In this document: positions 1-50,350 of the stretch, piece after piece
Layout of the letters: every line of letters begins with the position of its first letter
Position numbering within the stretch: the stretch's first letter is position 1
Assembly: GCF_000786655.1 (NCBI RefSeq)
Contig: NZ_JROM01000056.1
Location: forward strand, 1-50,350
DNA length: 50,350 nt
Direction of reading: 5' to 3'
Origin: Kocuria marina
Lineage (GTDB): Bacteria > Actinomycetota > Actinomycetes > Actinomycetales > Micrococcaceae
Translations under genes and position numbers: made by a program
The notes under the pieces: model-generated
Databases searched by the model: none
What the model saw: only the letters and a program-made list of their open reading frames with translations
What the model was told of the DNA's origin: nothing

Positions 1-2
1 TT

Positions 3-1562
3 CCCATTCGCCAGTTCCTTCGGCATAACTCCATCCTCGTTTCCAAGGTCAGGAGCCTCCAACAAACTCAGGGCGCTTCAATGCTCACCAACGACCCCTC
101 CGACCGGTGGGTCAACGGCACGATCGCCAAGGTGGCCGACCACTTCTGGGAGGACGGCGAGCTCGTCGTGTACATCGAGCTCCCCGACGGTCACCTGGCC
201 AAGGTCGAGCCCAACCTGTGGGAGGTGACGCGGCCCGCCGTCGAGCACGGAACGCTGCGCCACGACGTGATCGGGACGTACACGCAACTGCCGTTCCGCC
301 TCGCGTGGGCGGTGACCATCCACAAGAGCCAGGGGCAGACGCTCGACAACGTGGTGGTGGACCTGACCGGGGGCACGTTCGCAGACGGCCAGTTGTACGT
401 GGCGCTGAGCCGTTGCACGTCCTTCGAGGGGCTCGTGCTGCGGCGCAACGTGTTGCCGCGCGATCTCAAGGTGGACCAGCGCATCCGCCGCTTCCTGCGC
501 TCGGGATCCCGGGACGCGGATGTGAGCAAGGGCAACGTGTACCTGGGGATCTGCAGCGTGGGGGACGTGGGCGAGCGCTGGCGGCCCCGGCCCGTGGAGC
601 TCGCCCTGGTCACGGACGACGGCCTGGAGCTGAGCACCCTGGTCAACCCCACGCGGGACATGGGGGACGCGCGTAGCGCGTACGGGATCACCGCGGGTCA
701 GGTCCAGCTCGCGCCCCTGCTCACGGACGCGTGGGCCGCGCTCGCCCCGCACCTCGCGGGTCGCGTGCCCGTGGGCGCGGACATCGACCGCCAGCTCGGG
801 TACCTCGATCACGAGCTCAAACGCACGGGGTACGTCACGCACATGCCCCTGGGGTACGACGTCGCCGCGGGGCGCGTCTCCGCCCAGCAGCGCCGCGGTC
901 TCGGGGCGGCGACGGCGCTCGAACGGGCCCGCGCGGTGCGTGAGATCGCGGCGTCGTCGGGCGTCACGGAGGGGCTGGCCGATCCGTTCCCCGAAGCGCA
1001 GGACCGGTCGGGCTATCTCATGCCCCGGCCGGACGGCGTCACCGAGTTCACCGTGCGGTGCAGTGCGGACACCGCGGGGCACCCGGGGGTGGTGCTCGCC
1101 CAGAAGTTGCGGGAGGCCGGGGAGCGCGGGCGGTTCTCCGCGCAGAGCCTCGCGGTGGTGCGGGCCGTGGAGAAACACACGGGTGAGCACATCCTGGACG
1201 CGGAGACCGACGCGGCTCAGGGCATCGAGGCCGCCCTGGTGCCGGGTTCACGGATCTGTTTCACCGGGACGGTGATCGGCCCCGACGGGCGGGAGATCTA
1301 CCGCGAGGACCTCGAGGACATGGCCGTGGAGCGCGGGCTGCAGCCGGTGGCCAATGTGACCAAAACCCGCTGTGACGTCCTGGTCACCGCGGAGGACGGC
1401 TCGCAGTCGAACAAGGCCAAGAACGCCGCGAAGTGGGGCACGCCGGTGTTCACCGCCCGGGAGTTCACGGCGTGGTGGCGGGGTGAGGCCACATCCGCCG
1501 GCCCGGAGTCGGCCGCGGAAGCGGACGTGGTGATCCGACCCCTGACCGATCCGCCCGGCTGA
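3..1562 (+). CDS. Pif1/RecD-like DNA helicase, C-terminal part, with degenerate exonuclease and BRCT domains (5' partial)
   Basis: The frame is open from the left edge, so the true start lies outside the window; the Met at 81 is internal. The first ~150 residues are the end of a superfamily 1B helicase: GASMLTNDP and WVNGT resemble the Pif1/RecD2 SH3-like region, and [12 protein letters not shown] followed by YVALSRC are the late helicase motifs. Next comes a stretch resembling a DnaQ/DEDD 3'-5' exonuclease ([28 protein letters not shown]), but the first Asp-x-Glu motif is replaced by SVGDVGERW, so it is probably inactive. A C-terminal BRCT domain (about 1240-1490; [28 protein letters not shown]) ends the protein. 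BRCT and helicase parts suggest a DNA repair role; the exact function is inferred. Confidence 0.8.
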
Positions 1563-1568
1563 ATCGGG

Positions 1569-2996
1569 TTACCGGGAACCGGTGGCTGCGGGATCGACGG
1601 CCGCAGCGGCGTCGTCGGGCAGGACCGTGCGCTCGCGGCCCTTGCCGCGCACGAACGTGAAGAACACCGCCGTCATGATGGCGAGCCACGCGAGCCCGGC
1701 GAACAAGGCGATGCGGGTGTCCGGGGTGAAGGCGAGCAGCACGATCACGAACGCCATGAACGCGAGGGCCACGTACGTGCTCACGCGACCGCCGGGCAGG
1801 GGGTAGGAGCTGCGCGGGGCACCGGCGCGGGCGCGCTCGCGGGACATGCCCAGGTGGGAGACGAGGATCATGATCCACACCCACACGGTCGCGAACGTGG
1901 CCAGGGACGCGATGATGAGGAACACGTTCTCCGGGATCACCGCGTTGAGCACCACGCCGATCAACAGCACCACGGCCATGAGCGCCACGGTGAGGGTGGG
2001 CACGCCGCTGCGGCCCACGTGGGTGAACGCGCGCGGCGCGTGGCCTTGCTGCGCGAGCCCGTAGACCATGCGCCCGGAACCGAAGATGTCCGAGTTGATC
2101 GCGGAGATCGCCGCCGTGATGATCACCGCGTTGAGGATGTGGGGTGCGAACGGGATGCCCAGGGAGTCGAAGATCTGCACGAAGGGGCTGACCTCCCCGG
2201 TGACCTCGTTCCACGGGAAGAGGCTCATGAGCACGAACAGGGTCAGCACGTAGAACAGCAGGATCCGCACGGGCACCGTGTTGATCGCGGCGGGGATGGT
2301 CTTGGCGGGGATCCGGGCCTCACCGGCGGTGATGCCGATGGTCTCGATCCCACCGAACGCGAACATCACCACGGAGAAGGACAGCAGCAGACCCGTGAAC
2401 CCGTTGGGGAAGAGGCCGCCGTGATCCACCAGGTTGTGCAGTCCGGGCGGGGTGTCGGAGGGGACGGCGAAGCCGAAGAGCAGGATCGCGAAACCGCCCA
2501 CGATCATGAGGATGATGGCCGTCACCTTCACGACCGAGAGCCAGAACTCCAGCTCACCGAAGACCTTGACGTTGAGCAGGTTCAGGCCGGTGATCAGCAG
2601 CACGATGGCCAGCACCCAGATCCACTGGGGTGTGTCCGGGAACCAGAACTGCATGTAGATGCCGAACGCCGTGACGTCCGCGAGGGCCACGATCGCCATC
2701 TCGAACACGAACGTCCACCCTGTGATGAACCCGGCCAGGGGGCCCAGGTAGCGGCCGGCGTACTGACCGAAGGAGCCCGAGACGGGGTGGAGCACGGCCA
2801 TCTCACCGAGCGCGCGCATCACCAGGAACACCACGGCCCCGCCCACGATGTACGCGAACAGCACCGCGGGGCCCGCGGTCTGGATGGCCGAGGCCGAGCC
2901 GTAGAACAGCCCCGTCCCGATCGCCGAACCGAGGGCCATGAAACGGACGTGGCGCACGGTCAGTCCGCGTTTGAGGGCGGCGGGGAATTCGCTCAC
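1569..2996 (-). CDS. APC-superfamily amino acid permease (AAT family)
   Basis: A 475-residue integral membrane protein with about 12 hydrophobic segments. The N-terminal signature [21 protein letters not shown] and the following [12 protein letters not shown] are typical of the AAT branch (GabP/AnsP/CycA/ProY type), proton symporters for amino acids. The start is GTG at 2994-2996, preceded by AAGGA at a suitable distance. It ends 7 bp from the end of the convergent helicase gene. The substrate cannot be told from sequence; GABA, proline, asparagine or D-Ala/Gly are all possible. It is transcribed divergently from the AbgT gene over about 290 bp. Confidence 0.88.
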
Positions 2997-3285
2997 GGGC
3001 GGTCCTTATCGAGGGTTTCCAGGTGGTGGCCGGGACGCCGCACACCAGGCGCGGCCGGATCCGGGCCTCTAGGAGATTACACCGGGCGCGCACCCGCCCC
3101 GGCTCGTGGGGGCGAGGGTGAACGGGGTGCGCGCCGGGATGCAGGTGCGCCGGCGGAACAGGACGCCGGCGTATCGGTGACAAAGGTGCGCCACGTCACC
3201 ACCGCAGAGGCGTAATCACGTGTCATGGCCCCGCGGTTGCGTACGTTGGGCGCAGCACGACTCCGCCGGCAGAACGGAACCAGAG

Positions 3286-4845
3286 ATGTCCTCGTCCACG
3301 CCCCGTGCCCGCTCGCACGGCACACAGAAGGGGACCGGTGGCCTGCTCCGGGTCCTGAACTGGATCGAATGGGTGGGCAACAAGCTCCCCGATCCGTTCT
3401 GGTTGTTCCTCCTGCTCGCGGGGGTCGTGATCCTGCTCAGCTGGATCCTCTCCGCCGTGGGACTCAGCGCCGTCAATCCCGCCACGGGCGAGACGGTGGC
3501 GGTCACCAACCTGTTGGCCCCGGACGGGCTACGCAAGATGGTCGCGGAAGCGGTCACGAACTTCGTGGAGTTCCCGCCCCTGGGTCTCGTGGTCGTGATC
3601 CTGTTGGGCGTGGCCGTGGCCGAACAATCCGGGATGCTCTCCGCGGCGCTGCGCGGTTCGGTGTCCCGTGTGGGACCCAAGTGGCTGACCTTCGTCCTGG
3701 CGCTCACGGGCATCACGGGTTCCATCGCCTCGGACGCGATGTACGTGGTGCTGATCCCCCTGGGTGCGCTCGCGTTCAAGGCCGCCGGTCGGTCCCCGGT
3801 GGTGGGGCTCGTGGTGGCGTTCTGCTCGGTCGCCGCGGGCTTCAACGCGTCCCTGTTGCCGACGGCGTCGGACGCCCTCCTGGGTGGCATCACCACCGCC
3901 GCCGCGGGGCTGATCGACGACAGCGTGATCGTCACCCCGGTCTCCAACTACTTCTTCACCTTCGTGTCCTCGCTCGTGCTCGCGGCGATCATCACCCTGG
4001 TCACGGAGACCGTCCTCTCCAAACGTGGTGCGGCACTCGAGGAGGACACGGACACCAAGCAACAGAACATGGGGGACTTCGAGGACATGCGCCTGAAGCC
4101 CCGCGAGAAGCGGGGTCTGCGCAACGCCGGCATCGCGTTCGCCATCATGCTCGCGATCTACCTCGCGGTCCTGTTGATCCCCGGCTCACCCCTGCGCGCG
4201 GAGGACGGTTCCGTGCTGATGTCCCCGCTGCTGCTCAACGTGGGCATCGTGATCGCGGTGATGTTCGCCGTCGTCGGCTGGATCTACGGACGGGCCGCCG
4301 GGACCATGACCGAGGCGCGACAGATCCCCGAGGCCATGGCCAAGGGACTGACCACCGTGACCCCCGTGTTGGTGCTGTTCTTCGCCGCGGCCCAGTTCAC
4401 CGCGTACTTCCAGTGGTCCGGGATCGGGCCCGTCCTGGCGATCTACGGCGCGGATTTCATCGGCTCCCTGGGACTGCACCCCATCCTCACGTTCACGGGC
4501 ATCGTGGCGATCGTGGCCGTGATGAACCTGCTCATCACCTCGGGCTCGGCGCAGTGGACCCTGCTCGCGCCCATCATGGTGCCCATGCTCATGCTGCTGG
4601 ACGTCTCCCCGGAGATGACCCAGGCGCTGTTCCGGATCGGGGATTCCCCCACCAATGTGATCAGCCCCGTGAGCCCGTACTTCGCTCTGGTCCTCGGGTA
4701 CCTGCGCCGTTACCAGAAGGAAGCGGGCGTGGGCACGCTCATCTCCCTGGTGCTACCGGTCTCGATCGCGATGCTCATCGGGTGGTTCCTGCTGTTCATC
4801 GGGTGGTACCTGCTGGGTCTGCCGCTGGGCCCGCAGGACCTGTGA
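3286..4845 (+). CDS. AbgT-family transporter (p-aminobenzoyl-glutamate/antimetabolite type)
   Basis: A 519-residue membrane protein of the AbgT family. The N-terminal hydrophilic stretch leads into WVGNKLPDPFWLF, a family hallmark, and later ITGSIASDAMYVVLIPLGA, GFNASLLPTASDAL, ITSGSAQWTLLAPIMVPM and GDSPTNVISPVSPYFALVL match the two re-entrant hairpin regions. Length fits AbgT/MtrF. The frame is open 66 bp further up, but ATG 3286 fits family length; its ribosome site is weak. Known family roles are uptake of p-aminobenzoyl-glutamate and efflux of sulfonamides; which applies here is unknown. A strong hairpin follows its stop codon. Confidence 0.87.
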   Translation: MSSSTPRARSHGTQKGTGGLLRVLNWIEWVGNKLPDPFWLFLLLAGVVILLSWILSAVGLSAVNPATGETVAVTNLLAPDGLRKMVAEAVTNFVEFPPLGLVVVILLGVAVAEQSGMLSAALRGSVSRVGPKWLTFVLALTGITGSIASDAMYVVLIPLGALAFKAAGRSPVVGLVVAFCSVAAGFNASLLPTASDALLGGITTAAAGLIDDSVIVTPVSNYFFTFVSSLVLAAIITLVTETVLSKRGAALEEDTDTKQQNMGDFEDMRLKPREKRGLRNAGIAFAIMLAIYLAVLLIPGSPLRAEDGSVLMSPLLLNVGIVIAVMFAVVGWIYGRAAGTMTEARQIPEAMAKGLTTVTPVLVLFFAAAQFTAYFQWSGIGPVLAIYGADFIGSLGLHPILTFTGIVAIVAVMNLLITSGSAQWTLLAPIMVPMLMLLDVSPEMTQALFRIGDSPTNVISPVSPYFALVLGYLRRYQKEAGVGTLISLVLPVSIAMLIGWFLLFIGWYLLGLPLGPQDL

Positions 4846-4870
4846 GGCCCGGCGTATCGGCCCATGCGTG

Positions 4871-4919
4871 AACGGCGCCCCTTCCCAACGTGTGGAAACG
4901 CGTGGGAAGGGGCGCCGTT
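4871..4919. terminator. Perfect 17-bp hairpin, shared terminator
   Basis: Arms 4871-4887 and 4903-4919 are perfect inverted repeats (AACGGCGCCCCTTCCCA) around a 15-nt loop. It lies between the convergent AbgT gene and the 934-residue membrane protein gene, so it probably terminates both. Confidence 0.85.
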
Positions 4920-4936
4920 GCCGGGGAGGTCGGAGC

Positions 4937-7741
4937 TCAGTCGTTGGCGTTGATCGTGAGCTCGTCCCCGGACACGCTCACGGTCCCGTAACCGGAGACG
5001 CTCGAGGTGGTGTCCCGGTCGGTCCAGTCGGCGGGCTCGTCGTCGTACTCCTCGTTGTACTGGTAGTCCAGCCGCACCTCACCGGAGCGATCGGTCGAGA
5101 AGGTCGCCTGGCTCCCGTACGAGGACACCGAGTAGGTGGGGTAGCGCTGGATGCTCCACCGGGGATTGCGGTAGTCCTCGTCGTCACCGTAGATCGAGTA
5201 CCCGAACGGGCAGCCCTCGGGCTCGAACTCCGTGCTCTGGGCACACCTGTCCAGAGTCGCGTTGAGCTGCTTGGTCACGTCCTCCTCCAGGGCGGGCGTG
5301 AAGGACGGTTGGAAGGACATCACGGGCGCGGAGGACGGCGAACCGGCGCGGATCTCCGCCACCTGGTCCCCGCCGTACGTCACGTACTTGCTCGAGGAGC
5401 CCACACCCACGGCGTAGTCACCCGGCAGCACCGTGTACTCCACGGTGTGGGGCTGGCCCTGTGCGTCCACGGACACCTTCTTCCCGTTGACGTCGAGCTC
5501 ACCGACCCCCGCGGGCACCTCCACGGTGAGCGCCTGGTACAGGGGCACCCCCGCGGTCTCGTCCACGCGCCAGGACTTGAACAGACCGTCCCGCGAGTCG
5601 CTGACCATGGGCAGCGCCACGGGCGTGGTGACGCCGTCCTGGGTCACGGTCGCGTTGACCGTGGCGCGGTCCCCGTCGATGGCCGTGTCCTTGATCTCGT
5701 ACGAGGAGATCCGGTTCTGCGCCGCGCCGTAGACGTCGTCGGTGAGCAGGGCGCGCTGACCGCTGCTCACGTTGGGATTCGCGATCTCCGCGGCGTGGGA
5801 GGCATTGCCGTCCGTGACGGATCGCAACAGGTCCTCGGCCTGGTTGTCCGGGCCGAACACAGTGCGGCTCAGTACGGAGAACACCACGGTCGCGAGCACG
5901 GCCAGCAGGATCAGCGCGCCCACGATGATCGAGATCAACCGGATCCGCTTCTTGGTCGCAGGGTCCATGGGTGCGCGCTGCGCGGGCATGCGCGTGGTCG
6001 CCCCGGGATCGTCGTAGCTCGGCAGCACCCGGGTCTCATCGCCGCTCCCGGCGTGGGGTCCGGAGTACGCGGAGGGCGCGTACGGCGTCGCGTCCTGCGT
6101 GGCCGTCGTCGCCGGTTCGGCGCTCGGGTGCTGCGCGGACGACGTCGCTGCGGTGGCTTCCGGAGCGGGCGTCACCCGGGTGCCGGACCCGGCGAGCCCC
6201 GCACCCGCGAGTCCCGCGCCACCCATGGCGGCCGCGGAGGCCACCACGGCCGCCCGGCCCCGGGAGCGCTCCGAACCGCGCAGTCCGCGGGTCACCCGGC
6301 GCGGCAGGGTGTGCATGAACGCGGGCACCACGAAACGGGCAAGCAGTTCGATGATCACGCCCCACACCAGGAACACGAGACACGTCCAGCCGGCCGGCCG
6401 CAGGCTGAACACCGCGTTGCTCGAACCGACCATGCCCCCGGAGGCATATCCGCCCACGCGCAGCAACCACAGGGCCAGCAGGCCCAGCAGGAAGTAGGTG
6501 GCGGGCAGTACCGCCCACGCGAGCGGGGTGCGTGCCACACGCTCGTCCAGGGGACGCACGTGCGCCCACGTGATGGCCGCACACACCGCGGACACGAGGG
6601 CCAGCAGGAGGCACAGCACCACGGCCCACACGGGGACGGTGCCTTCCGACCACAGGTAGAACGCGTCGGAGCGCCCGGTCAGTCCGGTGAGCGACGTCGC
6701 CGCCCCACCCGCCGTGAGCGCGGACAGCAGCGAGAGGACGAACAGCCAACCCACTGCGATCGGCAACCAGAACAGGGCGGAGAAGCCGGCGGGGGCGCCA
6801 CCCTCGACGAACGCGTAGATCAGCAACCCGAGTCCGGCCACGATGCCGAACACCGCGAACTGGACGGCGATGGGCCGCAGCGCCTGCAGCACGCCGGGGG
6901 TCGAACGTTCGGCGCCGACGACGATGCGCCCCGGGGAGACCTGGGTGGAGCGCACGTTCAGGGCGGCCGCCACGCTCAGCAGGCCCACGAGGAACAGGAC
7001 CGGGAAGAGGCCCCCGCCCAGGGCCGTGAGGCGCACGCGGATGTCCGAGGCGAAGAACGGCACGTCCAGGCGCAGCACCGTGAGGGCGGTGACGACCAGC
7101 GCCAGCGCGGCCCACGTCAGTCCGCTCACGGCGGCCATGAGCCACTGCACCCCGCGGGTCTCCCCGCGCATCCGGGTGGAGAGCTTGCGCGCGATGAGCC
7201 ACGCGGTGAGGATCCCGCACGCCAGGGCGAAGTACTGGGGGACGGTGATCCCGGCGGAGGCTCCCTCGCCCCCGAAGCTGAGGATGAGCCGCAGCGGGAC
7301 CAGGGCCGCCATGGCCGCGAGCTGGAACGGGACGGACAGGATCCAGCGCAGCCCGGAGGTGTCGGTGTCCAGGCCCGTGGCGCTGCTGATCTCGTCATTG
7401 AGGCGGTCGGTCGTGGATCCCCCGTCCGAGTCCCCCTGCAGGGCGAGCCCCAGGATGCTCAGCACCAGGGCGATCACGATGCCCCCCACGGTTCCCACGT
7501 AGCCGCCCACGCCCGCGAGCACGGGAACCCACCAGTGCCGCGCGGTCATCGTGGACAGCGCCGCCGGGGGCCGGTGGCCCGAACCCCGGACAGCAGCGGC
7601 GTCGTGCTGTACTCCGGGATCATGCTGTGCCCCGGGGTCGTGGCGCGCGGCCCCCGGTGATGTGGTTGCGGACAATTCTTCGGTGTCGTCGGGACCCGGT
7701 TCGCGGGCCTCGCCCGCCGGGTCGTGCGCCGATGAAGGCAT
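4937..7741 (-). CDS. Large multi-pass membrane protein with extracytoplasmic C-terminal domain, unknown function
   Basis: A 934-residue protein whose family I do not recognise. Residues ~1-60 are charged and Pro/His-rich. About 65-475 hold many membrane segments. A Pro/Ala/Thr-rich cytosolic linker follows, then a single membrane helix near residues 595-622 (after KKRIRL), and then ~310 residues predicted outside the cell. That domain contains one Cys pair (RCAQ...EGCPFG) that could form a disulfide, and an acidic Tyr-rich tail. The late single helix plus exterior domain recalls TcaA/YvbJ-type envelope proteins, but this is only resemblance. The start ATG 7739-7741 is chosen for its AGGGGAG ribosome site; the frame is open 51 nt further upstream without a better start. 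Confidence 0.75.
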   Translation of the reverse strand: MPSSAHDPAGEAREPGPDDTEELSATTSPGAARHDPGAQHDPGVQHDAAAVRGSGHRPPAALSTMTARHWWVPVLAGVGGYVGTVGGIVIALVLSILGLALQGDSDGGSTTDRLNDEISSATGLDTDTSGLRWILSVPFQLAAMAALVPLRLILSFGGEGASAGITVPQYFALACGILTAWLIARKLSTRMRGETRGVQWLMAAVSGLTWAALALVVTALTVLRLDVPFFASDIRVRLTALGGGLFPVLFLVGLLSVAAALNVRSTQVSPGRIVVGAERSTPGVLQALRPIAVQFAVFGIVAGLGLLIYAFVEGGAPAGFSALFWLPIAVGWLFVLSLLSALTAGGAATSLTGLTGRSDAFYLWSEGTVPVWAVVLCLLLALVSAVCAAITWAHVRPLDERVARTPLAWAVLPATYFLLGLLALWLLRVGGYASGGMVGSSNAVFSLRPAGWTCLVFLVWGVIIELLARFVVPAFMHTLPRRVTRGLRGSERSRGRAAVVASAAAMGGAGLAGAGLAGSGTRVTPAPEATAATSSAQHPSAEPATTATQDATPYAPSAYSGPHAGSGDETRVLPSYDDPGATTRMPAQRAPMDPATKKRIRLISIIVGALILLAVLATVVFSVLSRTVFGPDNQAEDLLRSVTDGNASHAAEIANPNVSSGQRALLTDDVYGAAQNRISSYEIKDTAIDGDRATVNATVTQDGVTTPVALPMVSDSRDGLFKSWRVDETAGVPLYQALTVEVPAGVGELDVNGKKVSVDAQGQPHTVEYTVLPGDYAVGVGSSSKYVTYGGDQVAEIRAGSPSSAPVMSFQPSFTPALEEDVTKQLNATLDRCAQSTEFEPEGCPFGYSIYGDDEDYRNPRWSIQRYPTYSVSSYGSQATFSTDRSGEVRLDYQYNEEYDDEPADWTDRDTTSSVSGYGTVSVSGDELTINAND

Positions 7742-8001
7742 TCGTTTCTCCCCTGAATCACGCGATGAAAGCCCAAGAACCCACCTGGGCAATTCCTGAA
7801 TACCAGAAGAATGCGTACGGAAAGCGCCGGGCTATTCGATCGGGGGACAGGTCCGTGAATAAGTCAGTATTTGACGTGTGCGCACGGGGTTCCGGCGAGG
7901 TGTACCGGGACGGCGGCGGGTCGTGTCCGGTGCGGCGTCATCATCCGGCCACGCACGTCACCGAGGGACGGGGCCCGTGACCGTGATGATTGAATGGGCC
8001 C
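7742..8001. other. Divergent intergenic region, 260 bp
   Basis: This separates the leftward membrane protein gene from the rightward GH15 gene and is less GC-rich than its neighbours around 7745-7870. It must hold both promoters, but I cannot assign convincing -35/-10 pairs. No tRNA or small gene was recognised. Confidence 0.5.
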
Positions 8002-10122
8002 ATGAGTACCCCTCTGGAGGACTACGCACTGCTCGCGGACCTGCACACGGGGCCCCTGGTGTCCCGGGACGGGAGCATCGACTGGTTGTGCTTCCCGCGC
8101 TTCGACTCCCCGGCCGTGTTCTGCGCGATCCTGGGGGACGAGGACAACGGTCGCTGGCGGTTGCGGGCCGTGGACGGGGAGGTGGTCTCCCGCCGTTACG
8201 TCCCGGACACGTTCATCCTGGAGACGGAATGGAAGACCCCCACGGGGCTGGTGCTCGTCACCGATTTCCTGCCGCCCAGTGACGACCACGCGGATCTGGT
8301 GCGGCGCGTGAAGTGCCTCGAGGGCACGGTGCAGGTGGAACACGACCTGCGGATCCGCTTCGACTACGGCCGGATCACCCCGTGGGTGCGCCGGGTGGAC
8401 CTGGACAATCCCGCCGACGGGGGCGATCACGCGAAGATGGGCGATTCCCCGTCCCACCCCCACCCGGTGGGCACCTCGGACGTACCGCACCGCAGCGCCG
8501 AGGGGCACGGGGAGGACGGGCCCGACGAGCGTCGTCGTCATGACCGCGACGTCCACGGGGACGGGGACGGGTACGACGCGCGCGCGGCGAGTTGGTACCG
8601 CGGGTTTCGCAACCGGGTCCACGACGCCGCTCACGACGCCGAGGCGAGCGAGACCGTGGGCCAGGGGCTGCTGGCCGTGGCCGGCCCGGACGCCCTGCTG
8701 CTGACGGGGCCCGCCCTGGAGCCGTACCAGCTCGGTCGGGACGACCAGGAGGTGGAGGTCGCCCATGGCGAGGCACACGGACCCGGCGCGGACATCCGCG
8801 CCCTGGAGGGGCTGCGCCGCGGGCACCACGGGACGTTCTCCCTGGACGAGGGGGAGCAACTCGACTGGGTGCTCACGTGGAGCGAGTCCTACCGGGAACT
8901 GCTCGTCCCCGCGGACCCGGAACGTGCGCAGCGGGCCACCCACGAGTTCTGGATGGACTGGTCCTCCGCCGTGGAATGCACCGGTGACTACGGGGACGCC
9001 ATCTCGCGCTCGCTGCTCGTGCTGCGTGCGCTGACCCACTCGGAGACCGGGGGGATCGTGGCCGCGCCCACCGCGAGCCTGCCCGAGGACTTCGGGGGCG
9101 AGCGCAACTGGGACTACCGCTTCACGTGGCTGCGGGACGCCGCCCTGACCATCGAGGTGCTCGTGCAGCACGGCCACCGCCACGGCGCCCTGCTGTGGCG
9201 CGACTGGCTGCTGCGCGCCGTGGCCGGTGACCCCGACCAGCTGAAGATCATGTACGGCGTGGACGGGCGGCGCAATCTCACCGAGTACGAGCTCGAGCAC
9301 CTGAGCGGCTACGAGAACTCCCGGCCCGTGCGGATCGGCAACGGCGCGGAGGACCAGTACCAGGCGGACGTGGCCGGCGAGGTCATGATCGCGCTGGCCA
9401 CCCTCCGGGACAACGGGGTGGAGGAGAACGACTACTCGTGGGGCCTGCAGTGCAACCTCATGTCCTTCTGCGAACTGCACATGGACGTGAAGGACAACGG
9501 GATCTGGGAGATGCGCGGGGACACGCATTTCTTCACCCACGGCCGCGTGATGATGTGGGCCGCGTTCAACGAGGGCCTGCGCGCGGTGCGCGAGCACGGG
9601 CTCAAGGGGGATGTGGAGCGCTGGACCGAGTTGCGGGACCAACTCCACGACGAGATCTGGGAGAAGGGGTACAACGAGGAGCTGGGGATCTTCACCCAGA
9701 CCTACGACAACACGGAGGTGGATGCCTCCCTGTTGCAGTTGCCCCAGACGGGTTTCATCGAGCCCGATCACCCGGCCATGCTGCGCACCGTGGAGCGGAT
9801 CGAGCGCGATCTGCAGGGTGACTACGGCCAGGTGTGGCGCTACCGCACCCCCGAGTCCGGGGAATCCATGGACGGGCTGTCCGGACACGAGTACCCGTTC
9901 GTGATCTGCACGTTCTGGCTCGTGGAGCAGTACGCGCGCTCCGGCCGGCTCGACGACGCCCGCGAGCTCATGCGCACGACCGTGGGCTTCGCCTCGGATT
10001 TGGGTCTGCTCTCCGAGGAGTACGACGTCGCTCAGCACCGCTTGGCGGGCAACTTCCCCCAGGCGTTCAGCCACCTGGGGTTGATCCGTGCCGCGGACGC
10101 GCTGCGGGAGGCGGATGAGTGA
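8002..10122 (+). CDS. Glycoside hydrolase family 15 protein (glucoamylase/trehalase-like)
   Basis: A 706-residue cytosolic protein. It opens with LEDYALLADLHTGPLVSRDG and SIDWLCFPRFDSPAVF, the N-terminal signature of the bacterial GH15 group that includes mycobacterial trehalase. GGERNWDYRFTWLRDA is the core GH15 motif, and DNGIWEMRG carries the likely general-acid Glu. It ends with NFPQAFSHLGLI, also typical. Residues ~135-195 form a His/Asp/Arg-rich low-complexity insertion (8403-8590) between the N-terminal beta domain and the rest. The enzyme would hydrolyse alpha-glucosidic bonds of trehalose, maltodextrin or similar. ATG 8002 is chosen because the family starts here. It converges on the IclR gene with only 12 bp between stop codons. 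Confidence 0.88.
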   Translation: MSTPLEDYALLADLHTGPLVSRDGSIDWLCFPRFDSPAVFCAILGDEDNGRWRLRAVDGEVVSRRYVPDTFILETEWKTPTGLVLVTDFLPPSDDHADLVRRVKCLEGTVQVEHDLRIRFDYGRITPWVRRVDLDNPADGGDHAKMGDSPSHPHPVGTSDVPHRSAEGHGEDGPDERRRHDRDVHGDGDGYDARAASWYRGFRNRVHDAAHDAEASETVGQGLLAVAGPDALLLTGPALEPYQLGRDDQEVEVAHGEAHGPGADIRALEGLRRGHHGTFSLDEGEQLDWVLTWSESYRELLVPADPERAQRATHEFWMDWSSAVECTGDYGDAISRSLLVLRALTHSETGGIVAAPTASLPEDFGGERNWDYRFTWLRDAALTIEVLVQHGHRHGALLWRDWLLRAVAGDPDQLKIMYGVDGRRNLTEYELEHLSGYENSRPVRIGNGAEDQYQADVAGEVMIALATLRDNGVEENDYSWGLQCNLMSFCELHMDVKDNGIWEMRGDTHFFTHGRVMMWAAFNEGLRAVREHGLKGDVERWTELRDQLHDEIWEKGYNEELGIFTQTYDNTEVDASLLQLPQTGFIEPDHPAMLRTVERIERDLQGDYGQVWRYRTPESGESMDGLSGHEYPFVICTFWLVEQYARSGRLDDARELMRTTVGFASDLGLLSEEYDVAQHRLAGNFPQAFSHLGLIRAADALREADE

Positions 10123-10134
10123 TCGGCCCGCCGC

Positions 10135-10923
10135 TCAGGCGCCGGTGTGGCCCATGCGGCGGGAGATCTCCGTGGCCGCGAGACTCACTGCGTGGCACAT
10201 GTGCCGTGCCTGTTCCTCGCCCACACGGAAACGCGGCGCAGCGACCATGAGCCCGGCCACCAGATCGCCCCGGTGGTCCCGGACCCCGGCGCAGATGCCC
10301 ACCTCGTCCACGCAGGTCTTGCCGTAGTTGAGTGCCACTCCCGAGAGCCGGACCTTCGCCAGTTTCTCCAGGTAGTTCGCCACGTGGGGTTCGTCCTGGA
10401 CGGGTAGCTCTGTGGCGCCCGACACCACCAGGGACCGGATGCGCGGTTCGGGTTGGTCGGAGAGGAACAGTTGGACGGAGGCGCTGTACGCGGTGGTGTA
10501 CCGGGTGCCCAGGGGAGAGGTGTGCTTGATCGGGTGCGGGCTCGGCAGTTGTTCCACGCACACCGCCTCGAAGCCGTTCCACAGTAGCAACGCGGTGGTC
10601 TCTCCGGTCTGCGCCGTGAGTTCCTGCATATGCGGGTAGGCCACCCGCCGCACGTCCATGGTGGCCAGCAGCGGACCGGACACCGTGATCAGCCCCATCC
10701 CCAGGCGGAACTGGCGGGACGCGGGGTCCTGCTCGACCACGTCCGAGTTCTCCAATGTGGCGAGGATCCGAGAGACCGAGGACTTGTGCAGCCCCACCCG
10801 GTTTGCGATCTCGGTGACCCCCAGAAGCGGCTCCTCCGCCGAGAAGCAGCGCAGAACGGCCAGGGCGTGGTCGATCACCGAGCTGCCTTGCGGCCGCCCC
10901 GGTTGCTGGGAGGATGCGCTCAT
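10135..10923 (-). CDS. IclR-family transcriptional regulator
   Basis: A 262-residue protein with an N-terminal winged helix-turn-helix (LLGVTEIANRVGLHKSSVSRILATLENSD, about residues 33-63) and a C-terminal IclR effector domain (QLPSPHPIKHTSPLGTRY, TAYSASVQLFL, GICAGVRDHRGDLVAGLMV). It lies immediately downstream of the creatinase gene on the same strand, separated by a pair of hairpins. The position suggests it controls creatinine/creatine catabolism and binds a pathway intermediate; this is inference from context. AAGGACGG upstream of ATG 10923 supports the start. Confidence 0.88.
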   Translation of the reverse strand: MSASSQQPGRPQGSSVIDHALAVLRCFSAEEPLLGVTEIANRVGLHKSSVSRILATLENSDVVEQDPASRQFRLGMGLITVSGPLLATMDVRRVAYPHMQELTAQTGETTALLLWNGFEAVCVEQLPSPHPIKHTSPLGTRYTTAYSASVQLFLSDQPEPRIRSLVVSGATELPVQDEPHVANYLEKLAKVRLSGVALNYGKTCVDEVGICAGVRDHRGDLVAGLMVAAPRFRVGEEQARHMCHAVSLAATEISRRMGHTGA

Positions 10924-10975
10924 GGGTGTTCCGTCCTTCCGGAGGGGTGGGCAGTGGGCCGGGGTGCTCGGTACT

Positions 10976-11028
10976 GAACGGGTGGGGGCTGTGAGACGGT
11001 GCTACCGCCCCACGGCCCCCACCCGTTC
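10976..11028 (-). terminator. 14-bp inverted repeat after creatinase
   Basis: Arms 10976-10989 (GAACGGGTGGGGGC) and 11015-11028 are perfect complements around a 25-nt loop. It lies 44 bp beyond the creatinase stop codon and 53 bp before the IclR start, so it can end or attenuate transcription running leftward from the creatinine genes. The long loop makes it less certain than its neighbour at 11029-11059. Confidence 0.6.
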
Positions 11029-11059
11029 GGCACCGCACCTCCGTGCGGGGTGCGGTGCC
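11029..11059 (-). terminator. 10-bp hairpin directly after creatinase
   Basis: Arms 11029-11038 (GGCACCGCAC) and 11050-11059 pair perfectly with an 11-nt loop. It starts 12 bp past the creatinase stop and is followed by a second inverted repeat, a tandem arrangement typical of strong termination. Confidence 0.65.
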
Positions 11060-11071
11060 CGGTAGTGCGGA

Positions 11072-12322
11072 TCAGGCGTCCACGATGTTCTTCTCCGGAC
11101 CGTACGGGAACTTGGTGATGTTCTCGGCACCATCCTCGCCCACCACCAGGATGTCGTGCTCACGGTACCCGCCCGCCCCGGGCTGACCCTCGGGGACGGT
11201 GATCATGGGTTCCATGGACACGACCATTCCCGGTTCCAGAACGGTGTCGATGTCCTCGCGCAGCTCCAGGCCCGCCTCGCGACCATAGTAGTGGGACAGC
11301 ACACCGAAGGAGTGCCCGTAGCCGAAGGTGCGGTTGGGCAGCAGGTTGTGGGAGACGTAGATCTTGTTCAGTTCCGCGGCGATGTCCTTGCAGACGGCGC
11401 CGGGCTTGATGAGTTCCAAGCCGGCCTCGTGGACCTCCACGTTGATGTTCCACAGTCGCAGGGATTCCGCGTCCGGCTCACCCAGGAACAGGGTGCGTTC
11501 CAGGGCCGTGTAGTAGCCGCTGGTCATGGGGAAGCAGTTCAGGGAGAGGATGTCCCCGCGGCGCAGCTTACGGGTGGTGGCCCAGTTGTGGGCGCCGTCC
11601 GTGTTGATCCCGGACTGGAACCACACCCAGGTGTCCCGGATCTCGCTGTCCGGGAAGGTGCGGGCGATCTCGTGGACCATGGCCTCGGTGCCGGCCAGCG
11701 CCACCTCGTACTCCATGACGCCTTCGCGGATGGCCTTGCGGATGGCCTCGCCACCCAGGTCGCCGATGCGGGCGCCGTGCTTGATGACCTCGATCTCCTC
11801 CGCGGACTTGATCGTCCGCTGACGCATGGAGTCCTGGGAGACGTCCACCAGCTCGGCGTCCGGGAAGGTCTCCCGGAAACGCCGGCGGATCAGCTCGGGC
11901 ATCGTGTCGTCCTCGACACCGAGGCGCTTGGCGGTGATGCCGCGTTCCTGCAAGGCCTGCTGGACACCGTAGTAGAAGTTGTCACGGCGCCAGTCGGTGT
12001 AGACGATGTTCTCGCCGTAGCTGCGCCGCCACGGCATACCGGCGTCGATGTTGGCCGTCACCGAGACGGAGTCCTCGGGAGTGACCACGAGGGCGTACGA
12101 GCGGCCGAAGTAGGTGAACAGGAAATCGGAGTAGTACTTGATGCCCTGGTAGCTGGTGAGCACCACGGCGTCCAAGTCCTTCTCCGCCATGATCTGGCGC
12201 AGCCCGCCCAGCCGGCGCTCGAACTCCGCGTCCGAGAACGTCAGGGGCGTCTTCTCGCCGTTGTGCAGGACCTTGAGGCGCTCCAGGTCGGACACGCTGG
12301 TGGTGGGGGTATCGGTGGACAT
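11072..12322 (-). CDS. Creatinase (creatine amidinohydrolase, EC 3.5.3.3)
   Basis: 416 residues with the pita-bread fold shared with aminopeptidase P. Similarity to Pseudomonas putida creatinase is strong along the whole length: IVYTDWRRDNFY, SMRQRTIKSAEEIEVI, DTWVWFQSGINTDGAHN, GDILSLNCFPMTSGYYTALERTLF, FGYGHSFGVLSHYYGREAG, VVSMEPM and PGAGGYREHDILVVGEDGAENI. His245 corresponds to catalytic His232 of the P. putida enzyme. It hydrolyses creatine to sarcosine and urea. The true start is ATG 12320-12322, directly after GAAGGAG; the frame is open far upstream but overlaps creatininase. Creatininase lies 47 bp upstream on the same strand, so the two should be co-transcribed. Confidence 0.96.
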   Translation of the reverse strand: MSTDTPTTSVSDLERLKVLHNGEKTPLTFSDAEFERRLGGLRQIMAEKDLDAVVLTSYQGIKYYSDFLFTYFGRSYALVVTPEDSVSVTANIDAGMPWRRSYGENIVYTDWRRDNFYYGVQQALQERGITAKRLGVEDDTMPELIRRRFRETFPDAELVDVSQDSMRQRTIKSAEEIEVIKHGARIGDLGGEAIRKAIREGVMEYEVALAGTEAMVHEIARTFPDSEIRDTWVWFQSGINTDGAHNWATTRKLRRGDILSLNCFPMTSGYYTALERTLFLGEPDAESLRLWNINVEVHEAGLELIKPGAVCKDIAAELNKIYVSHNLLPNRTFGYGHSFGVLSHYYGREAGLELREDIDTVLEPGMVVSMEPMITVPEGQPGAGGYREHDILVVGEDGAENITKFPYGPEKNIVDA

Positions 12323-12369
12323 TATTTCTCCTTCGTGTGGTGTGGATGTCCGGACTCGAGGGCGTATGG

Positions 12370-13149
12370 TCAGCGCTCGAGCCCGAGTTCGGTGGAAAGA
12401 TCGGTGGCCAAGTCCGCAACGGTCTGCTCGAACAGCAGCCGTCCCTTCTGCGCCGTGGAACCGCTCGGCGCGGACAGTGCGCCCGTGTGCGGGGTCCGTT
12501 CCGGAACGACCGGTAGCCGGTCGAACCGGGGGAGCAGGGCGGGGCCGTGTTCCACGGCCTCGTCCATGTGCACCAGTTCGGGGTGCAGATGGAGCATGAG
12601 GGAGGTTTCGAGGACTCCGCCGTGCTCGATGTCCCAGCCGGGGAAGCCCTGGGGGTACACGGTTGCGAGGGTGCTCTCGGAAACGTAATCCCAATAGGAC
12701 AACAGCAGGACCGATGGGCCGGCAGGGTCGGACAGGCCGAGTTCACGCAGCGCCAGGTCCACGCCCTCGTAGAGGAATTGGTAGTTCTCGTAGTGGCCGT
12801 TGAGGAACACGACGTGACGGACACCTTGGTGCAGGAATGAGCGGGTGATGTCCCGGGTGATGCCGATCAAGTTATCTGCATCGAGGCTCAGAGTGCCCCG
12901 CAAGTGGTTTCCCCCGCCGGACTTCTGTTGGGATTTGTACCCGTAGTTGAGGGTCTGGGCCACCTTGGCACCGGTGCGCTCGGCCACCCCGAGACTCACG
13001 GCGGTCGCGAGCAGGCTGTCCGTTCCCAGGGGGAGGTGGGACCCGTGTTGTTCGAGCGCCCCCACGGGGACCAGGACGGTGGTGCGTTCGTTGTCGAGCC
13101 AGTTGGAGAATTCAGGTGCCGTGGCATGTGCGAGCAGGGAAGTTTTCAC
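12370..13149 (-). CDS. crnA: Creatininase (creatinine amidohydrolase, EC 3.5.2.10)
   Basis: 259 residues, the usual length. Metal ligands of the P. putida enzyme (E34, H36, D45, H120, E122) are all present with a one-residue offset: E33 and H35 in ALEQHGSH, D44 in GTD, H119 and E121 in NGHYEN. QYGYKSQQKSGGGNH-like and LSYWDYV, GWDIEHGGVLETSLML are further hallmarks. It interconverts creatinine and creatine with a binuclear metal centre. The start is GTG 13147-13149, overlapping the transporter stop by 4 bp (GTGA) and preceded by AAAGGGGG, so translation is probably coupled to the transporter. Confidence 0.96.
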   Translation of the reverse strand: MKTSLLAHATAPEFSNWLDNERTTVLVPVGALEQHGSHLPLGTDSLLATAVSLGVAERTGAKVAQTLNYGYKSQQKSGGGNHLRGTLSLDADNLIGITRDITRSFLHQGVRHVVFLNGHYENYQFLYEGVDLALRELGLSDPAGPSVLLLSYWDYVSESTLATVYPQGFPGWDIEHGGVLETSLMLHLHPELVHMDEAVEHGPALLPRFDRLPVVPERTPHTGALSAPSGSTAQKGRLLFEQTVADLATDLSTELGLER

Positions 13150-14939
13150 GCGTGTCCCCCTTTCATGGGATCTTCATCCGGCGCGGTGGAAGGCCGGCGG
13201 GAATCCGCGACGGAGGTGTCGGTGAGGATGGGCATCTCTCCGGTGGGGAGACCGTGCTCGTCCACGTAGTCGTCCTCAGGGCGAGGATTCGGGTCGTTGA
13301 TCTCTTTCTCGAGTCTCCTGCTGTCCTTGGTCCGTGTGACCAGCCTGCGGATCAGGTTGGCGATCATCAGGAAGATGATGAAGGAGAAGGGGAAGGCCCC
13401 GATGATGGTGCCGGTCTGGACCGTGTCGACCACCGAGGTGCCACCGATGGACAGGAGCACGGTCGCCACGGCGGCAATGCTCACAACCAGGACCACCCGA
13501 AACCACGGACCGGCCTTCCGGGGTGCGGACACGAACTCGGCAAGCGCGTAGGTCCCTGAGTCAAGGCTGGTGACGTAGTAGGTGGCCACGAGGATGGTGG
13601 CCACCACCAGGAGGATCCCTCCCACGAGCGGGACCATTTCGAGCGCTGCGAACAGACCGGAGGAGGTGTCTGCGGCGACCTTATCTGCAATTTCACCGCT
13701 GCTTTGCTGGTTGTAGTACACCGCGGCGGATCCAATGATGCCGATCCAGATCATGACGATCAACGACGGGATAATGGTCACGCCCAGGATGAATTCCCGG
13801 ATGGTGCGACCACGGGAAATCCTGGCGATGAATCCCCCGACGAAGGGGGAGAAGGCGATCACCCAGCACCAGATGAAGACTGTCCACGGTCCACTCCAGC
13901 TATCGGACCAGCTCTCGAGCGGGGCACCGGCTGTGCCGGAGTCGGACCAGAAGCTCATCGGGATGAAGTTGTAGATGAAGGTACCGAAGGTCTGCGTCAG
14001 GTTCGAAAGAACGAAAACGATGGGGCCGAAGAGGAAGACCCCCACGACCAGCACGATACTGAGCACCGAGTTGGCCTCGCTGATGCGCTTCATGCCCTTG
14101 TTGACCCCGACGAATGCCGAGAAAGCGGCGAACGCGGCTAGTGCGACGATGACGATGACCCATACGGTGATGCTCGGCTCCACGCCGGTGAAGGTGGACA
14201 GGCCGCTGGTGAACTGCATCACGGCGAAACCGAAAGAAGTCGCGAGACCCAGGACGGTGGCGATGATGGCCAATAGTTCGACAATCACGCCTGCGGAACG
14301 CTGCAGGGGTGCGGGGAGGATGTCAACGGTGGCCTCACGGAAGGTCAGGGTCTTCCCCAGATTATGGTGGGAGTAGGCAAGGCAGATGGCAACCACGCAG
14401 TACATCGCCCACGCGGTCAATCCCCAGTGGAAATAGGCCCAGACCATCCCGGGTTCCCCCGGGCTGTCGGAGCCGGGGACCACGGGAGCCTCGTCGCCCA
14501 GCAGCATGGGCTCGGCAACGGACCAGAAGATCAGTCCCACGCCCTGCCCGCAGGCGAACAGCATCGAGTACCAGGCGAACTTGCTGTGCTCGGGCCGAGC
14601 CTTCGGGCCGCCCAGTCGAACCCGGCCGATCTTGCTGAACGCCAACCACGCGCACACTGCGATGGCCGTCAAGGAATAGAGCACGAACCACCAGGTGAAT
14701 CCGGAGGTCACCCACGTCCGAAGATCGTTGATGACGCGAGCCGACCCGTCGGGATTGACGCTGACGGCCACGATGACCGCGATGATCAACAGCGGGGGCA
14801 GGACCGTGATGATCGTTCGATCGACCGGTGGGATCACCCGTCCTCGGAACCGTGGAAGCGAAACCTTCAGCTGCTGATCTGCCTCGGGCACTGCTTCGCC
14901 CGTGCGGTCCGTGACCTGCTGGTCTTTAGTGCGGGCCAT
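13146..14939 (-). CDS. BCCT-family transporter, probable creatinine/creatine importer
   Basis: 597 residues with about 12 membrane segments. WWFVLYSLTAIAVCAWLAFS, FAWYSMLFACGQGVGLIFW and the tryptophan-rich segment WTVFIWCWVIAFSPFVGGFIARISRGRTIREF are typical of betaine/choline/carnitine transporters. Charged tails of ~50 residues flank the core. The substrate is inferred from the operon: the stop codon overlaps the creatininase start, so creatinine or creatine (both N-methylated, betaine-like) is most likely. ATG 14937-14939 is chosen because GGAAGGAGG sits just upstream. Upstream DNA holds GTTGCA-type half-sites. Confidence 0.92.
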   Translation of the reverse strand: MARTKDQQVTDRTGEAVPEADQQLKVSLPRFRGRVIPPVDRTIITVLPPLLIIAVIVAVSVNPDGSARVINDLRTWVTSGFTWWFVLYSLTAIAVCAWLAFSKIGRVRLGGPKARPEHSKFAWYSMLFACGQGVGLIFWSVAEPMLLGDEAPVVPGSDSPGEPGMVWAYFHWGLTAWAMYCVVAICLAYSHHNLGKTLTFREATVDILPAPLQRSAGVIVELLAIIATVLGLATSFGFAVMQFTSGLSTFTGVEPSITVWVIVIVALAAFAAFSAFVGVNKGMKRISEANSVLSIVLVVGVFLFGPIVFVLSNLTQTFGTFIYNFIPMSFWSDSGTAGAPLESWSDSWSGPWTVFIWCWVIAFSPFVGGFIARISRGRTIREFILGVTIIPSLIVMIWIGIIGSAAVYYNQQSSGEIADKVAADTSSGLFAALEMVPLVGGILLVVATILVATYYVTSLDSGTYALAEFVSAPRKAGPWFRVVLVVSIAAVATVLLSIGGTSVVDTVQTGTIIGAFPFSFIIFLMIANLIRRLVTRTKDSRRLEKEINDPNPRPEDDYVDEHGLPTGEMPILTDTSVADSRRPSTAPDEDPMKGGHA

Positions 14940-15015
14940 GGGGCCTCCTTCCATCGACGGCGATCTCGCCGACGACCGTTCGCTAAAAATGCAGGATGGC
15001 TGGCTGTCCACCGAA

Positions 15016-15054
15016 GTTGCATTCGGCAATACGGTGTTGCAAATAAAGTGCACC
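15016..15054 (-). promoter_or_regulatory. Putative operator upstream of the BCCT gene
   Basis: Two GTTGCA words (15016-15021 and 15036-15041) are spaced 20 bp, two helical turns apart, and the second continues into TGCAC as an imperfect inverted repeat (15036-15053). They lie 77-115 bp upstream of the transporter start. The same word forms cleaner palindromes near the MHS transporter relic, so a shared regulator is plausible. A TTGACC that could be a -35 element on the minus strand is at 15070-15075. Nothing else was recognised in the remainder of 14940-15222 apart from GTTGCAAC at 15163-15170. Confidence 0.45.
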
Positions 15055-15222
15055 ACACCACAGTGCCTTGGTCAAGGGTGCCAGCAGATCTGGGTTCTTT
15101 TCTTCATACGCACGTAATCTCCCCACGAAACGTTGATGTAAGCGGAACCTGTACGCAACCCTGTTGCAACACTGGTCAGTTCTGCGACCCAAGCGCAACG
15201 GAGGGTGTAGGGACAAACGCGA

Positions 15223-15523
15223 TCAATGGGTGAGTGGGCGGCCTGCAGTCTCTTTGGAGACGGCTACGGCGATCAAAGATCCAAGGGCTGCAACCACCAA
15301 GTACCATGCTGGTGCCAAGGGCGTCCCGAGAGCTGAAATCAAAAGAGTGGCCATGAAAGGCGCGGTGCCGCCGAACAACGCATTTGAGACGTTGAAACTG
15401 ACGGCAAAGCCGCTGTAGCGCATTCGGGTGGGGAACGATTCGGCCAGGAAGCTGGGTAGTGTCCCGTCGTTCAGGGTCAGCATGGCTCCGAGGACCACCT
15501 GAAGTATGAGGATCAGGACAAAC
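15223..15523 (-). pseudogene. C-terminal relic of an MHS-type MFS transporter, cut by the IS3-family element
   Basis: About 100 residues beginning FVLILILQ and including NDGTLPSFLAESFPTRMRYSGF, the late part of metabolite:H+ symporter (MHS) carriers. LFGGTAPF and a final membrane helix follow before the stop at 15223-15225. The 5' end stops exactly at the 4-bp target duplication of the IS. The start of probably the same gene lies on the other side (16780-16856), but about 300 residues are missing between them, so the gene is dead. It may have served uptake of a creatinine-related compound. Confidence 0.82.
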
Positions 15524-15565
15524 GGGACTGCCCCGACTTCCGTTGACTCTCGGGGTTGATCGGTT

Positions 15566-16432
15566 TCAGGCGGCCTTGAGGCCGTGATTGATGGTCTCAA
15601 ACTCGACCGGCGTGAGGCGACCCAGACGGCGTTGCCGTCGCCGGCGATGGTAGGACTTCTCGATCCAGGTGACGATCGCCAGCCGCAGGTCCTCCCGGCT
15701 GGACCAGCGCTGCCGGTCCAAGACGTTCTTCTGCAGCAGGGCGAAAAAGGACTCCATGGCGGCGTTGTCCGCGCACGCCCCGACTCTGCCCATAGACCCC
15801 ACAAGATCGTGATGGGCGAGCTCATGCACGAATTTCCGGGCTCGAAATTGACTGCCGCGGTCGCTGTGGACCACGCAGCCGGCCACTGTCCCGCGGCGGG
15901 CCACCGCGCTGCGCAGGGCCGTGACCGCCAAGGACGCCTTCATCCGGGAATCGATGGAGTACCCGACGATCCGGTTGGAGTAGACGTCCTTGATCGCGCA
16001 GAGGTAGAGCTTGCCCTCGTCGGTGCGGTGCTCGGTCAGATCGGTGAGCCACAGCCGGTTGGGCGCGCCGGCGGTGAAGTTCCGCTCCACCAGGTCGTCA
16101 TGGACCGGTGGACCGGGCTTGCGGTTGAGCCCGCGCTTCTTGGAGTGGACGCTGAAGAGCCGCTGGGCCGAGCACAGCCGCTGCACGCGGTTCTCCCCGG
16201 CGGTGATGCCGTGGTCGGGCAGCTCGTCGGCGATGAACCGGTAGCCGAAAGCCGGGTCGTCGGCGTGGATGGTCATGGCGGCGTCGATCAGGTGCGCATC
16301 GTCCCAGTCCCGGTCGGTGACCGGGTGGGCGCGCCACTGGTAGAAGGCTTGCTTGGAGAAGCCCAGTATCCGGCAGGTCACCGCGACGGGAATCCCGTCG
16401 GCGGCCAGGTCGAGGACCAGCGGAAACATCAT
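15566..16432 (-). CDS. IS3-family transposase, catalytic subunit (orfB)
   Basis: 288 residues with an N-terminal HTH_21-like region (GIPVAVTCRILGFSKQAFYQW) and an rve integrase core. The DDE triad is visible as D in LWLTDLTEHRT, D in VVHSDRGSQF and E in MESFFALLQ, followed by the basic end YHRRRRQRRLG. It overlaps orfA by 4 bp. The minus strand at the junction reads CCCCCAAAATGATG, an A-run suited to -1 slippage, so an OrfAB fusion is likely made as in other IS3 elements. All motifs look intact. Confidence 0.93.
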   Translation of the reverse strand: MMFPLVLDLAADGIPVAVTCRILGFSKQAFYQWRAHPVTDRDWDDAHLIDAAMTIHADDPAFGYRFIADELPDHGITAGENRVQRLCSAQRLFSVHSKKRGLNRKPGPPVHDDLVERNFTAGAPNRLWLTDLTEHRTDEGKLYLCAIKDVYSNRIVGYSIDSRMKASLAVTALRSAVARRGTVAGCVVHSDRGSQFRARKFVHELAHHDLVGSMGRVGACADNAAMESFFALLQKNVLDRQRWSSREDLRLAIVTWIEKSYHRRRRQRRLGRLTPVEFETINHGLKAA

Positions 16433-16746
16433 TTTGGGGGCAGCTCACGGGCGAAGAACGCCGCGGCCCGGCGCAGGATCTCGTTCTCCTGCTCGAGCAG
16501 TCGGTTGCGCCGCTTCAGCGCCCGCAACTCCTCCGCCTCGGCCGTCGTCACGCCAGGGCGGACGCCGTCGTCGACGTCGGCCTTGCGCAACCAGTTGTGC
16601 AAGGTGGCTTCTGAGATCCCGAAGTCGCGGGCGATCTGGGACAGCGGGGCCTCGTGCTTGCGGGCCACCGCCACCACGTCGCGGCGGAACTCCTCAGGGT
16701 AGGGCTTGGGCACGGTTTCATCCTCACTGTGAGGAAGGATCCTCAC
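16429..16746 (-). CDS. IS3-family transposase, DNA-binding subunit (orfA)
   Basis: 105 residues with a helix-turn-helix (PYPEEFRRDVVAVARKHEAP, IARDFGISEATLHNWLRKAD) and a C-terminal leucine-zipper-like helix (EELRALKRRNRLLEQENEILRRAAAFF). This is the standard orfA design for binding the terminal repeats. The start is GTG at 16744-16746. Confidence 0.9.
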   Translation of the reverse strand: MRILPHSEDETVPKPYPEEFRRDVVAVARKHEAPLSQIARDFGISEATLHNWLRKADVDDGVRPGVTTAEAEELRALKRRNRLLEQENEILRRAAAFFARELPPK

Positions 16747-16779
16747 AAGTCAGGAGTCAAGGAAACCCGGGGCAGTCCC

Positions 16780-16856
16780 AAACTCGCAGCAATGACTCGG
16801 TGTCGCTCGCTGGAGGTGACCGCTTTTGAGGTGATGCTGGATGTGTGTTGTGCCAC
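16780..16856 (-). pseudogene. N-terminal relic of the broken MHS transporter
   Basis: A GTG at 16854-16856, preceded by AAAGGA with a 5-nt spacer, opens a frame of 25 codons ending SERHRVIAASL at the IS boundary. The RRVxAASL pattern matches the start of MHS carriers, just before the first membrane helix. The orientation agrees with the C-terminal relic at 15223-15523. Joining the two sides across the single target copy gives a stop codon within two codons, so an internal deletion is needed as well as the IS insertion. Confidence 0.65.
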
Positions 16857-16937
16857 AGGATTCCTTTCGGGCGGCCTGTCATGTAGGGACAGGAGTGTGA
16901 TCAGTGGCAGTGAAAAACTCACTAAGCAGACAACTAT

Positions 16938-16954
16938 GTTGCAGTGAGTGCAAG
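16938..16954. promoter_or_regulatory. Putative operator GTTGCA-N5-TGCAAG
   Basis: Near-perfect inverted repeat with a 5-bp spacer, 82 bp upstream of the MHS transporter relic. It has the same design as the site at 17134-17150 and half-sites near the BCCT gene. Confidence 0.5.
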
Positions 16955-17133
16955 CTAGTTGCTTAAAAGTAAGCTACATCACATGTCGAGTCAAGGCTTG
17001 GAGGGCAAGATTTTGCGGTCGTTCGCTCCGGAACACCCTCGGAAGACCTCTTCCAGGGCGCTGGGCCCTGATTCCTACAAACCCGGCGGGAGGGGGGTCA
17101 AGCCTCACTAGAACGTCGCGACGGCACAACTTT

Positions 17134-17150
17134 GTTGCAATTTATGCAAC
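17134..17150. promoter_or_regulatory. Putative operator GTTGCA-N5-TGCAAC
   Basis: GTTGCAATTTATGCAAC is a perfect 17-bp inverted repeat with a 5-bp AT spacer, the style of a dimeric repressor site. It lies between two relics and 277 bp upstream of the MHS start. Candidate binders are the IclR (10135-10923) or GntR (17996-18649) proteins; which one is not shown by the sequence. Confidence 0.55.
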
Positions 17151-17230
17151 TTTAAGGATGTTTTGACTCAAGGACTGCGGCTAGCCTGCCGCCCCGGGGG
17201 GTTGGCCGGGAAGCAGAAGGGTATTGCTTC

Positions 17231-17483
17231 TCAGCGAACACCCCACAGCCGCGGACCTCGCGAGGGGCGGGGCGCCAAGGGGGGTGGGAATTCGGTCCCT
17301 GCGGGGCGGGCATCCGCTTTCTCGCCGAATGGAACCGCGGCGATATCGGTGGCGGGCGGGACGATTTGGTGGGGCTGGGTGTCGTCCATGACCTGGTGCC
17401 GGGTTTCGGGCAGCAGCCATGTCGCGATAAGCGCCCCCGCGGCGGTCATCGTGAGATAGGTCGCGGGGGCCAGGCGGTTGTCG
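17231..17483 (-). pseudogene. C-terminal relic of a second MFS/MHS-type transporter
   Basis: The minus-strand frame DNRLAPATYLTMTAAGALIATW followed by LLPETR is the last membrane helix and exit motif of an MHS-type carrier, followed by a hydrophilic tail of ~50 residues to the stop at 17231-17233. Homology to a transporter ends near 17483, where the divergent amidase relic begins. Both genes therefore lost their 5' parts at one junction, consistent with a deletion through a former divergent promoter. The family call rests on a single helix and is moderate. Confidence 0.6.
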
Positions 17484-17487
17484 GTTT

Positions 17488-17839
17488 GAGAAGAACCGCG
17501 CTTCTGCGTTCCCGGGAACGAGCCTTGAGCTCTTCCTGACCTCCAACCGTATCGACACTCTGATTGTGACCGGTGCGACTGCGGCCGGGTGTGTGTCACA
17601 CCGTCGAGGGTGCGATCGGGAAGGGATTCCGCCCGATCATCCCCAGGGAGACCATCGGCGATCGTTTCCCCGGCGTCGTGCAGTGGAACCTCTACGACAT
17701 CGACAACAAGTTCGGTGACGTGGAGTCCACGGATTCGGTGGTGGATTACCTGAACGGTCTCCCACGGTTCGAGGACACGGTTCCGAAGAACCTCTCGGAT
17801 CCCCAGTCCGAGGTGCTGGCTCCTGCGAATCCGGCTTGA
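17488..17839 (+). pseudogene. N-carbamoylsarcosine amidase relic (isochorismatase-like), 5'-truncated and frameshifted
   Basis: Two frames together encode the C-terminal ~115 residues of a cysteine hydrolase: EKNRASAFPGTSLELFL, NRIDTLIVTGATAAGCV, then after a frame change at about 17596, HTVEGAIGKGFRPIIPRETI, VVQWNLYDIDNKFGDVESTD and EDTVPKNLSDPQ. These agree closely with Arthrobacter N-carbamoylsarcosine amidohydrolase (EC 3.5.1.59) as I remember it, including the active-site Cys in TAAGCV. The normal GCVRHT needs two more bases, so a 2-nt deletion is likely. The first half is absent. In the N-methylhydantoin route this enzyme makes sarcosine from N-carbamoylsarcosine, so the relic fits the island. 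Confidence 0.8.
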
Positions 17840-17871
17840 GGCGCATCGCGCTGTAGAGCCCGCTGCCCAGG

Positions 17872-17913
17872 GTCCCCAGCCCGGTCCGACTGTCGTCGGA
17901 CCGGGCTGGGGAC
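17872..17913. terminator. Perfect 19-bp hairpin
   Basis: Arms 17872-17890 and 17895-17913 are perfect complements with a 4-nt loop TGTC. It sits between the amidase relic and the end of the convergent GntR gene and would stop transcription from both sides. Confidence 0.88.
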
Positions 17914-17995
17914 ATGTGTATCTGACATGGGGAAAGCGACAAAGATCCCGCTACGCCGAACCATTGCCGATACCGTCCGCTGATCCCGTGGGGTG

Positions 17996-18649
17996 TCAGA
18001 GCACCTCGCGCATGTGTTGTTCGAACTCCCCCACGTGCTCACGCATGATCTCCGCAGCGTCTTCACCGCGGCCGTTGAGAACGGCATCCAGCAGTTGTGA
18101 ATGGGTCGCAATATGTTCCACGGGAGTGGGATTCCGGGTGGCGGCCAAGCACCAGATTCGGGTAGCCAGGTTCCCGTACCGGTTCAGCGTGGCCTCCAGA
18201 TGAGCATTGCCAGCCGCGCAGTAGAGGGCGCGGTGGATCGTGCTGTCCCAGCGCAACGCGTCTTGCGGATCCGAGGAACCTCCCGGGGTGGCCGTATCGA
18301 GCTGGTCCTTGAGGTCCTTGAGCTCACCGCGTGATCGGTGGTCCAGCCGCTTGGCCGCCAACCGCACAGCGAGGGGCTCAAGCACTTCTCGGACCTCGGA
18401 GATTTCGGAGAGCACGGTGATGTCCACAGGGGTGGCGAACGTGCCGCGACGAGGGAAAGTGGCCACCAATCGCTCGGTCTCCAACCTTTTCAGCGCCTCA
18501 CGCAGTGGAGTGCGTCCCACCTCGAGCTCAAGTCCCAGCTGCGTCTCGTTCAATGGTTCACCGGGGGCGATCTCCAAGAAGATGAGCTTGTCCTGGAGGA
18601 GCTCGAACGCCCGGGCGGCCAGTGATCCGCTGGATTTAGTCTCTTTCAT
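17996..18649 (-). CDS. GntR/FadR-family transcriptional regulator (FCD domain)
   Basis: 217 residues. The N-terminal winged helix (LQDKLIFLEIAPGEPLNETQ, LELEVGRTPLREALKRLETERL, PRRGTFATPV) is GntR type. The C-terminal all-helical FCD domain (VREVLEPLAVRLAAKRL, WDSTIHRALYCAAGN, HIATHSQLLDAVLNGRG, AAEIMREHV) carries the usual Asp/His metal-ligand pattern. It is divergent from glyA with a 223-bp gap, so it probably controls the glyA-sox operon and its own gene. AGAGGAG precedes ATG 18649. The ligand is unknown; sarcosine, glycine or a related acid would fit. Confidence 0.9.
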   Translation of the reverse strand: MKETKSSGSLAARAFELLQDKLIFLEIAPGEPLNETQLGLELEVGRTPLREALKRLETERLVATFPRRGTFATPVDITVLSEISEVREVLEPLAVRLAAKRLDHRSRGELKDLKDQLDTATPGGSSDPQDALRWDSTIHRALYCAAGNAHLEATLNRYGNLATRIWCLAATRNPTPVEHIATHSQLLDAVLNGRGEDAAEIMREHVGEFEQHMREVL

Positions 18650-18781
18650 CCACCCACTCCTCTTGGTTCCGCTCAGATTCTAATCGGGCCCGCGTCGACC
18701 GACCGACGGGCTGCCGGGCGGCAGTGTCCGGACCCAGGGTGGGTCCTGATAACGCCGGGGCCACCAGTTGGCAGAAGTTCA

Positions 18782-18810
18782 TTGACGGCGTGCGCCTGCA
18801 ACAGTAACCT
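18782..18810 (+). promoter_or_regulatory. Candidate promoter of the glyA-sox operon
   Basis: TTGACG (18782-18787), a 17-bp spacer, then TAACCT (18805-18810) form a reasonable sigma-70 type pair. Transcription would begin near 18817, about 55 nt before glyA, just in front of or within the inverted repeat at 18821-18843. Confidence 0.4.
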
Positions 18811-18820
18811 GGATCACACT

Positions 18821-18843
18821 CTGATATATCAATTACGTATCAG
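18821..18843. promoter_or_regulatory. Putative operator CTGATA-N11-TATCAG
   Basis: An inverted repeat with 6-bp arms (18821-18826 and 18838-18843), containing the 10-bp palindrome TGATATATCA (18822-18831), in an AT-rich patch of an otherwise GC-rich region. It lies 29 bp before glyA and at the presumed transcription start, the place for a GntR repressor site. Confidence 0.5.
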
Positions 18844-18872
18844 ACACGGACTAACACTGGAGGAGGCCGAGG

Positions 18873-20210
18873 ATGGTCGATCTGAATACTCATCTCGCCC
18901 AGGGCGACCCTGAAGTGGCCGAGGCCATCGAAGCCGAGCTGCGACGCCAGCAAGGAACCCTGGAAATGATCGCTTCCGAGAACTTTGCGCCCATGGCGGT
19001 GATGCAGGCGCAGGGGTCGGTGCTCACCAACAAGTACGCGGAGGGCTACCCCGGCCGTCGGTATTACGGCGGCTGTGAACACGTGGACGTGATCGAGCAA
19101 CTGGCCATCGACCGGGTCAAGGACCTGTTCGGCGCCGAACACGCCAATGTGCAGCCTCACTCGGGGGCGCAGGCCAACGCCGCGGCGATGTTCGCGCTGT
19201 TGGACCCAGGGGACACGATTCTGGGGTTGAACCTGGCTCACGGTGGTCACCTAACCCACGGCATGAAACTGAATTTTTCCGGCAAGCTCTACAACGTGGT
19301 GGCCTACGGCGTGTCGGAAGAGGACCTGGAGATCGACATGGCCGAGGTCGAGCGCCTCGCCGTCGAACACCGGCCCAAGCTGATCGTGGCCGGCTGGTCC
19401 GCCTACACCCGCCAGCTGGATTTCGCGCGCTTCCGCGAGATCGCGGACCAGGTGGGGGCCTACCTCATGGTGGACATGGCCCACTTCGCCGGTCTGGTGG
19501 CCGCCGGCCTGCACCCCAATCCCGTGCCCCACGCGGACGTGGTGACCACCACCACGCACAAGACCCTGGGCGGCCCACGCGGCGGGGTGATCCTGTGCAA
19601 GCAGGAGCTGGCCAAGAAGATGAACTCCGCGGTGTTCCCCGGCCAGCAGGGCGGCCCGCTCGAGCACGTGATCGCGGCGAAGGCCGTGGCCTTCAAGTAC
19701 GCCGCCGGTGAAGAGTTCAAGGACCGGCAGCGCCGCACCCTCGAGGGCGCCAAAATCCTGGCCGAGCGACTACTGCACGATGACGTGGCGGAGCAGGGGA
19801 TCGGGCTGGTCAACGGCGGCACGGACGTGCACCTGGTGCTTGTGGATCTGCGCAACGCCCAGCTGGACGGCAAGCAGGGCGAGGACCTGCTGCACCGAGT
19901 GGACATCACGGTCAACCGTAACGCGGTGCCTTTCGACCCGCGCCCGCCCATGGTCTCCTCGGGGTTGCGGATCGGCACCCCCGCGCTGGCCACTCGGGGC
20001 TTCGGCCCCGACGAGTTCCGCGAGGTGGCCGACATCATTGCCCGGACCTTGCTGACCGACGCCGACGACGCCGCCGCCCTGGACGCCCTGCGCGAACGCG
20101 TGAACGCCCTGGCCGCAGCCTTCCCGCTCTATCCCGAACTTTCGGCGGGCAACGCCAGCGCCGAATCCACCCATGACCACGCCGAAGCGGCGATGAACGG
20201 AGTGTCCTGA
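18873..20210 (+). CDS. glyA: Serine hydroxymethyltransferase (EC 2.1.2.1)
   Basis: 445 residues, slightly longer than the usual ~420. [45 protein letters not shown] and [12 protein letters not shown] are family signatures. Lys230 in [14 protein letters not shown] is the pyridoxal-phosphate lysine. It joins glycine with methylene-tetrahydrofolate to make serine. As first gene of the sarcosine oxidase operon it uses both products of that enzyme (glycine and methylene-THF), so this is probably a dedicated catabolic copy. GGAGGAGG precedes ATG 18873. The stop overlaps the soxB start by one base. Confidence 0.96.
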
Positions 20211-21427
20211 TGGCTGACCTCTTGCCGGACCACCCGGATTTTCTGTGGCGCAACCCGGATCCCAAACCCTCCTACGACGTGGTGATCGTCGGCGGTGGCG
20301 GGCACGGGCTGGCTACCGCCTACTACCTGGCCAAGCACCACGGGATCACCAATGTGGCGGTGCTGGAAAAGGGATGGCTGGGCGGCGGCAACATGGCCCG
20401 CAACACCACCATTATCCGCTCCAACTACCTGTGGGACGAGTCCTCGGGGATGTACGAGCACTCCTTGAAGCTGTGGGAGCAGTTGCCGGACGAGCTCGAC
20501 TACGACTTCTTGTTCTCTCAGCGCGGGGTGATGAATCTGGCCCACACGCTGCAGGACGTGCGCGAAAGCACGCGGCGCGTGAACGCGAACAAGCTCAACG
20601 GCGTGGACGCGGAATGGATCGACCCCCAGCAGGTCAAGGAACTGTGCCCCATCATCAACATCGGTGACGACATCCGGTACCCGATCATGGGAGCCACCTA
20701 TCAGCCGCGCGCGGGCATCGCCAAGCATGACCACGTGGCCTGGGCCTTCGCCCGCAAGGCGGACGAGATGGGCGTGGATATCATCCAGAATTGCGAGGTC
20801 ACCGGTTTCGTGAAGGAGGCCGGGCGAGTGATCGCCGTGGAGACCAACCGGGGCCGGATCAACACCGGCAAGGTCGCGCTGTGCGGGGCGGGTAACTCCT
20901 CGGTGCTGTCCGAGCTGGCGGGCTTCGAGCTGCCCATCCAGTCCCACCCGCTGCAGGCTCTGGTCTCCGAACTGCACGAGATGGTCCACCCCACCGTGGT
21001 GATGTCCAACCACGTCCACGTGTACGTCTCCCAAGCGCACAAGGGCGAACTGGTCATGGGTGCCGGCATTGACGCCTACAACGGCTACGGTCAGCGCGGT
21101 TCGTTCCACGTAATCGAGGAGCAGATGGCCGCCGCGGTGGAGTTGTTCCCCATTTTCGCCCGGGCCCACGTGCTGCGCACGTGGGGTGGCGTGGTGGACG
21201 TCACGCTGGACGCCTCTCCGATCGTGTCCAAGACACCCGTGGATCAGCTCTACGTCAATTGCGGCTGGGGCACCGGAGGTTTCAAGGGAACTCCGGGGGC
21301 GGGCTTCACGCTCGCGCACACCATTGCCCATGACGAACCACACCCGCTCAATGAGGCCTTCAGTCTCGAACGGTTCGAGACGGGCATGCTGATCGATGAG
21401 CACGGCGCCGCCGCCGTGGCGCACTAG
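20210..21427 (+). CDS. soxB: Sarcosine oxidase beta subunit
   Basis: 405 residues, normal for the heterotetrameric enzyme. A Rossmann FAD motif ([20 protein letters not shown], residues ~23-42) starts a DAO-type fold. His173 in AKHDHVAW corresponds to the histidine that carries covalent FMN in the Stenotrophomonas and Corynebacterium enzymes. [15 protein letters not shown] near the end completes FAD binding. This subunit oxidises sarcosine to glycine, forming H2O2, and passes the methyl-derived carbon to folate on the alpha subunit. It begins on the last base of the glyA stop codon. Confidence 0.96.
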
Positions 21428-21439
21428 TAGGGAGCGAAC

Positions 21440-21736
21440 ATGCTGCAGATCAATTGCCCGTGGTGCGGTCCACGGGATGAGACCGAATTTCACTATGGAG
21501 GGGAGGCCCACGTGCCCTACCCCGAGGACCCGTTCGAGCTGGACGACCAGCAGTGGGCCCGCTACCTGTTCTACCGCGCGAATCCGCGGGGGTTGTTGTC
21601 CGAGCGTTGGTCCCACGCCGTCGGCTGCCGCCGTTGGTTCAACGCGGTGCGTGACACGGTGACCTACGAGTTCAAGACCGAGTACAAGATGAGCGATCCC
21701 CGGCCAAACCTGGGAAATGTTGGAGGTGCCTTGTGA
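21440..21736 (+). CDS. soxD: Sarcosine oxidase delta subunit
   Basis: 98 residues. An N-terminal zinc site ([21 protein letters not shown]) with two Cys and a His, and a later Cys in [12 protein letters not shown], match the zinc-binding delta subunit. [14 protein letters not shown] and [13 protein letters not shown] are invariant family blocks. It has a structural role in the alpha-beta-gamma-delta complex. It lies 12 bp after soxB and overlaps the soxA GTG start by 4 bp. Confidence 0.95.
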
Positions 21737-24645
21737 ACGAGCAAACCCATCGCTTGGCGGCCGAGCGCGCCGTCGGGCACGGCATCGACCGCTCCACCAC
21801 GGTGGACTTCACCTTCGAGGGTGTCCCGTACACGGGCTACCGGGGAGACACCGTGGCATCCGCCCTGGTGGCCAACGGCAAGATCGACTGTGCCCCGTCC
21901 ATGTACCGGCGCCGCCCCCGTGGGCTGTACTCCGCGGGTGTGGAGGAGCCTAACGCGCTGATCAAGGTCTCCCCCCGTCACCAGCAGGACGTGGCCGAGT
22001 CCATGCTGCAGGCCACGGTCACCGAACTGACCCCCGGGATGGACGCCGTCTACCTCGGAGGCCACGGGCAGTTGGACCCCGAGACCGACCGCGCCTACTA
22101 CGACCGCAAGTACGTCCACACGGACGTGCTTGTGATCGGCGCGGGCCCGGCGGGGCTGTCCGCCGCCCGGGACGCCGCGGCCTCCGGGGCACGCGTGATC
22201 CTCATGGATGACCAGCCGCGCCCGGGCGGGGCCCTGCTGTCCGGCAAGGGCGAGCGCATCGACGGTGTCCCGGCCCTCGAATGGGTCGAACGCGTGAGCG
22301 TCGAGCTGGAGGCGGCCGAGGAGGTCACGGTGCTCACCCGCACCACCGCCATCGGCAGCTACGACAGTAACTACGTGGTGGCCGTCCAGCGCCGCACCGA
22401 TCACCTCACGGGAGAGGTGCCCAAGGGTGTGTCCCGCGAGCGAGTGTGGCACGTGCGCGCCCGGCAGGTGGTACTTGCCCAGGGCACCCACGAGCGCCCC
22501 GTCGTTTTCCGCAACAATGACCGCCCCGGGATCATGCTGGCCTCCGCGGTGCGCAGCTACCTCAACCGCTACGGCGCCGCGGCCGGCTCCACCGTGGTGG
22601 TCGCGACCAACAATGACTCCGCTTACCGGCTCGTGGCGGATCTCGTGGAGCGCGGCATCACGGTCGCCGGGATCGTGGATGCCCGCCCTCAATCCTCCGC
22701 GGTCTCCGCCGAGGTCGCCGGTGCCACCGGCCTGACCGTGCGCTACGGCTCGGCCGTGATCGACACCACCGCCGACGCGGACGGGCGCGTGAGCGGCGTC
22801 GTCGTCAGCGCGCTCGACGACGCGGGCGAACTCGCCGGTGAGCCCGAGACCCTCGAGGCGGACCTGCTGGCGGTGTCCGGTGGCTGGAACCCCGTGATCC
22901 ACCTGCACAATCAGCGCCGCGGGCCGCTGCGCTGGAACGAAACGATCGCGGCGTTCGTGCCCGAGACCGCGATGGCGGGCCAGCATGTGGCCGGCGGAAC
23001 CGCGGGCACCCTGGACCTGGCTGGGTGCCTGGTCGAGGGCGCCCAAGCCGGGGCGAACGCCGCCCGCGCGGCGGGCTTCAGCGCTACGGCGCGTGCCTCC
23101 ACGACCGCCCCGGAGGCCCCGGGGCTCGTGCGCCCGCTGTGGTTGGTCCCCGGCGCCGAGGGCGAGCCCGGCATGTGGGACGAGCACTTCGTGGACTTCC
23201 AACGCGACCAGGCCGTCAAGGATGTGATGCGCTCGCTGGGTGCCGGGATGCGCTCGGTGGAGCACGTCAAGCGCTATACCTCGATCTCCACGGCCAACGA
23301 TCAAGGCAAGACCTCCAGCGTGAACACCATGGGCGTGATAGCTACCGCGCTGGGCGGCAGCTCACCGGACGAGATCGGCGTGACTGCCTTCCGTGCTCCC
23401 TACACCCCGGTGGCCTTCGCGGCGCTCGCGGGCACCCAGCGCGGGCAGATGTTCGACCCGGCCCGGTTGTCCGCGCCCCACGGGTGGCACCTGGCGCACG
23501 GGGCGAAGTTCGAGGACGTGGGGCAGTGGAAGCGGCCGTGGTACTACCCCCAGGACGGTGAAGATATGGACACCGCGGTGCTGCGCGAGTGCGCGGCAGT
23601 GCGCAACTCCGTAGGGTTCATGGACGCCACCACCCTGGGCAAGATCGAGATCCGCGGCAAGGACGCGGGGGAGTTCCTCAACCGCGTGTACACCAATGCG
23701 TTCAAGAAACTCAAGCCCGGTATGGGCCGCTACGGCGTGATGTGCAAGCCTGACGGCATGGTCTTCGACGACGGCGTGACGCTGCGGCTGGACGAGGACC
23801 GGTACTTCATGACCACCACCACCGGTGGGGCCGCCAACGTGCTGGACTGGCTCGAGGAATGGCTGCAGACCGAGTGGCCGGAGTTGGACGTGGTGTGTAC
23901 CTCCGCGACCGAGCAGTGGACCACCGTGGCCGTGGCCGGGCCCCGTTCCCGGGACGTGGTCGCCAAGCTCGTCCCGGAGTTGAACGTGTCCAACGACGCG
24001 TTCCCGTTCATGGCCTACCGAGAGGTCTCCCTTGCCAGCGGGATCCCCGCCCGCATCTGCCGGATCTCGTTCTCGGGGGAGCTCGCGTTCGAGATCAACG
24101 TCCCCACATGGTGGGGAGCGGCGATCTTTGAGGACGTGTGGCAGGCCGGTCAGGAATATGGCATCACGCCCTACGGCACCGAGACCATGCACGTGCTGCG
24201 TGCCGAGAAGGCTTTCCCCATCGTGGGCCAGGACACGGACGGTACCGTCACCCCGCAGGATCTGGGGATGGATTGGGTGGTGTCCAAGCGTAAGGACTTC
24301 ATCGGCAACCGCTCGTACTTCCGCAAGGGACTGGAGAGCGAGGTGCGCAAGGAACTGGTCGCCGTGCTGCCCGTGGACACCGAGTATCGCTTGCCGGAAG
24401 GCACCCAATTGGTCAAACAGGGCACACCGATCACTCCTCAGGAGGGACCCGTGCCCATGGAGGGGCATGTGACCTCCAGTTATAACAGTACCGCGCTGGG
24501 TCGGACCTTCGGGCTGGCCCTGATCAAGGACGGCCGCAACCGCATCGGTGAGACCCTGCAGGCACCCCTGGACGGGCAGCTGGTGGACGTGCTGGTGGCC
24601 GAACCCGTCGTGTACGACCCGGAAGGAAAGCGTCGAGATGGCTGA
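21733..24645 (+). CDS. soxA: Sarcosine oxidase alpha subunit
   Basis: 970 residues, full length, GTG start. The N-terminal domain (residues ~20-85, [15 protein letters not shown]) has the ferredoxin-like fold without cluster cysteines. An NAD-binding Rossmann motif ([18 protein letters not shown]) starts near residue 133. The C-terminal third from about residue 600 ([52 protein letters not shown]) is a GcvT-type folate domain that converts tetrahydrofolate to 5,10-methylene-THF with the demethylated carbon. It ends 8 bp inside the soxG gene. Confidence 0.96.
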
Positions 24646-25354
24646 GCAAACCATGATGAACAGGGCCGAGCGCACGGCGGAGCACGCGGCGCACTTGCGC
24701 CGCAGCCCCGTCGAGCACCTGGCCGGGGAGATGAAGAGCGCGAGCGTGTCCGGCGAGCGCGGGGTGAGTCTGCGGGAGGTGCCTTTCCTGACCATGGTCG
24801 GGATCAGGGTGACGCCGGGGACCCCCGCCGCGGAGGCGGTCACCGAGGTGCTGGGCTTGGGGCTCCCCGCCGCATGCGGTGAGGTCACGGGGGACACCTC
24901 GGAGGCAGCCGTGGTGTGGCTGGGCCCGGACGAGTTCTTGGCCGTCACCGGGGACGAGGTCGCCCCCGCGCCCGGACTGGACACCCGCTCCGAGCGCGAC
25001 CCGGGCGCCCTGCCCACCCTGGCCACCCACCCGCTCGCGCAGACGCTCGCGGCGGTCTTCGCCGAGGGTGGCCCGGCCGGGCAGGCCGTGGACCTGTCCG
25101 CCAACCGCACCACGCTGGAGCTGTCCGGGCCCTCGGCGCGCGCCGTCTTGGAGAAGGGCTGCCACGTGGATCTGCACCCGCGCAGCTTCACCCCCGGGCG
25201 GGCGGTGTCCACGTTGCTGGGCCCGGTACCCGTCCTGCTGTGGCAGACGGAGGACCTCACCTACCGGATCATGCCCAGGGCGTCCTTCGCCGATTACACG
25301 GTCCGGTGGCTCCTGGACGCGATGGTGGAGTACTCCGGGGAAGAAGTCGCCTGA
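24638..25354 (+). CDS. soxG: Sarcosine oxidase gamma subunit
   Basis: 238 residues, somewhat longer than the ~200 of many gamma subunits, with an Ala/Gly-rich middle. [14 protein letters not shown] at the front and [34 protein letters not shown] with [15 protein letters not shown] are conserved blocks of the SoxG/GcvT-like fold. ATG 24638 follows GGAAGG and overlaps soxA by 8 bp. A 14-bp inverted repeat lies directly after the stop. Confidence 0.93.
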
Positions 25355-25355
25355 G

Positions 25356-25397
25356 GGTTCCGCCCGTGACGGTCACCATCAGCTCACGGGCGGAACC
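25356..25397 (+). terminator. 14-bp hairpin after soxG
   Basis: Arms 25356-25369 (GGTTCCGCCCGTGA) and 25384-25397 pair perfectly around a 14-nt loop, starting 2 bp past the soxG stop. There is no T-run, so it may attenuate or stabilise the mRNA rather than end it; purU begins 37 bp later on the same strand. Confidence 0.6.
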
Positions 25398-25433
25398 ACC
25401 ACAGTCGTGAAAGATCGAAGAAGGAGTTGCCTC

Positions 25434-26324
25434 GTGACGGACGTACAACGGGCGCGCACCGGCGCTGAGACCACCGAACTGGTTCTGACCCTCGACTGCC
25501 CGGAGGACGTGGGTATCGTGCACGCGGTCACCGGCGTGCTGCTTGAGCACGGGTGCACCATTGCGGAACTGAAGCAGTTCGACGATCGCCGTCAGGAACG
25601 GTTCTTCATGCGCGTCCACGTGGTGTCATCCAGGGGTGAGGCACTGGATGAGCAAGCGCTGCGGGCGGACTTGGAGCCGGTGGCGCAACGGTTCCACATG
25701 AACTGGGAGCTGCGACCTCACGGGCAGAAGCGCCGCGTGCTGGTGATGGTCTCCAAGTACGGTCACTGCCTCAATGACCTGCTGTTCCGTGCCCGAGTGG
25801 GGGAACTTCCCATTGAGATCGTGGCGGTGGTGTCCAACCATCTGGATCACCAAGCGTTGGTGGAGTGGCACGGCATCGACTTCCATCACGTGCCCGTGAC
25901 CAAGGAGAACAAGCCGGAGGCGGAGACACGACTCCTGGATTTGGTGGACCAATACACGGTGGATCTGGTGGTGCTCGCCCGGTACATGCAGGTGCTGAGT
26001 GAGTCCCTGGTGGAACGCATGCGGGGGCGGGTCATCAACATTCACCACTCGTTCCTCCCCAGTTTTAAGGGCGCCAAGCCGTACCACCAGGCGTACGAAC
26101 GTGGGGTGAAGACCGTGGGAGCCACCGCACACTACGTGAGTGACGAACTGGATGAAGGCCCCATCATTGCTCAGCAGGTTCTGGAGGTCGATCACACTCA
26201 CGGCCCGGAAGACCTGGTGGCCGTTGGGCGGGACTCGGAATGCAAGGCGTTGTCCAACGCCGTTCGGTGGCACTGCGAAGGCCGTGTGATCCTCACCGGG
26301 AACCGCACGGTGGTGTTGCGGTAG
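25434..26324 (+). CDS. purU: Formyltetrahydrofolate deformylase (EC 3.5.1.10)
   Basis: 296 residues. An N-terminal ACT domain (LTLDCPEDVGIVHAVTGVLL, CTIAELKQFDD) precedes a formyl-transferase fold: KYGHCLNDLLFRARVGELP, VARYM-like LARYMQVLSE, and NIHHSFLPSFKGAKPYHQA with the catalytic Asn-His and the Asp in DELDEGPIIAQ. It releases formate from 10-formyl-THF. In this operon it would free tetrahydrofolate when sarcosine oxidation floods the one-carbon pool. GTG 25434 follows AAGGAG by 7 nt. Confidence 0.94.
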   Translation: MTDVQRARTGAETTELVLTLDCPEDVGIVHAVTGVLLEHGCTIAELKQFDDRRQERFFMRVHVVSSRGEALDEQALRADLEPVAQRFHMNWELRPHGQKRRVLVMVSKYGHCLNDLLFRARVGELPIEIVAVVSNHLDHQALVEWHGIDFHHVPVTKENKPEAETRLLDLVDQYTVDLVVLARYMQVLSESLVERMRGRVINIHHSFLPSFKGAKPYHQAYERGVKTVGATAHYVSDELDEGPIIAQQVLEVDHTHGPEDLVAVGRDSECKALSNAVRWHCEGRVILTGNRTVVLR

Positions 26325-26477
26325 CCGATGTCGGCATCCAGGCCGCCCACCGCAGCAGTTTGATCGCACGGCCCGGTACGGAACCCCGCCAGATGGTTAA
26401 TGAGACAAGTCAGGTGGGCGGGGGAGTCTCCGCGGGAAGACGGGGACGCCAATCGCAGCCGGTAAAAGGGAATCATT

Positions 26478-27668
26478 ATGGCAATGCCAACGAGAACGGG
26501 AACCCGTCTGGATACGGCCGAGCGAACGAGTGTCTTGCGAGTGCTCACCTACGCGGGAGCGATCATCGCCTTCCTCATCGGATCCGGCTTCGCAACGGGC
26601 CAAGAAATACTGCAGTACTTCGCGTCCTACGGATTCCAGGGAATCGTCGGTACGGGTGCCGTGGTGTTGATCCTAATAACCTACGTGGCCGCTGAATTCC
26701 TCTTCGTGGGTCATATGAAGAAATTCGAACACCCCTCGATGATCTTCCGGTACTACGCGGGGAAGCACCTGGGTACGTTCTTCGACTACTTCTCAATACT
26801 TTTCGTGTTCCTCAGCTTCACGGTGATGGTCTCCGGTGCGGGGGCAGTGTTCGAGGAGCACTTCGGATTGCCCAAGTACCTGGGCGGTGCGGGTTTGGCC
26901 ATCGTGGTGAGCGCAACGGTCTGGTTCGGGTTGAAGAACCTTGTCGATGTGATCGGCAAGATCGGCCCCGTCATCGTAGTTGTGGCGGTGCTGCTGGGGG
27001 TTCTATCCTTCATTCGTGAACCCGGGAACATCGCGGCGGGAAACGCCATGGTGGCCGACCTCGAACTTACCCGAGCATCGACTAACTGGTTCATGTCCGG
27101 GTTGTCGTACGTGGGATTCTGCATGTTGTGGTTGGCTGCTTTCCTCACGGCACTCGGGAAAACTGCTCGCAGTCGTAGGGAAGCAGTGTCCGGTGGCCTA
27201 GTCGGCGGTGCGGCGTTCTCGGCGGCGTGTGTGGTGGTCGGGTTGGGGCTGCTCGCCAACATCGCACGGGTCAACGGGACTGAGATCCCGATGTTGGTGC
27301 TTGCCAGGGACTTCAGTCCGGTACTGGCCGCCGCTATTTCGGTGATGATTGTCGCCGGTATTTACACCACGGCCGTTCCTTTATTGTGGGCGGTTTCGTC
27401 GAGGTTCTTCACGGACAGCACTCGAAATTTCAAATACCTCGCGATAGCGCTGGCGGCGGTCGGTGCCGTCGTGGGTCTTCTGCTCCCGTTTTCACAGATG
27501 GTCAACGTCGTTTATGTCATCAATGGCTACGTGGGAATTTTCTTGCTAGTTTTGATGATTGCGAAAACATGTCGTCGTCTCATGCCCAGGCGGTCTGGGT
27601 GGGCCCATGACGCCGGAGCCAATATTGATAATTTTCAGGAATCATTGCTACCAGAAAACCGGAGGTGA
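26478..27668 (+). CDS. YkvI-like membrane transport protein (APC-superfamily fold)
   Basis: 396 residues with about 10 membrane segments. [24 protein letters not shown] at the start resembles the first helix of YkvI-type and LeuT-fold carriers, with an unwound GSGFATGQE. It lies between purU and sdaA, and its stop codon overlaps the sdaA ribosome site. Context suggests movement of serine, glycine or sarcosine; direction and substrate are not known. Base composition is less GC-rich than its neighbours and codon use is less biased, suggesting a more recent arrival. AAAAGGG precedes ATG 26478. Confidence 0.75.
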
Positions 27669-27672
27669 GATC

Positions 27673-29049
27673 GTGGCACTCAGTGCTCTGGATTTGTTCT
27701 CGGTGGGTATCGGACCGTCGTCCTCCCACACGGTGGGGCCCATGCGGGCCGCACGGCTCTTCGTGGCCGGGCTCGCCGCCGACGCCCTGCTGGAGTCCGT
27801 GACCCGGGTCCACTCCCAGCTCTTCGGCTCCCTGGGGGCCACCGGGTGGGGCCACGGATCGGACAAGGCCGTGGTGCTGGGGCTCATGGGCGAGGACCCC
27901 GAGACCGTGGACACGGACCTCGCGGACCAGAAGGTCGCGCTCGCGGGGGAGAAAGGGCAACTGCTGCTCGGGGGAACACACCCCGTAGCCTTCGACCGTT
28001 CCCGTGACGTGATCATGCACCGCAGGAAGTCCCTGCCCACCCACCCCAACGGGATGAGCTTCACCGCCTACGGCGCCGCCGGCGAGGTCATCCGCGAACG
28101 GATCTACTACTCCGTGGGCGGTGGCTTCGTGGTGGACGAGTCCGCGAGCGGTGCGGACAAGGTGGTCGCGGACAGCACCCCCGTGGCCTACCCGTTCAGC
28201 ACGGGTGATGAATTGCTGGCCATCTGCGAGACCGAGGGTCTGAGCATCGCCCAGATCATGGCCGCGAACGAGCTGTCGTGGCGGCCCGCGGAACAGACCC
28301 GGGAGCAGCTGCTGCACATCTGGTCCGTGATGCAGGAATGTGTGGAGAACGGGTGCACGCGCGAGGAGAAGACCCTGCCCGGGGGACTGAAGGTGCGCCG
28401 TCGTGCGCCGGAGATGCGCAAGCGGCTGCTCGCCAAGGAACCCGGCAACGATCCCTTCTACGGCATGGACTGGGTCAACCTGTACGCGCTCGCGGTCAAC
28501 GAGGAGAATGCGTCCGGCGGGCGGATCGTCACGGCCCCCACGAACGGTGCGGCGGGGATCATCCCGGCGGTGCTGCACTTCTACACGCGGTTCATGGCGG
28601 ACGCGTGCGATGACAAGATCGTGGACTTCCTGCTCACCGCCGCGGCGATCGGGATCGTGATCAAGGAGAACGCCTCGATCTCCGGCGCCGAGGTGGGTTG
28701 CCAGGGCGAGGTTGGATCGGCGTGTTCCATGGCGGCCGCCGGCCTGTGTGCGGTGCTGGGCGGGAGCCCGCGGCAGGTGGAGTGTGCGGCGGAAATGGGG
28801 ATCGAGCACAACCTGGGGCTCACGTGCGACCCTGTGGGCGGGCTCGTGCAGATTCCGTGCATCGAGCGCAATGCGATCGCGAGCGTCAAGGCCATCAACT
28901 CCGCCCGGCTGTCCATGCAGGGGGACGGGACCCACAAGGTCTCCCTGGACCAAGTGGTCAAGACCATGCGGGAGACCGGCGCGGACATGAAGATCAAGTA
29001 CAAGGAGACCTCGCGCGGCGGCCTCGCGGTCAACGTGATCGAATGCTGA
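27673..29049 (+). CDS. sdaA: L-serine dehydratase, single-chain iron-sulfur type (EC 4.3.1.17)
   Basis: 458 residues, beginning with [24 protein letters not shown], the family signature. The beta (N-terminal) and alpha domains are fused. Cys343 (GCQGEVG), Cys385 (TCDPVGG) and Cys396 (IPCIERNA) are the [4Fe-4S] ligands; the numbers match those I recall for the Legionella enzyme. It deaminates serine to pyruvate and ammonia, the exit step of the creatinine-to-pyruvate route. GTG 27673 is chosen because GGAGGT lies 6 nt upstream; the longer frame upstream overlaps the transporter. Confidence 0.95.
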
Positions 29050-29065
29050 CGGGCACAATGGGGGC

Positions 29066-29578
29066 GTGAGCACCTCGATCCTCCTCCTCGCGGACACCCA
29101 CCTGCCCAAGCGGGCCAAGGCCCTCCCGGACCAGGTGTGGCGCGAGGTCGACGCCGCGGAAGTGGTGCTCCACGCCGGTGACTGGGTGGACCTGGCCACG
29201 TTCGAGGCCCTCGAGCAGCGCTCCCGGAAGCTGATCGCGGTGTGGGGCAACAACGACGGCCCCGAGTTACGCGAACGCATGCCTGAAACCGCATACTGGG
29301 ATCTCGAGGGGCTGCGGTTCGCCATGACGCACGAGACCGGCGCCTCAAGCGGACGGGAGCGGCGTATGGACCGGGCGTTCCCGGACATCGACGTCCTGGT
29401 CTTCGGCCATAGCCACATCCCGTGGGACACCGTGGCGCCCTCCGGGATGCGCCTGCTCAACCCCGGCAGCCCCACCGACCGGCGGCGCCAACCGCACTGC
29501 ACGTACATGCGCGCGGTCGCGGACGCGGGTGCCCTCACGAGCGTGGAGCTGATCCGGTTACCGCCGCGCACCGTCTAG
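29066..29578 (+). CDS. YfcE/MJ0936-like metallophosphoesterase
   Basis: 170 residues. LLLADTHLP, HAGDWVD, WGNNDG, MTHETG and FGHSHIPW are the five metal-ligand motifs of calcineurin-like phosphodiesterases of the YfcE group, except that the first motif carries ADTH where many have SDTH. It probably hydrolyses a phosphodiester; the natural substrate is unknown. GTG 29066 lies 16 bp after sdaA, and thpR starts 9 bp after its stop, so the small genes may ride on the same transcript. Confidence 0.85.
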   Translation: MSTSILLLADTHLPKRAKALPDQVWREVDAAEVVLHAGDWVDLATFEALEQRSRKLIAVWGNNDGPELRERMPETAYWDLEGLRFAMTHETGASSGRERRMDRAFPDIDVLVFGHSHIPWDTVAPSGMRLLNPGSPTDRRRQPHCTYMRAVADAGALTSVELIRLPPRTV

Positions 29579-29587
29579 GGTGGGCGC

Positions 29588-30214
29588 ATGAGGCTGTTCG
29601 CGGCTGTTCACCCCACCCGGGCCGCGCGTGAGCACCTGGTCGGTGCCTTGCGCGAGGTCCGTGAACTCACCGGCACCGCACTGCGCTGGGGTGATCCCGA
29701 GCAGTGGCACGTCACCCTTGCGTTCTACGGCGAGCAACCCGAGGCCGCGGTGCCGGAGCTCGGGGAGCTGCTGAGCGACGTCGCCCGGGACCACGCACCG
29801 CTCACCGTGTGCTTACGAGGCGCGGGATCCTTCTCCGGCACCACCCTGTGGATGGGTGTGGGCGGTGCCTCGGACGCGCTCGTGGAGCTCATGCACGCGT
29901 GCTCGCTGGACCCCGAGGAGCGCGCAAGACAGCGCGCCCACCTCACGGTCGCGCGCATGTCCCGAGCCGAGCGCACGCGCAAGGCCCGCGAACGACGCCG
30001 CAGCTCACGCACCGTGGCGCGCCCCGGGCCCGAGCTCGCGCACGTGGTGCACGCGCTGTCCGTGTACGAGGGGCCCGCGTGGACCGTCAGCGAGCTCTCC
30101 CTGGTCTCCTCCGAGCTCGGCGAGGGCCGCAGCGGTGGCGCCCTGCACCACACCGTGCAACGATTCCGGCTGTCGGGGCGCGTCGCCTCGGACGCCCCTG
30201 GGCGTATGCCGTGA
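29588..30214 (+). CDS. thpR: RNA 2',3'-cyclic phosphodiesterase (2H family)
   Basis: 208 residues. MRLFAAVHP starts the 2H phosphoesterase fold. The paired catalytic motifs are HVTLAF (near residue 40) and HLTVAR (near residue 118). The family opens 2',3'-cyclic phosphates on RNA and was first described as 2'-5' RNA ligase. WTVSELSLVSSELG near the end is typical. The C-terminal ~40 residues extend beyond the core. ATG 29588 is taken as the start. Confidence 0.88.
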   Translation: MRLFAAVHPTRAAREHLVGALREVRELTGTALRWGDPEQWHVTLAFYGEQPEAAVPELGELLSDVARDHAPLTVCLRGAGSFSGTTLWMGVGGASDALVELMHACSLDPEERARQRAHLTVARMSRAERTRKARERRRSSRTVARPGPELAHVVHALSVYEGPAWTVSELSLVSSELGEGRSGGALHHTVQRFRLSGRVASDAPGRMP

Positions 30215-30226
30215 GGAAGGCTGCCG

Positions 30227-31474
30227 GTGACTGATTCGGTTCGCGGGGCACGCGCCGGCGCGTGGTTGTGGCTGCTGGTGGCGTGCGGGGTGTTGACCCA
30301 GGCCACCGTGAACCTGTTGCGCCCGGTCACGTCCTACAAACTGCTCGCCCTGCACGCGGACTCGATCACGATCGGGTTGACCACGGCCGCGTACGCCCTG
30401 GTCCCGCTGCTCACCGCGGTGTGGCTCGGGCGGTACTCGGACCGCACCCGGCAATTGCGCGTGCTGACCCTCTCCGGGGTGTTCCTGCTGGTCGCCGGCG
30501 GAGCGCTACTGGCGCTGTCCCCCACGGTGTGGGCGGTCGTGGCCGCGAGCGCCGTGATGGGCATGGGGCACCTGAGCTTCACGATCGGGGGTCAGGCGGC
30601 GATCGCCCGTTACGCCGCGGACCGGGACCTGGACAAGGGGTTCGGGTGGTTCACCGCTGCGTTCTCCGCGGGACAGATGATCGGTCCCGCACTGGGCGGT
30701 TGGCTCGTGGGGCACAGCTCGTCCGCGACCTCCCCGGAACGCCTCGCGGACGTGAACCAGGCCCTGTGGATCGGCGCCGCGATCTCACTCCTTGCTGTTC
30801 CGCTGCTGCTCCTGCGCGCGGGGACACCCGCGGCGGACGCCGCCCCGTCCCGCGCGGCCTCGGGTACCGCGGCGCGTTCCGAATCCGCCGACAAACCCAC
30901 CATTGCGCGGGTACTCAGGGTGCCCCGGGTGGCGTCCCACATGCTCGCCGCGCTGTCTCTGCTCGCGATGCTGGACATCCTCACCGCGTTCCTGCCGGTC
31001 ATCGGGGAGGAGGCCGGTGTGGCCCCCGCGGTCGTGGGTCTGCTGCTCGGGGTCCGGGGTTTCGCGTCCATCGCGTCCCGGTTGCTCCTGCCGTGGTTGT
31101 CCCAGCGGTTCTCGCGGAGGGGTCTGCTGCTGACGTGTTTGTTCGGCGCGGGCATCACGCTGGTCATCCCTCCGCTCGTGCTCGACAACTTCTGGGTCGC
31201 GGCGCTGTTCCTGGCCGTGGGTGGGTTCCTGTTGGGTCTGGGCCAGCCGCTCACCATGACCATGATCACCACGTCCGTCCCGGGCAACTGGCGCGGCTCC
31301 GCCCTGGCGGTCCGGTTGACGGGCAACCGCCTGGGGCAGGTGATCCTCCCCCTGGTCGCGGGTGTCTTCGCGGCACCCCTGGGCCCGGCCGCCGCGGTGT
31401 GGATGTGCTGCGGGGTGCTCCTGGCCAGCGGTGCGGAGAAGGCGTGGGGGGACCGCCGCGCGGACCGTTCGTGA
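30227..31474 (+). CDS. Major facilitator superfamily transporter
   Basis: 415 residues with 12 predicted membrane segments and a central polar loop near residues 190-225. LGRYSDRTRQLRV between the second and third helices is the MFS A-motif region, and GQMIGPALGGWLVG is the antiporter-like C motif. A drug or metabolite exporter is most likely; the substrate is unknown. GTG 30227 follows GAGGAAGG and lies 12 bp after thpR. Confidence 0.85.
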   Translation: MTDSVRGARAGAWLWLLVACGVLTQATVNLLRPVTSYKLLALHADSITIGLTTAAYALVPLLTAVWLGRYSDRTRQLRVLTLSGVFLLVAGGALLALSPTVWAVVAASAVMGMGHLSFTIGGQAAIARYAADRDLDKGFGWFTAAFSAGQMIGPALGGWLVGHSSSATSPERLADVNQALWIGAAISLLAVPLLLLRAGTPAADAAPSRAASGTAARSESADKPTIARVLRVPRVASHMLAALSLLAMLDILTAFLPVIGEEAGVAPAVVGLLLGVRGFASIASRLLLPWLSQRFSRRGLLLTCLFGAGITLVIPPLVLDNFWVAALFLAVGGFLLGLGQPLTMTMITTSVPGNWRGSALAVRLTGNRLGQVILPLVAGVFAAPLGPAAAVWMCCGVLLASGAEKAWGDRRADRS

Positions 31475-31524
31475 TGTGACCGTGCTTACCATGGCCGCAA
31501 CTGGTTCACGGCTCAGGAGGGTTC

Positions 31525-32004
31525 ATGTCCGCACTGCATCAGGCGTTCCTGCGGGATTTCCGGCAGATGTCCCGCAACGGCGGGCTCGAGTCCGGGGGAG
31601 TGGAGCGCCAAGCGGCCACCACCGCGGACGGGCTCAATCGGCAGTGGTTCGCCGGGTGGCTGACCGCGCGCGGTGCCACGGTGCACTACGACGCGATCGG
31701 TAACCAGTTCGGCCTCTTTGAGCTGCGTCCCGGCGCCCCGTACGTGATGGTCGGCTCGCACCTGGACTCACAGCCCCGGGCCGGCCGGTTCGACGGCGCG
31801 TACGGCGTGCTCGCCGGGGCGAGCGTGTGCGCGGAGCTGTACCGAGCGGCGTCGTCCGGGGAGACGGAACTGACGTACAACCTGTGCGTGGTGAACTGGA
31901 CGGGTAGCGCGCCCGGCCGAGCGTCGTCGCCCGTAGACGTGCGGCGGGCGGCGACCCGGAAGCGTAGCGACGTCGTCGAGCCGCGGCCGCGGCGGCGCAC
32001 CTAG
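31525..32004 (+). pseudogene. Truncated N-carbamoyl-amino-acid hydrolase/allantoate amidohydrolase (M20 family)
   Basis: Residues 1-126 are the start of a HyuC/AllC-type metal hydrolase: MSRNGGLESGGVERQAATTADG, then VMVGSHLDSQPRAGRFDGAYGVLAG with the His and Asp zinc ligands, then YNLCVVNWT. Family members continue NEEGARF with the catalytic Glu, but homology stops at 31902. About 97 bp of unrelated GC-rich DNA follows, ending at the IS481-family element. The frame happens to reach a TAG at 32002-32004 that belongs to the duplicated IS target. About two thirds of the protein is missing, so it cannot be active. AGGAGG before ATG 31525 shows it was once a normal gene. Confidence 0.85.
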
Positions 32005-32005
32005 A

Positions 32006-33122
32006 TGTTGCGGGGCATGAGGTTCTTGCCACGGGTGCGTCGGTGAGATGAGGAACGGGCTCCTCGCCCAGGATGGAAGTTCCTACACCGTCCGTCCGCA
32101 GCAAGAGAGCCCGTTCATGACCCACATTAACGCACCCCTGACCCCCACTGGCCGGCTGCGCATGGTGCTGCGCCACCTCCACGACGGAGTTCCGAAGGCC
32201 CATGTCGCTGCCGAATTCCGCGTCTCCCGACCTACGGTGACCACCTGGGTGGCCCGCTACCTCGCCGACGGCGAAGCCGGGCTGATCGACCGCTCCTGCC
32301 GCCCGCACAACAGCCGCACCCGCACCCCGGCACCAGTCGTGGATCTCATCGAGTCCCTACGACGGGAACGGAAGTGGTCCGCCCGGCGCATCCACCGTCA
32401 CCTGCTGGATCTCGGGCACGAGCTGCACCTGCGCACCGTGGGCCGGTGGCTGGCCCGACTGGGCCTCTCGCGGCTGCGGGACCTCACCCCGGCCGGGGAC
32501 GACCTGCGGCGCCCACCGCGGCGGATCCGTGCGGGGTGGCCGGGGCACATGGTGCACCTGGATGTGAAGAAGGTCGGCAAGATCCCTGACGGCGGCGGCT
32601 GGCGGGCCCACGGCCGCGGCAGCGCTCAAGCGAAGAAGTCCAAGCGCGGGCCCGGGGCGAAGGTGGGCTACACCTATCTGCACTCGGCCGTGGACGGCTT
32701 TTCGAGACTGGCCTACACCGAGGCCCTCGACGATGAGCGGGCCACCACCACGATCGGGTTCTTCTGCCGGGCCAGAGCGTTCTTCGCCGCTCATGGGATC
32801 GAGAGGATCCACCGGGTGGTCACGGACAACGGCGCCAATTACAGGGCGAAGGACTTCACTCGTACCGTCACCTCGCTGGCGGGCCGGCACCAGCGGATCA
32901 AGCCCTACACGCCCCGCCATAACGGGAAGGTCGAGCGGTACAACCGCCTGCTGGCCGACGAGGTGCTCTACGTCCGCCCCTATTCCAGCGAGCAGGCCCG
33001 CCGCGACGCCATCGGGGTGTGGGTGAACCACTTCAACTACCATCGGCCCCATACCGCCTGTGGTGATCAGCCCCCGGCCTCACGCGTCCCGGCCCGCGCC
33101 AATAACGTCATGCCCTCTTACA
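32006..33122 (+). mobile_element. IS481-family insertion sequence, complete
   Basis: The 1117-bp element starts TGT and ends ACA with imperfect terminal repeats (18 of 25 positions, both containing GGGCATGA). It is flanked by the 6-bp direct repeat CCTAGA at 32000-32005 and 33123-33128. A 6-bp NCTAGN target is known for IS481 of Bordetella. It lies between the truncated amidohydrolase and the glutarate CoA-transferase gene. Confidence 0.92.
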
Positions 33123-33127
33123 CCTAG
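32117..33127 (+). CDS. IS481-family transposase
   Basis: 336 residues with N-terminal helix-turn-helix domains (VSRPTVTTWVARYLADGEAGL, RKWSARRIHRHLLDLGHELH) and an rve core. DDE residues: D in MVHLDVKKVG, D in VVTDNGANY and E in HNGKVERYN. The C-terminal NYHRPHTACGDQPP is typical. ATG 32117 lies inside the element after an AGAGAG site. The last codon spans the IS end and the TAG stop (33125-33127) lies in the duplicated target, so the host site supplies the stop. Confidence 0.93.
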   Translation: MTHINAPLTPTGRLRMVLRHLHDGVPKAHVAAEFRVSRPTVTTWVARYLADGEAGLIDRSCRPHNSRTRTPAPVVDLIESLRRERKWSARRIHRHLLDLGHELHLRTVGRWLARLGLSRLRDLTPAGDDLRRPPRRIRAGWPGHMVHLDVKKVGKIPDGGGWRAHGRGSAQAKKSKRGPGAKVGYTYLHSAVDGFSRLAYTEALDDERATTTIGFFCRARAFFAAHGIERIHRVVTDNGANYRAKDFTRTVTSLAGRHQRIKPYTPRHNGKVERYNRLLADEVLYVRPYSSEQARRDAIGVWVNHFNYHRPHTACGDQPPASRVPARANNVMPSYT

Positions 33128-33160
33128 AGTGGAGGACATCGTCGATCCGAGGAGGACCCC

Positions 33161-34336
33161 GTGACCGAAGCGCTGCCCCTGGACGGTGTGCTCGTGGCCG
33201 ATTTCTCGCGCGTGCTCGCGGGGCCGCTGTGCACCATGACGCTCGCGGACCTCGGTGCCCGCGTGATCAAGGTCGAGCGTCCGGGCACCGGTGACGACAC
33301 GCGCGCGTGGGGTCCGCCCTATTCCGAGACCGGTGCCACGTACTTCGAGTCCGTGAACCGCAACAAGGAATCCGTGTGCCTGGACCTGCAGGACGAGGAC
33401 GGGCGGGAACTCGCGCGCGAACTCGCCCTGCGCGCGGACGTGGTCGTGGAGAACTTCAAGCCCGGCGGGATGGCCAAGCTCGGCCTGGGCTACGAGGAGA
33501 TCTCGCGCGAGAACCCCGGCGTGGTCTACGTGTCCGTGTCCGGTTTCGGCACCGCCGAGGGCGCCCACCTGGCCGGTTATGACTTCCTGGTCCAGGCCGT
33601 GGGTGGGCTCATGAGCATCACGGGCGCCGCGGACGGCGAGCCCACCAAGGTGGGCGTGGCCCTCGTGGACGTCCTGACCGCCAAGGACGCCACGATCGGC
33701 GCGCTCGCGGCCCTCGAAGCGCGACGCCGCACGGGCCGCGGCGCGCACATCGACGTCAGTTTGCTCTCGAGTCTGCAGGGTGCCCTAGTCAACCAGGGCC
33801 AGGCATACCTGGGTGCCGGTAAGGTCCCCGAGCGCATGGGCAATGCCCACCCGTCCATCGTCCCCTACCAGTTGTTGCACTGCGCGGACGCGCCCCTCGC
33901 GGTGACCGTGGGCAACGACGGGCAGTTCCGCAGGTTCACGGCCGTGCTGGGCATTCCTGAGGTCGCAGACGACGAACGGTTCGCCACGAACTCGGCGCGC
34001 GTGGCCCACCGCGAGGATCTCGTCCCGCTGCTGGAGGATGCGTTGTCCGCCCGGACCGCCCGCGAGTGGCAGGAAGAACTGACCGAGGAAGGGGTCCCTG
34101 CGGGCAAGGTCGCCGGGATCGGCGAGGGCGTCACGCTGGCCGAGGACCTCGGACTGGAACCCACGGTGGACGTCCAGGATCGGGAGGGCAGGACCGTGGG
34201 ACGGCAGTTCCGTCATCCGGCCCGCTGGACCCCACCCCTGGAATCCCCCACGGTCGCCCCGCCGCAGCTCGGGCAGGACACGGAAACGATTGTGGCGTGG
34301 CTCCGTGAGCCCCGTCACCGTACAGTGAGGACATGA
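33161..34336 (+). CDS. Family III CoA-transferase (CaiB/BaiF), probable glutarate CoA-transferase
   Basis: 391 residues. LDGVLVADFSRVLAGPLCTM, DLGARVIKVERPGTGDDTR and NRNKESVCLDL are family signatures. Asp170 in GVALVDVLTAKDA matches the catalytic Asp169 of formyl-CoA transferase. The family moves CoA between carboxylic acids. Because the next gene is a glutaryl-CoA dehydrogenase overlapping by 4 bp (ATGA), this enzyme most likely activates glutarate, as the human SUGCT protein does. GAGGAGGA lies before GTG 33161. The IS481-family element ends 38 bp upstream and may have separated it from its original promoter. Confidence 0.88.
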   Translation: MTEALPLDGVLVADFSRVLAGPLCTMTLADLGARVIKVERPGTGDDTRAWGPPYSETGATYFESVNRNKESVCLDLQDEDGRELARELALRADVVVENFKPGGMAKLGLGYEEISRENPGVVYVSVSGFGTAEGAHLAGYDFLVQAVGGLMSITGAADGEPTKVGVALVDVLTAKDATIGALAALEARRRTGRGAHIDVSLLSSLQGALVNQGQAYLGAGKVPERMGNAHPSIVPYQLLHCADAPLAVTVGNDGQFRRFTAVLGIPEVADDERFATNSARVAHREDLVPLLEDALSARTAREWQEELTEEGVPAGKVAGIGEGVTLAEDLGLEPTVDVQDREGRTVGRQFRHPARWTPPLESPTVAPPQLGQDTETIVAWLREPRHRTVRT

Positions 34337-35508
34337 GCCAACAGAACACCGTCAACGTCATGGACCTGGTGGGCTTCGACTCCCTGCTGAACGAGGAAGA
34401 GATCGCTCTGCGATCCACCGTGCGGGAGTTCGTGGACGCCACCATCCGCCCCAACATCGCCGAGTGGTATGAGAAAGCGGTCTTCCCCCTGGAGATCGTC
34501 CCGGAGATGGCCAAGCTGGGCCTGCTGGGTATGCACCTGAAGGGATACGGCTGCGCGGGCCGTTCCGCCGTGGAATACGGCCTGGCCGGCGCCGAGCTGG
34601 AAGCCGGGGATTCCGGTCTGCGCACGTTCGTGTCCGTGCAGGGCTCCCTGGCCATGAGCGCCATCTACAAGTGGGGCTCCGAGGAGCAGAAGCAGGAGTG
34701 GCTCCCGCGCATGGCCGCCGGTGAGGCCATCGGGTGCTTCGGGCTCACCGAGCCCACCGCGGGTTCCGACCCCGGTTCCATGAAGACGTTCGCGCGCCGC
34801 GACGGCGAGGACTGGGTCATCTCCGGCGCCAAGCGGTGGATCGGCCTGGCGACCGTGGCCAAGGTGGCCGTCATCTGGGCCCAGACGGACGAGGGCATAC
34901 GCGGTTTCGTGGTGCCCACCGACACCCCGGGCTTCAAGGCCACGCCCATCCAGCCCAAGCTGTCCATGCGGGCCTCGATCCAGTGCGAGATCGAACTCAC
35001 GGACGTGCGACTCCCCGCATCCGCCCTGCTGCCCGAGGCCAAGGGGCTGCGCGGCCCGTTCTCGTGCCTCAACGAGGCTCGGTACGGGATCATCTGGGGT
35101 GCCATGGGTGCCGCCCGCGACTCGTTCGAGGTGGCCCTGAAGTATTCCCAGGAGCGCATGCAGTTCGATCGCCCGCTAGCCGGGTACCAGCTCACGCAGC
35201 AGAAGTTCGCGGACATGGCCCTCGAGATCGACAAGGGGTTCCTGCTCGCACTGCAGATCGGCCGCCTCAAGGACGCCGGCACACTGCAGCACCATCAGAT
35301 CTCGGTGGGCAAGCTCAACAACTGCCGCGAAGCCATCAAGATCGCCCGCGAGGCCCGCACGATCCTGGGTGGCAACGGCATCACCCTCGACTACTCCCCA
35401 CTGCGCCACGCCAACAACCTGGAATCCGTGCGCACGTACGAGGGCACGGACGAGGTGCACGCCCTCATCCTGGGCCAGCAGCTCACGGGGGAGGCGGCGT
35501 TCCGCTGA
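34333..35508 (+). CDS. gcdH: Glutaryl-CoA dehydrogenase (EC 1.3.8.6)
   Basis: 391 residues of the acyl-CoA dehydrogenase fold. FVSVQGSLAMSAI, GCFGLTEPTAGSDPGSM and SCLNEARYGIIWGAMGAA match human GCDH closely. Glu370 in RTYEGTDEVHALILG is the catalytic base at the same number as in the human enzyme, and the Arg of GLRTFVSVQ corresponds to Arg94, which holds the free carboxylate. It oxidises and decarboxylates glutaryl-CoA to crotonyl-CoA, the late step of lysine, tryptophan or glutarate breakdown. It is translationally coupled to the CoA-transferase. Confidence 0.93.
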   Translation: MSQQNTVNVMDLVGFDSLLNEEEIALRSTVREFVDATIRPNIAEWYEKAVFPLEIVPEMAKLGLLGMHLKGYGCAGRSAVEYGLAGAELEAGDSGLRTFVSVQGSLAMSAIYKWGSEEQKQEWLPRMAAGEAIGCFGLTEPTAGSDPGSMKTFARRDGEDWVISGAKRWIGLATVAKVAVIWAQTDEGIRGFVVPTDTPGFKATPIQPKLSMRASIQCEIELTDVRLPASALLPEAKGLRGPFSCLNEARYGIIWGAMGAARDSFEVALKYSQERMQFDRPLAGYQLTQQKFADMALEIDKGFLLALQIGRLKDAGTLQHHQISVGKLNNCREAIKIAREARTILGGNGITLDYSPLRHANNLESVRTYEGTDEVHALILGQQLTGEAAFR

Positions 35509-35601
35509 TCCCGCGGGGCTTTGCTCGCCCCGCCCCGGCGCGCCATTTCCGAACCGGCGCCGGTTCCGGGGCGTTCAGCTTGCCTGACCCGCTCGCCCGT
35601 C

Positions 35602-36591
35602 CTACAGACCCGCGGCGCGGGCGAGCAGGGGTGCCCCCAGCACGGGTTCCCGGTCCAACAGCGTGACCCGCGATCCGTGACCGCGAAGACGCTCCCTGAT
35701 TTCCACGCCCACCGAGGTGGTCGCGAGCCCGCCTCCGACGACCACGGGGAGGGGCTCGCCCAGGTTCCGGGCCACGGTGATGATCAGCTCCGCGAGGTGC
35801 GCGGCGGCCGCCGAGACCAACTCGCGAGCGGCGTCGTCGTACGGGGCCAGCTCGATCACCGTGCGGGCCAGACCGGCCCAGTGCGTGCGGTCGGGGCGGT
35901 CGTGGAACGCCGCGATCAGCTCGGTGGGCGTGCTGACCCCGGCGTGTCCCAACACGGCCCGGGCGAACCGGTCGTCATCCGCGGGGGCGACGTCGCTCGC
36001 TCCCCGGTCCTGCGCCTCCCGCAGCACATGGCGCACCGCTTCCCGGCCGAGCCAGTACCCGCTGCCCTCGTCGCCGAGCAGGTAGCCCCAACCGCCGGCG
36101 CGGGCCTCGCGGCCGGAAGCGTTCACACCCCACGCCACGGAACCGGTTCCCGCGATCACCGCAATGCCCTCGGTGTGTCCGCCCGCGGCGAGGATCAGGC
36201 GGGTGTCGTGCACCGCGATCACGGGCGTCTCCGACGCCGGGCAGACGGCCGGTGCCGGGTGACCGCCCGCCGCCGAACACGCGTCCGCCGGCGGGCGATC
36301 GCCCGCTGCGGCCTCAGCCACGGAGCGAATGAGCTGCGTCAGCGCAGCGGCGTCGTGCGGGGTGTCCACACCGCCGGCGCCGGCGAGGACCGCGGTGCCG
36401 CGCGGTGGTGCCAGGCGGTCAAAGACGTCCCGCAATGACTGGGCGGCCCGCTCCCGGCTGACGTTCTGCACGTTGGCGCTACCGGAGCGGGCCTCGCGCA
36501 CGGGGGAGTCCCCGCGGAACAGTACGCCGCGGGTGTGGGATCCGCCGATGTCCAGCCCCACGAGGAACCGGTCCACGGGTTCCCCGGTCAT
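35602..36591 (-). CDS. BadF/BadG-type ATPase, N-acetylglucosamine kinase-like
   Basis: 329 residues of the actin-like ASKHA fold. FLVGLDIGGSHTRGVLF is the phosphate-1 loop, AGAGGVDTP and VHDTRLILAAGG follow, GIAVIAGTGSVAWGV is phosphate-2, and GWGYLLGDEGSGYWLGREA is typical of the N-acetylglucosamine kinase/BadF group. It probably phosphorylates an amino sugar taken up or recycled from cell wall. A Pro/Ala-rich insertion near residues 97-115 is unusual. ATG 36591 is chosen over the upstream ATG at 36642 because that would overlap the preceding gene; it lies 7 bp after that gene. Confidence 0.85.
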   Translation of the reverse strand: MTGEPVDRFLVGLDIGGSHTRGVLFRGDSPVREARSGSANVQNVSRERAAQSLRDVFDRLAPPRGTAVLAGAGGVDTPHDAAALTQLIRSVAEAAAGDRPPADACSAAGGHPAPAVCPASETPVIAVHDTRLILAAGGHTEGIAVIAGTGSVAWGVNASGREARAGGWGYLLGDEGSGYWLGREAVRHVLREAQDRGASDVAPADDDRFARAVLGHAGVSTPTELIAAFHDRPDRTHWAGLARTVIELAPYDDAARELVSAAAAHLAELIITVARNLGEPLPVVVGGGLATTSVGVEIRERLRGHGSRVTLLDREPVLGAPLLARAAGL

Positions 36592-36598
36592 CAATGCC

Positions 36599-36922
36599 TC
36601 AGCCCTCGACGGTGAGTTCACCCATCTCGTCCCAGCCGTCACCGTCGATCTGACGGGAGATGATGCGCGGGGTGCGGACGAGGTACTGCGGGAACTGCTC
36701 GGTCATGGTGGCGAAGTGCTCGGACTTCACGTGCGCCTCGGCGGCGTCGTCCTCGAAGGCCTCCACGAGCACGTACTCGCTGGGGTTGTCCAGGCTGCGG
36801 GACCAGTCGAACCACTTGTTGCCCGGCTCCTGACGGGTCGCGGCGGTGAAGTCCGCGACGATCTCGGGCCAGCGCTCGGCGTACTCGTCCTTGACCTCGA
36901 ACTTGACCACGATGAAGATCAT
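36599..36922 (-). CDS. ABM-domain (YgiN-like) monooxygenase
   Basis: 107 residues. MIFIVVKFEVKDEYAERWPE and ATRQEPGNKWFDWSRSLDNP with YVLVEAFEDDAAEAHVKSEHF form the antibiotic biosynthesis monooxygenase fold, a cofactor-free ferredoxin-like dimer that in YgiN oxidises quinols. ATG 36922 follows ACAGGAG. It is followed closely by the BadF-type kinase, but a functional link is not obvious. Confidence 0.87.
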   Translation of the reverse strand: MIFIVVKFEVKDEYAERWPEIVADFTAATRQEPGNKWFDWSRSLDNPSEYVLVEAFEDDAAEAHVKSEHFATMTEQFPQYLVRTPRIISRQIDGDGWDEMGELTVEG

Positions 36923-37071
36923 TGCGCTGCTCCTGTCCTGGGGTACCTGTCCTGGGGTGTGACACGTTCCGTGCCGGTTCCATGCCGTGCACCCAGCATA
37001 GGTCGGCGGCTCGCCGTCATGCGGCGTCACGGCGGCCGCGGGAGGAGCGGACGGTGGGCTAGCGTGCAGAC

Positions 37072-38433
37072 ATGAGTAGCGCACCTACACATCCGCCCGT
37101 CACGCACGAGCAGCGTGCCACCGCCCGCCGTGCCGTGGTCGCGTCCTCGATCGGCAACGCGCTCGAGTGGTTCGACATCATCGTCTACTCGTCCCTCGCG
37201 GTCGTGATCTCCGCCCTGTTCTTCGAGTCGGATTCGATCGGCCAGGTCACGGGCACCCTGCTGACGTTCGGTACGTTCGCGCTGTCCTACCTCATCCGCC
37301 CGCTCGGTGCCCTGGTGCTGGGTTCCTACGCGGATCGCCACGGCCGCCGCCCGGCCCTGACCATCACGATCGCCCTGATGATGCTCGGCACGCTCATCAT
37401 GCTGCTCGCCCCCACGGCGGCGGTCATCGGCCCCGCGGCAGCGCTGCTCATCCTGCTCGCCCGCCTGATCCAGGGGTTCTCCGCCGGTGGTGAGTTCGGC
37501 ACGGCCACCGCGTTCCTGATCGAGAACGCCCCGGACAAGCGCGCCTTCTACGGGTCGTGGCAGGTCGCGACCCAGGGCCTCGCGATCCTGCTGGCCTCCG
37601 GTTTCGGGTTCGCGCTGCACACCCTGCTGAGCCACGACGCGCTGTACTCGTGGGGTTGGCGCATCCCCTACCTCTTCGGCCTGCTCATCGGTCCCGTGGG
37701 CCTCTACATCCGCTTGCGCATGGACGAGACCCCGGACTTCCGGGCGTTGCAGGACGAGCGTGCGCGAGCGGCGTCGTCGCCCTCGGAGGGTACTGGCACG
37801 ACGACGACGCCGCCCCACCCGTCCCTCGGGCGCGGTCCCCTCGCGCAGACCATCGTCCACTCCGCCGGCCGGTGGCTCACGGCCGCGGGCGTGGTGGGCC
37901 TGGCGTCCATGTCCGTGTACACGATCCTGTTCATGCCCACGTACTCGATCCAGAACCTGGACCTGCCCTCGTGGGCCGCGTACCTGGGCGGTGTAGTGGC
38001 CGGTGCGGTGACCCTGGTGGGCTCCCCGTTCGTGGGGCACCTCGCGGACCGCGTGGGACCGGGGCGGGTCATGCTCGCGGCCTCCGCGGTGGGCATCGTG
38101 GTGGTGTACCCGCTGTTCCTGTGGTTGGTCGCGGTCCCGACCGTGGCCACCCTGACCATGGTGCAAGCGGTGCTGGGCGTGATCATGGCTCTGTACTTCG
38201 GCCCCATGCCCGCGCTGCTCACCGACATGTTCCCCACGCAGATCCGCACCACGGGAATGTCCGTGGCCTACAACCTGGGCGTCACGGTGTTCGGGGGATT
38301 CGCACCCCTCGTGCTCGCGTGGCTCGTGAGCTCCACCGGCTCCCTGACCTCACCGAGCATCTACTACGCGGCAGTCGCGGCCCTGTCCCTGGTGTGCCTG
38401 CTGATCGCGCGCAAGCGGTTCGCGGTGCGGTGA
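37072..38433 (+). CDS. MHS-family MFS transporter (metabolite:H+ symporter)
   Basis: 453 residues, 12 membrane segments. VVASSIGNALEWFDIIVYSSLA at the first helix and GSYADRHGRRPALTITI with FSAGGEFGTATAFLIENAP are hallmarks of the MHS group (citrate, shikimate, proline/betaine carriers). A Ser/Thr-rich loop at residues 225-250 precedes the second half. MPALLTDMFPTQIRTTGMSVAYNL is the matching late motif. It is divergent from the ABM gene over about 150 bp. Its intact sequence shows what is missing from the relics at 15.2-17.5 kb. Confidence 0.9.
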   Translation: MSSAPTHPPVTHEQRATARRAVVASSIGNALEWFDIIVYSSLAVVISALFFESDSIGQVTGTLLTFGTFALSYLIRPLGALVLGSYADRHGRRPALTITIALMMLGTLIMLLAPTAAVIGPAAALLILLARLIQGFSAGGEFGTATAFLIENAPDKRAFYGSWQVATQGLAILLASGFGFALHTLLSHDALYSWGWRIPYLFGLLIGPVGLYIRLRMDETPDFRALQDERARAASSPSEGTGTTTTPPHPSLGRGPLAQTIVHSAGRWLTAAGVVGLASMSVYTILFMPTYSIQNLDLPSWAAYLGGVVAGAVTLVGSPFVGHLADRVGPGRVMLAASAVGIVVVYPLFLWLVAVPTVATLTMVQAVLGVIMALYFGPMPALLTDMFPTQIRTTGMSVAYNLGVTVFGGFAPLVLAWLVSSTGSLTSPSIYYAAVAALSLVCLLIARKRFAVR

Positions 38434-38610
38434 GCGGGACCCACCCCAGCCCCTGCTTTAGCTGAGTAAAAACGAGATTCGGTGCCCCGAAGCTGATTTT
38501 GCTCCACTGATGCAGGGGTAGTGGGGCGGGAAGCAATGCAGGGGTGGCGGGGCGGATGAGGCGGAGTGCACGACGAGTGCCGTTGCCGGCGGTGGGGCGG
38601 GCAGACGAAA

Positions 38611-38638
38611 GGCCCCCGTCGTGTTCACGACGAGGGCC
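38611..38638 (-). terminator. Hairpin after the CsbD gene
   Basis: A 13-bp stem with one mismatch (38611-38623 with 38626-38638) and a 2-nt loop, 29 bp past the CsbD stop. It lies in the 234-bp convergent gap 38434-38667, in which nothing else was recognised. Confidence 0.75.
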
Positions 38639-38667
38639 CTCCGGTCGAAAGGTGGCGGGTGCGGATC

Positions 38668-38859
38668 TCAGCCCAGCCCGTCCTTCAGATTCTTACCGGC
38701 GTCTTTGATGTTCTCCACGGACTGCTTGGCGCCACCGGAAGCTTTCTCCCCGGCACCCTCAGCTTGCAGATCTGCGTTGTCCGTGGCGTCACCAAGCTTT
38801 TCCTTGGCGGAACCGGAAGCCTTTTCCGCAGCATTACTGATTTTGTCACCGAGTCCCAT
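38668..38859 (-). CDS. CsbD-like stress protein
   Basis: 63 residues, strongly charged and Ala/Gly-rich without hydrophobic core: MGLGDKISNAAEKASGSAKE, then KLGDATDNADLQAEG and SVENIKDAGKNLKDGLG. This is the CsbD layout (internal GxAKEKxGxxTxxxxLQxEG). In Bacillus the founding member is controlled by sigma-B; the biochemical role is unknown. GGAAGGA precedes ATG 38859, and a terminator follows. The 213 bp upstream (38860-39072) contain no recognisable gene. Confidence 0.88.
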   Translation of the reverse strand: MGLGDKISNAAEKASGSAKEKLGDATDNADLQAEGAGEKASGGAKQSVENIKDAGKNLKDGLG

Positions 38860-39072
38860 AGGCACTTCCTTCCGTGGAGCGAACGGGTCCTCATAATCTA
38901 GACCCGTCGTCCCGGCCGGGGGAAGACATGGTGCGGAACAATTTCCTGGGAGCACCCGCGTCAAAGCTTCCCGGAGATACAGCCCCGCGGGCCCGGGCGA
39001 CTCACCGGAACCGCGGTGTCCGCCGAACCAGGGGACTACGCCTAGCCAACGGACTATGCCGGCCCGAGATAC

Positions 39073-40035
39073 TCACTGGTACGAGACGAACCACGGCTTG
39101 GGCGTCAACTCGAAGGTCTGCTTGGGGGTGAACGTGGGGGTGTCCTCGTCGTAGAAGTTCTTCCAGGCCATGCGGATCCCCCGGGGCAGTTCGTGCTGCA
39201 GGGCGTCCCACGTGGACATCTTCAGGTCCGGGGTGCCGTGCCCGTCCGCGTGCAGGAGGAACGCGAGCTCGGGGTGGTCCGTCTTGATGGCCTCACGGTT
39301 CTGGATCATGGGCATGGAGAACTGGTGCAGGATCAGGGTCTTCTGGGGCAGACCGTTCTCGGCCGTGAGCCGGGCGAGCCACTGCGTGGTCTCGTTGATC
39401 TCCTGCGCGCTCACGGACCCGATCTGCTGCAGCGGGTACTGCCCGGGCCCCAGCCGCCACTCGGGGTCCAGGGCCAGGCCCACGTTGGGCCGCTTGAGCA
39501 GTTCCTCGTACCGCTTGGCCTGGGACAGGAAGTCCGAGCGGCCGGGCTGCAGGTCCAGGACCACGTAGATACCGTGCTTCTGCGCGGCCTCGATGTACGG
39601 CATGAGGTGCTCCACGGGAGCCTCGTTGGAGAAGTCGCCGTCCGGCCCCGGGTCGGAGGACGCGGTGGTCGCGATGATCTCGAACGCCGGGATCACCTTC
39701 TCCTGGCTGTAGGGCTCGTACTGCTCGGCCAGCTCGATCGCCCGCTCGGCGGATTCCTCCGGCCCCTGCTCACCCAGTGCGCCCAGCCCCGGGGTCCCCG
39801 GGTGTCCGTAGAGCGCCACGAACCTGCGCTCGGGGAACAGGGTGGTGCCCCCGCCGATCAGCTCGGGTGGCTGGGTGGGCGTGGGTGTCGCGCTGGGCTG
39901 TTCGGTCGCGGTGGACGACGTCGCTGCGGTGCCGCTCGCGGCGTCGTCACCCCCCGCGTCGCCGCCGGAACCGCAACCGGTGAGCAGCAGCATGGCGCAG
40001 AGGGCGGAGACAACGGCGGGGGCGGCGGAACGCAT
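39073..40035 (-). CDS. Secreted lipoprotein of unknown function
   Basis: 320 residues. The signal peptide ends in a lipobox, LLLTGC, with Cys21 as the lipidated residue, followed by a Gly/Asp/Ser/Thr/Pro linker to about residue 60. The remaining domain (RRFVALYGHPGTPGLGALGE, VIPAFEIIATTASSDPGPDG, GIYVVLDLQPGRSDF, NVGLALDPEWRL, KTLILHQFSMPMI, HADGHGTPDLKM) looks like a complete TIM-barrel-like fold with several acidic residues at strand ends, perhaps a glycan-related enzyme, but I do not recognise the family. Anchored on the outer face of the membrane. Confidence 0.8.
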   Translation of the reverse strand: MRSAAPAVVSALCAMLLLTGCGSGGDAGGDDAASGTAATSSTATEQPSATPTPTQPPELIGGGTTLFPERRFVALYGHPGTPGLGALGEQGPEESAERAIELAEQYEPYSQEKVIPAFEIIATTASSDPGPDGDFSNEAPVEHLMPYIEAAQKHGIYVVLDLQPGRSDFLSQAKRYEELLKRPNVGLALDPEWRLGPGQYPLQQIGSVSAQEINETTQWLARLTAENGLPQKTLILHQFSMPMIQNREAIKTDHPELAFLLHADGHGTPDLKMSTWDALQHELPRGIRMAWKNFYDEDTPTFTPKQTFELTPKPWFVSYQ

Positions 40036-40155
40036 GGTGCGTGACCTCGATCGGTAGGGGGAACGCGGGGGAGCGGGACTGCTGGTTCCACCGTACGTGT
40101 TCGCGGGCGCGGACGCCCGGAATTCCGGGGCGCGCGGGACCGCCCGGCGGTGCGC

Positions 40156-40623
40156 TCAGCCCAGTGCGATGCGCTGCAGCAGCTCCAGCAGGGTGGCCCG
40201 TTCGTCCTCGCTCAGGGGTGACAGCGTCCGGTCGGTGCACCGGTCCACCGCGGCGCGCGCTCGCCGGTAGAGCTCGCGGCCCTCGTCCGTGGGCTCGATG
40301 AGCTTGGAGCGGCGATCACTGGGGTCGGTGCGCCGCACCACGGCCCCCCGCCGCTCGAGGGAATCCACGATCAGCACGATCTGGCTGGGGTCCAGGACCA
40401 GGTACCTGCTCAGGTCCCGCTGGGACGGGTGCAGGTCAGAACACACGAGGGACAGCGCGGAGTAGTGGCGCACCTTCAGGTCCAGTTCCCCCAGGGCCCG
40501 GTTGGCGGACGCGGAACCCAGGGAACTCGCGCGGGCCATGAGGAACACCGGCTCGCTCGCGAGGTCACTCGTCCTCAGGTCCGGCGCCGGGTCCAGGGCG
40601 TCCTGCGGAAGGGGGGTGGTCAT
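40156..40623 (-). CDS. MarR-family transcriptional regulator
   Basis: 155 residues. The winged helix is LHPSQRDLSRYLVLDPSQIVLIVDSLERRG, with the wing VVRRTDPSDRRSKLIEPTDEG, a MarR hallmark. It is divergent from the catabolic operon starting at 40806, and a TTGA-N5-TCAA palindrome lies between them, so it most likely represses that operon and responds to a substrate or CoA ester. The ribosome site before ATG 40623 is weak. Confidence 0.88.
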   Translation of the reverse strand: MTTPLPQDALDPAPDLRTSDLASEPVFLMARASSLGSASANRALGELDLKVRHYSALSLVCSDLHPSQRDLSRYLVLDPSQIVLIVDSLERRGAVVRRTDPSDRRSKLIEPTDEGRELYRRARAAVDRCTDRTLSPLSEDERATLLELLQRIALG

Positions 40624-40717
40624 GTCGCTGCTCCTGGGTGTCGTGTCGTGGCGTGCTCCGCGCGGTGGGCGGGGGTGGGGCCGTCCACCGAAGTACCGTC
40701 ATGGATAATCTTAACCG

Positions 40718-40730
40718 TTGACAATCTCAA
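40718..40730. promoter_or_regulatory. Putative MarR operator TTGA-N5-TCAA
   Basis: TTGACAATCTCAA is an inverted repeat matching the usual MarR half-sites, inside an AT-rich patch (40705-40737). The TTGACA within it could also be a -35 box for the operon, in which case repressor and polymerase would compete. Confidence 0.5.
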
Positions 40731-40805
40731 TTAAATACGGTCCCATGGAGGAAACACACGGTGACGCCCATCACCGCCGGAGTAGAACCCCAGAAGGAGC
40801 ATGTC

Positions 40806-41741
40806 ATGACCGCCACCCCCCTCGAAGGAAAAGTCGCCATCGTCACGGGCTCCGGTCAGGGGCTCGGGCTGGCCTACGCCCAGACCCTGGCCCGGTACGG
40901 TGCCGCCGTGGTGATCAACGACGTCAACCAGGAGACCGCGGACGCCGCCGTGGAGTCCATCACCTCGCAGGGCGGCAAGGCCGTGGCCGTCGTCGCCCCC
41001 GTGGGTGACACGGAGGCGGCCACCGCGCTCGTGCAGGGAGCCGTGGAGGCCTTCGGTCACCTCGACATCCTGGTCAACAACGCCGGTGTGCTGCGGGACA
41101 AGTCCCTGCTCAAGATGACCGACGAGGACTTCGACGTGGTCATCAAGGTCCACCTGCGCGGCACCTTCACGTGCTCGCGCGAGGCGTACCGCTACTTCAA
41201 GGAGAACGGTGTGGCCGGGCGGATCATCGCGATCGGTTCGTCCACCGGCCAGTACGGCAACTTCGGTCAGACCAACTACGCCGCCGCCAAGGCCGGCATC
41301 GTGGGCATGATCCGCACGTTCGCGCTCGAGATGAAGAAGGCCGGCGTGACCGCCAACGCGGTGATCCCCGTGGCCGCCACGGCCATGACCAAGACCGTCC
41401 CGTTCTTCCAGAAGGCCGTGGAGGCGGACGAGCGCGGCGAGGCCATGCCGGCGTTCTTCCGCCACGAGCTGGGCTTCGGCACCGCGGAGGACGTCGCGGG
41501 TCTGATCACGTGGCTCGCGTCCGACGACGCCGCGGACGTCTCCGGCCAGGCGATCGGCGCCGGCGGGGACCGGTTGCAGCTGTTCAGCCACCCCACCCCG
41601 CTCGTGACCGAGTACCGCGAAGGCGGGTGGACGTACGAGGCGCTCGCGGAGCAGGCCAAGGGCCTGTTCGAGGGCAACTGGCAGACGGTCGGTGAGATGA
41701 TCCCCGAGCTCCCGGCGGACATGCGCCCCGAGCAGCGCTGA
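40806..41741 (+). CDS. Short-chain dehydrogenase/reductase (3-hydroxyacyl-CoA dehydrogenase-like)
   Basis: 311 residues. The NAD(P) motif is VTGSGQGLGLAYA, then NNAGVLRD, and the catalytic Ser-Tyr-Lys is in IGSSTGQYGNFGQTNYAAAK. The layout and the C-terminal extension of ~60 residues resemble the dehydrogenase part of peroxisomal multifunctional enzyme type 2, which oxidises (3R)-hydroxyacyl-CoA. That agrees with the MaoC-type hydratase in the same operon. ATG 40806 follows AAGGAG by 6 nt; a GTG at 40761 is in frame but has no ribosome site. Confidence 0.88.
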   Translation: MTATPLEGKVAIVTGSGQGLGLAYAQTLARYGAAVVINDVNQETADAAVESITSQGGKAVAVVAPVGDTEAATALVQGAVEAFGHLDILVNNAGVLRDKSLLKMTDEDFDVVIKVHLRGTFTCSREAYRYFKENGVAGRIIAIGSSTGQYGNFGQTNYAAAKAGIVGMIRTFALEMKKAGVTANAVIPVAATAMTKTVPFFQKAVEADERGEAMPAFFRHELGFGTAEDVAGLITWLASDDAADVSGQAIGAGGDRLQLFSHPTPLVTEYREGGWTYEALAEQAKGLFEGNWQTVGEMIPELPADMRPEQR

Positions 41742-41771
41742 TCCTCGTACCCACCAGGCAAGAGGACCGGA

Positions 41772-42755
41772 ATGCGGTATGAATTCGGGGCCGAGCTGGC
41801 CCAGCGGGACGGCATCGACGTGCACGTCCACATCGAGTGCTCGGACCACGGGCACGCATCCCTGCCCGCGGCACTCACGGAGGCCTCGGCAAAGTACTTC
41901 AAGTCCGAGGACCGTTCGCCCACGCTGGACACGATCGCCGAGCGGTACCGGGAGTGGAACCTCGCGGCCGTGGTCTTCACCGTGGACGCGACCACCGCGC
42001 TGGGTCACGAGCCCAACTCGATCGAGGAGATCGCGGAAGGGGCGGCCCGCAACAACGACGTGCTGATCCCGTTCGGCTCCGTGGATCCGCTCCAGGTCCC
42101 CCGGGCCGTGGAGCGGGCCACGCAGTTGGTCGAGGAGTACGGGGTCAAGGGCTTCAAGTTCCATCCGTCCCTGCAGGGCTTCGACCCCTCGGACCAGGTG
42201 TACTACCCGATCTACGAGGCCATCCAGGAACTCGGTGTCCCCGCCCTGTTCCACACCGGCCAGAACGGGATGGGTGCGGGGCTCCCGGGCGGTTACGGCA
42301 TCAAGCTGGCGTACTCCAACCCGCTGTTGCTGGACGCCGTGGCCGCGGACTTCCCCGAGTTGCAGGTCATCATGGCCCACCCCTCGGTGCCGTGGCAGGA
42401 CGAGGCCAACTCGATCGCCACCCACAAAGCGAACGTGTGGATCGACCTGTCCGGGTGGTCGCCCAAGTACTTCCCGGAGTCCCTGGTGCGAGCGTCCAAC
42501 GCGATGCTCCAGGACAAGGTGCTCTTCGGCACCGACTACCCGCTGATCACCCCGCAGAAGTGGCTCGTCGCCTTCGAGCAGCAGCGCTTCAAGGACGAGG
42601 TCAAGCCCAAGATCCTCAAGGGCAACGCCCTGCGGCTCTTCGGCCTGGGGGAACTCGAGGGGACGTACGAGCCGAGCGAGGGCGGCGTCGTCGCCGCGGC
42701 AAAGAACTACGCGGCGGAGAAGGCCGCGCAGATGCAGAAGGTGGAGCGGGCATGA
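41772..42755 (+). CDS. Amidohydrolase family 2 protein (metal-dependent hydrolase/decarboxylase)
   Basis: 327 residues of the TIM-barrel amidohydrolase-2 family (ACMS decarboxylase, gamma-resorcylate decarboxylase, 4-oxalomesaconate hydratase). DVHVHIE is the metal HxH, VKGFKFHPSLQGFDP, ALFHTGQ and VIMAHPSVPWQDEA follow, and the final Asp is in FGTDYPLI. It probably cleaves or decarboxylates an acyl intermediate of the pathway; the reaction is unknown. Its stop overlaps the next start by 4 bp (ATGA). Confidence 0.85.
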   Translation: MRYEFGAELAQRDGIDVHVHIECSDHGHASLPAALTEASAKYFKSEDRSPTLDTIAERYREWNLAAVVFTVDATTALGHEPNSIEEIAEGAARNNDVLIPFGSVDPLQVPRAVERATQLVEEYGVKGFKFHPSLQGFDPSDQVYYPIYEAIQELGVPALFHTGQNGMGAGLPGGYGIKLAYSNPLLLDAVAADFPELQVIMAHPSVPWQDEANSIATHKANVWIDLSGWSPKYFPESLVRASNAMLQDKVLFGTDYPLITPQKWLVAFEQQRFKDEVKPKILKGNALRLFGLGELEGTYEPSEGGVVAAAKNYAAEKAAQMQKVERA

Positions 42756-43921
42756 GCGAGCTGTACCCGGACTGCGATCCGTACGGCGTCGCCGACCGGC
42801 TGAGCGAGGCCGAGCGCGCGCCCATCCTGCGGTTGCGCATGGTGCTCGAGGACGAGATCTCACCACTGCTGGCCGAGTACTGGGAGAAGGGCGAGTTCCC
42901 CTACCAGATCGCGCCGTCCCTGCACGGGCTCAACCTGATGACCCCGAACGAGATCGACGGGGAGCCGCGCTCGCTGTACCACGGGTTCCGGATCTTCGAG
43001 CTGGCCCGCACGGACGCGTCGATGGCAACGTTCTACACGGCGCAGGCGGGCCTGTTTCGCACCACGTGCCGCGTGGGAGCGTCCCCGGAGCAGTTCGCCG
43101 AGCTGGACCCCAAGATCACGAGCTTCGAGACCACCGGTGTGTTCTGCCTGACCGAACCGGATCACGGTTCGGACATTGCCGGCGGGCTGGCCACCACGGC
43201 CGAACGCCAGGGTGACGAGTGGATCCTCAACGGCGCCAAGCGCTGGATCGGTGGCGCGCTCACCGCCGATTACCTGGCCGTTTTCGCCCGCGACGTGGCC
43301 GACGGTCAGGTCAAGGCGTTCCTCGTGGACCGCGAGGCAACCGGGGTGACGCTGGAGAAGATTTACGGGAAGACCGCCCTGCGCATGATGCAGAACGCGG
43401 ACATCACCCTTGAGAACGTGTGCGTTCCCGAGGCGCAGCGGCTGCAGAACTGCAACTCGTTCAAGGATGTCGCGGCCATGTTGCGCGTGATGCGCTCGGA
43501 CGTCGCGTGGATCGCCACCGGCATCCAGGCCGGCGCATACGAAGCTGCGCTGCGCTACGTGCGTTCCCGCGAACAGTTCGGCAAGTCGCTGGGCAGTTTC
43601 CAGCTCGTGCAGGAGAAGCTCGCGCGCATGCTCGGCAACGTCACGGCGTCCCTGTCGATGGTCTCTGACCTCGCCGAGAAGCAGGATCGCGGCGAGTACC
43701 GGGACGAGGATTCCGCGCTCGCCAAGATGTGGATCGCACTGCGCATGCGCGAGACCGTGGCCCTGGCCCGCGAGGTGGTCGGCGGCAACGGGATCACGCT
43801 CGCGACCGACGTCGCCCGCTTCCACGCGGACGCCGAGGCCGTCTATTCCTACGAAGGCACCCACGAGATCAACGCGCTCGTGGTCGGCCGTTCCATCACC
43901 GGCAAGTCAGCTTTCGCCTGA
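42752..43921 (+). CDS. Acyl-CoA dehydrogenase
   Basis: 389 residues with the three-domain ACAD fold. FCLTEPDHGSDIAGG and WILNGAKRWIGG bind FAD and substrate, and Glu368 in YSYEGTHEINALVVGR is at the base position of the glutaryl-CoA and isovaleryl groups. An Arg after FYTAQAGLF sits near the place where GCDH holds a free carboxylate, so a dicarboxylyl-CoA is possible. It introduces a double bond alpha-beta to the thioester. ATG 42752 overlaps the amidohydrolase stop. Confidence 0.9.
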   Translation: MSELYPDCDPYGVADRLSEAERAPILRLRMVLEDEISPLLAEYWEKGEFPYQIAPSLHGLNLMTPNEIDGEPRSLYHGFRIFELARTDASMATFYTAQAGLFRTTCRVGASPEQFAELDPKITSFETTGVFCLTEPDHGSDIAGGLATTAERQGDEWILNGAKRWIGGALTADYLAVFARDVADGQVKAFLVDREATGVTLEKIYGKTALRMMQNADITLENVCVPEAQRLQNCNSFKDVAAMLRVMRSDVAWIATGIQAGAYEAALRYVRSREQFGKSLGSFQLVQEKLARMLGNVTASLSMVSDLAEKQDRGEYRDEDSALAKMWIALRMRETVALAREVVGGNGITLATDVARFHADAEAVYSYEGTHEINALVVGRSITGKSAFA

Positions 43922-43985
43922 TTCGCCGACGACGCCGCTCGCACCGTTGTGCGCGTCTCTGACTCACTATTGCAAGGAGAATGTC

Positions 43986-44447
43986 ATGACCGCCAAGACC
44001 GTAGTTTCCTTCGCCGACGTTGCCGATCTCGCCGGCAAGGACCTGGGCTTTTCCGAGTGGCGCGAGATCACCCAGGACCAGGTGAACCTCTTCGCGGACG
44101 CCACCGACGACCACCAGTGGATCCACACCGATCCGGAAAAGGCCGCATCCGGGCCGTTCGGCGCGCCGATCGCGCACGGTTTCCTGACCCTGTCGCTGCT
44201 GATCCCCATGTGGTCCGAGCTCTTCGACGTGTCCGACGTGCAGACCAAGGTCAATTACGGCCTGGACAAGGTCCGCTTCACCTCCCCCGTGAAGGTGGGC
44301 TCGCGCGTGCGCATGACCGTGACCATCACGGAGGTCTCCGAGGTCAAGGGCAACGGCCTGCACCTGGTGGCCGATGCGACCATTGAGATCGAGGGCGAAG
44401 AGCGTCCCGCCGTGGTGGCACGCTTCCTGAACCGCTTCTACAAGTAA
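43986..44447 (+). CDS. MaoC-like (R)-enoyl-CoA hydratase
   Basis: 153 residues of the hotdog fold. The hydratase-2 motif with catalytic Asp and His is ATDDHQWIHTDPEKA, followed by GPFGAPIAHGFLTLSLL, the family signature. It would add water to the enoyl-CoA made by the acyl-CoA dehydrogenase, giving an (R)-3-hydroxyacyl-CoA for the SDR. AAGGAG lies 6 nt before ATG 43986. Confidence 0.91.
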   Translation: MTAKTVVSFADVADLAGKDLGFSEWREITQDQVNLFADATDDHQWIHTDPEKAASGPFGAPIAHGFLTLSLLIPMWSELFDVSDVQTKVNYGLDKVRFTSPVKVGSRVRMTVTITEVSEVKGNGLHLVADATIEIEGEERPAVVARFLNRFYK

Positions 44448-44495
44448 GCGTTCTTCGGTTCTCGTGCTTCGGGGAGGACGCGAGAGAATGGACGC

Positions 44496-45110
44496 ATGAC
44501 CGAGAGCAGATCTTCACTTCCTCCGCCGACCGGCCCCCGCTCCCCGGCGGGCTCGATTGCCCTGGTCGTCCGGTGGCTCGCGCCGCTGTCCGCGCTGCTC
44601 ACGGTTCTGTTCGCCGACACCGCGGGCGCCGCCGTGATGATGCTGGTGTGCCTGGCCACCACGATCATGTGGCGGGCCCGGCTGCCGGCGGCACTGGAGG
44701 TGACCACCAATCTGGTGCTGCTGGTCGCGGCGTGGAGCTCGGTGTTCCTCCTCTACGAGCGGCTCGCTCACTGGGACCTGGTGGTGCACTGTGCGGCGAC
44801 CGCCGTGCTGGCCGAACTCGCATTCCGGGCCCTCGAGCGCTGGGGTCGGCTTCGGGCCCCCAGCGCTGTGGCTCACGTTACGGTGGTCACCGGTTTGGGC
44901 GCCGTGCTGGCCCTGCTCTGGGAGTTCGTGGAGTTCGCGGGCTACGCCCTCGTGGACCCGCGTGTGGAGGTGGGCTACTTGGACACCATGGGGGACCTCG
45001 CTGCCGGTTGCGTGGGCTCCCTGGTCATCGGGGCTCTGGGCTACTGGGCACGGCAGAGAGAGGGGACGCCGGCGCGCGTGCCCGCCGGTGCCGCCGAGGA
45101 AACACGATAA
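44496..45110 (+). CDS. Small multi-pass membrane protein (DUF2238/YjdF-like)
   Basis: 204 residues with about five membrane helices. WDLVVHCAATAVLAELAF and LLWEFVEFAGYALVDPRVEV, then GYLDTMGDLAAGCVGSLVIG carry the conserved His, Trp-Glu and Asp-Thr-x-x-Asp-Leu pattern of YjdF-type membrane proteins, whose function is unknown. It lies between the catabolic operon and the convergent pigment genes. ATG 44496 is the likely start. Confidence 0.7.
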   Translation: MTESRSSLPPPTGPRSPAGSIALVVRWLAPLSALLTVLFADTAGAAVMMLVCLATTIMWRARLPAALEVTTNLVLLVAAWSSVFLLYERLAHWDLVVHCAATAVLAELAFRALERWGRLRAPSAVAHVTVVTGLGAVLALLWEFVEFAGYALVDPRVEVGYLDTMGDLAAGCVGSLVIGALGYWARQREGTPARVPAGAAEETR

Positions 45111-45187
45111 GCGAAGTTCTGGGCCGATCCGTGCGCACTATCCGTGCAGACCGCAACGAGCGATTTGGTGCCCGAAGCACGCCCCGG

Positions 45188-46678
45188 CTATTGGCGTCCC
45201 CGGACTCCGCGCGTGCGTCGATCCGCCGATGCCCGGGACCGGTCCCGCTCCAGGCGCTCGAGCAGCTTTCCGGTCGAGATCATTGCCCCGCCCATTACCG
45301 CGGGCAGCCCGCCGCCCGGGTGGACGGAGGCCCCCACCCGCCACAGCCACGGCCGCAGCGGGCTCCTGTGGGCCGGGGAGTGGAGGGGTCCGGCCCGCCA
45401 CGGAGCGCGCACCGCGCCGTACAGCGCCCCGCCCTCCGACCCGTGGACGGCGAAGTACGCGGGGTCCAGGATCTGCACGTGGCGGAACCGGTCAGACACG
45501 GGATGTGGCCACCCGAGGACCCGGCTCACGCGCTCGATCTCGCGAGCGACGAACGGGTCGTCCAGGGAATACGCCTTGCCATTGGCCGGGGTGGTCAGCA
45601 GCAGGGCGAGCGTGGGCTCGCTGCCAGGGTGGACGGTGTCGGCCGGATAGTAGTTGGCGAAAGCCATGGTCTGCTCCGGCTCGGTCCTGGCCTCCAAGTC
45701 GGCGTAGAGCTCAGCGGGTCGGTCCGGCAGGACCACGCCGTGGCGGGGTGTGCCCCCGGGCAGCTCGGCGTCCAGCACGGCGTAGACCGCGACCGCCGAG
45801 CAGCTGAGCCTGCGGGGTCGGCGGGGCGCCCGGCCGGAGAGCAGTCCGCCGAGCCGGTGGGCGTCGATGCCGCTGACGACTACGTCGGCCGGGTACGTGC
45901 TGCGGGCGGTGGTCACCCGGCCCCGGGCCGCGGAGAGCACCGGTTCGCCGGTGCGGATCTCGACCCCGGCGGCCACGTTCAGGCGCCGCAGGGCCTCGAC
46001 GAGCTCGTAGACGCCGCCCCGGGGCAACCACACGCCGTCGTGGGCCATGACCGCGGGCATGGATGCGTACAGCGCCGGGGTGCGCTGTGGACCGACGCCC
46101 GCGTTGAGGGTGTGGATGGCGATGACCTCGCGCAGGCCCTCCGGTAGCCAGGTCAGGCTGTCGAGGTAGTCGCGGGTGGTCAGCTTCCGCCCGTACAGTC
46201 GGCCGAGCTTGCCGAGCGCCGGATAGGCCGCCCGGTCCAATACGTCCGTGGTCAGCAGCTGCGTGATGTCCGGGCCGAGCCCGCCGTGCTCGGCGGCGAA
46301 GCGCGTCCAGGCCTCGTGCCACGGGTGTCCCGGCGGCACGGGCAGCTCGCACCGCTCGCCGCGGTAGTAGTAGCTACCGACGTCGGGCAGCCGTTCCAGC
46401 TCCAGCGCCGCGGTCTGCTCGGCGGGCGCCACCGCGCCCTGGGCCCCGGGCCCCGCACCGAGCTCGTCGAGGCGGCGCAGCAGCTCCTCCCACACGCCCG
46501 GAAACGTGAACAGCGACGGCCCGGTGTCCACCCGCTGCCCGACGGCCTCGATGCGCCGACTCTTACCGCCCACGTGGTCGGCGGCCTCGAGGAGGGTCAC
46601 GTGGTGGCCGGCCCGACTCAGCAATGCGGCCGAGGTCAGCCCCCCGATTCCGGCACCCACAACGACGACGCGGCTCAC
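45188..46678 (-). CDS. Carotenoid desaturase-like FAD oxidoreductase (CrtI/CrtD family)
   Basis: 496 residues. The N-terminal dinucleotide motif is VVVVGAGIGGLTSAALLSRA with HVGGKSRR, and the C-terminal VHPGGGLPAVMGGAMIS is the signature of the phytoene desaturase family. VDTGPSLFTFPGVWEELL is the GPS motif common to CrtI and CrtD. It overlaps the upstream UbiA gene by 4 bp (GTGA), so it probably desaturates a C40-C50 carotenoid that the prenyltransferase extends, as CrtD does with lycopene elongase in bacterioruberin synthesis. GTG 46678 is chosen by this overlap. Confidence 0.85.
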   Translation of the reverse strand: MSRVVVVGAGIGGLTSAALLSRAGHHVTLLEAADHVGGKSRRIEAVGQRVDTGPSLFTFPGVWEELLRRLDELGAGPGAQGAVAPAEQTAALELERLPDVGSYYYRGERCELPVPPGHPWHEAWTRFAAEHGGLGPDITQLLTTDVLDRAAYPALGKLGRLYGRKLTTRDYLDSLTWLPEGLREVIAIHTLNAGVGPQRTPALYASMPAVMAHDGVWLPRGGVYELVEALRRLNVAAGVEIRTGEPVLSAARGRVTTARSTYPADVVVSGIDAHRLGGLLSGRAPRRPRRLSCSAVAVYAVLDAELPGGTPRHGVVLPDRPAELYADLEARTEPEQTMAFANYYPADTVHPGSEPTLALLLTTPANGKAYSLDDPFVAREIERVSRVLGWPHPVSDRFRHVQILDPAYFAVHGSEGGALYGAVRAPWRAGPLHSPAHRSPLRPWLWRVGASVHPGGGLPAVMGGAMISTGKLLERLERDRSRASADRRTRGVRGRQ

Positions 46679-47541
46679 GGGTACACCTCCAAGTACAGCG
46701 CGACCGTCAGCTGCACCCCGGCCACGGCGCCGGCAACGTAGGGGAAGGCAATGGAGTATCGGTAAAGCCGGTGCCCCGTGGTCGGACGCGGGTCCCGCAG
46801 CAGGGAACCGACGAGCCACCCGGCGATGAGCGCATTCACCACGGCCACCGGAACGTTGACCAGCGCGAAGCACACCGTGGACAGGGCCCACCAGCACCCG
46901 CTCCAAATCGCGGTGCCGCGCGGGCCCAGCCGCACGGCCGTCGTGGTGATGGCCGCCGCCCGGTCCTCCTCGATGTCCTGGACGGCGTCAAAAGCGTGCT
47001 TGGCCACGCTCCACGCCATCAAGCCCACGGCCGCGGGCCACACGGGCGTTCGGTCGAGTGCGTAGGCCATGAACACCAGGGGCAGCGCGTAGGCGGCGTT
47101 GCTCAGCGAGTCGAGCCAGGGTCGGGCCTTGAAACGCAGGGGCGGGGCCGAGTAGAACAAGAAGACCAGGACGTACACCGCGATCCAGGCCAGCGCGGCC
47201 GGCGGCAGGGTGAATGTGAACCACACGACGAACGGCACATTGGTGATGAGCACCCAGGCCCAGATGGTGCGCACCTCGCCGGCCCCGATCCGCGCACCCT
47301 CGAGGGATCCCTTGCGCGGGTTGAGGGCGTCGGTGTCCTGGTCGAAGACGTCATTGACGCCGTAGATGAGCAGGTTGAACGGCAGGGTCAGCCACAGCAG
47401 CAGCGGCAGCGCCTCCCACCGCCACAGTGAGCCCGCCAGCCACATTCCCAGCACCCCCGTGCCGAAGGCATTGATCCACAGCACCGGCCGGGAGATGTGG
47501 ACCGTCCGCCGTATGGCGGGCACGAATGATGCCTGGGACAC
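46675..47541 (-). CDS. UbiA-family prenyltransferase, probable lycopene elongase
   Basis: 288 residues with about 8 membrane helices. The two Asp-rich motifs for prenyl diphosphate and Mg2+ are NDVFDQDTDALNPRK and DAVQDIEEDRAA. Actinobacterial UbiA proteins beside carotenoid genes (CrtEb, CrtE2) add C5 units to lycopene to form C50 carotenoids; the partner desaturase makes this the most likely role. GTG 47541 follows GAGGAG by about 8 nt; the frame is open further upstream without a better start. Confidence 0.85.
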   Translation of the reverse strand: MSQASFVPAIRRTVHISRPVLWINAFGTGVLGMWLAGSLWRWEALPLLLWLTLPFNLLIYGVNDVFDQDTDALNPRKGSLEGARIGAGEVRTIWAWVLITNVPFVVWFTFTLPPAALAWIAVYVLVFLFYSAPPLRFKARPWLDSLSNAAYALPLVFMAYALDRTPVWPAAVGLMAWSVAKHAFDAVQDIEEDRAAAITTTAVRLGPRGTAIWSGCWWALSTVCFALVNVPVAVVNALIAGWLVGSLLRDPRPTTGHRLYRYSIAFPYVAGAVAGVQLTVALYLEVYP

Positions 47542-47674
47542 AAGCGTTGCTCCTCTTCCGGCACCGGTGCACCCGGGGTCGCGGGTACCTATGGCCCACC
47601 CTACGCGAGCGCGCGGACACGGACACCCGCGTAGGTGGTTCGTGCCCGGTCCGCGGCTAGGGCAGACTGGAGCA

Positions 47675-48898
47675 ATGCGTCTGATGCTGCTGACCTCCGG
47701 CACCCGCGGCGACGTGGAGCCCTTCGCGGCGCTGGCCCGCTACGCGAGCGCCCGGGGCCACCGGGTCCGACTGGGGGCGCCGGAGCACTCCGGGGTGGAG
47801 CTGTCCGGGATCGACACCGTGGGTCTCGGGATGGACCTGAACCGGATGGTGCGCACCCACGGACTCTCGCCGTGGACGGCAGTGCGCCGCTTCCGCTCCG
47901 AGATCCGCCCCGGGATGCGCGAGATGCTTGGTGCCGCGGTGCGGGAGACGCTGGCGTTCGGCCCCGACCTGGTGGTCCACCACCCGCTGGTGCTCACCGC
48001 GCCGGCGGTGGCCGACGCGCTCGGCGTGCCCCGGGTGCTGACCGAGTTCGTGCCCGTGGCCACACCCACCCGGGAGTTCTCCGCGCCCGGGACGCCCGAG
48101 TCGGTGCTCTCCACCGTGGGTGCCGTCTCCTCGGATCCCGGGCGGTTCAACCGCCGCACCTACGCGGTGCCCCGGGGCGGGGCACGGCTGTTCCAGGCCG
48201 ACGTCAAGCGCGCGTGCGCACAACTGCCCGGCGGCCGGGCGCCGTCGCCCGCCGCGGGTTCGCGTGCCACGCTGATGGCGGTCAGCCCGCACCTGCTGCC
48301 CCGGCCCGCCGACTGGACGGACCGGGTGCACCTGACCGGGGCCTGGCACGAGACCGCGCCCGAGGTGGCCCCGGACCCTGCCGTGGCGGCCTTCCTGAGC
48401 GGCGGCCCGTACCTGGTGGCGTCCTTCGGTTCCATGGCGGCCGGCGACCCGCACGCCCGGGGGCGGGCGATTGTCGCGGGCGCTCGCGCCCACGGGTTGC
48501 GCACGCTGCTGCTCACCGGGTGGGGTGGGCTGGCGCTGCCGGGGGACAGCCGGGGCGAGGACGTGCTGGCCGTGCCGGCCGCACCGCTGGACGTCGTGCT
48601 GCCCGGTGCCGCCGTGGCCGTCCACCACGGCGGGGCCGGGACCGTGCACACCGTGGCCCGCGCCGGCGTTCCGTCCGTGACGGTGCCCTTCCTCGTCGAC
48701 CAGCACTTCTGGGGCCGACAGCTGCACCGGCTCGGGATCGCGGCGGCCCCGATCCCGTACCGGGAGCTGACGCCGCAGGCGCTGGCCGCAGCGGTGGGCG
48801 AGGCCCTCGCCCACCGGGAGCCGGCGCGGCGCACGGGCGATGCGGTCCGGCGGGAGCAGGGGCTGTGCAATGCCTTGGATGTTCTCACCGGGCTCTGA
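47675..48898 (+). CDS. GT1-family glycosyltransferase, probably carotenoid glucosyltransferase
   Basis: 407 residues of the GT-B fold. MRLMLLTSGTRGDVEPFAAL is the N-terminal signature of the sterol/zeaxanthin glucosyltransferase group, and VAVHHGGAGTVHTVARAGVP with PFLVDQHFWG is the UDP-sugar site. It is divergent from the UbiA gene across 133 bp that should hold both promoters. Together with the prenyltransferase and desaturase this suggests glycosylated C50 carotenoids, as in Micrococcus and Corynebacterium. ATG 47675 fits the family start. Confidence 0.85.
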   Translation: MRLMLLTSGTRGDVEPFAALARYASARGHRVRLGAPEHSGVELSGIDTVGLGMDLNRMVRTHGLSPWTAVRRFRSEIRPGMREMLGAAVRETLAFGPDLVVHHPLVLTAPAVADALGVPRVLTEFVPVATPTREFSAPGTPESVLSTVGAVSSDPGRFNRRTYAVPRGGARLFQADVKRACAQLPGGRAPSPAAGSRATLMAVSPHLLPRPADWTDRVHLTGAWHETAPEVAPDPAVAAFLSGGPYLVASFGSMAAGDPHARGRAIVAGARAHGLRTLLLTGWGGLALPGDSRGEDVLAVPAAPLDVVLPGAAVAVHHGGAGTVHTVARAGVPSVTVPFLVDQHFWGRQLHRLGIAAAPIPYRELTPQALAAAVGEALAHREPARRTGDAVRREQGLCNALDVLTGL

Positions 48899-48969
48899 GC
48901 CCGTCTCGGCGCTCGGCGCTCTGTGCTTCTAAAGGTGTCGTATCGGTCAGCGCACAGCGCCGGTCATGG

Positions 48970-49848
48970 TCATTGATTCGGCTCGGCGCGCTCCGCAATC
49001 CACTTCTGGAACACCGCGGAGTCCTGTTCGCCCAGTCCCGCGTCAATGAGCTGCCGAGCGGCGCTCGCAATAGGCCCGCCCAGCACTGATTTGGTTCCGG
49101 TGGCCCGGGCGGCGTCCAAGTAGGCGGACACGTCCTTGTGGACGAAGGCCGCCTGCGCGGACACCGAGTAATCATGGGCCACGAGTTTGGGGGTCTTGTC
49201 GTTCATGATCACCGACCCCGCATAGCCGCCCTGGAGCAAGTCGAGCAGCGTGGCCAGATCAAGGCCGGCGCGTTCGGCCACCACGCTGGCCTCGGACAGA
49301 GCCACGATCTCGGCCGCGCAGATCAGCTGATTGCACGCCTTGGCCACCTGCCCCGACCCCAACGGCCCCAGGTGAACGGGGCGACCGCACGAGGACAGGA
49401 CGTCCGAGACCAGGCCCGTGGTGGCGTCGTCGCCACCCACCATGACGGACAGGTCCCCGCGGATCGCCCCGGCCTCCCCGCCGCTGATGGGCGCGTCCAC
49501 GAACTCGACACCCGAGGTGTCCCGGTGCCAGCGGGTGATGTCCACGGGCGAGACGGTGGAGCTGATCGCCAGGACCAGGCGGTCGTGGTCGGCGTCGCGT
49601 TCGCGGGCGCCCTCCACGAGTTCGTCCAGCACGCCGTCGATTTCCGGGGCGCCGGGCACCAACAGGATCACGACGTCGCACTGGCGCGCCATGTGCCGCG
49701 GTGTGTCCACCGCGCGTGCCCCCGAGGCCTTGTGGAGGCTGCGGTGCAGGACCACCACGTCGTGCCCGGCGCGGATGATGTGCCCGGCCATGGGCTTGCC
49801 CATGGATCCGAGACCGATGATTCCCACGGTGTGCGGTGACGGGCTCAT
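48970..49848 (-). CDS. Beta-hydroxyacid dehydrogenase (tartronate semialdehyde reductase-like)
   Basis: 292 residues. VGIIGLGSMGKPMAGHIIRAGH is the dinucleotide motif. FVDAPISGGEAGAIRG is the substrate-binding block, and GSGQVAKACNQLICAAEIVAL carries the catalytic Lys and Asn. AAFVHKDVSAYLDAA is typical of 2-hydroxy-3-oxopropionate reductases (GarR/GlxR); 3-hydroxyisobutyrate dehydrogenase is the alternative. GAGGAG precedes ATG 49848. It ends 71 bp from the convergent glycosyltransferase. Confidence 0.9.
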   Translation of the reverse strand: MSPSPHTVGIIGLGSMGKPMAGHIIRAGHDVVVLHRSLHKASGARAVDTPRHMARQCDVVILLVPGAPEIDGVLDELVEGARERDADHDRLVLAISSTVSPVDITRWHRDTSGVEFVDAPISGGEAGAIRGDLSVMVGGDDATTGLVSDVLSSCGRPVHLGPLGSGQVAKACNQLICAAEIVALSEASVVAERAGLDLATLLDLLQGGYAGSVIMNDKTPKLVAHDYSVSAQAAFVHKDVSAYLDAARATGTKSVLGGPIASAARQLIDAGLGEQDSAVFQKWIAERAEPNQ

Positions 49849-49932
49849 GGTGCGGCTCCTCGCGACGGTGACGGATGGTCCCATCATGCCCCGAATGCTG
49901 GTGTCGGCGTCCAGGGGTGGGGGCGAATTACC

Positions 49933-50350
49933 GGCCCTTCACAGATGAGCATGGGTAGCGGTGTGCGCGTGGGCGTCTCGAGGGGTGTGTTGTGAGGTCT
50001 GGGTAGAGGTCGAGGTCTCCAGGATGGGTAGCGACCAAGCAACCCGATCCATGAAGGCCTCGACGTGTCTCATGCTATCTGCGCGCCGGCGTGCGCGCTC
50101 TTCGACCTGCCCGACGTCCATGTCAGGGCCGTGGAACGCGGACCACGCTCGTTCACCGTGGTGGTGGAGACTTTTCCGACGCTGGTGGGGTGCCCGTCCT
50201 GCGGGGTGCTCGCCACCGGCCACGGCCGCCGGGAGGTCGTGCTCCACGATCTGCCCTGCGCTGGGGTGCCCGTGCGGGTGGTGTGGCGCAAGCGGATCTT
50301 CAGGTGCCGGGAGGACGCCTGCGAGGTCGTGACGTTCAGTGAGGTCCACG
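49933..50350 (+). mobile_element. ISL3-family insertion sequence, left end (3' partial)
   Basis: GGCCCTTCACAGATGA at 49933 has the look of an ISL3-family terminal repeat, and the transposase gene starts ~130 bp inside. The element runs off the window, so the other end and any target duplication cannot be seen. The left boundary is therefore tentative. Confidence 0.65.
50065..50350 (+). CDS. ISL3-family transposase, N-terminal part (3' partial)
   Basis: At least 95 residues. After FDLPDVHVRAVERGPRSF comes a zinc finger, VGCPSCGVLATGHGRR and RIFRCREDACE, with the four-Cys pattern of ISL3 transposases; VVLHDLPCAGVPVRVVW between them matches the family. GTG 50065 is the most likely start (GAAGG upstream) and no in-frame ATG was found. 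The catalytic core lies beyond the window. Confidence 0.85.
   Translation, partial: MSHAICAPACALFDLPDVHVRAVERGPRSFTVVVETFPTLVGCPSCGVLATGHGRREVVLHDLPCAGVPVRVVWRKRIFRCREDACEVVTFSEVH

Follow-up and report, generated by a model that had tools for sequence, protein, structure and literature searches.

Gene content of the locus

The window, that is the whole stretch of 50,350 nucleotides of Kocuria marina DNA that was analysed, carries a catabolic block (Table 1) in which genes for an IclR regulator, creatinase, creatininase and a BCCT carrier lie on the minus strand, followed by a GntR regulator and then by glyA-soxBDAG-purU, a permease-like gene and sdaA. Much waste nitrogen takes the form of creatinine and creatine, and clinical assays for creatinine employ the enzymes degrading them. 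The enzymes named in the initial annotation are present, with open frames and roughly where it had placed them, as judged by Pfam, NCBIfam and PDB matches.

Table 1. Features of the block, with window coordinates, strand and supporting evidence
Feature	Position	Strand	Evidence
IclR-family regulator	10135..10923	-	Pfam IclR_C 74.7 and HTH_IclR 60.3 bits, both over cut-off
creatinase (creA)	11072..12322	-	1chm matched nearly end to end, E 3e-171
creatininase (crnA)	12370..13149	-	TIGR04448 306.3 bits, cut-off 235; 1j2t E 1e-73
BCCT carrier	13146..14942	-	Pfam BCCT 464.8 bits, cut-off 27
C-terminal remnant of sugar/metabolite transporter	15226..15523	-	Sugar_tr 25.2 bits, cut-off 22.3
IS3-family element	15524..16779	-	transpos_IS3 268.4 bits, cut-off 160
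remnant of transporter N-terminal end and upstream region	16780..17013	-	83.3% identical to G011 here
candidate operator TTGCA-N5-TGCAA, copy 1	16939..16953	.	motif comparison
candidate operator TTGCA-N5-TGCAA, copy 2	17135..17149	.	motif comparison
N-carbamoylsarcosine amidase relic	17455..17839	+	C-terminal part only, two frames
GntR-family regulator with FCD domain	17996..18649	-	FCD 83.4, GntR 53.7 bits
candidate operator TGATATATCA	18822..18831	.	GntR-glyA spacer
glyA, serine hydroxymethyltransferase	18873..20210	+	SHMT 532.8 bits
soxB, sarcosine oxidase beta	20210..21427	+	TIGR01373 630.2 bits, cut-off 529
soxD, sarcosine oxidase delta	21440..21736	+	TIGR01374 123.2 bits, cut-off 116.5
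soxA, sarcosine oxidase alpha	21733..24645	+	TIGR01372 1258 bits, cut-off 1164; 1vrq full length
soxG, sarcosine oxidase gamma	24638..25354	+	Pfam SoxG 58.7 bits, cut-off 21
purU, formyltetrahydrofolate deformylase	25428..26324	+	TIGR00655 335.4 bits, cut-off 286
permease-like gene	26478..27668	+	context only
sdaA, L-serine ammonia-lyase	27673..29049	+	TIGR00720 686 bits

Creatinase, whose start at 12322 was picked from the alignment and the reading frame, scores 574, 534 and 515 bits against solved creatinases and 93 bits against the best M24 peptidase, and creatininase scores above the curated equivalog threshold for its family. The presence of active-site residues was confirmed for these two enzymes: the positions which we take to be catalytic in creatinase hold residues identical to those of 1chm, and the same holds in the alignment to 1j2t for what are presumably the metal ligands and catalytic residues of creatininase. 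All four subunits (B, D, A and G) of a heterotetrameric sarcosine oxidase stand together in one operon. SoxA, SoxB, SoxD, PurU and SdaA are over their own NCBIfam cut-offs, and SoxG is below its own (121.4 against 143.95). The permease-like protein, presumably YkvI-like, gave no match in Pfam, NCBIfam or PDB; elsewhere its gene was seen in 13 places, in 3 of them next to sarcosine genes, and it also adjoins such genes at locus L054. No RNA elements were found at the gathering threshold.

The initial annotation had passed over several features: the IS3 element, the transporter that it disrupts, the relic of an N-carbamoylsarcosine amidase gene and the permease-like gene. The IS3 element comprises two transposase frames (15566-16432 and 16429-16746), its script-located end repeats are identical at 23 of 30 bases and AAAC flanks it on both sides. 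It interrupts a transporter presumably of the MHS type, of which residues ~60-370 of 469 (~310 residues) are missing and which is intact in genome G011 as a 469-aa ORF; the transporter is judged to be lost to the element. A transporter of this kind is often found 5' of creatinase (41 of 80 loci), and a tie to crnA was rejected, as it occurs at 12/20 loci with crnA and 26/48 without. The amidase relic, which adjoins the cut transporter, consists of an 89-aa piece (1nba, E 6.5e-42) and a 50-aa piece (Isochorismatase 34.4 bits, cut-off 27), and is a trace of the alternative N-carbamoylsarcosine route.

Known counterparts and the predicted pathway

The creatinine block is ordinary in kind and the pathway itself is textbook. 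Earlier work on the sarcosine cluster of Corynebacterium sp. U-96 and Arthrobacter is reportedly that of Suzuki in 2005 and Meskys in 2001. Grouping with glyA, purU and sdaA, which the initial annotation set against enzymes known one by one, had already been published: the available part of PMC3534580 describes a glyA-soxBDAG-sdaA-purU arrangement in Arthrobacter Rue61a and credits the cluster to earlier studies on Corynebacterium U-96 and Arthrobacter. That cluster has the same enzymes and the same sarcosine-to-pyruvate pathway as the block here, with glyA first and soxBDAG next, and differs in that sdaA lies between soxG and purU, whereas here the resident sdaA comes after purU and the permease-like gene. 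A cluster for creatinine breakdown reported from Arthrobacter sp. TE1826 (Nishiya 1998), known from mention only, shares the creatininase and creatinase route to sarcosine.

Conservation of gene order in related genomes, which had been suggested as a check, was indeed found. Citricoccus zhacaiensis L036 carries SoxG, SoxA, SoxD, SoxB, GlyA, GntR, BCCT, CrnA, CreA and IclR in matching relative order and strands, although the compared stretch stops short of the outer end on the sox side; it differs in carrying, beyond IclR, a relative of the amidase that shares 83% identity with the relic. Comparable blocks occur in genomes G013, G003 and G014. The island of G011 (and of G023, which is split over two contigs) has the same genes at the same site as here, but in G011 the transporter is intact, another transposase ORF is present instead of IS3, and the permease-like gene is lacking from the interval separating purU and sdaA.

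On this evidence the block is probably (about 0.8) an island for creatinine and creatine catabolism such as is known from Micrococcales, lying immediately 5' of the only serine dehydratase gene of the host. Conversion of creatinine through creatine, sarcosine, glycine and serine to pyruvate is its natural reading and is backed by the enzyme family assignments. Creatinine would enter through the BCCT carrier, creatininase would open it to creatine, and creatinase would cleave the latter, giving sarcosine and urea. Sarcosine oxidase, with its four subunits, would then turn sarcosine into glycine, methylene-tetrahydrofolate (or formaldehyde) and hydrogen peroxide, GlyA would join glycine and the one-carbon unit to serine, and the host SdaA would deliver pyruvate and ammonia, with PurU releasing tetrahydrofolate upon overflow of one-carbon units and urea passing to the chromosomal urease. 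Contrary to what had been claimed, such a unit is not self-contained: its last enzyme is the resident SdaA, urease is encoded on another contig and the transporter before creatinase is broken.

The resident sdaA and the origin of the island

The idea of dedicated glyA, purU and sdaA copies stood in part. Both glyA and purU are second copies in the genome, the other copy of each being located on contig C14. A dedicated sdaA was rejected because the gene is the sole SDH_alpha match in the assembly of 62 contigs, and also on the grounds of its site and the sdaA tree: it occupies the same site, next to a hydrolase gene, in 12 of 27 genomes of the genus, island-less relatives included, and in the tree the gene of this genome (G000) pairs with that of island-less G012, and those of G011 and G023 group with that of island-less G018. 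Accordingly sdaA is read as a resident host gene adjoining the island, and its start codon marks the end of the unit proper. In a check for a displaced promoter, CACTATGTGAGAC was found upstream of sdaA in exact form in 4 of 11 stretches, all island-less; it had 5 or 6 mismatches in all three island-bearing stretches and also in three island-less ones. As for urea, the annotation was correct that there is no urease in the window, the only Urease_alpha match of the genome being on another contig, but the supposed gap is not real: urease genes lie on contig C40, with UreA, UreE and UreD recognised by eye.

Comparison with relatives points to a probable recent exchange of the island among species of the genus, through recombination within genes on its flanks, since it is at least 92% identical to that of G011 in 49 of 56 steps of 250 bp, against 61-88% in 20 such steps of the flanks. 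Transfer of one block in a single event is not supported, because identity to G011 is just 79-87% in GntR and its spacer, 75% in one 250-base step before BCCT and 89-92% in two steps in sox; exchange in more than one piece is probable. The start of the exchanged tract probably lies within the glycoside hydrolase gene on the upstream side. In the sister genome G012 the two flanks show 94.9% and 96.7% identity, with no intervening island, and in G018 ~120 bases separate the hydrolase gene from sdaA. No tRNA gene lies at the island edge (ARAGORN, 0 tRNA genes in the window), and the IS3 transposase is the only mobile-element gene among the profile-scanned proteins of the block.

It is quite improbable that the island is ancestral at this site and was lost from other genomes, its high identity to G011 reflecting slow change. 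On a 100/100 branch of the tree, which has midpoint rooting only, the resident sdaA falls with sarcosine-cluster sdaA and apart from the second sdaA type of the genus, so that a sarcosine cluster may once have stood here; nevertheless the flanking coding genes differ by 12-39% per 250-base step and most of the island by less than 8%, and the sdaA tree separates the carriers G000 and G011/G023, each being joined to island-less genomes. Decay of the unit to a non-functional state, as could be read from the lost transporter residues, the IS3 insertion and the relic in its middle, is very improbable, for every pathway gene is open, key residues are kept in creatinase and creatininase, and the BCCT gene and its G023 counterpart share 99.8% identity across 1782 bases.

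The BCCT carrier and the candidate operators

The carrier may import creatinine because among the compared loci the BCCT gene occurs only with creatininase: it was found at 10 of 20 loci with crnA and at 0 of 48 without it (68 usable loci, related ones counted as independent), the other 10 crnA loci being without it. To our knowledge creatinine is no known substrate of the BCCT family; the protein scores below the NCBIfam BCCT subfamily cut-off (372 bits against 407.55), and no paper in the literature collection searched named creatinine, BCCT and creatininase together. An island serving mainly creatine, sarcosine or betaine-derived substrates, with a carrier taking up a betaine-like solute and not creatinine, is considered unlikely, though less so than the two scenarios above. 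Its nearest solved relatives are trimethylamine, choline and betaine carriers, and sox clusters adjoin betaine genes in the accessible part of PMC3691474; however, the gene overlaps crnA by 4 bases and is confined to crnA loci.

Regulation of the two halves is probably divided, IclR controlling the creatinine half via candidate TTGCA-N5-TGCAA sites and GntR the sarcosine half via candidate TGATATATCA. Of the occurrences of these two motifs, 19/21 and 23/27 fall in the expected spacers, where base composition predicts 0.21 and 0.67. Several loci of Arthrobacter and Brevibacterium lack the GntR motif in their spacers, and a literature search on creatinase, sarcosine and operator did not find IclR in the matching papers. 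A wider scenario is offered tentatively, with less than even confidence: the BCCT protein would be a dedicated creatinine importer and the island would have landed at the start codon of sdaA, taking over the only serine dehydratase gene of the host, whose expression would therefore now be under the control of the sarcosine operon, via GntR and its candidate operator. The locus itself offers a clear case from nature of a catabolic unit that has probably passed from one species to another and come to lie beside a resident gene supplying the final step of its pathway, and it yields testable guesses about a creatinine importer and two operators. The candidate GntR operator is also present in the GntR-glyA spacer of Citricoccus L036.

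Layout and occurrence of the creatinine island

The catabolic island is real but ordinary; its interest lies in a probable recent exchange, in a last enzyme that is resident and in a transporter that is broken. The genome comprises 3,066,141 bases in 62 contigs, the window being contig C52. On the minus strand lie, from left to right, the genes of an IclR regulator, creatinase (creA), creatininase (crnA) and a BCCT carrier, and on the plus strand glyA, soxB, soxD, soxA, soxG, purU, a permease-like gene and sdaA; between the two sets are transporter remnants around an IS3 element, then a relic and then a GntR regulator. All components grouped in the initial annotation (carrier, creatininase, creatinase, four sarcosine oxidase subunits, glyA, purU, sdaA, two regulators) were found together. 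Creatinase scores 574 bits to 1chm versus 93 bits to the best peptidase, and no NCBIfam family claims it, because its top match there, ectoine hydrolase, is far under the cut-off (89.7 versus 575). Creatininase is above its NCBIfam equivalog cut-off. The residues which we take to be catalytic are identical in both alignments, and the earlier statement that all active-site residues are present holds for these two enzymes. The soxA product matches 1vrq along its length, while SoxG is over the Pfam and under the NCBIfam cut-off; the BCCT carrier, whose closest solved chain is a trimethylamine carrier, is likewise over the Pfam cut-off and under that of the NCBIfam subfamily.

A scan of named genomes gave at least 595 stretches, of which the best 80 were retained, 68 of them with enough flank; crnA was present in 20 of these 68, and crnA together with glyA and soxB within reach in 8. 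Gene order in related genomes, proposed earlier as a check, is conserved in Citricoccus zhacaiensis (L036), identical in order and strands from IclR through soxG, and in the shorter locus L042 from creA through soxB. Creatinase occurs in 11 of 26 other genomes of the genus, and a single stretch of G013 combines creatinase, creatininase, BCCT, glyA, sox, sdaA and purU. The layout of the window is thus of a known kind with variations. PMC3534580, which cites Suzuki 2005 and Meskys 2001, gives the arrangement glyA-soxBDAG-sdaA-purU for Arthrobacter Rue61a, with growth on creatine and sarcosine and none on creatinine. Corynebacterium glyA-soxBDAG-purU and a transfer of the cluster to Colwellia are described in PMC3691474, and Corynebacterium creatine genes in PMC8864220, which cites Nishiya 1998.

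A search of the genome's own contigs gave two matches for SHMT and two over the cut-off for PurU, therefore the island glyA and purU are extra copies; the single SDH_alpha match is the window's own sdaA, so the description of all three as dedicated can be kept for glyA and purU only. Urea was said to have no urease here, and the genome's single Urease_alpha match does lie outside the window, but urease genes exist on contig C40: beta and alpha subunits, UreF and a UreG-type protein by Pfam, and UreA, UreE and UreD by a by-eye reading of the ORF list.

The resident sdaA and a probable exchange between species

The island's last gene, sdaA, is resident. Serine dehydratase was matched in 27 of 27 genus genomes searched, and in 12 of them the match, 83-100% identical, adjoins the metallophosphoesterase and/or glycoside hydrolase genes that are its neighbours in the window. 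The island precedes sdaA in three of these twelve (the window's own genome G000 and the relatives G011 and G023), eight lack it before sdaA in the sequence covered, and the G015 contig breaks off within sdaA. From the hydrolase gene to sdaA there are about 120 bases in G018 and about 1.9 kb in G012; an ORF in the latter gap (L168, a G012 stretch, 6241-7506) looks by eye like a subtilisin-like protease, so the site accepts different inserts. In eight other genus genomes sdaA, 74-78% identical, lies between soxG and purU, which is the usual cluster arrangement. In the sdaA tree (35 rows, midpoint root; G002, whose gene is split in two, left out) the site-specific copies fall into a single group (support 100/100), G000 being paired with island-less G012, and G011 and G023 grouped with island-less G018. 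Under the midpoint root these copies stand with cluster-type genes, the genus's other sdaA type being set apart (100/100), and for this reason a cluster-type sdaA may have become the sole one in this lineage.

The island was compared with G011 in 56 steps of 250 bases within 10234-15524 and 17944-26331, and the flanks in 20 steps. Identity is at least 92% in 49 of the 56. It is lower in a single step before BCCT, at 75.1%, in four over GntR with its spacer, at 78.7-86.8%, and in two sox steps, at 89.2 and 91.6%; the 20 flank steps range from 61.0 to 88.0%. With G023, identity is 99.8% across 1782 bases of the BCCT carrier and 97.1% across 2486 bases of soxA-purU. Identity to the sister genome G012 is 94.9% on the left side up to position 8486, 82.7% from 8655 to 10104, and 96.7% on the right side from 27672 on. 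The island has a G+C content of 0.646, compared with 0.692 and 0.696 for sequence outside it. We infer the replacement of a tract that starts within the hydrolase gene and reaches the start codon of sdaA and, since GntR does not fit, that replacement came in more than one piece.

Coordinates of single features in the window
Feature	Position	Remarks
Glycoside hydrolase 15 gene	7990-10122	mosaic look, identity to G012 dropping from 94.9% to 82.7%
N-carbamoylsarcosine amidase piece	17455-17839	C-terminal part, two frames
Permease-like gene	26478-27668	between purU and sdaA; without family match; G+C 0.567
Right-flank frame	31525-32004	159 residues

Broken transporter, candidate operators and minor features

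A 469-residue transporter is intact in G011 between BCCT and GntR; in the window its residues about 60-370 are missing and an IS3 element is in their place, its end repeats agreeing in 23 positions out of 30, with AAAC on both sides of the element. The genome has further copies of this element type; the closest shares 90% identity across 837 bases. As G011 has a different transposase-like ORF between the intact transporter and GntR (L124, a G011 stretch, 11527-12750), the spot took mobile elements in both genomes. Of the 80 named loci (the best 80 among at least 595 stretches), 41 have a relative of the broken transporter immediately before creatinase, and PMC8864220 suggests creatine as the substrate carried by CreT-type transporters. 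The amidase piece, to which a relative in Citricoccus L036 is 83% identical, is left over from the alternative creatinine route. Of 20 loci with crnA, 10 have BCCT, versus 0 of 48 without crnA (all from the best 80 among at least 595 stretches; Fisher p 6e-7, kinship ignored).

By position alone, two motifs are candidate operators of GntR and IclR, respectively. There are 21 occurrences of TGATATATCA in 1.88 Mb, several of them near copies, versus 0.21 expected from base composition; 19 of the 21 are in the GntR-glyA spacer (GntR-soxB in locus L032), the remaining two are a single K. dechangensis site counted twice, and the motif is often absent from the Arthrobacter and Brevibacterium spacers listed. 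TTGCA-N5-TGCAA occurs 27 times versus 0.67 expected: 16 precede the transporter gene and 7 creatinase, 1 is in a glyA spacer and 3 are unassigned, the window itself contributing two of these three, before the broken transporter. One of the two has a counterpart in G011, 104 bases before the intact transporter gene.

The permease-like gene is not at the corresponding place in G011. A search of 99 genomes gave 13 other matches, 3 of them with sarcosine genes at most 1.5 kb away, and one further match is in Brevibacterium L054; relatives adjoin sarcosine genes in L054 and in loci L187, L188 and L193. The right-flank frame, perhaps a truncated gene, aligns with allantoate amidohydrolase-type profiles over no more than their initial portion (about 20-140 of 400).
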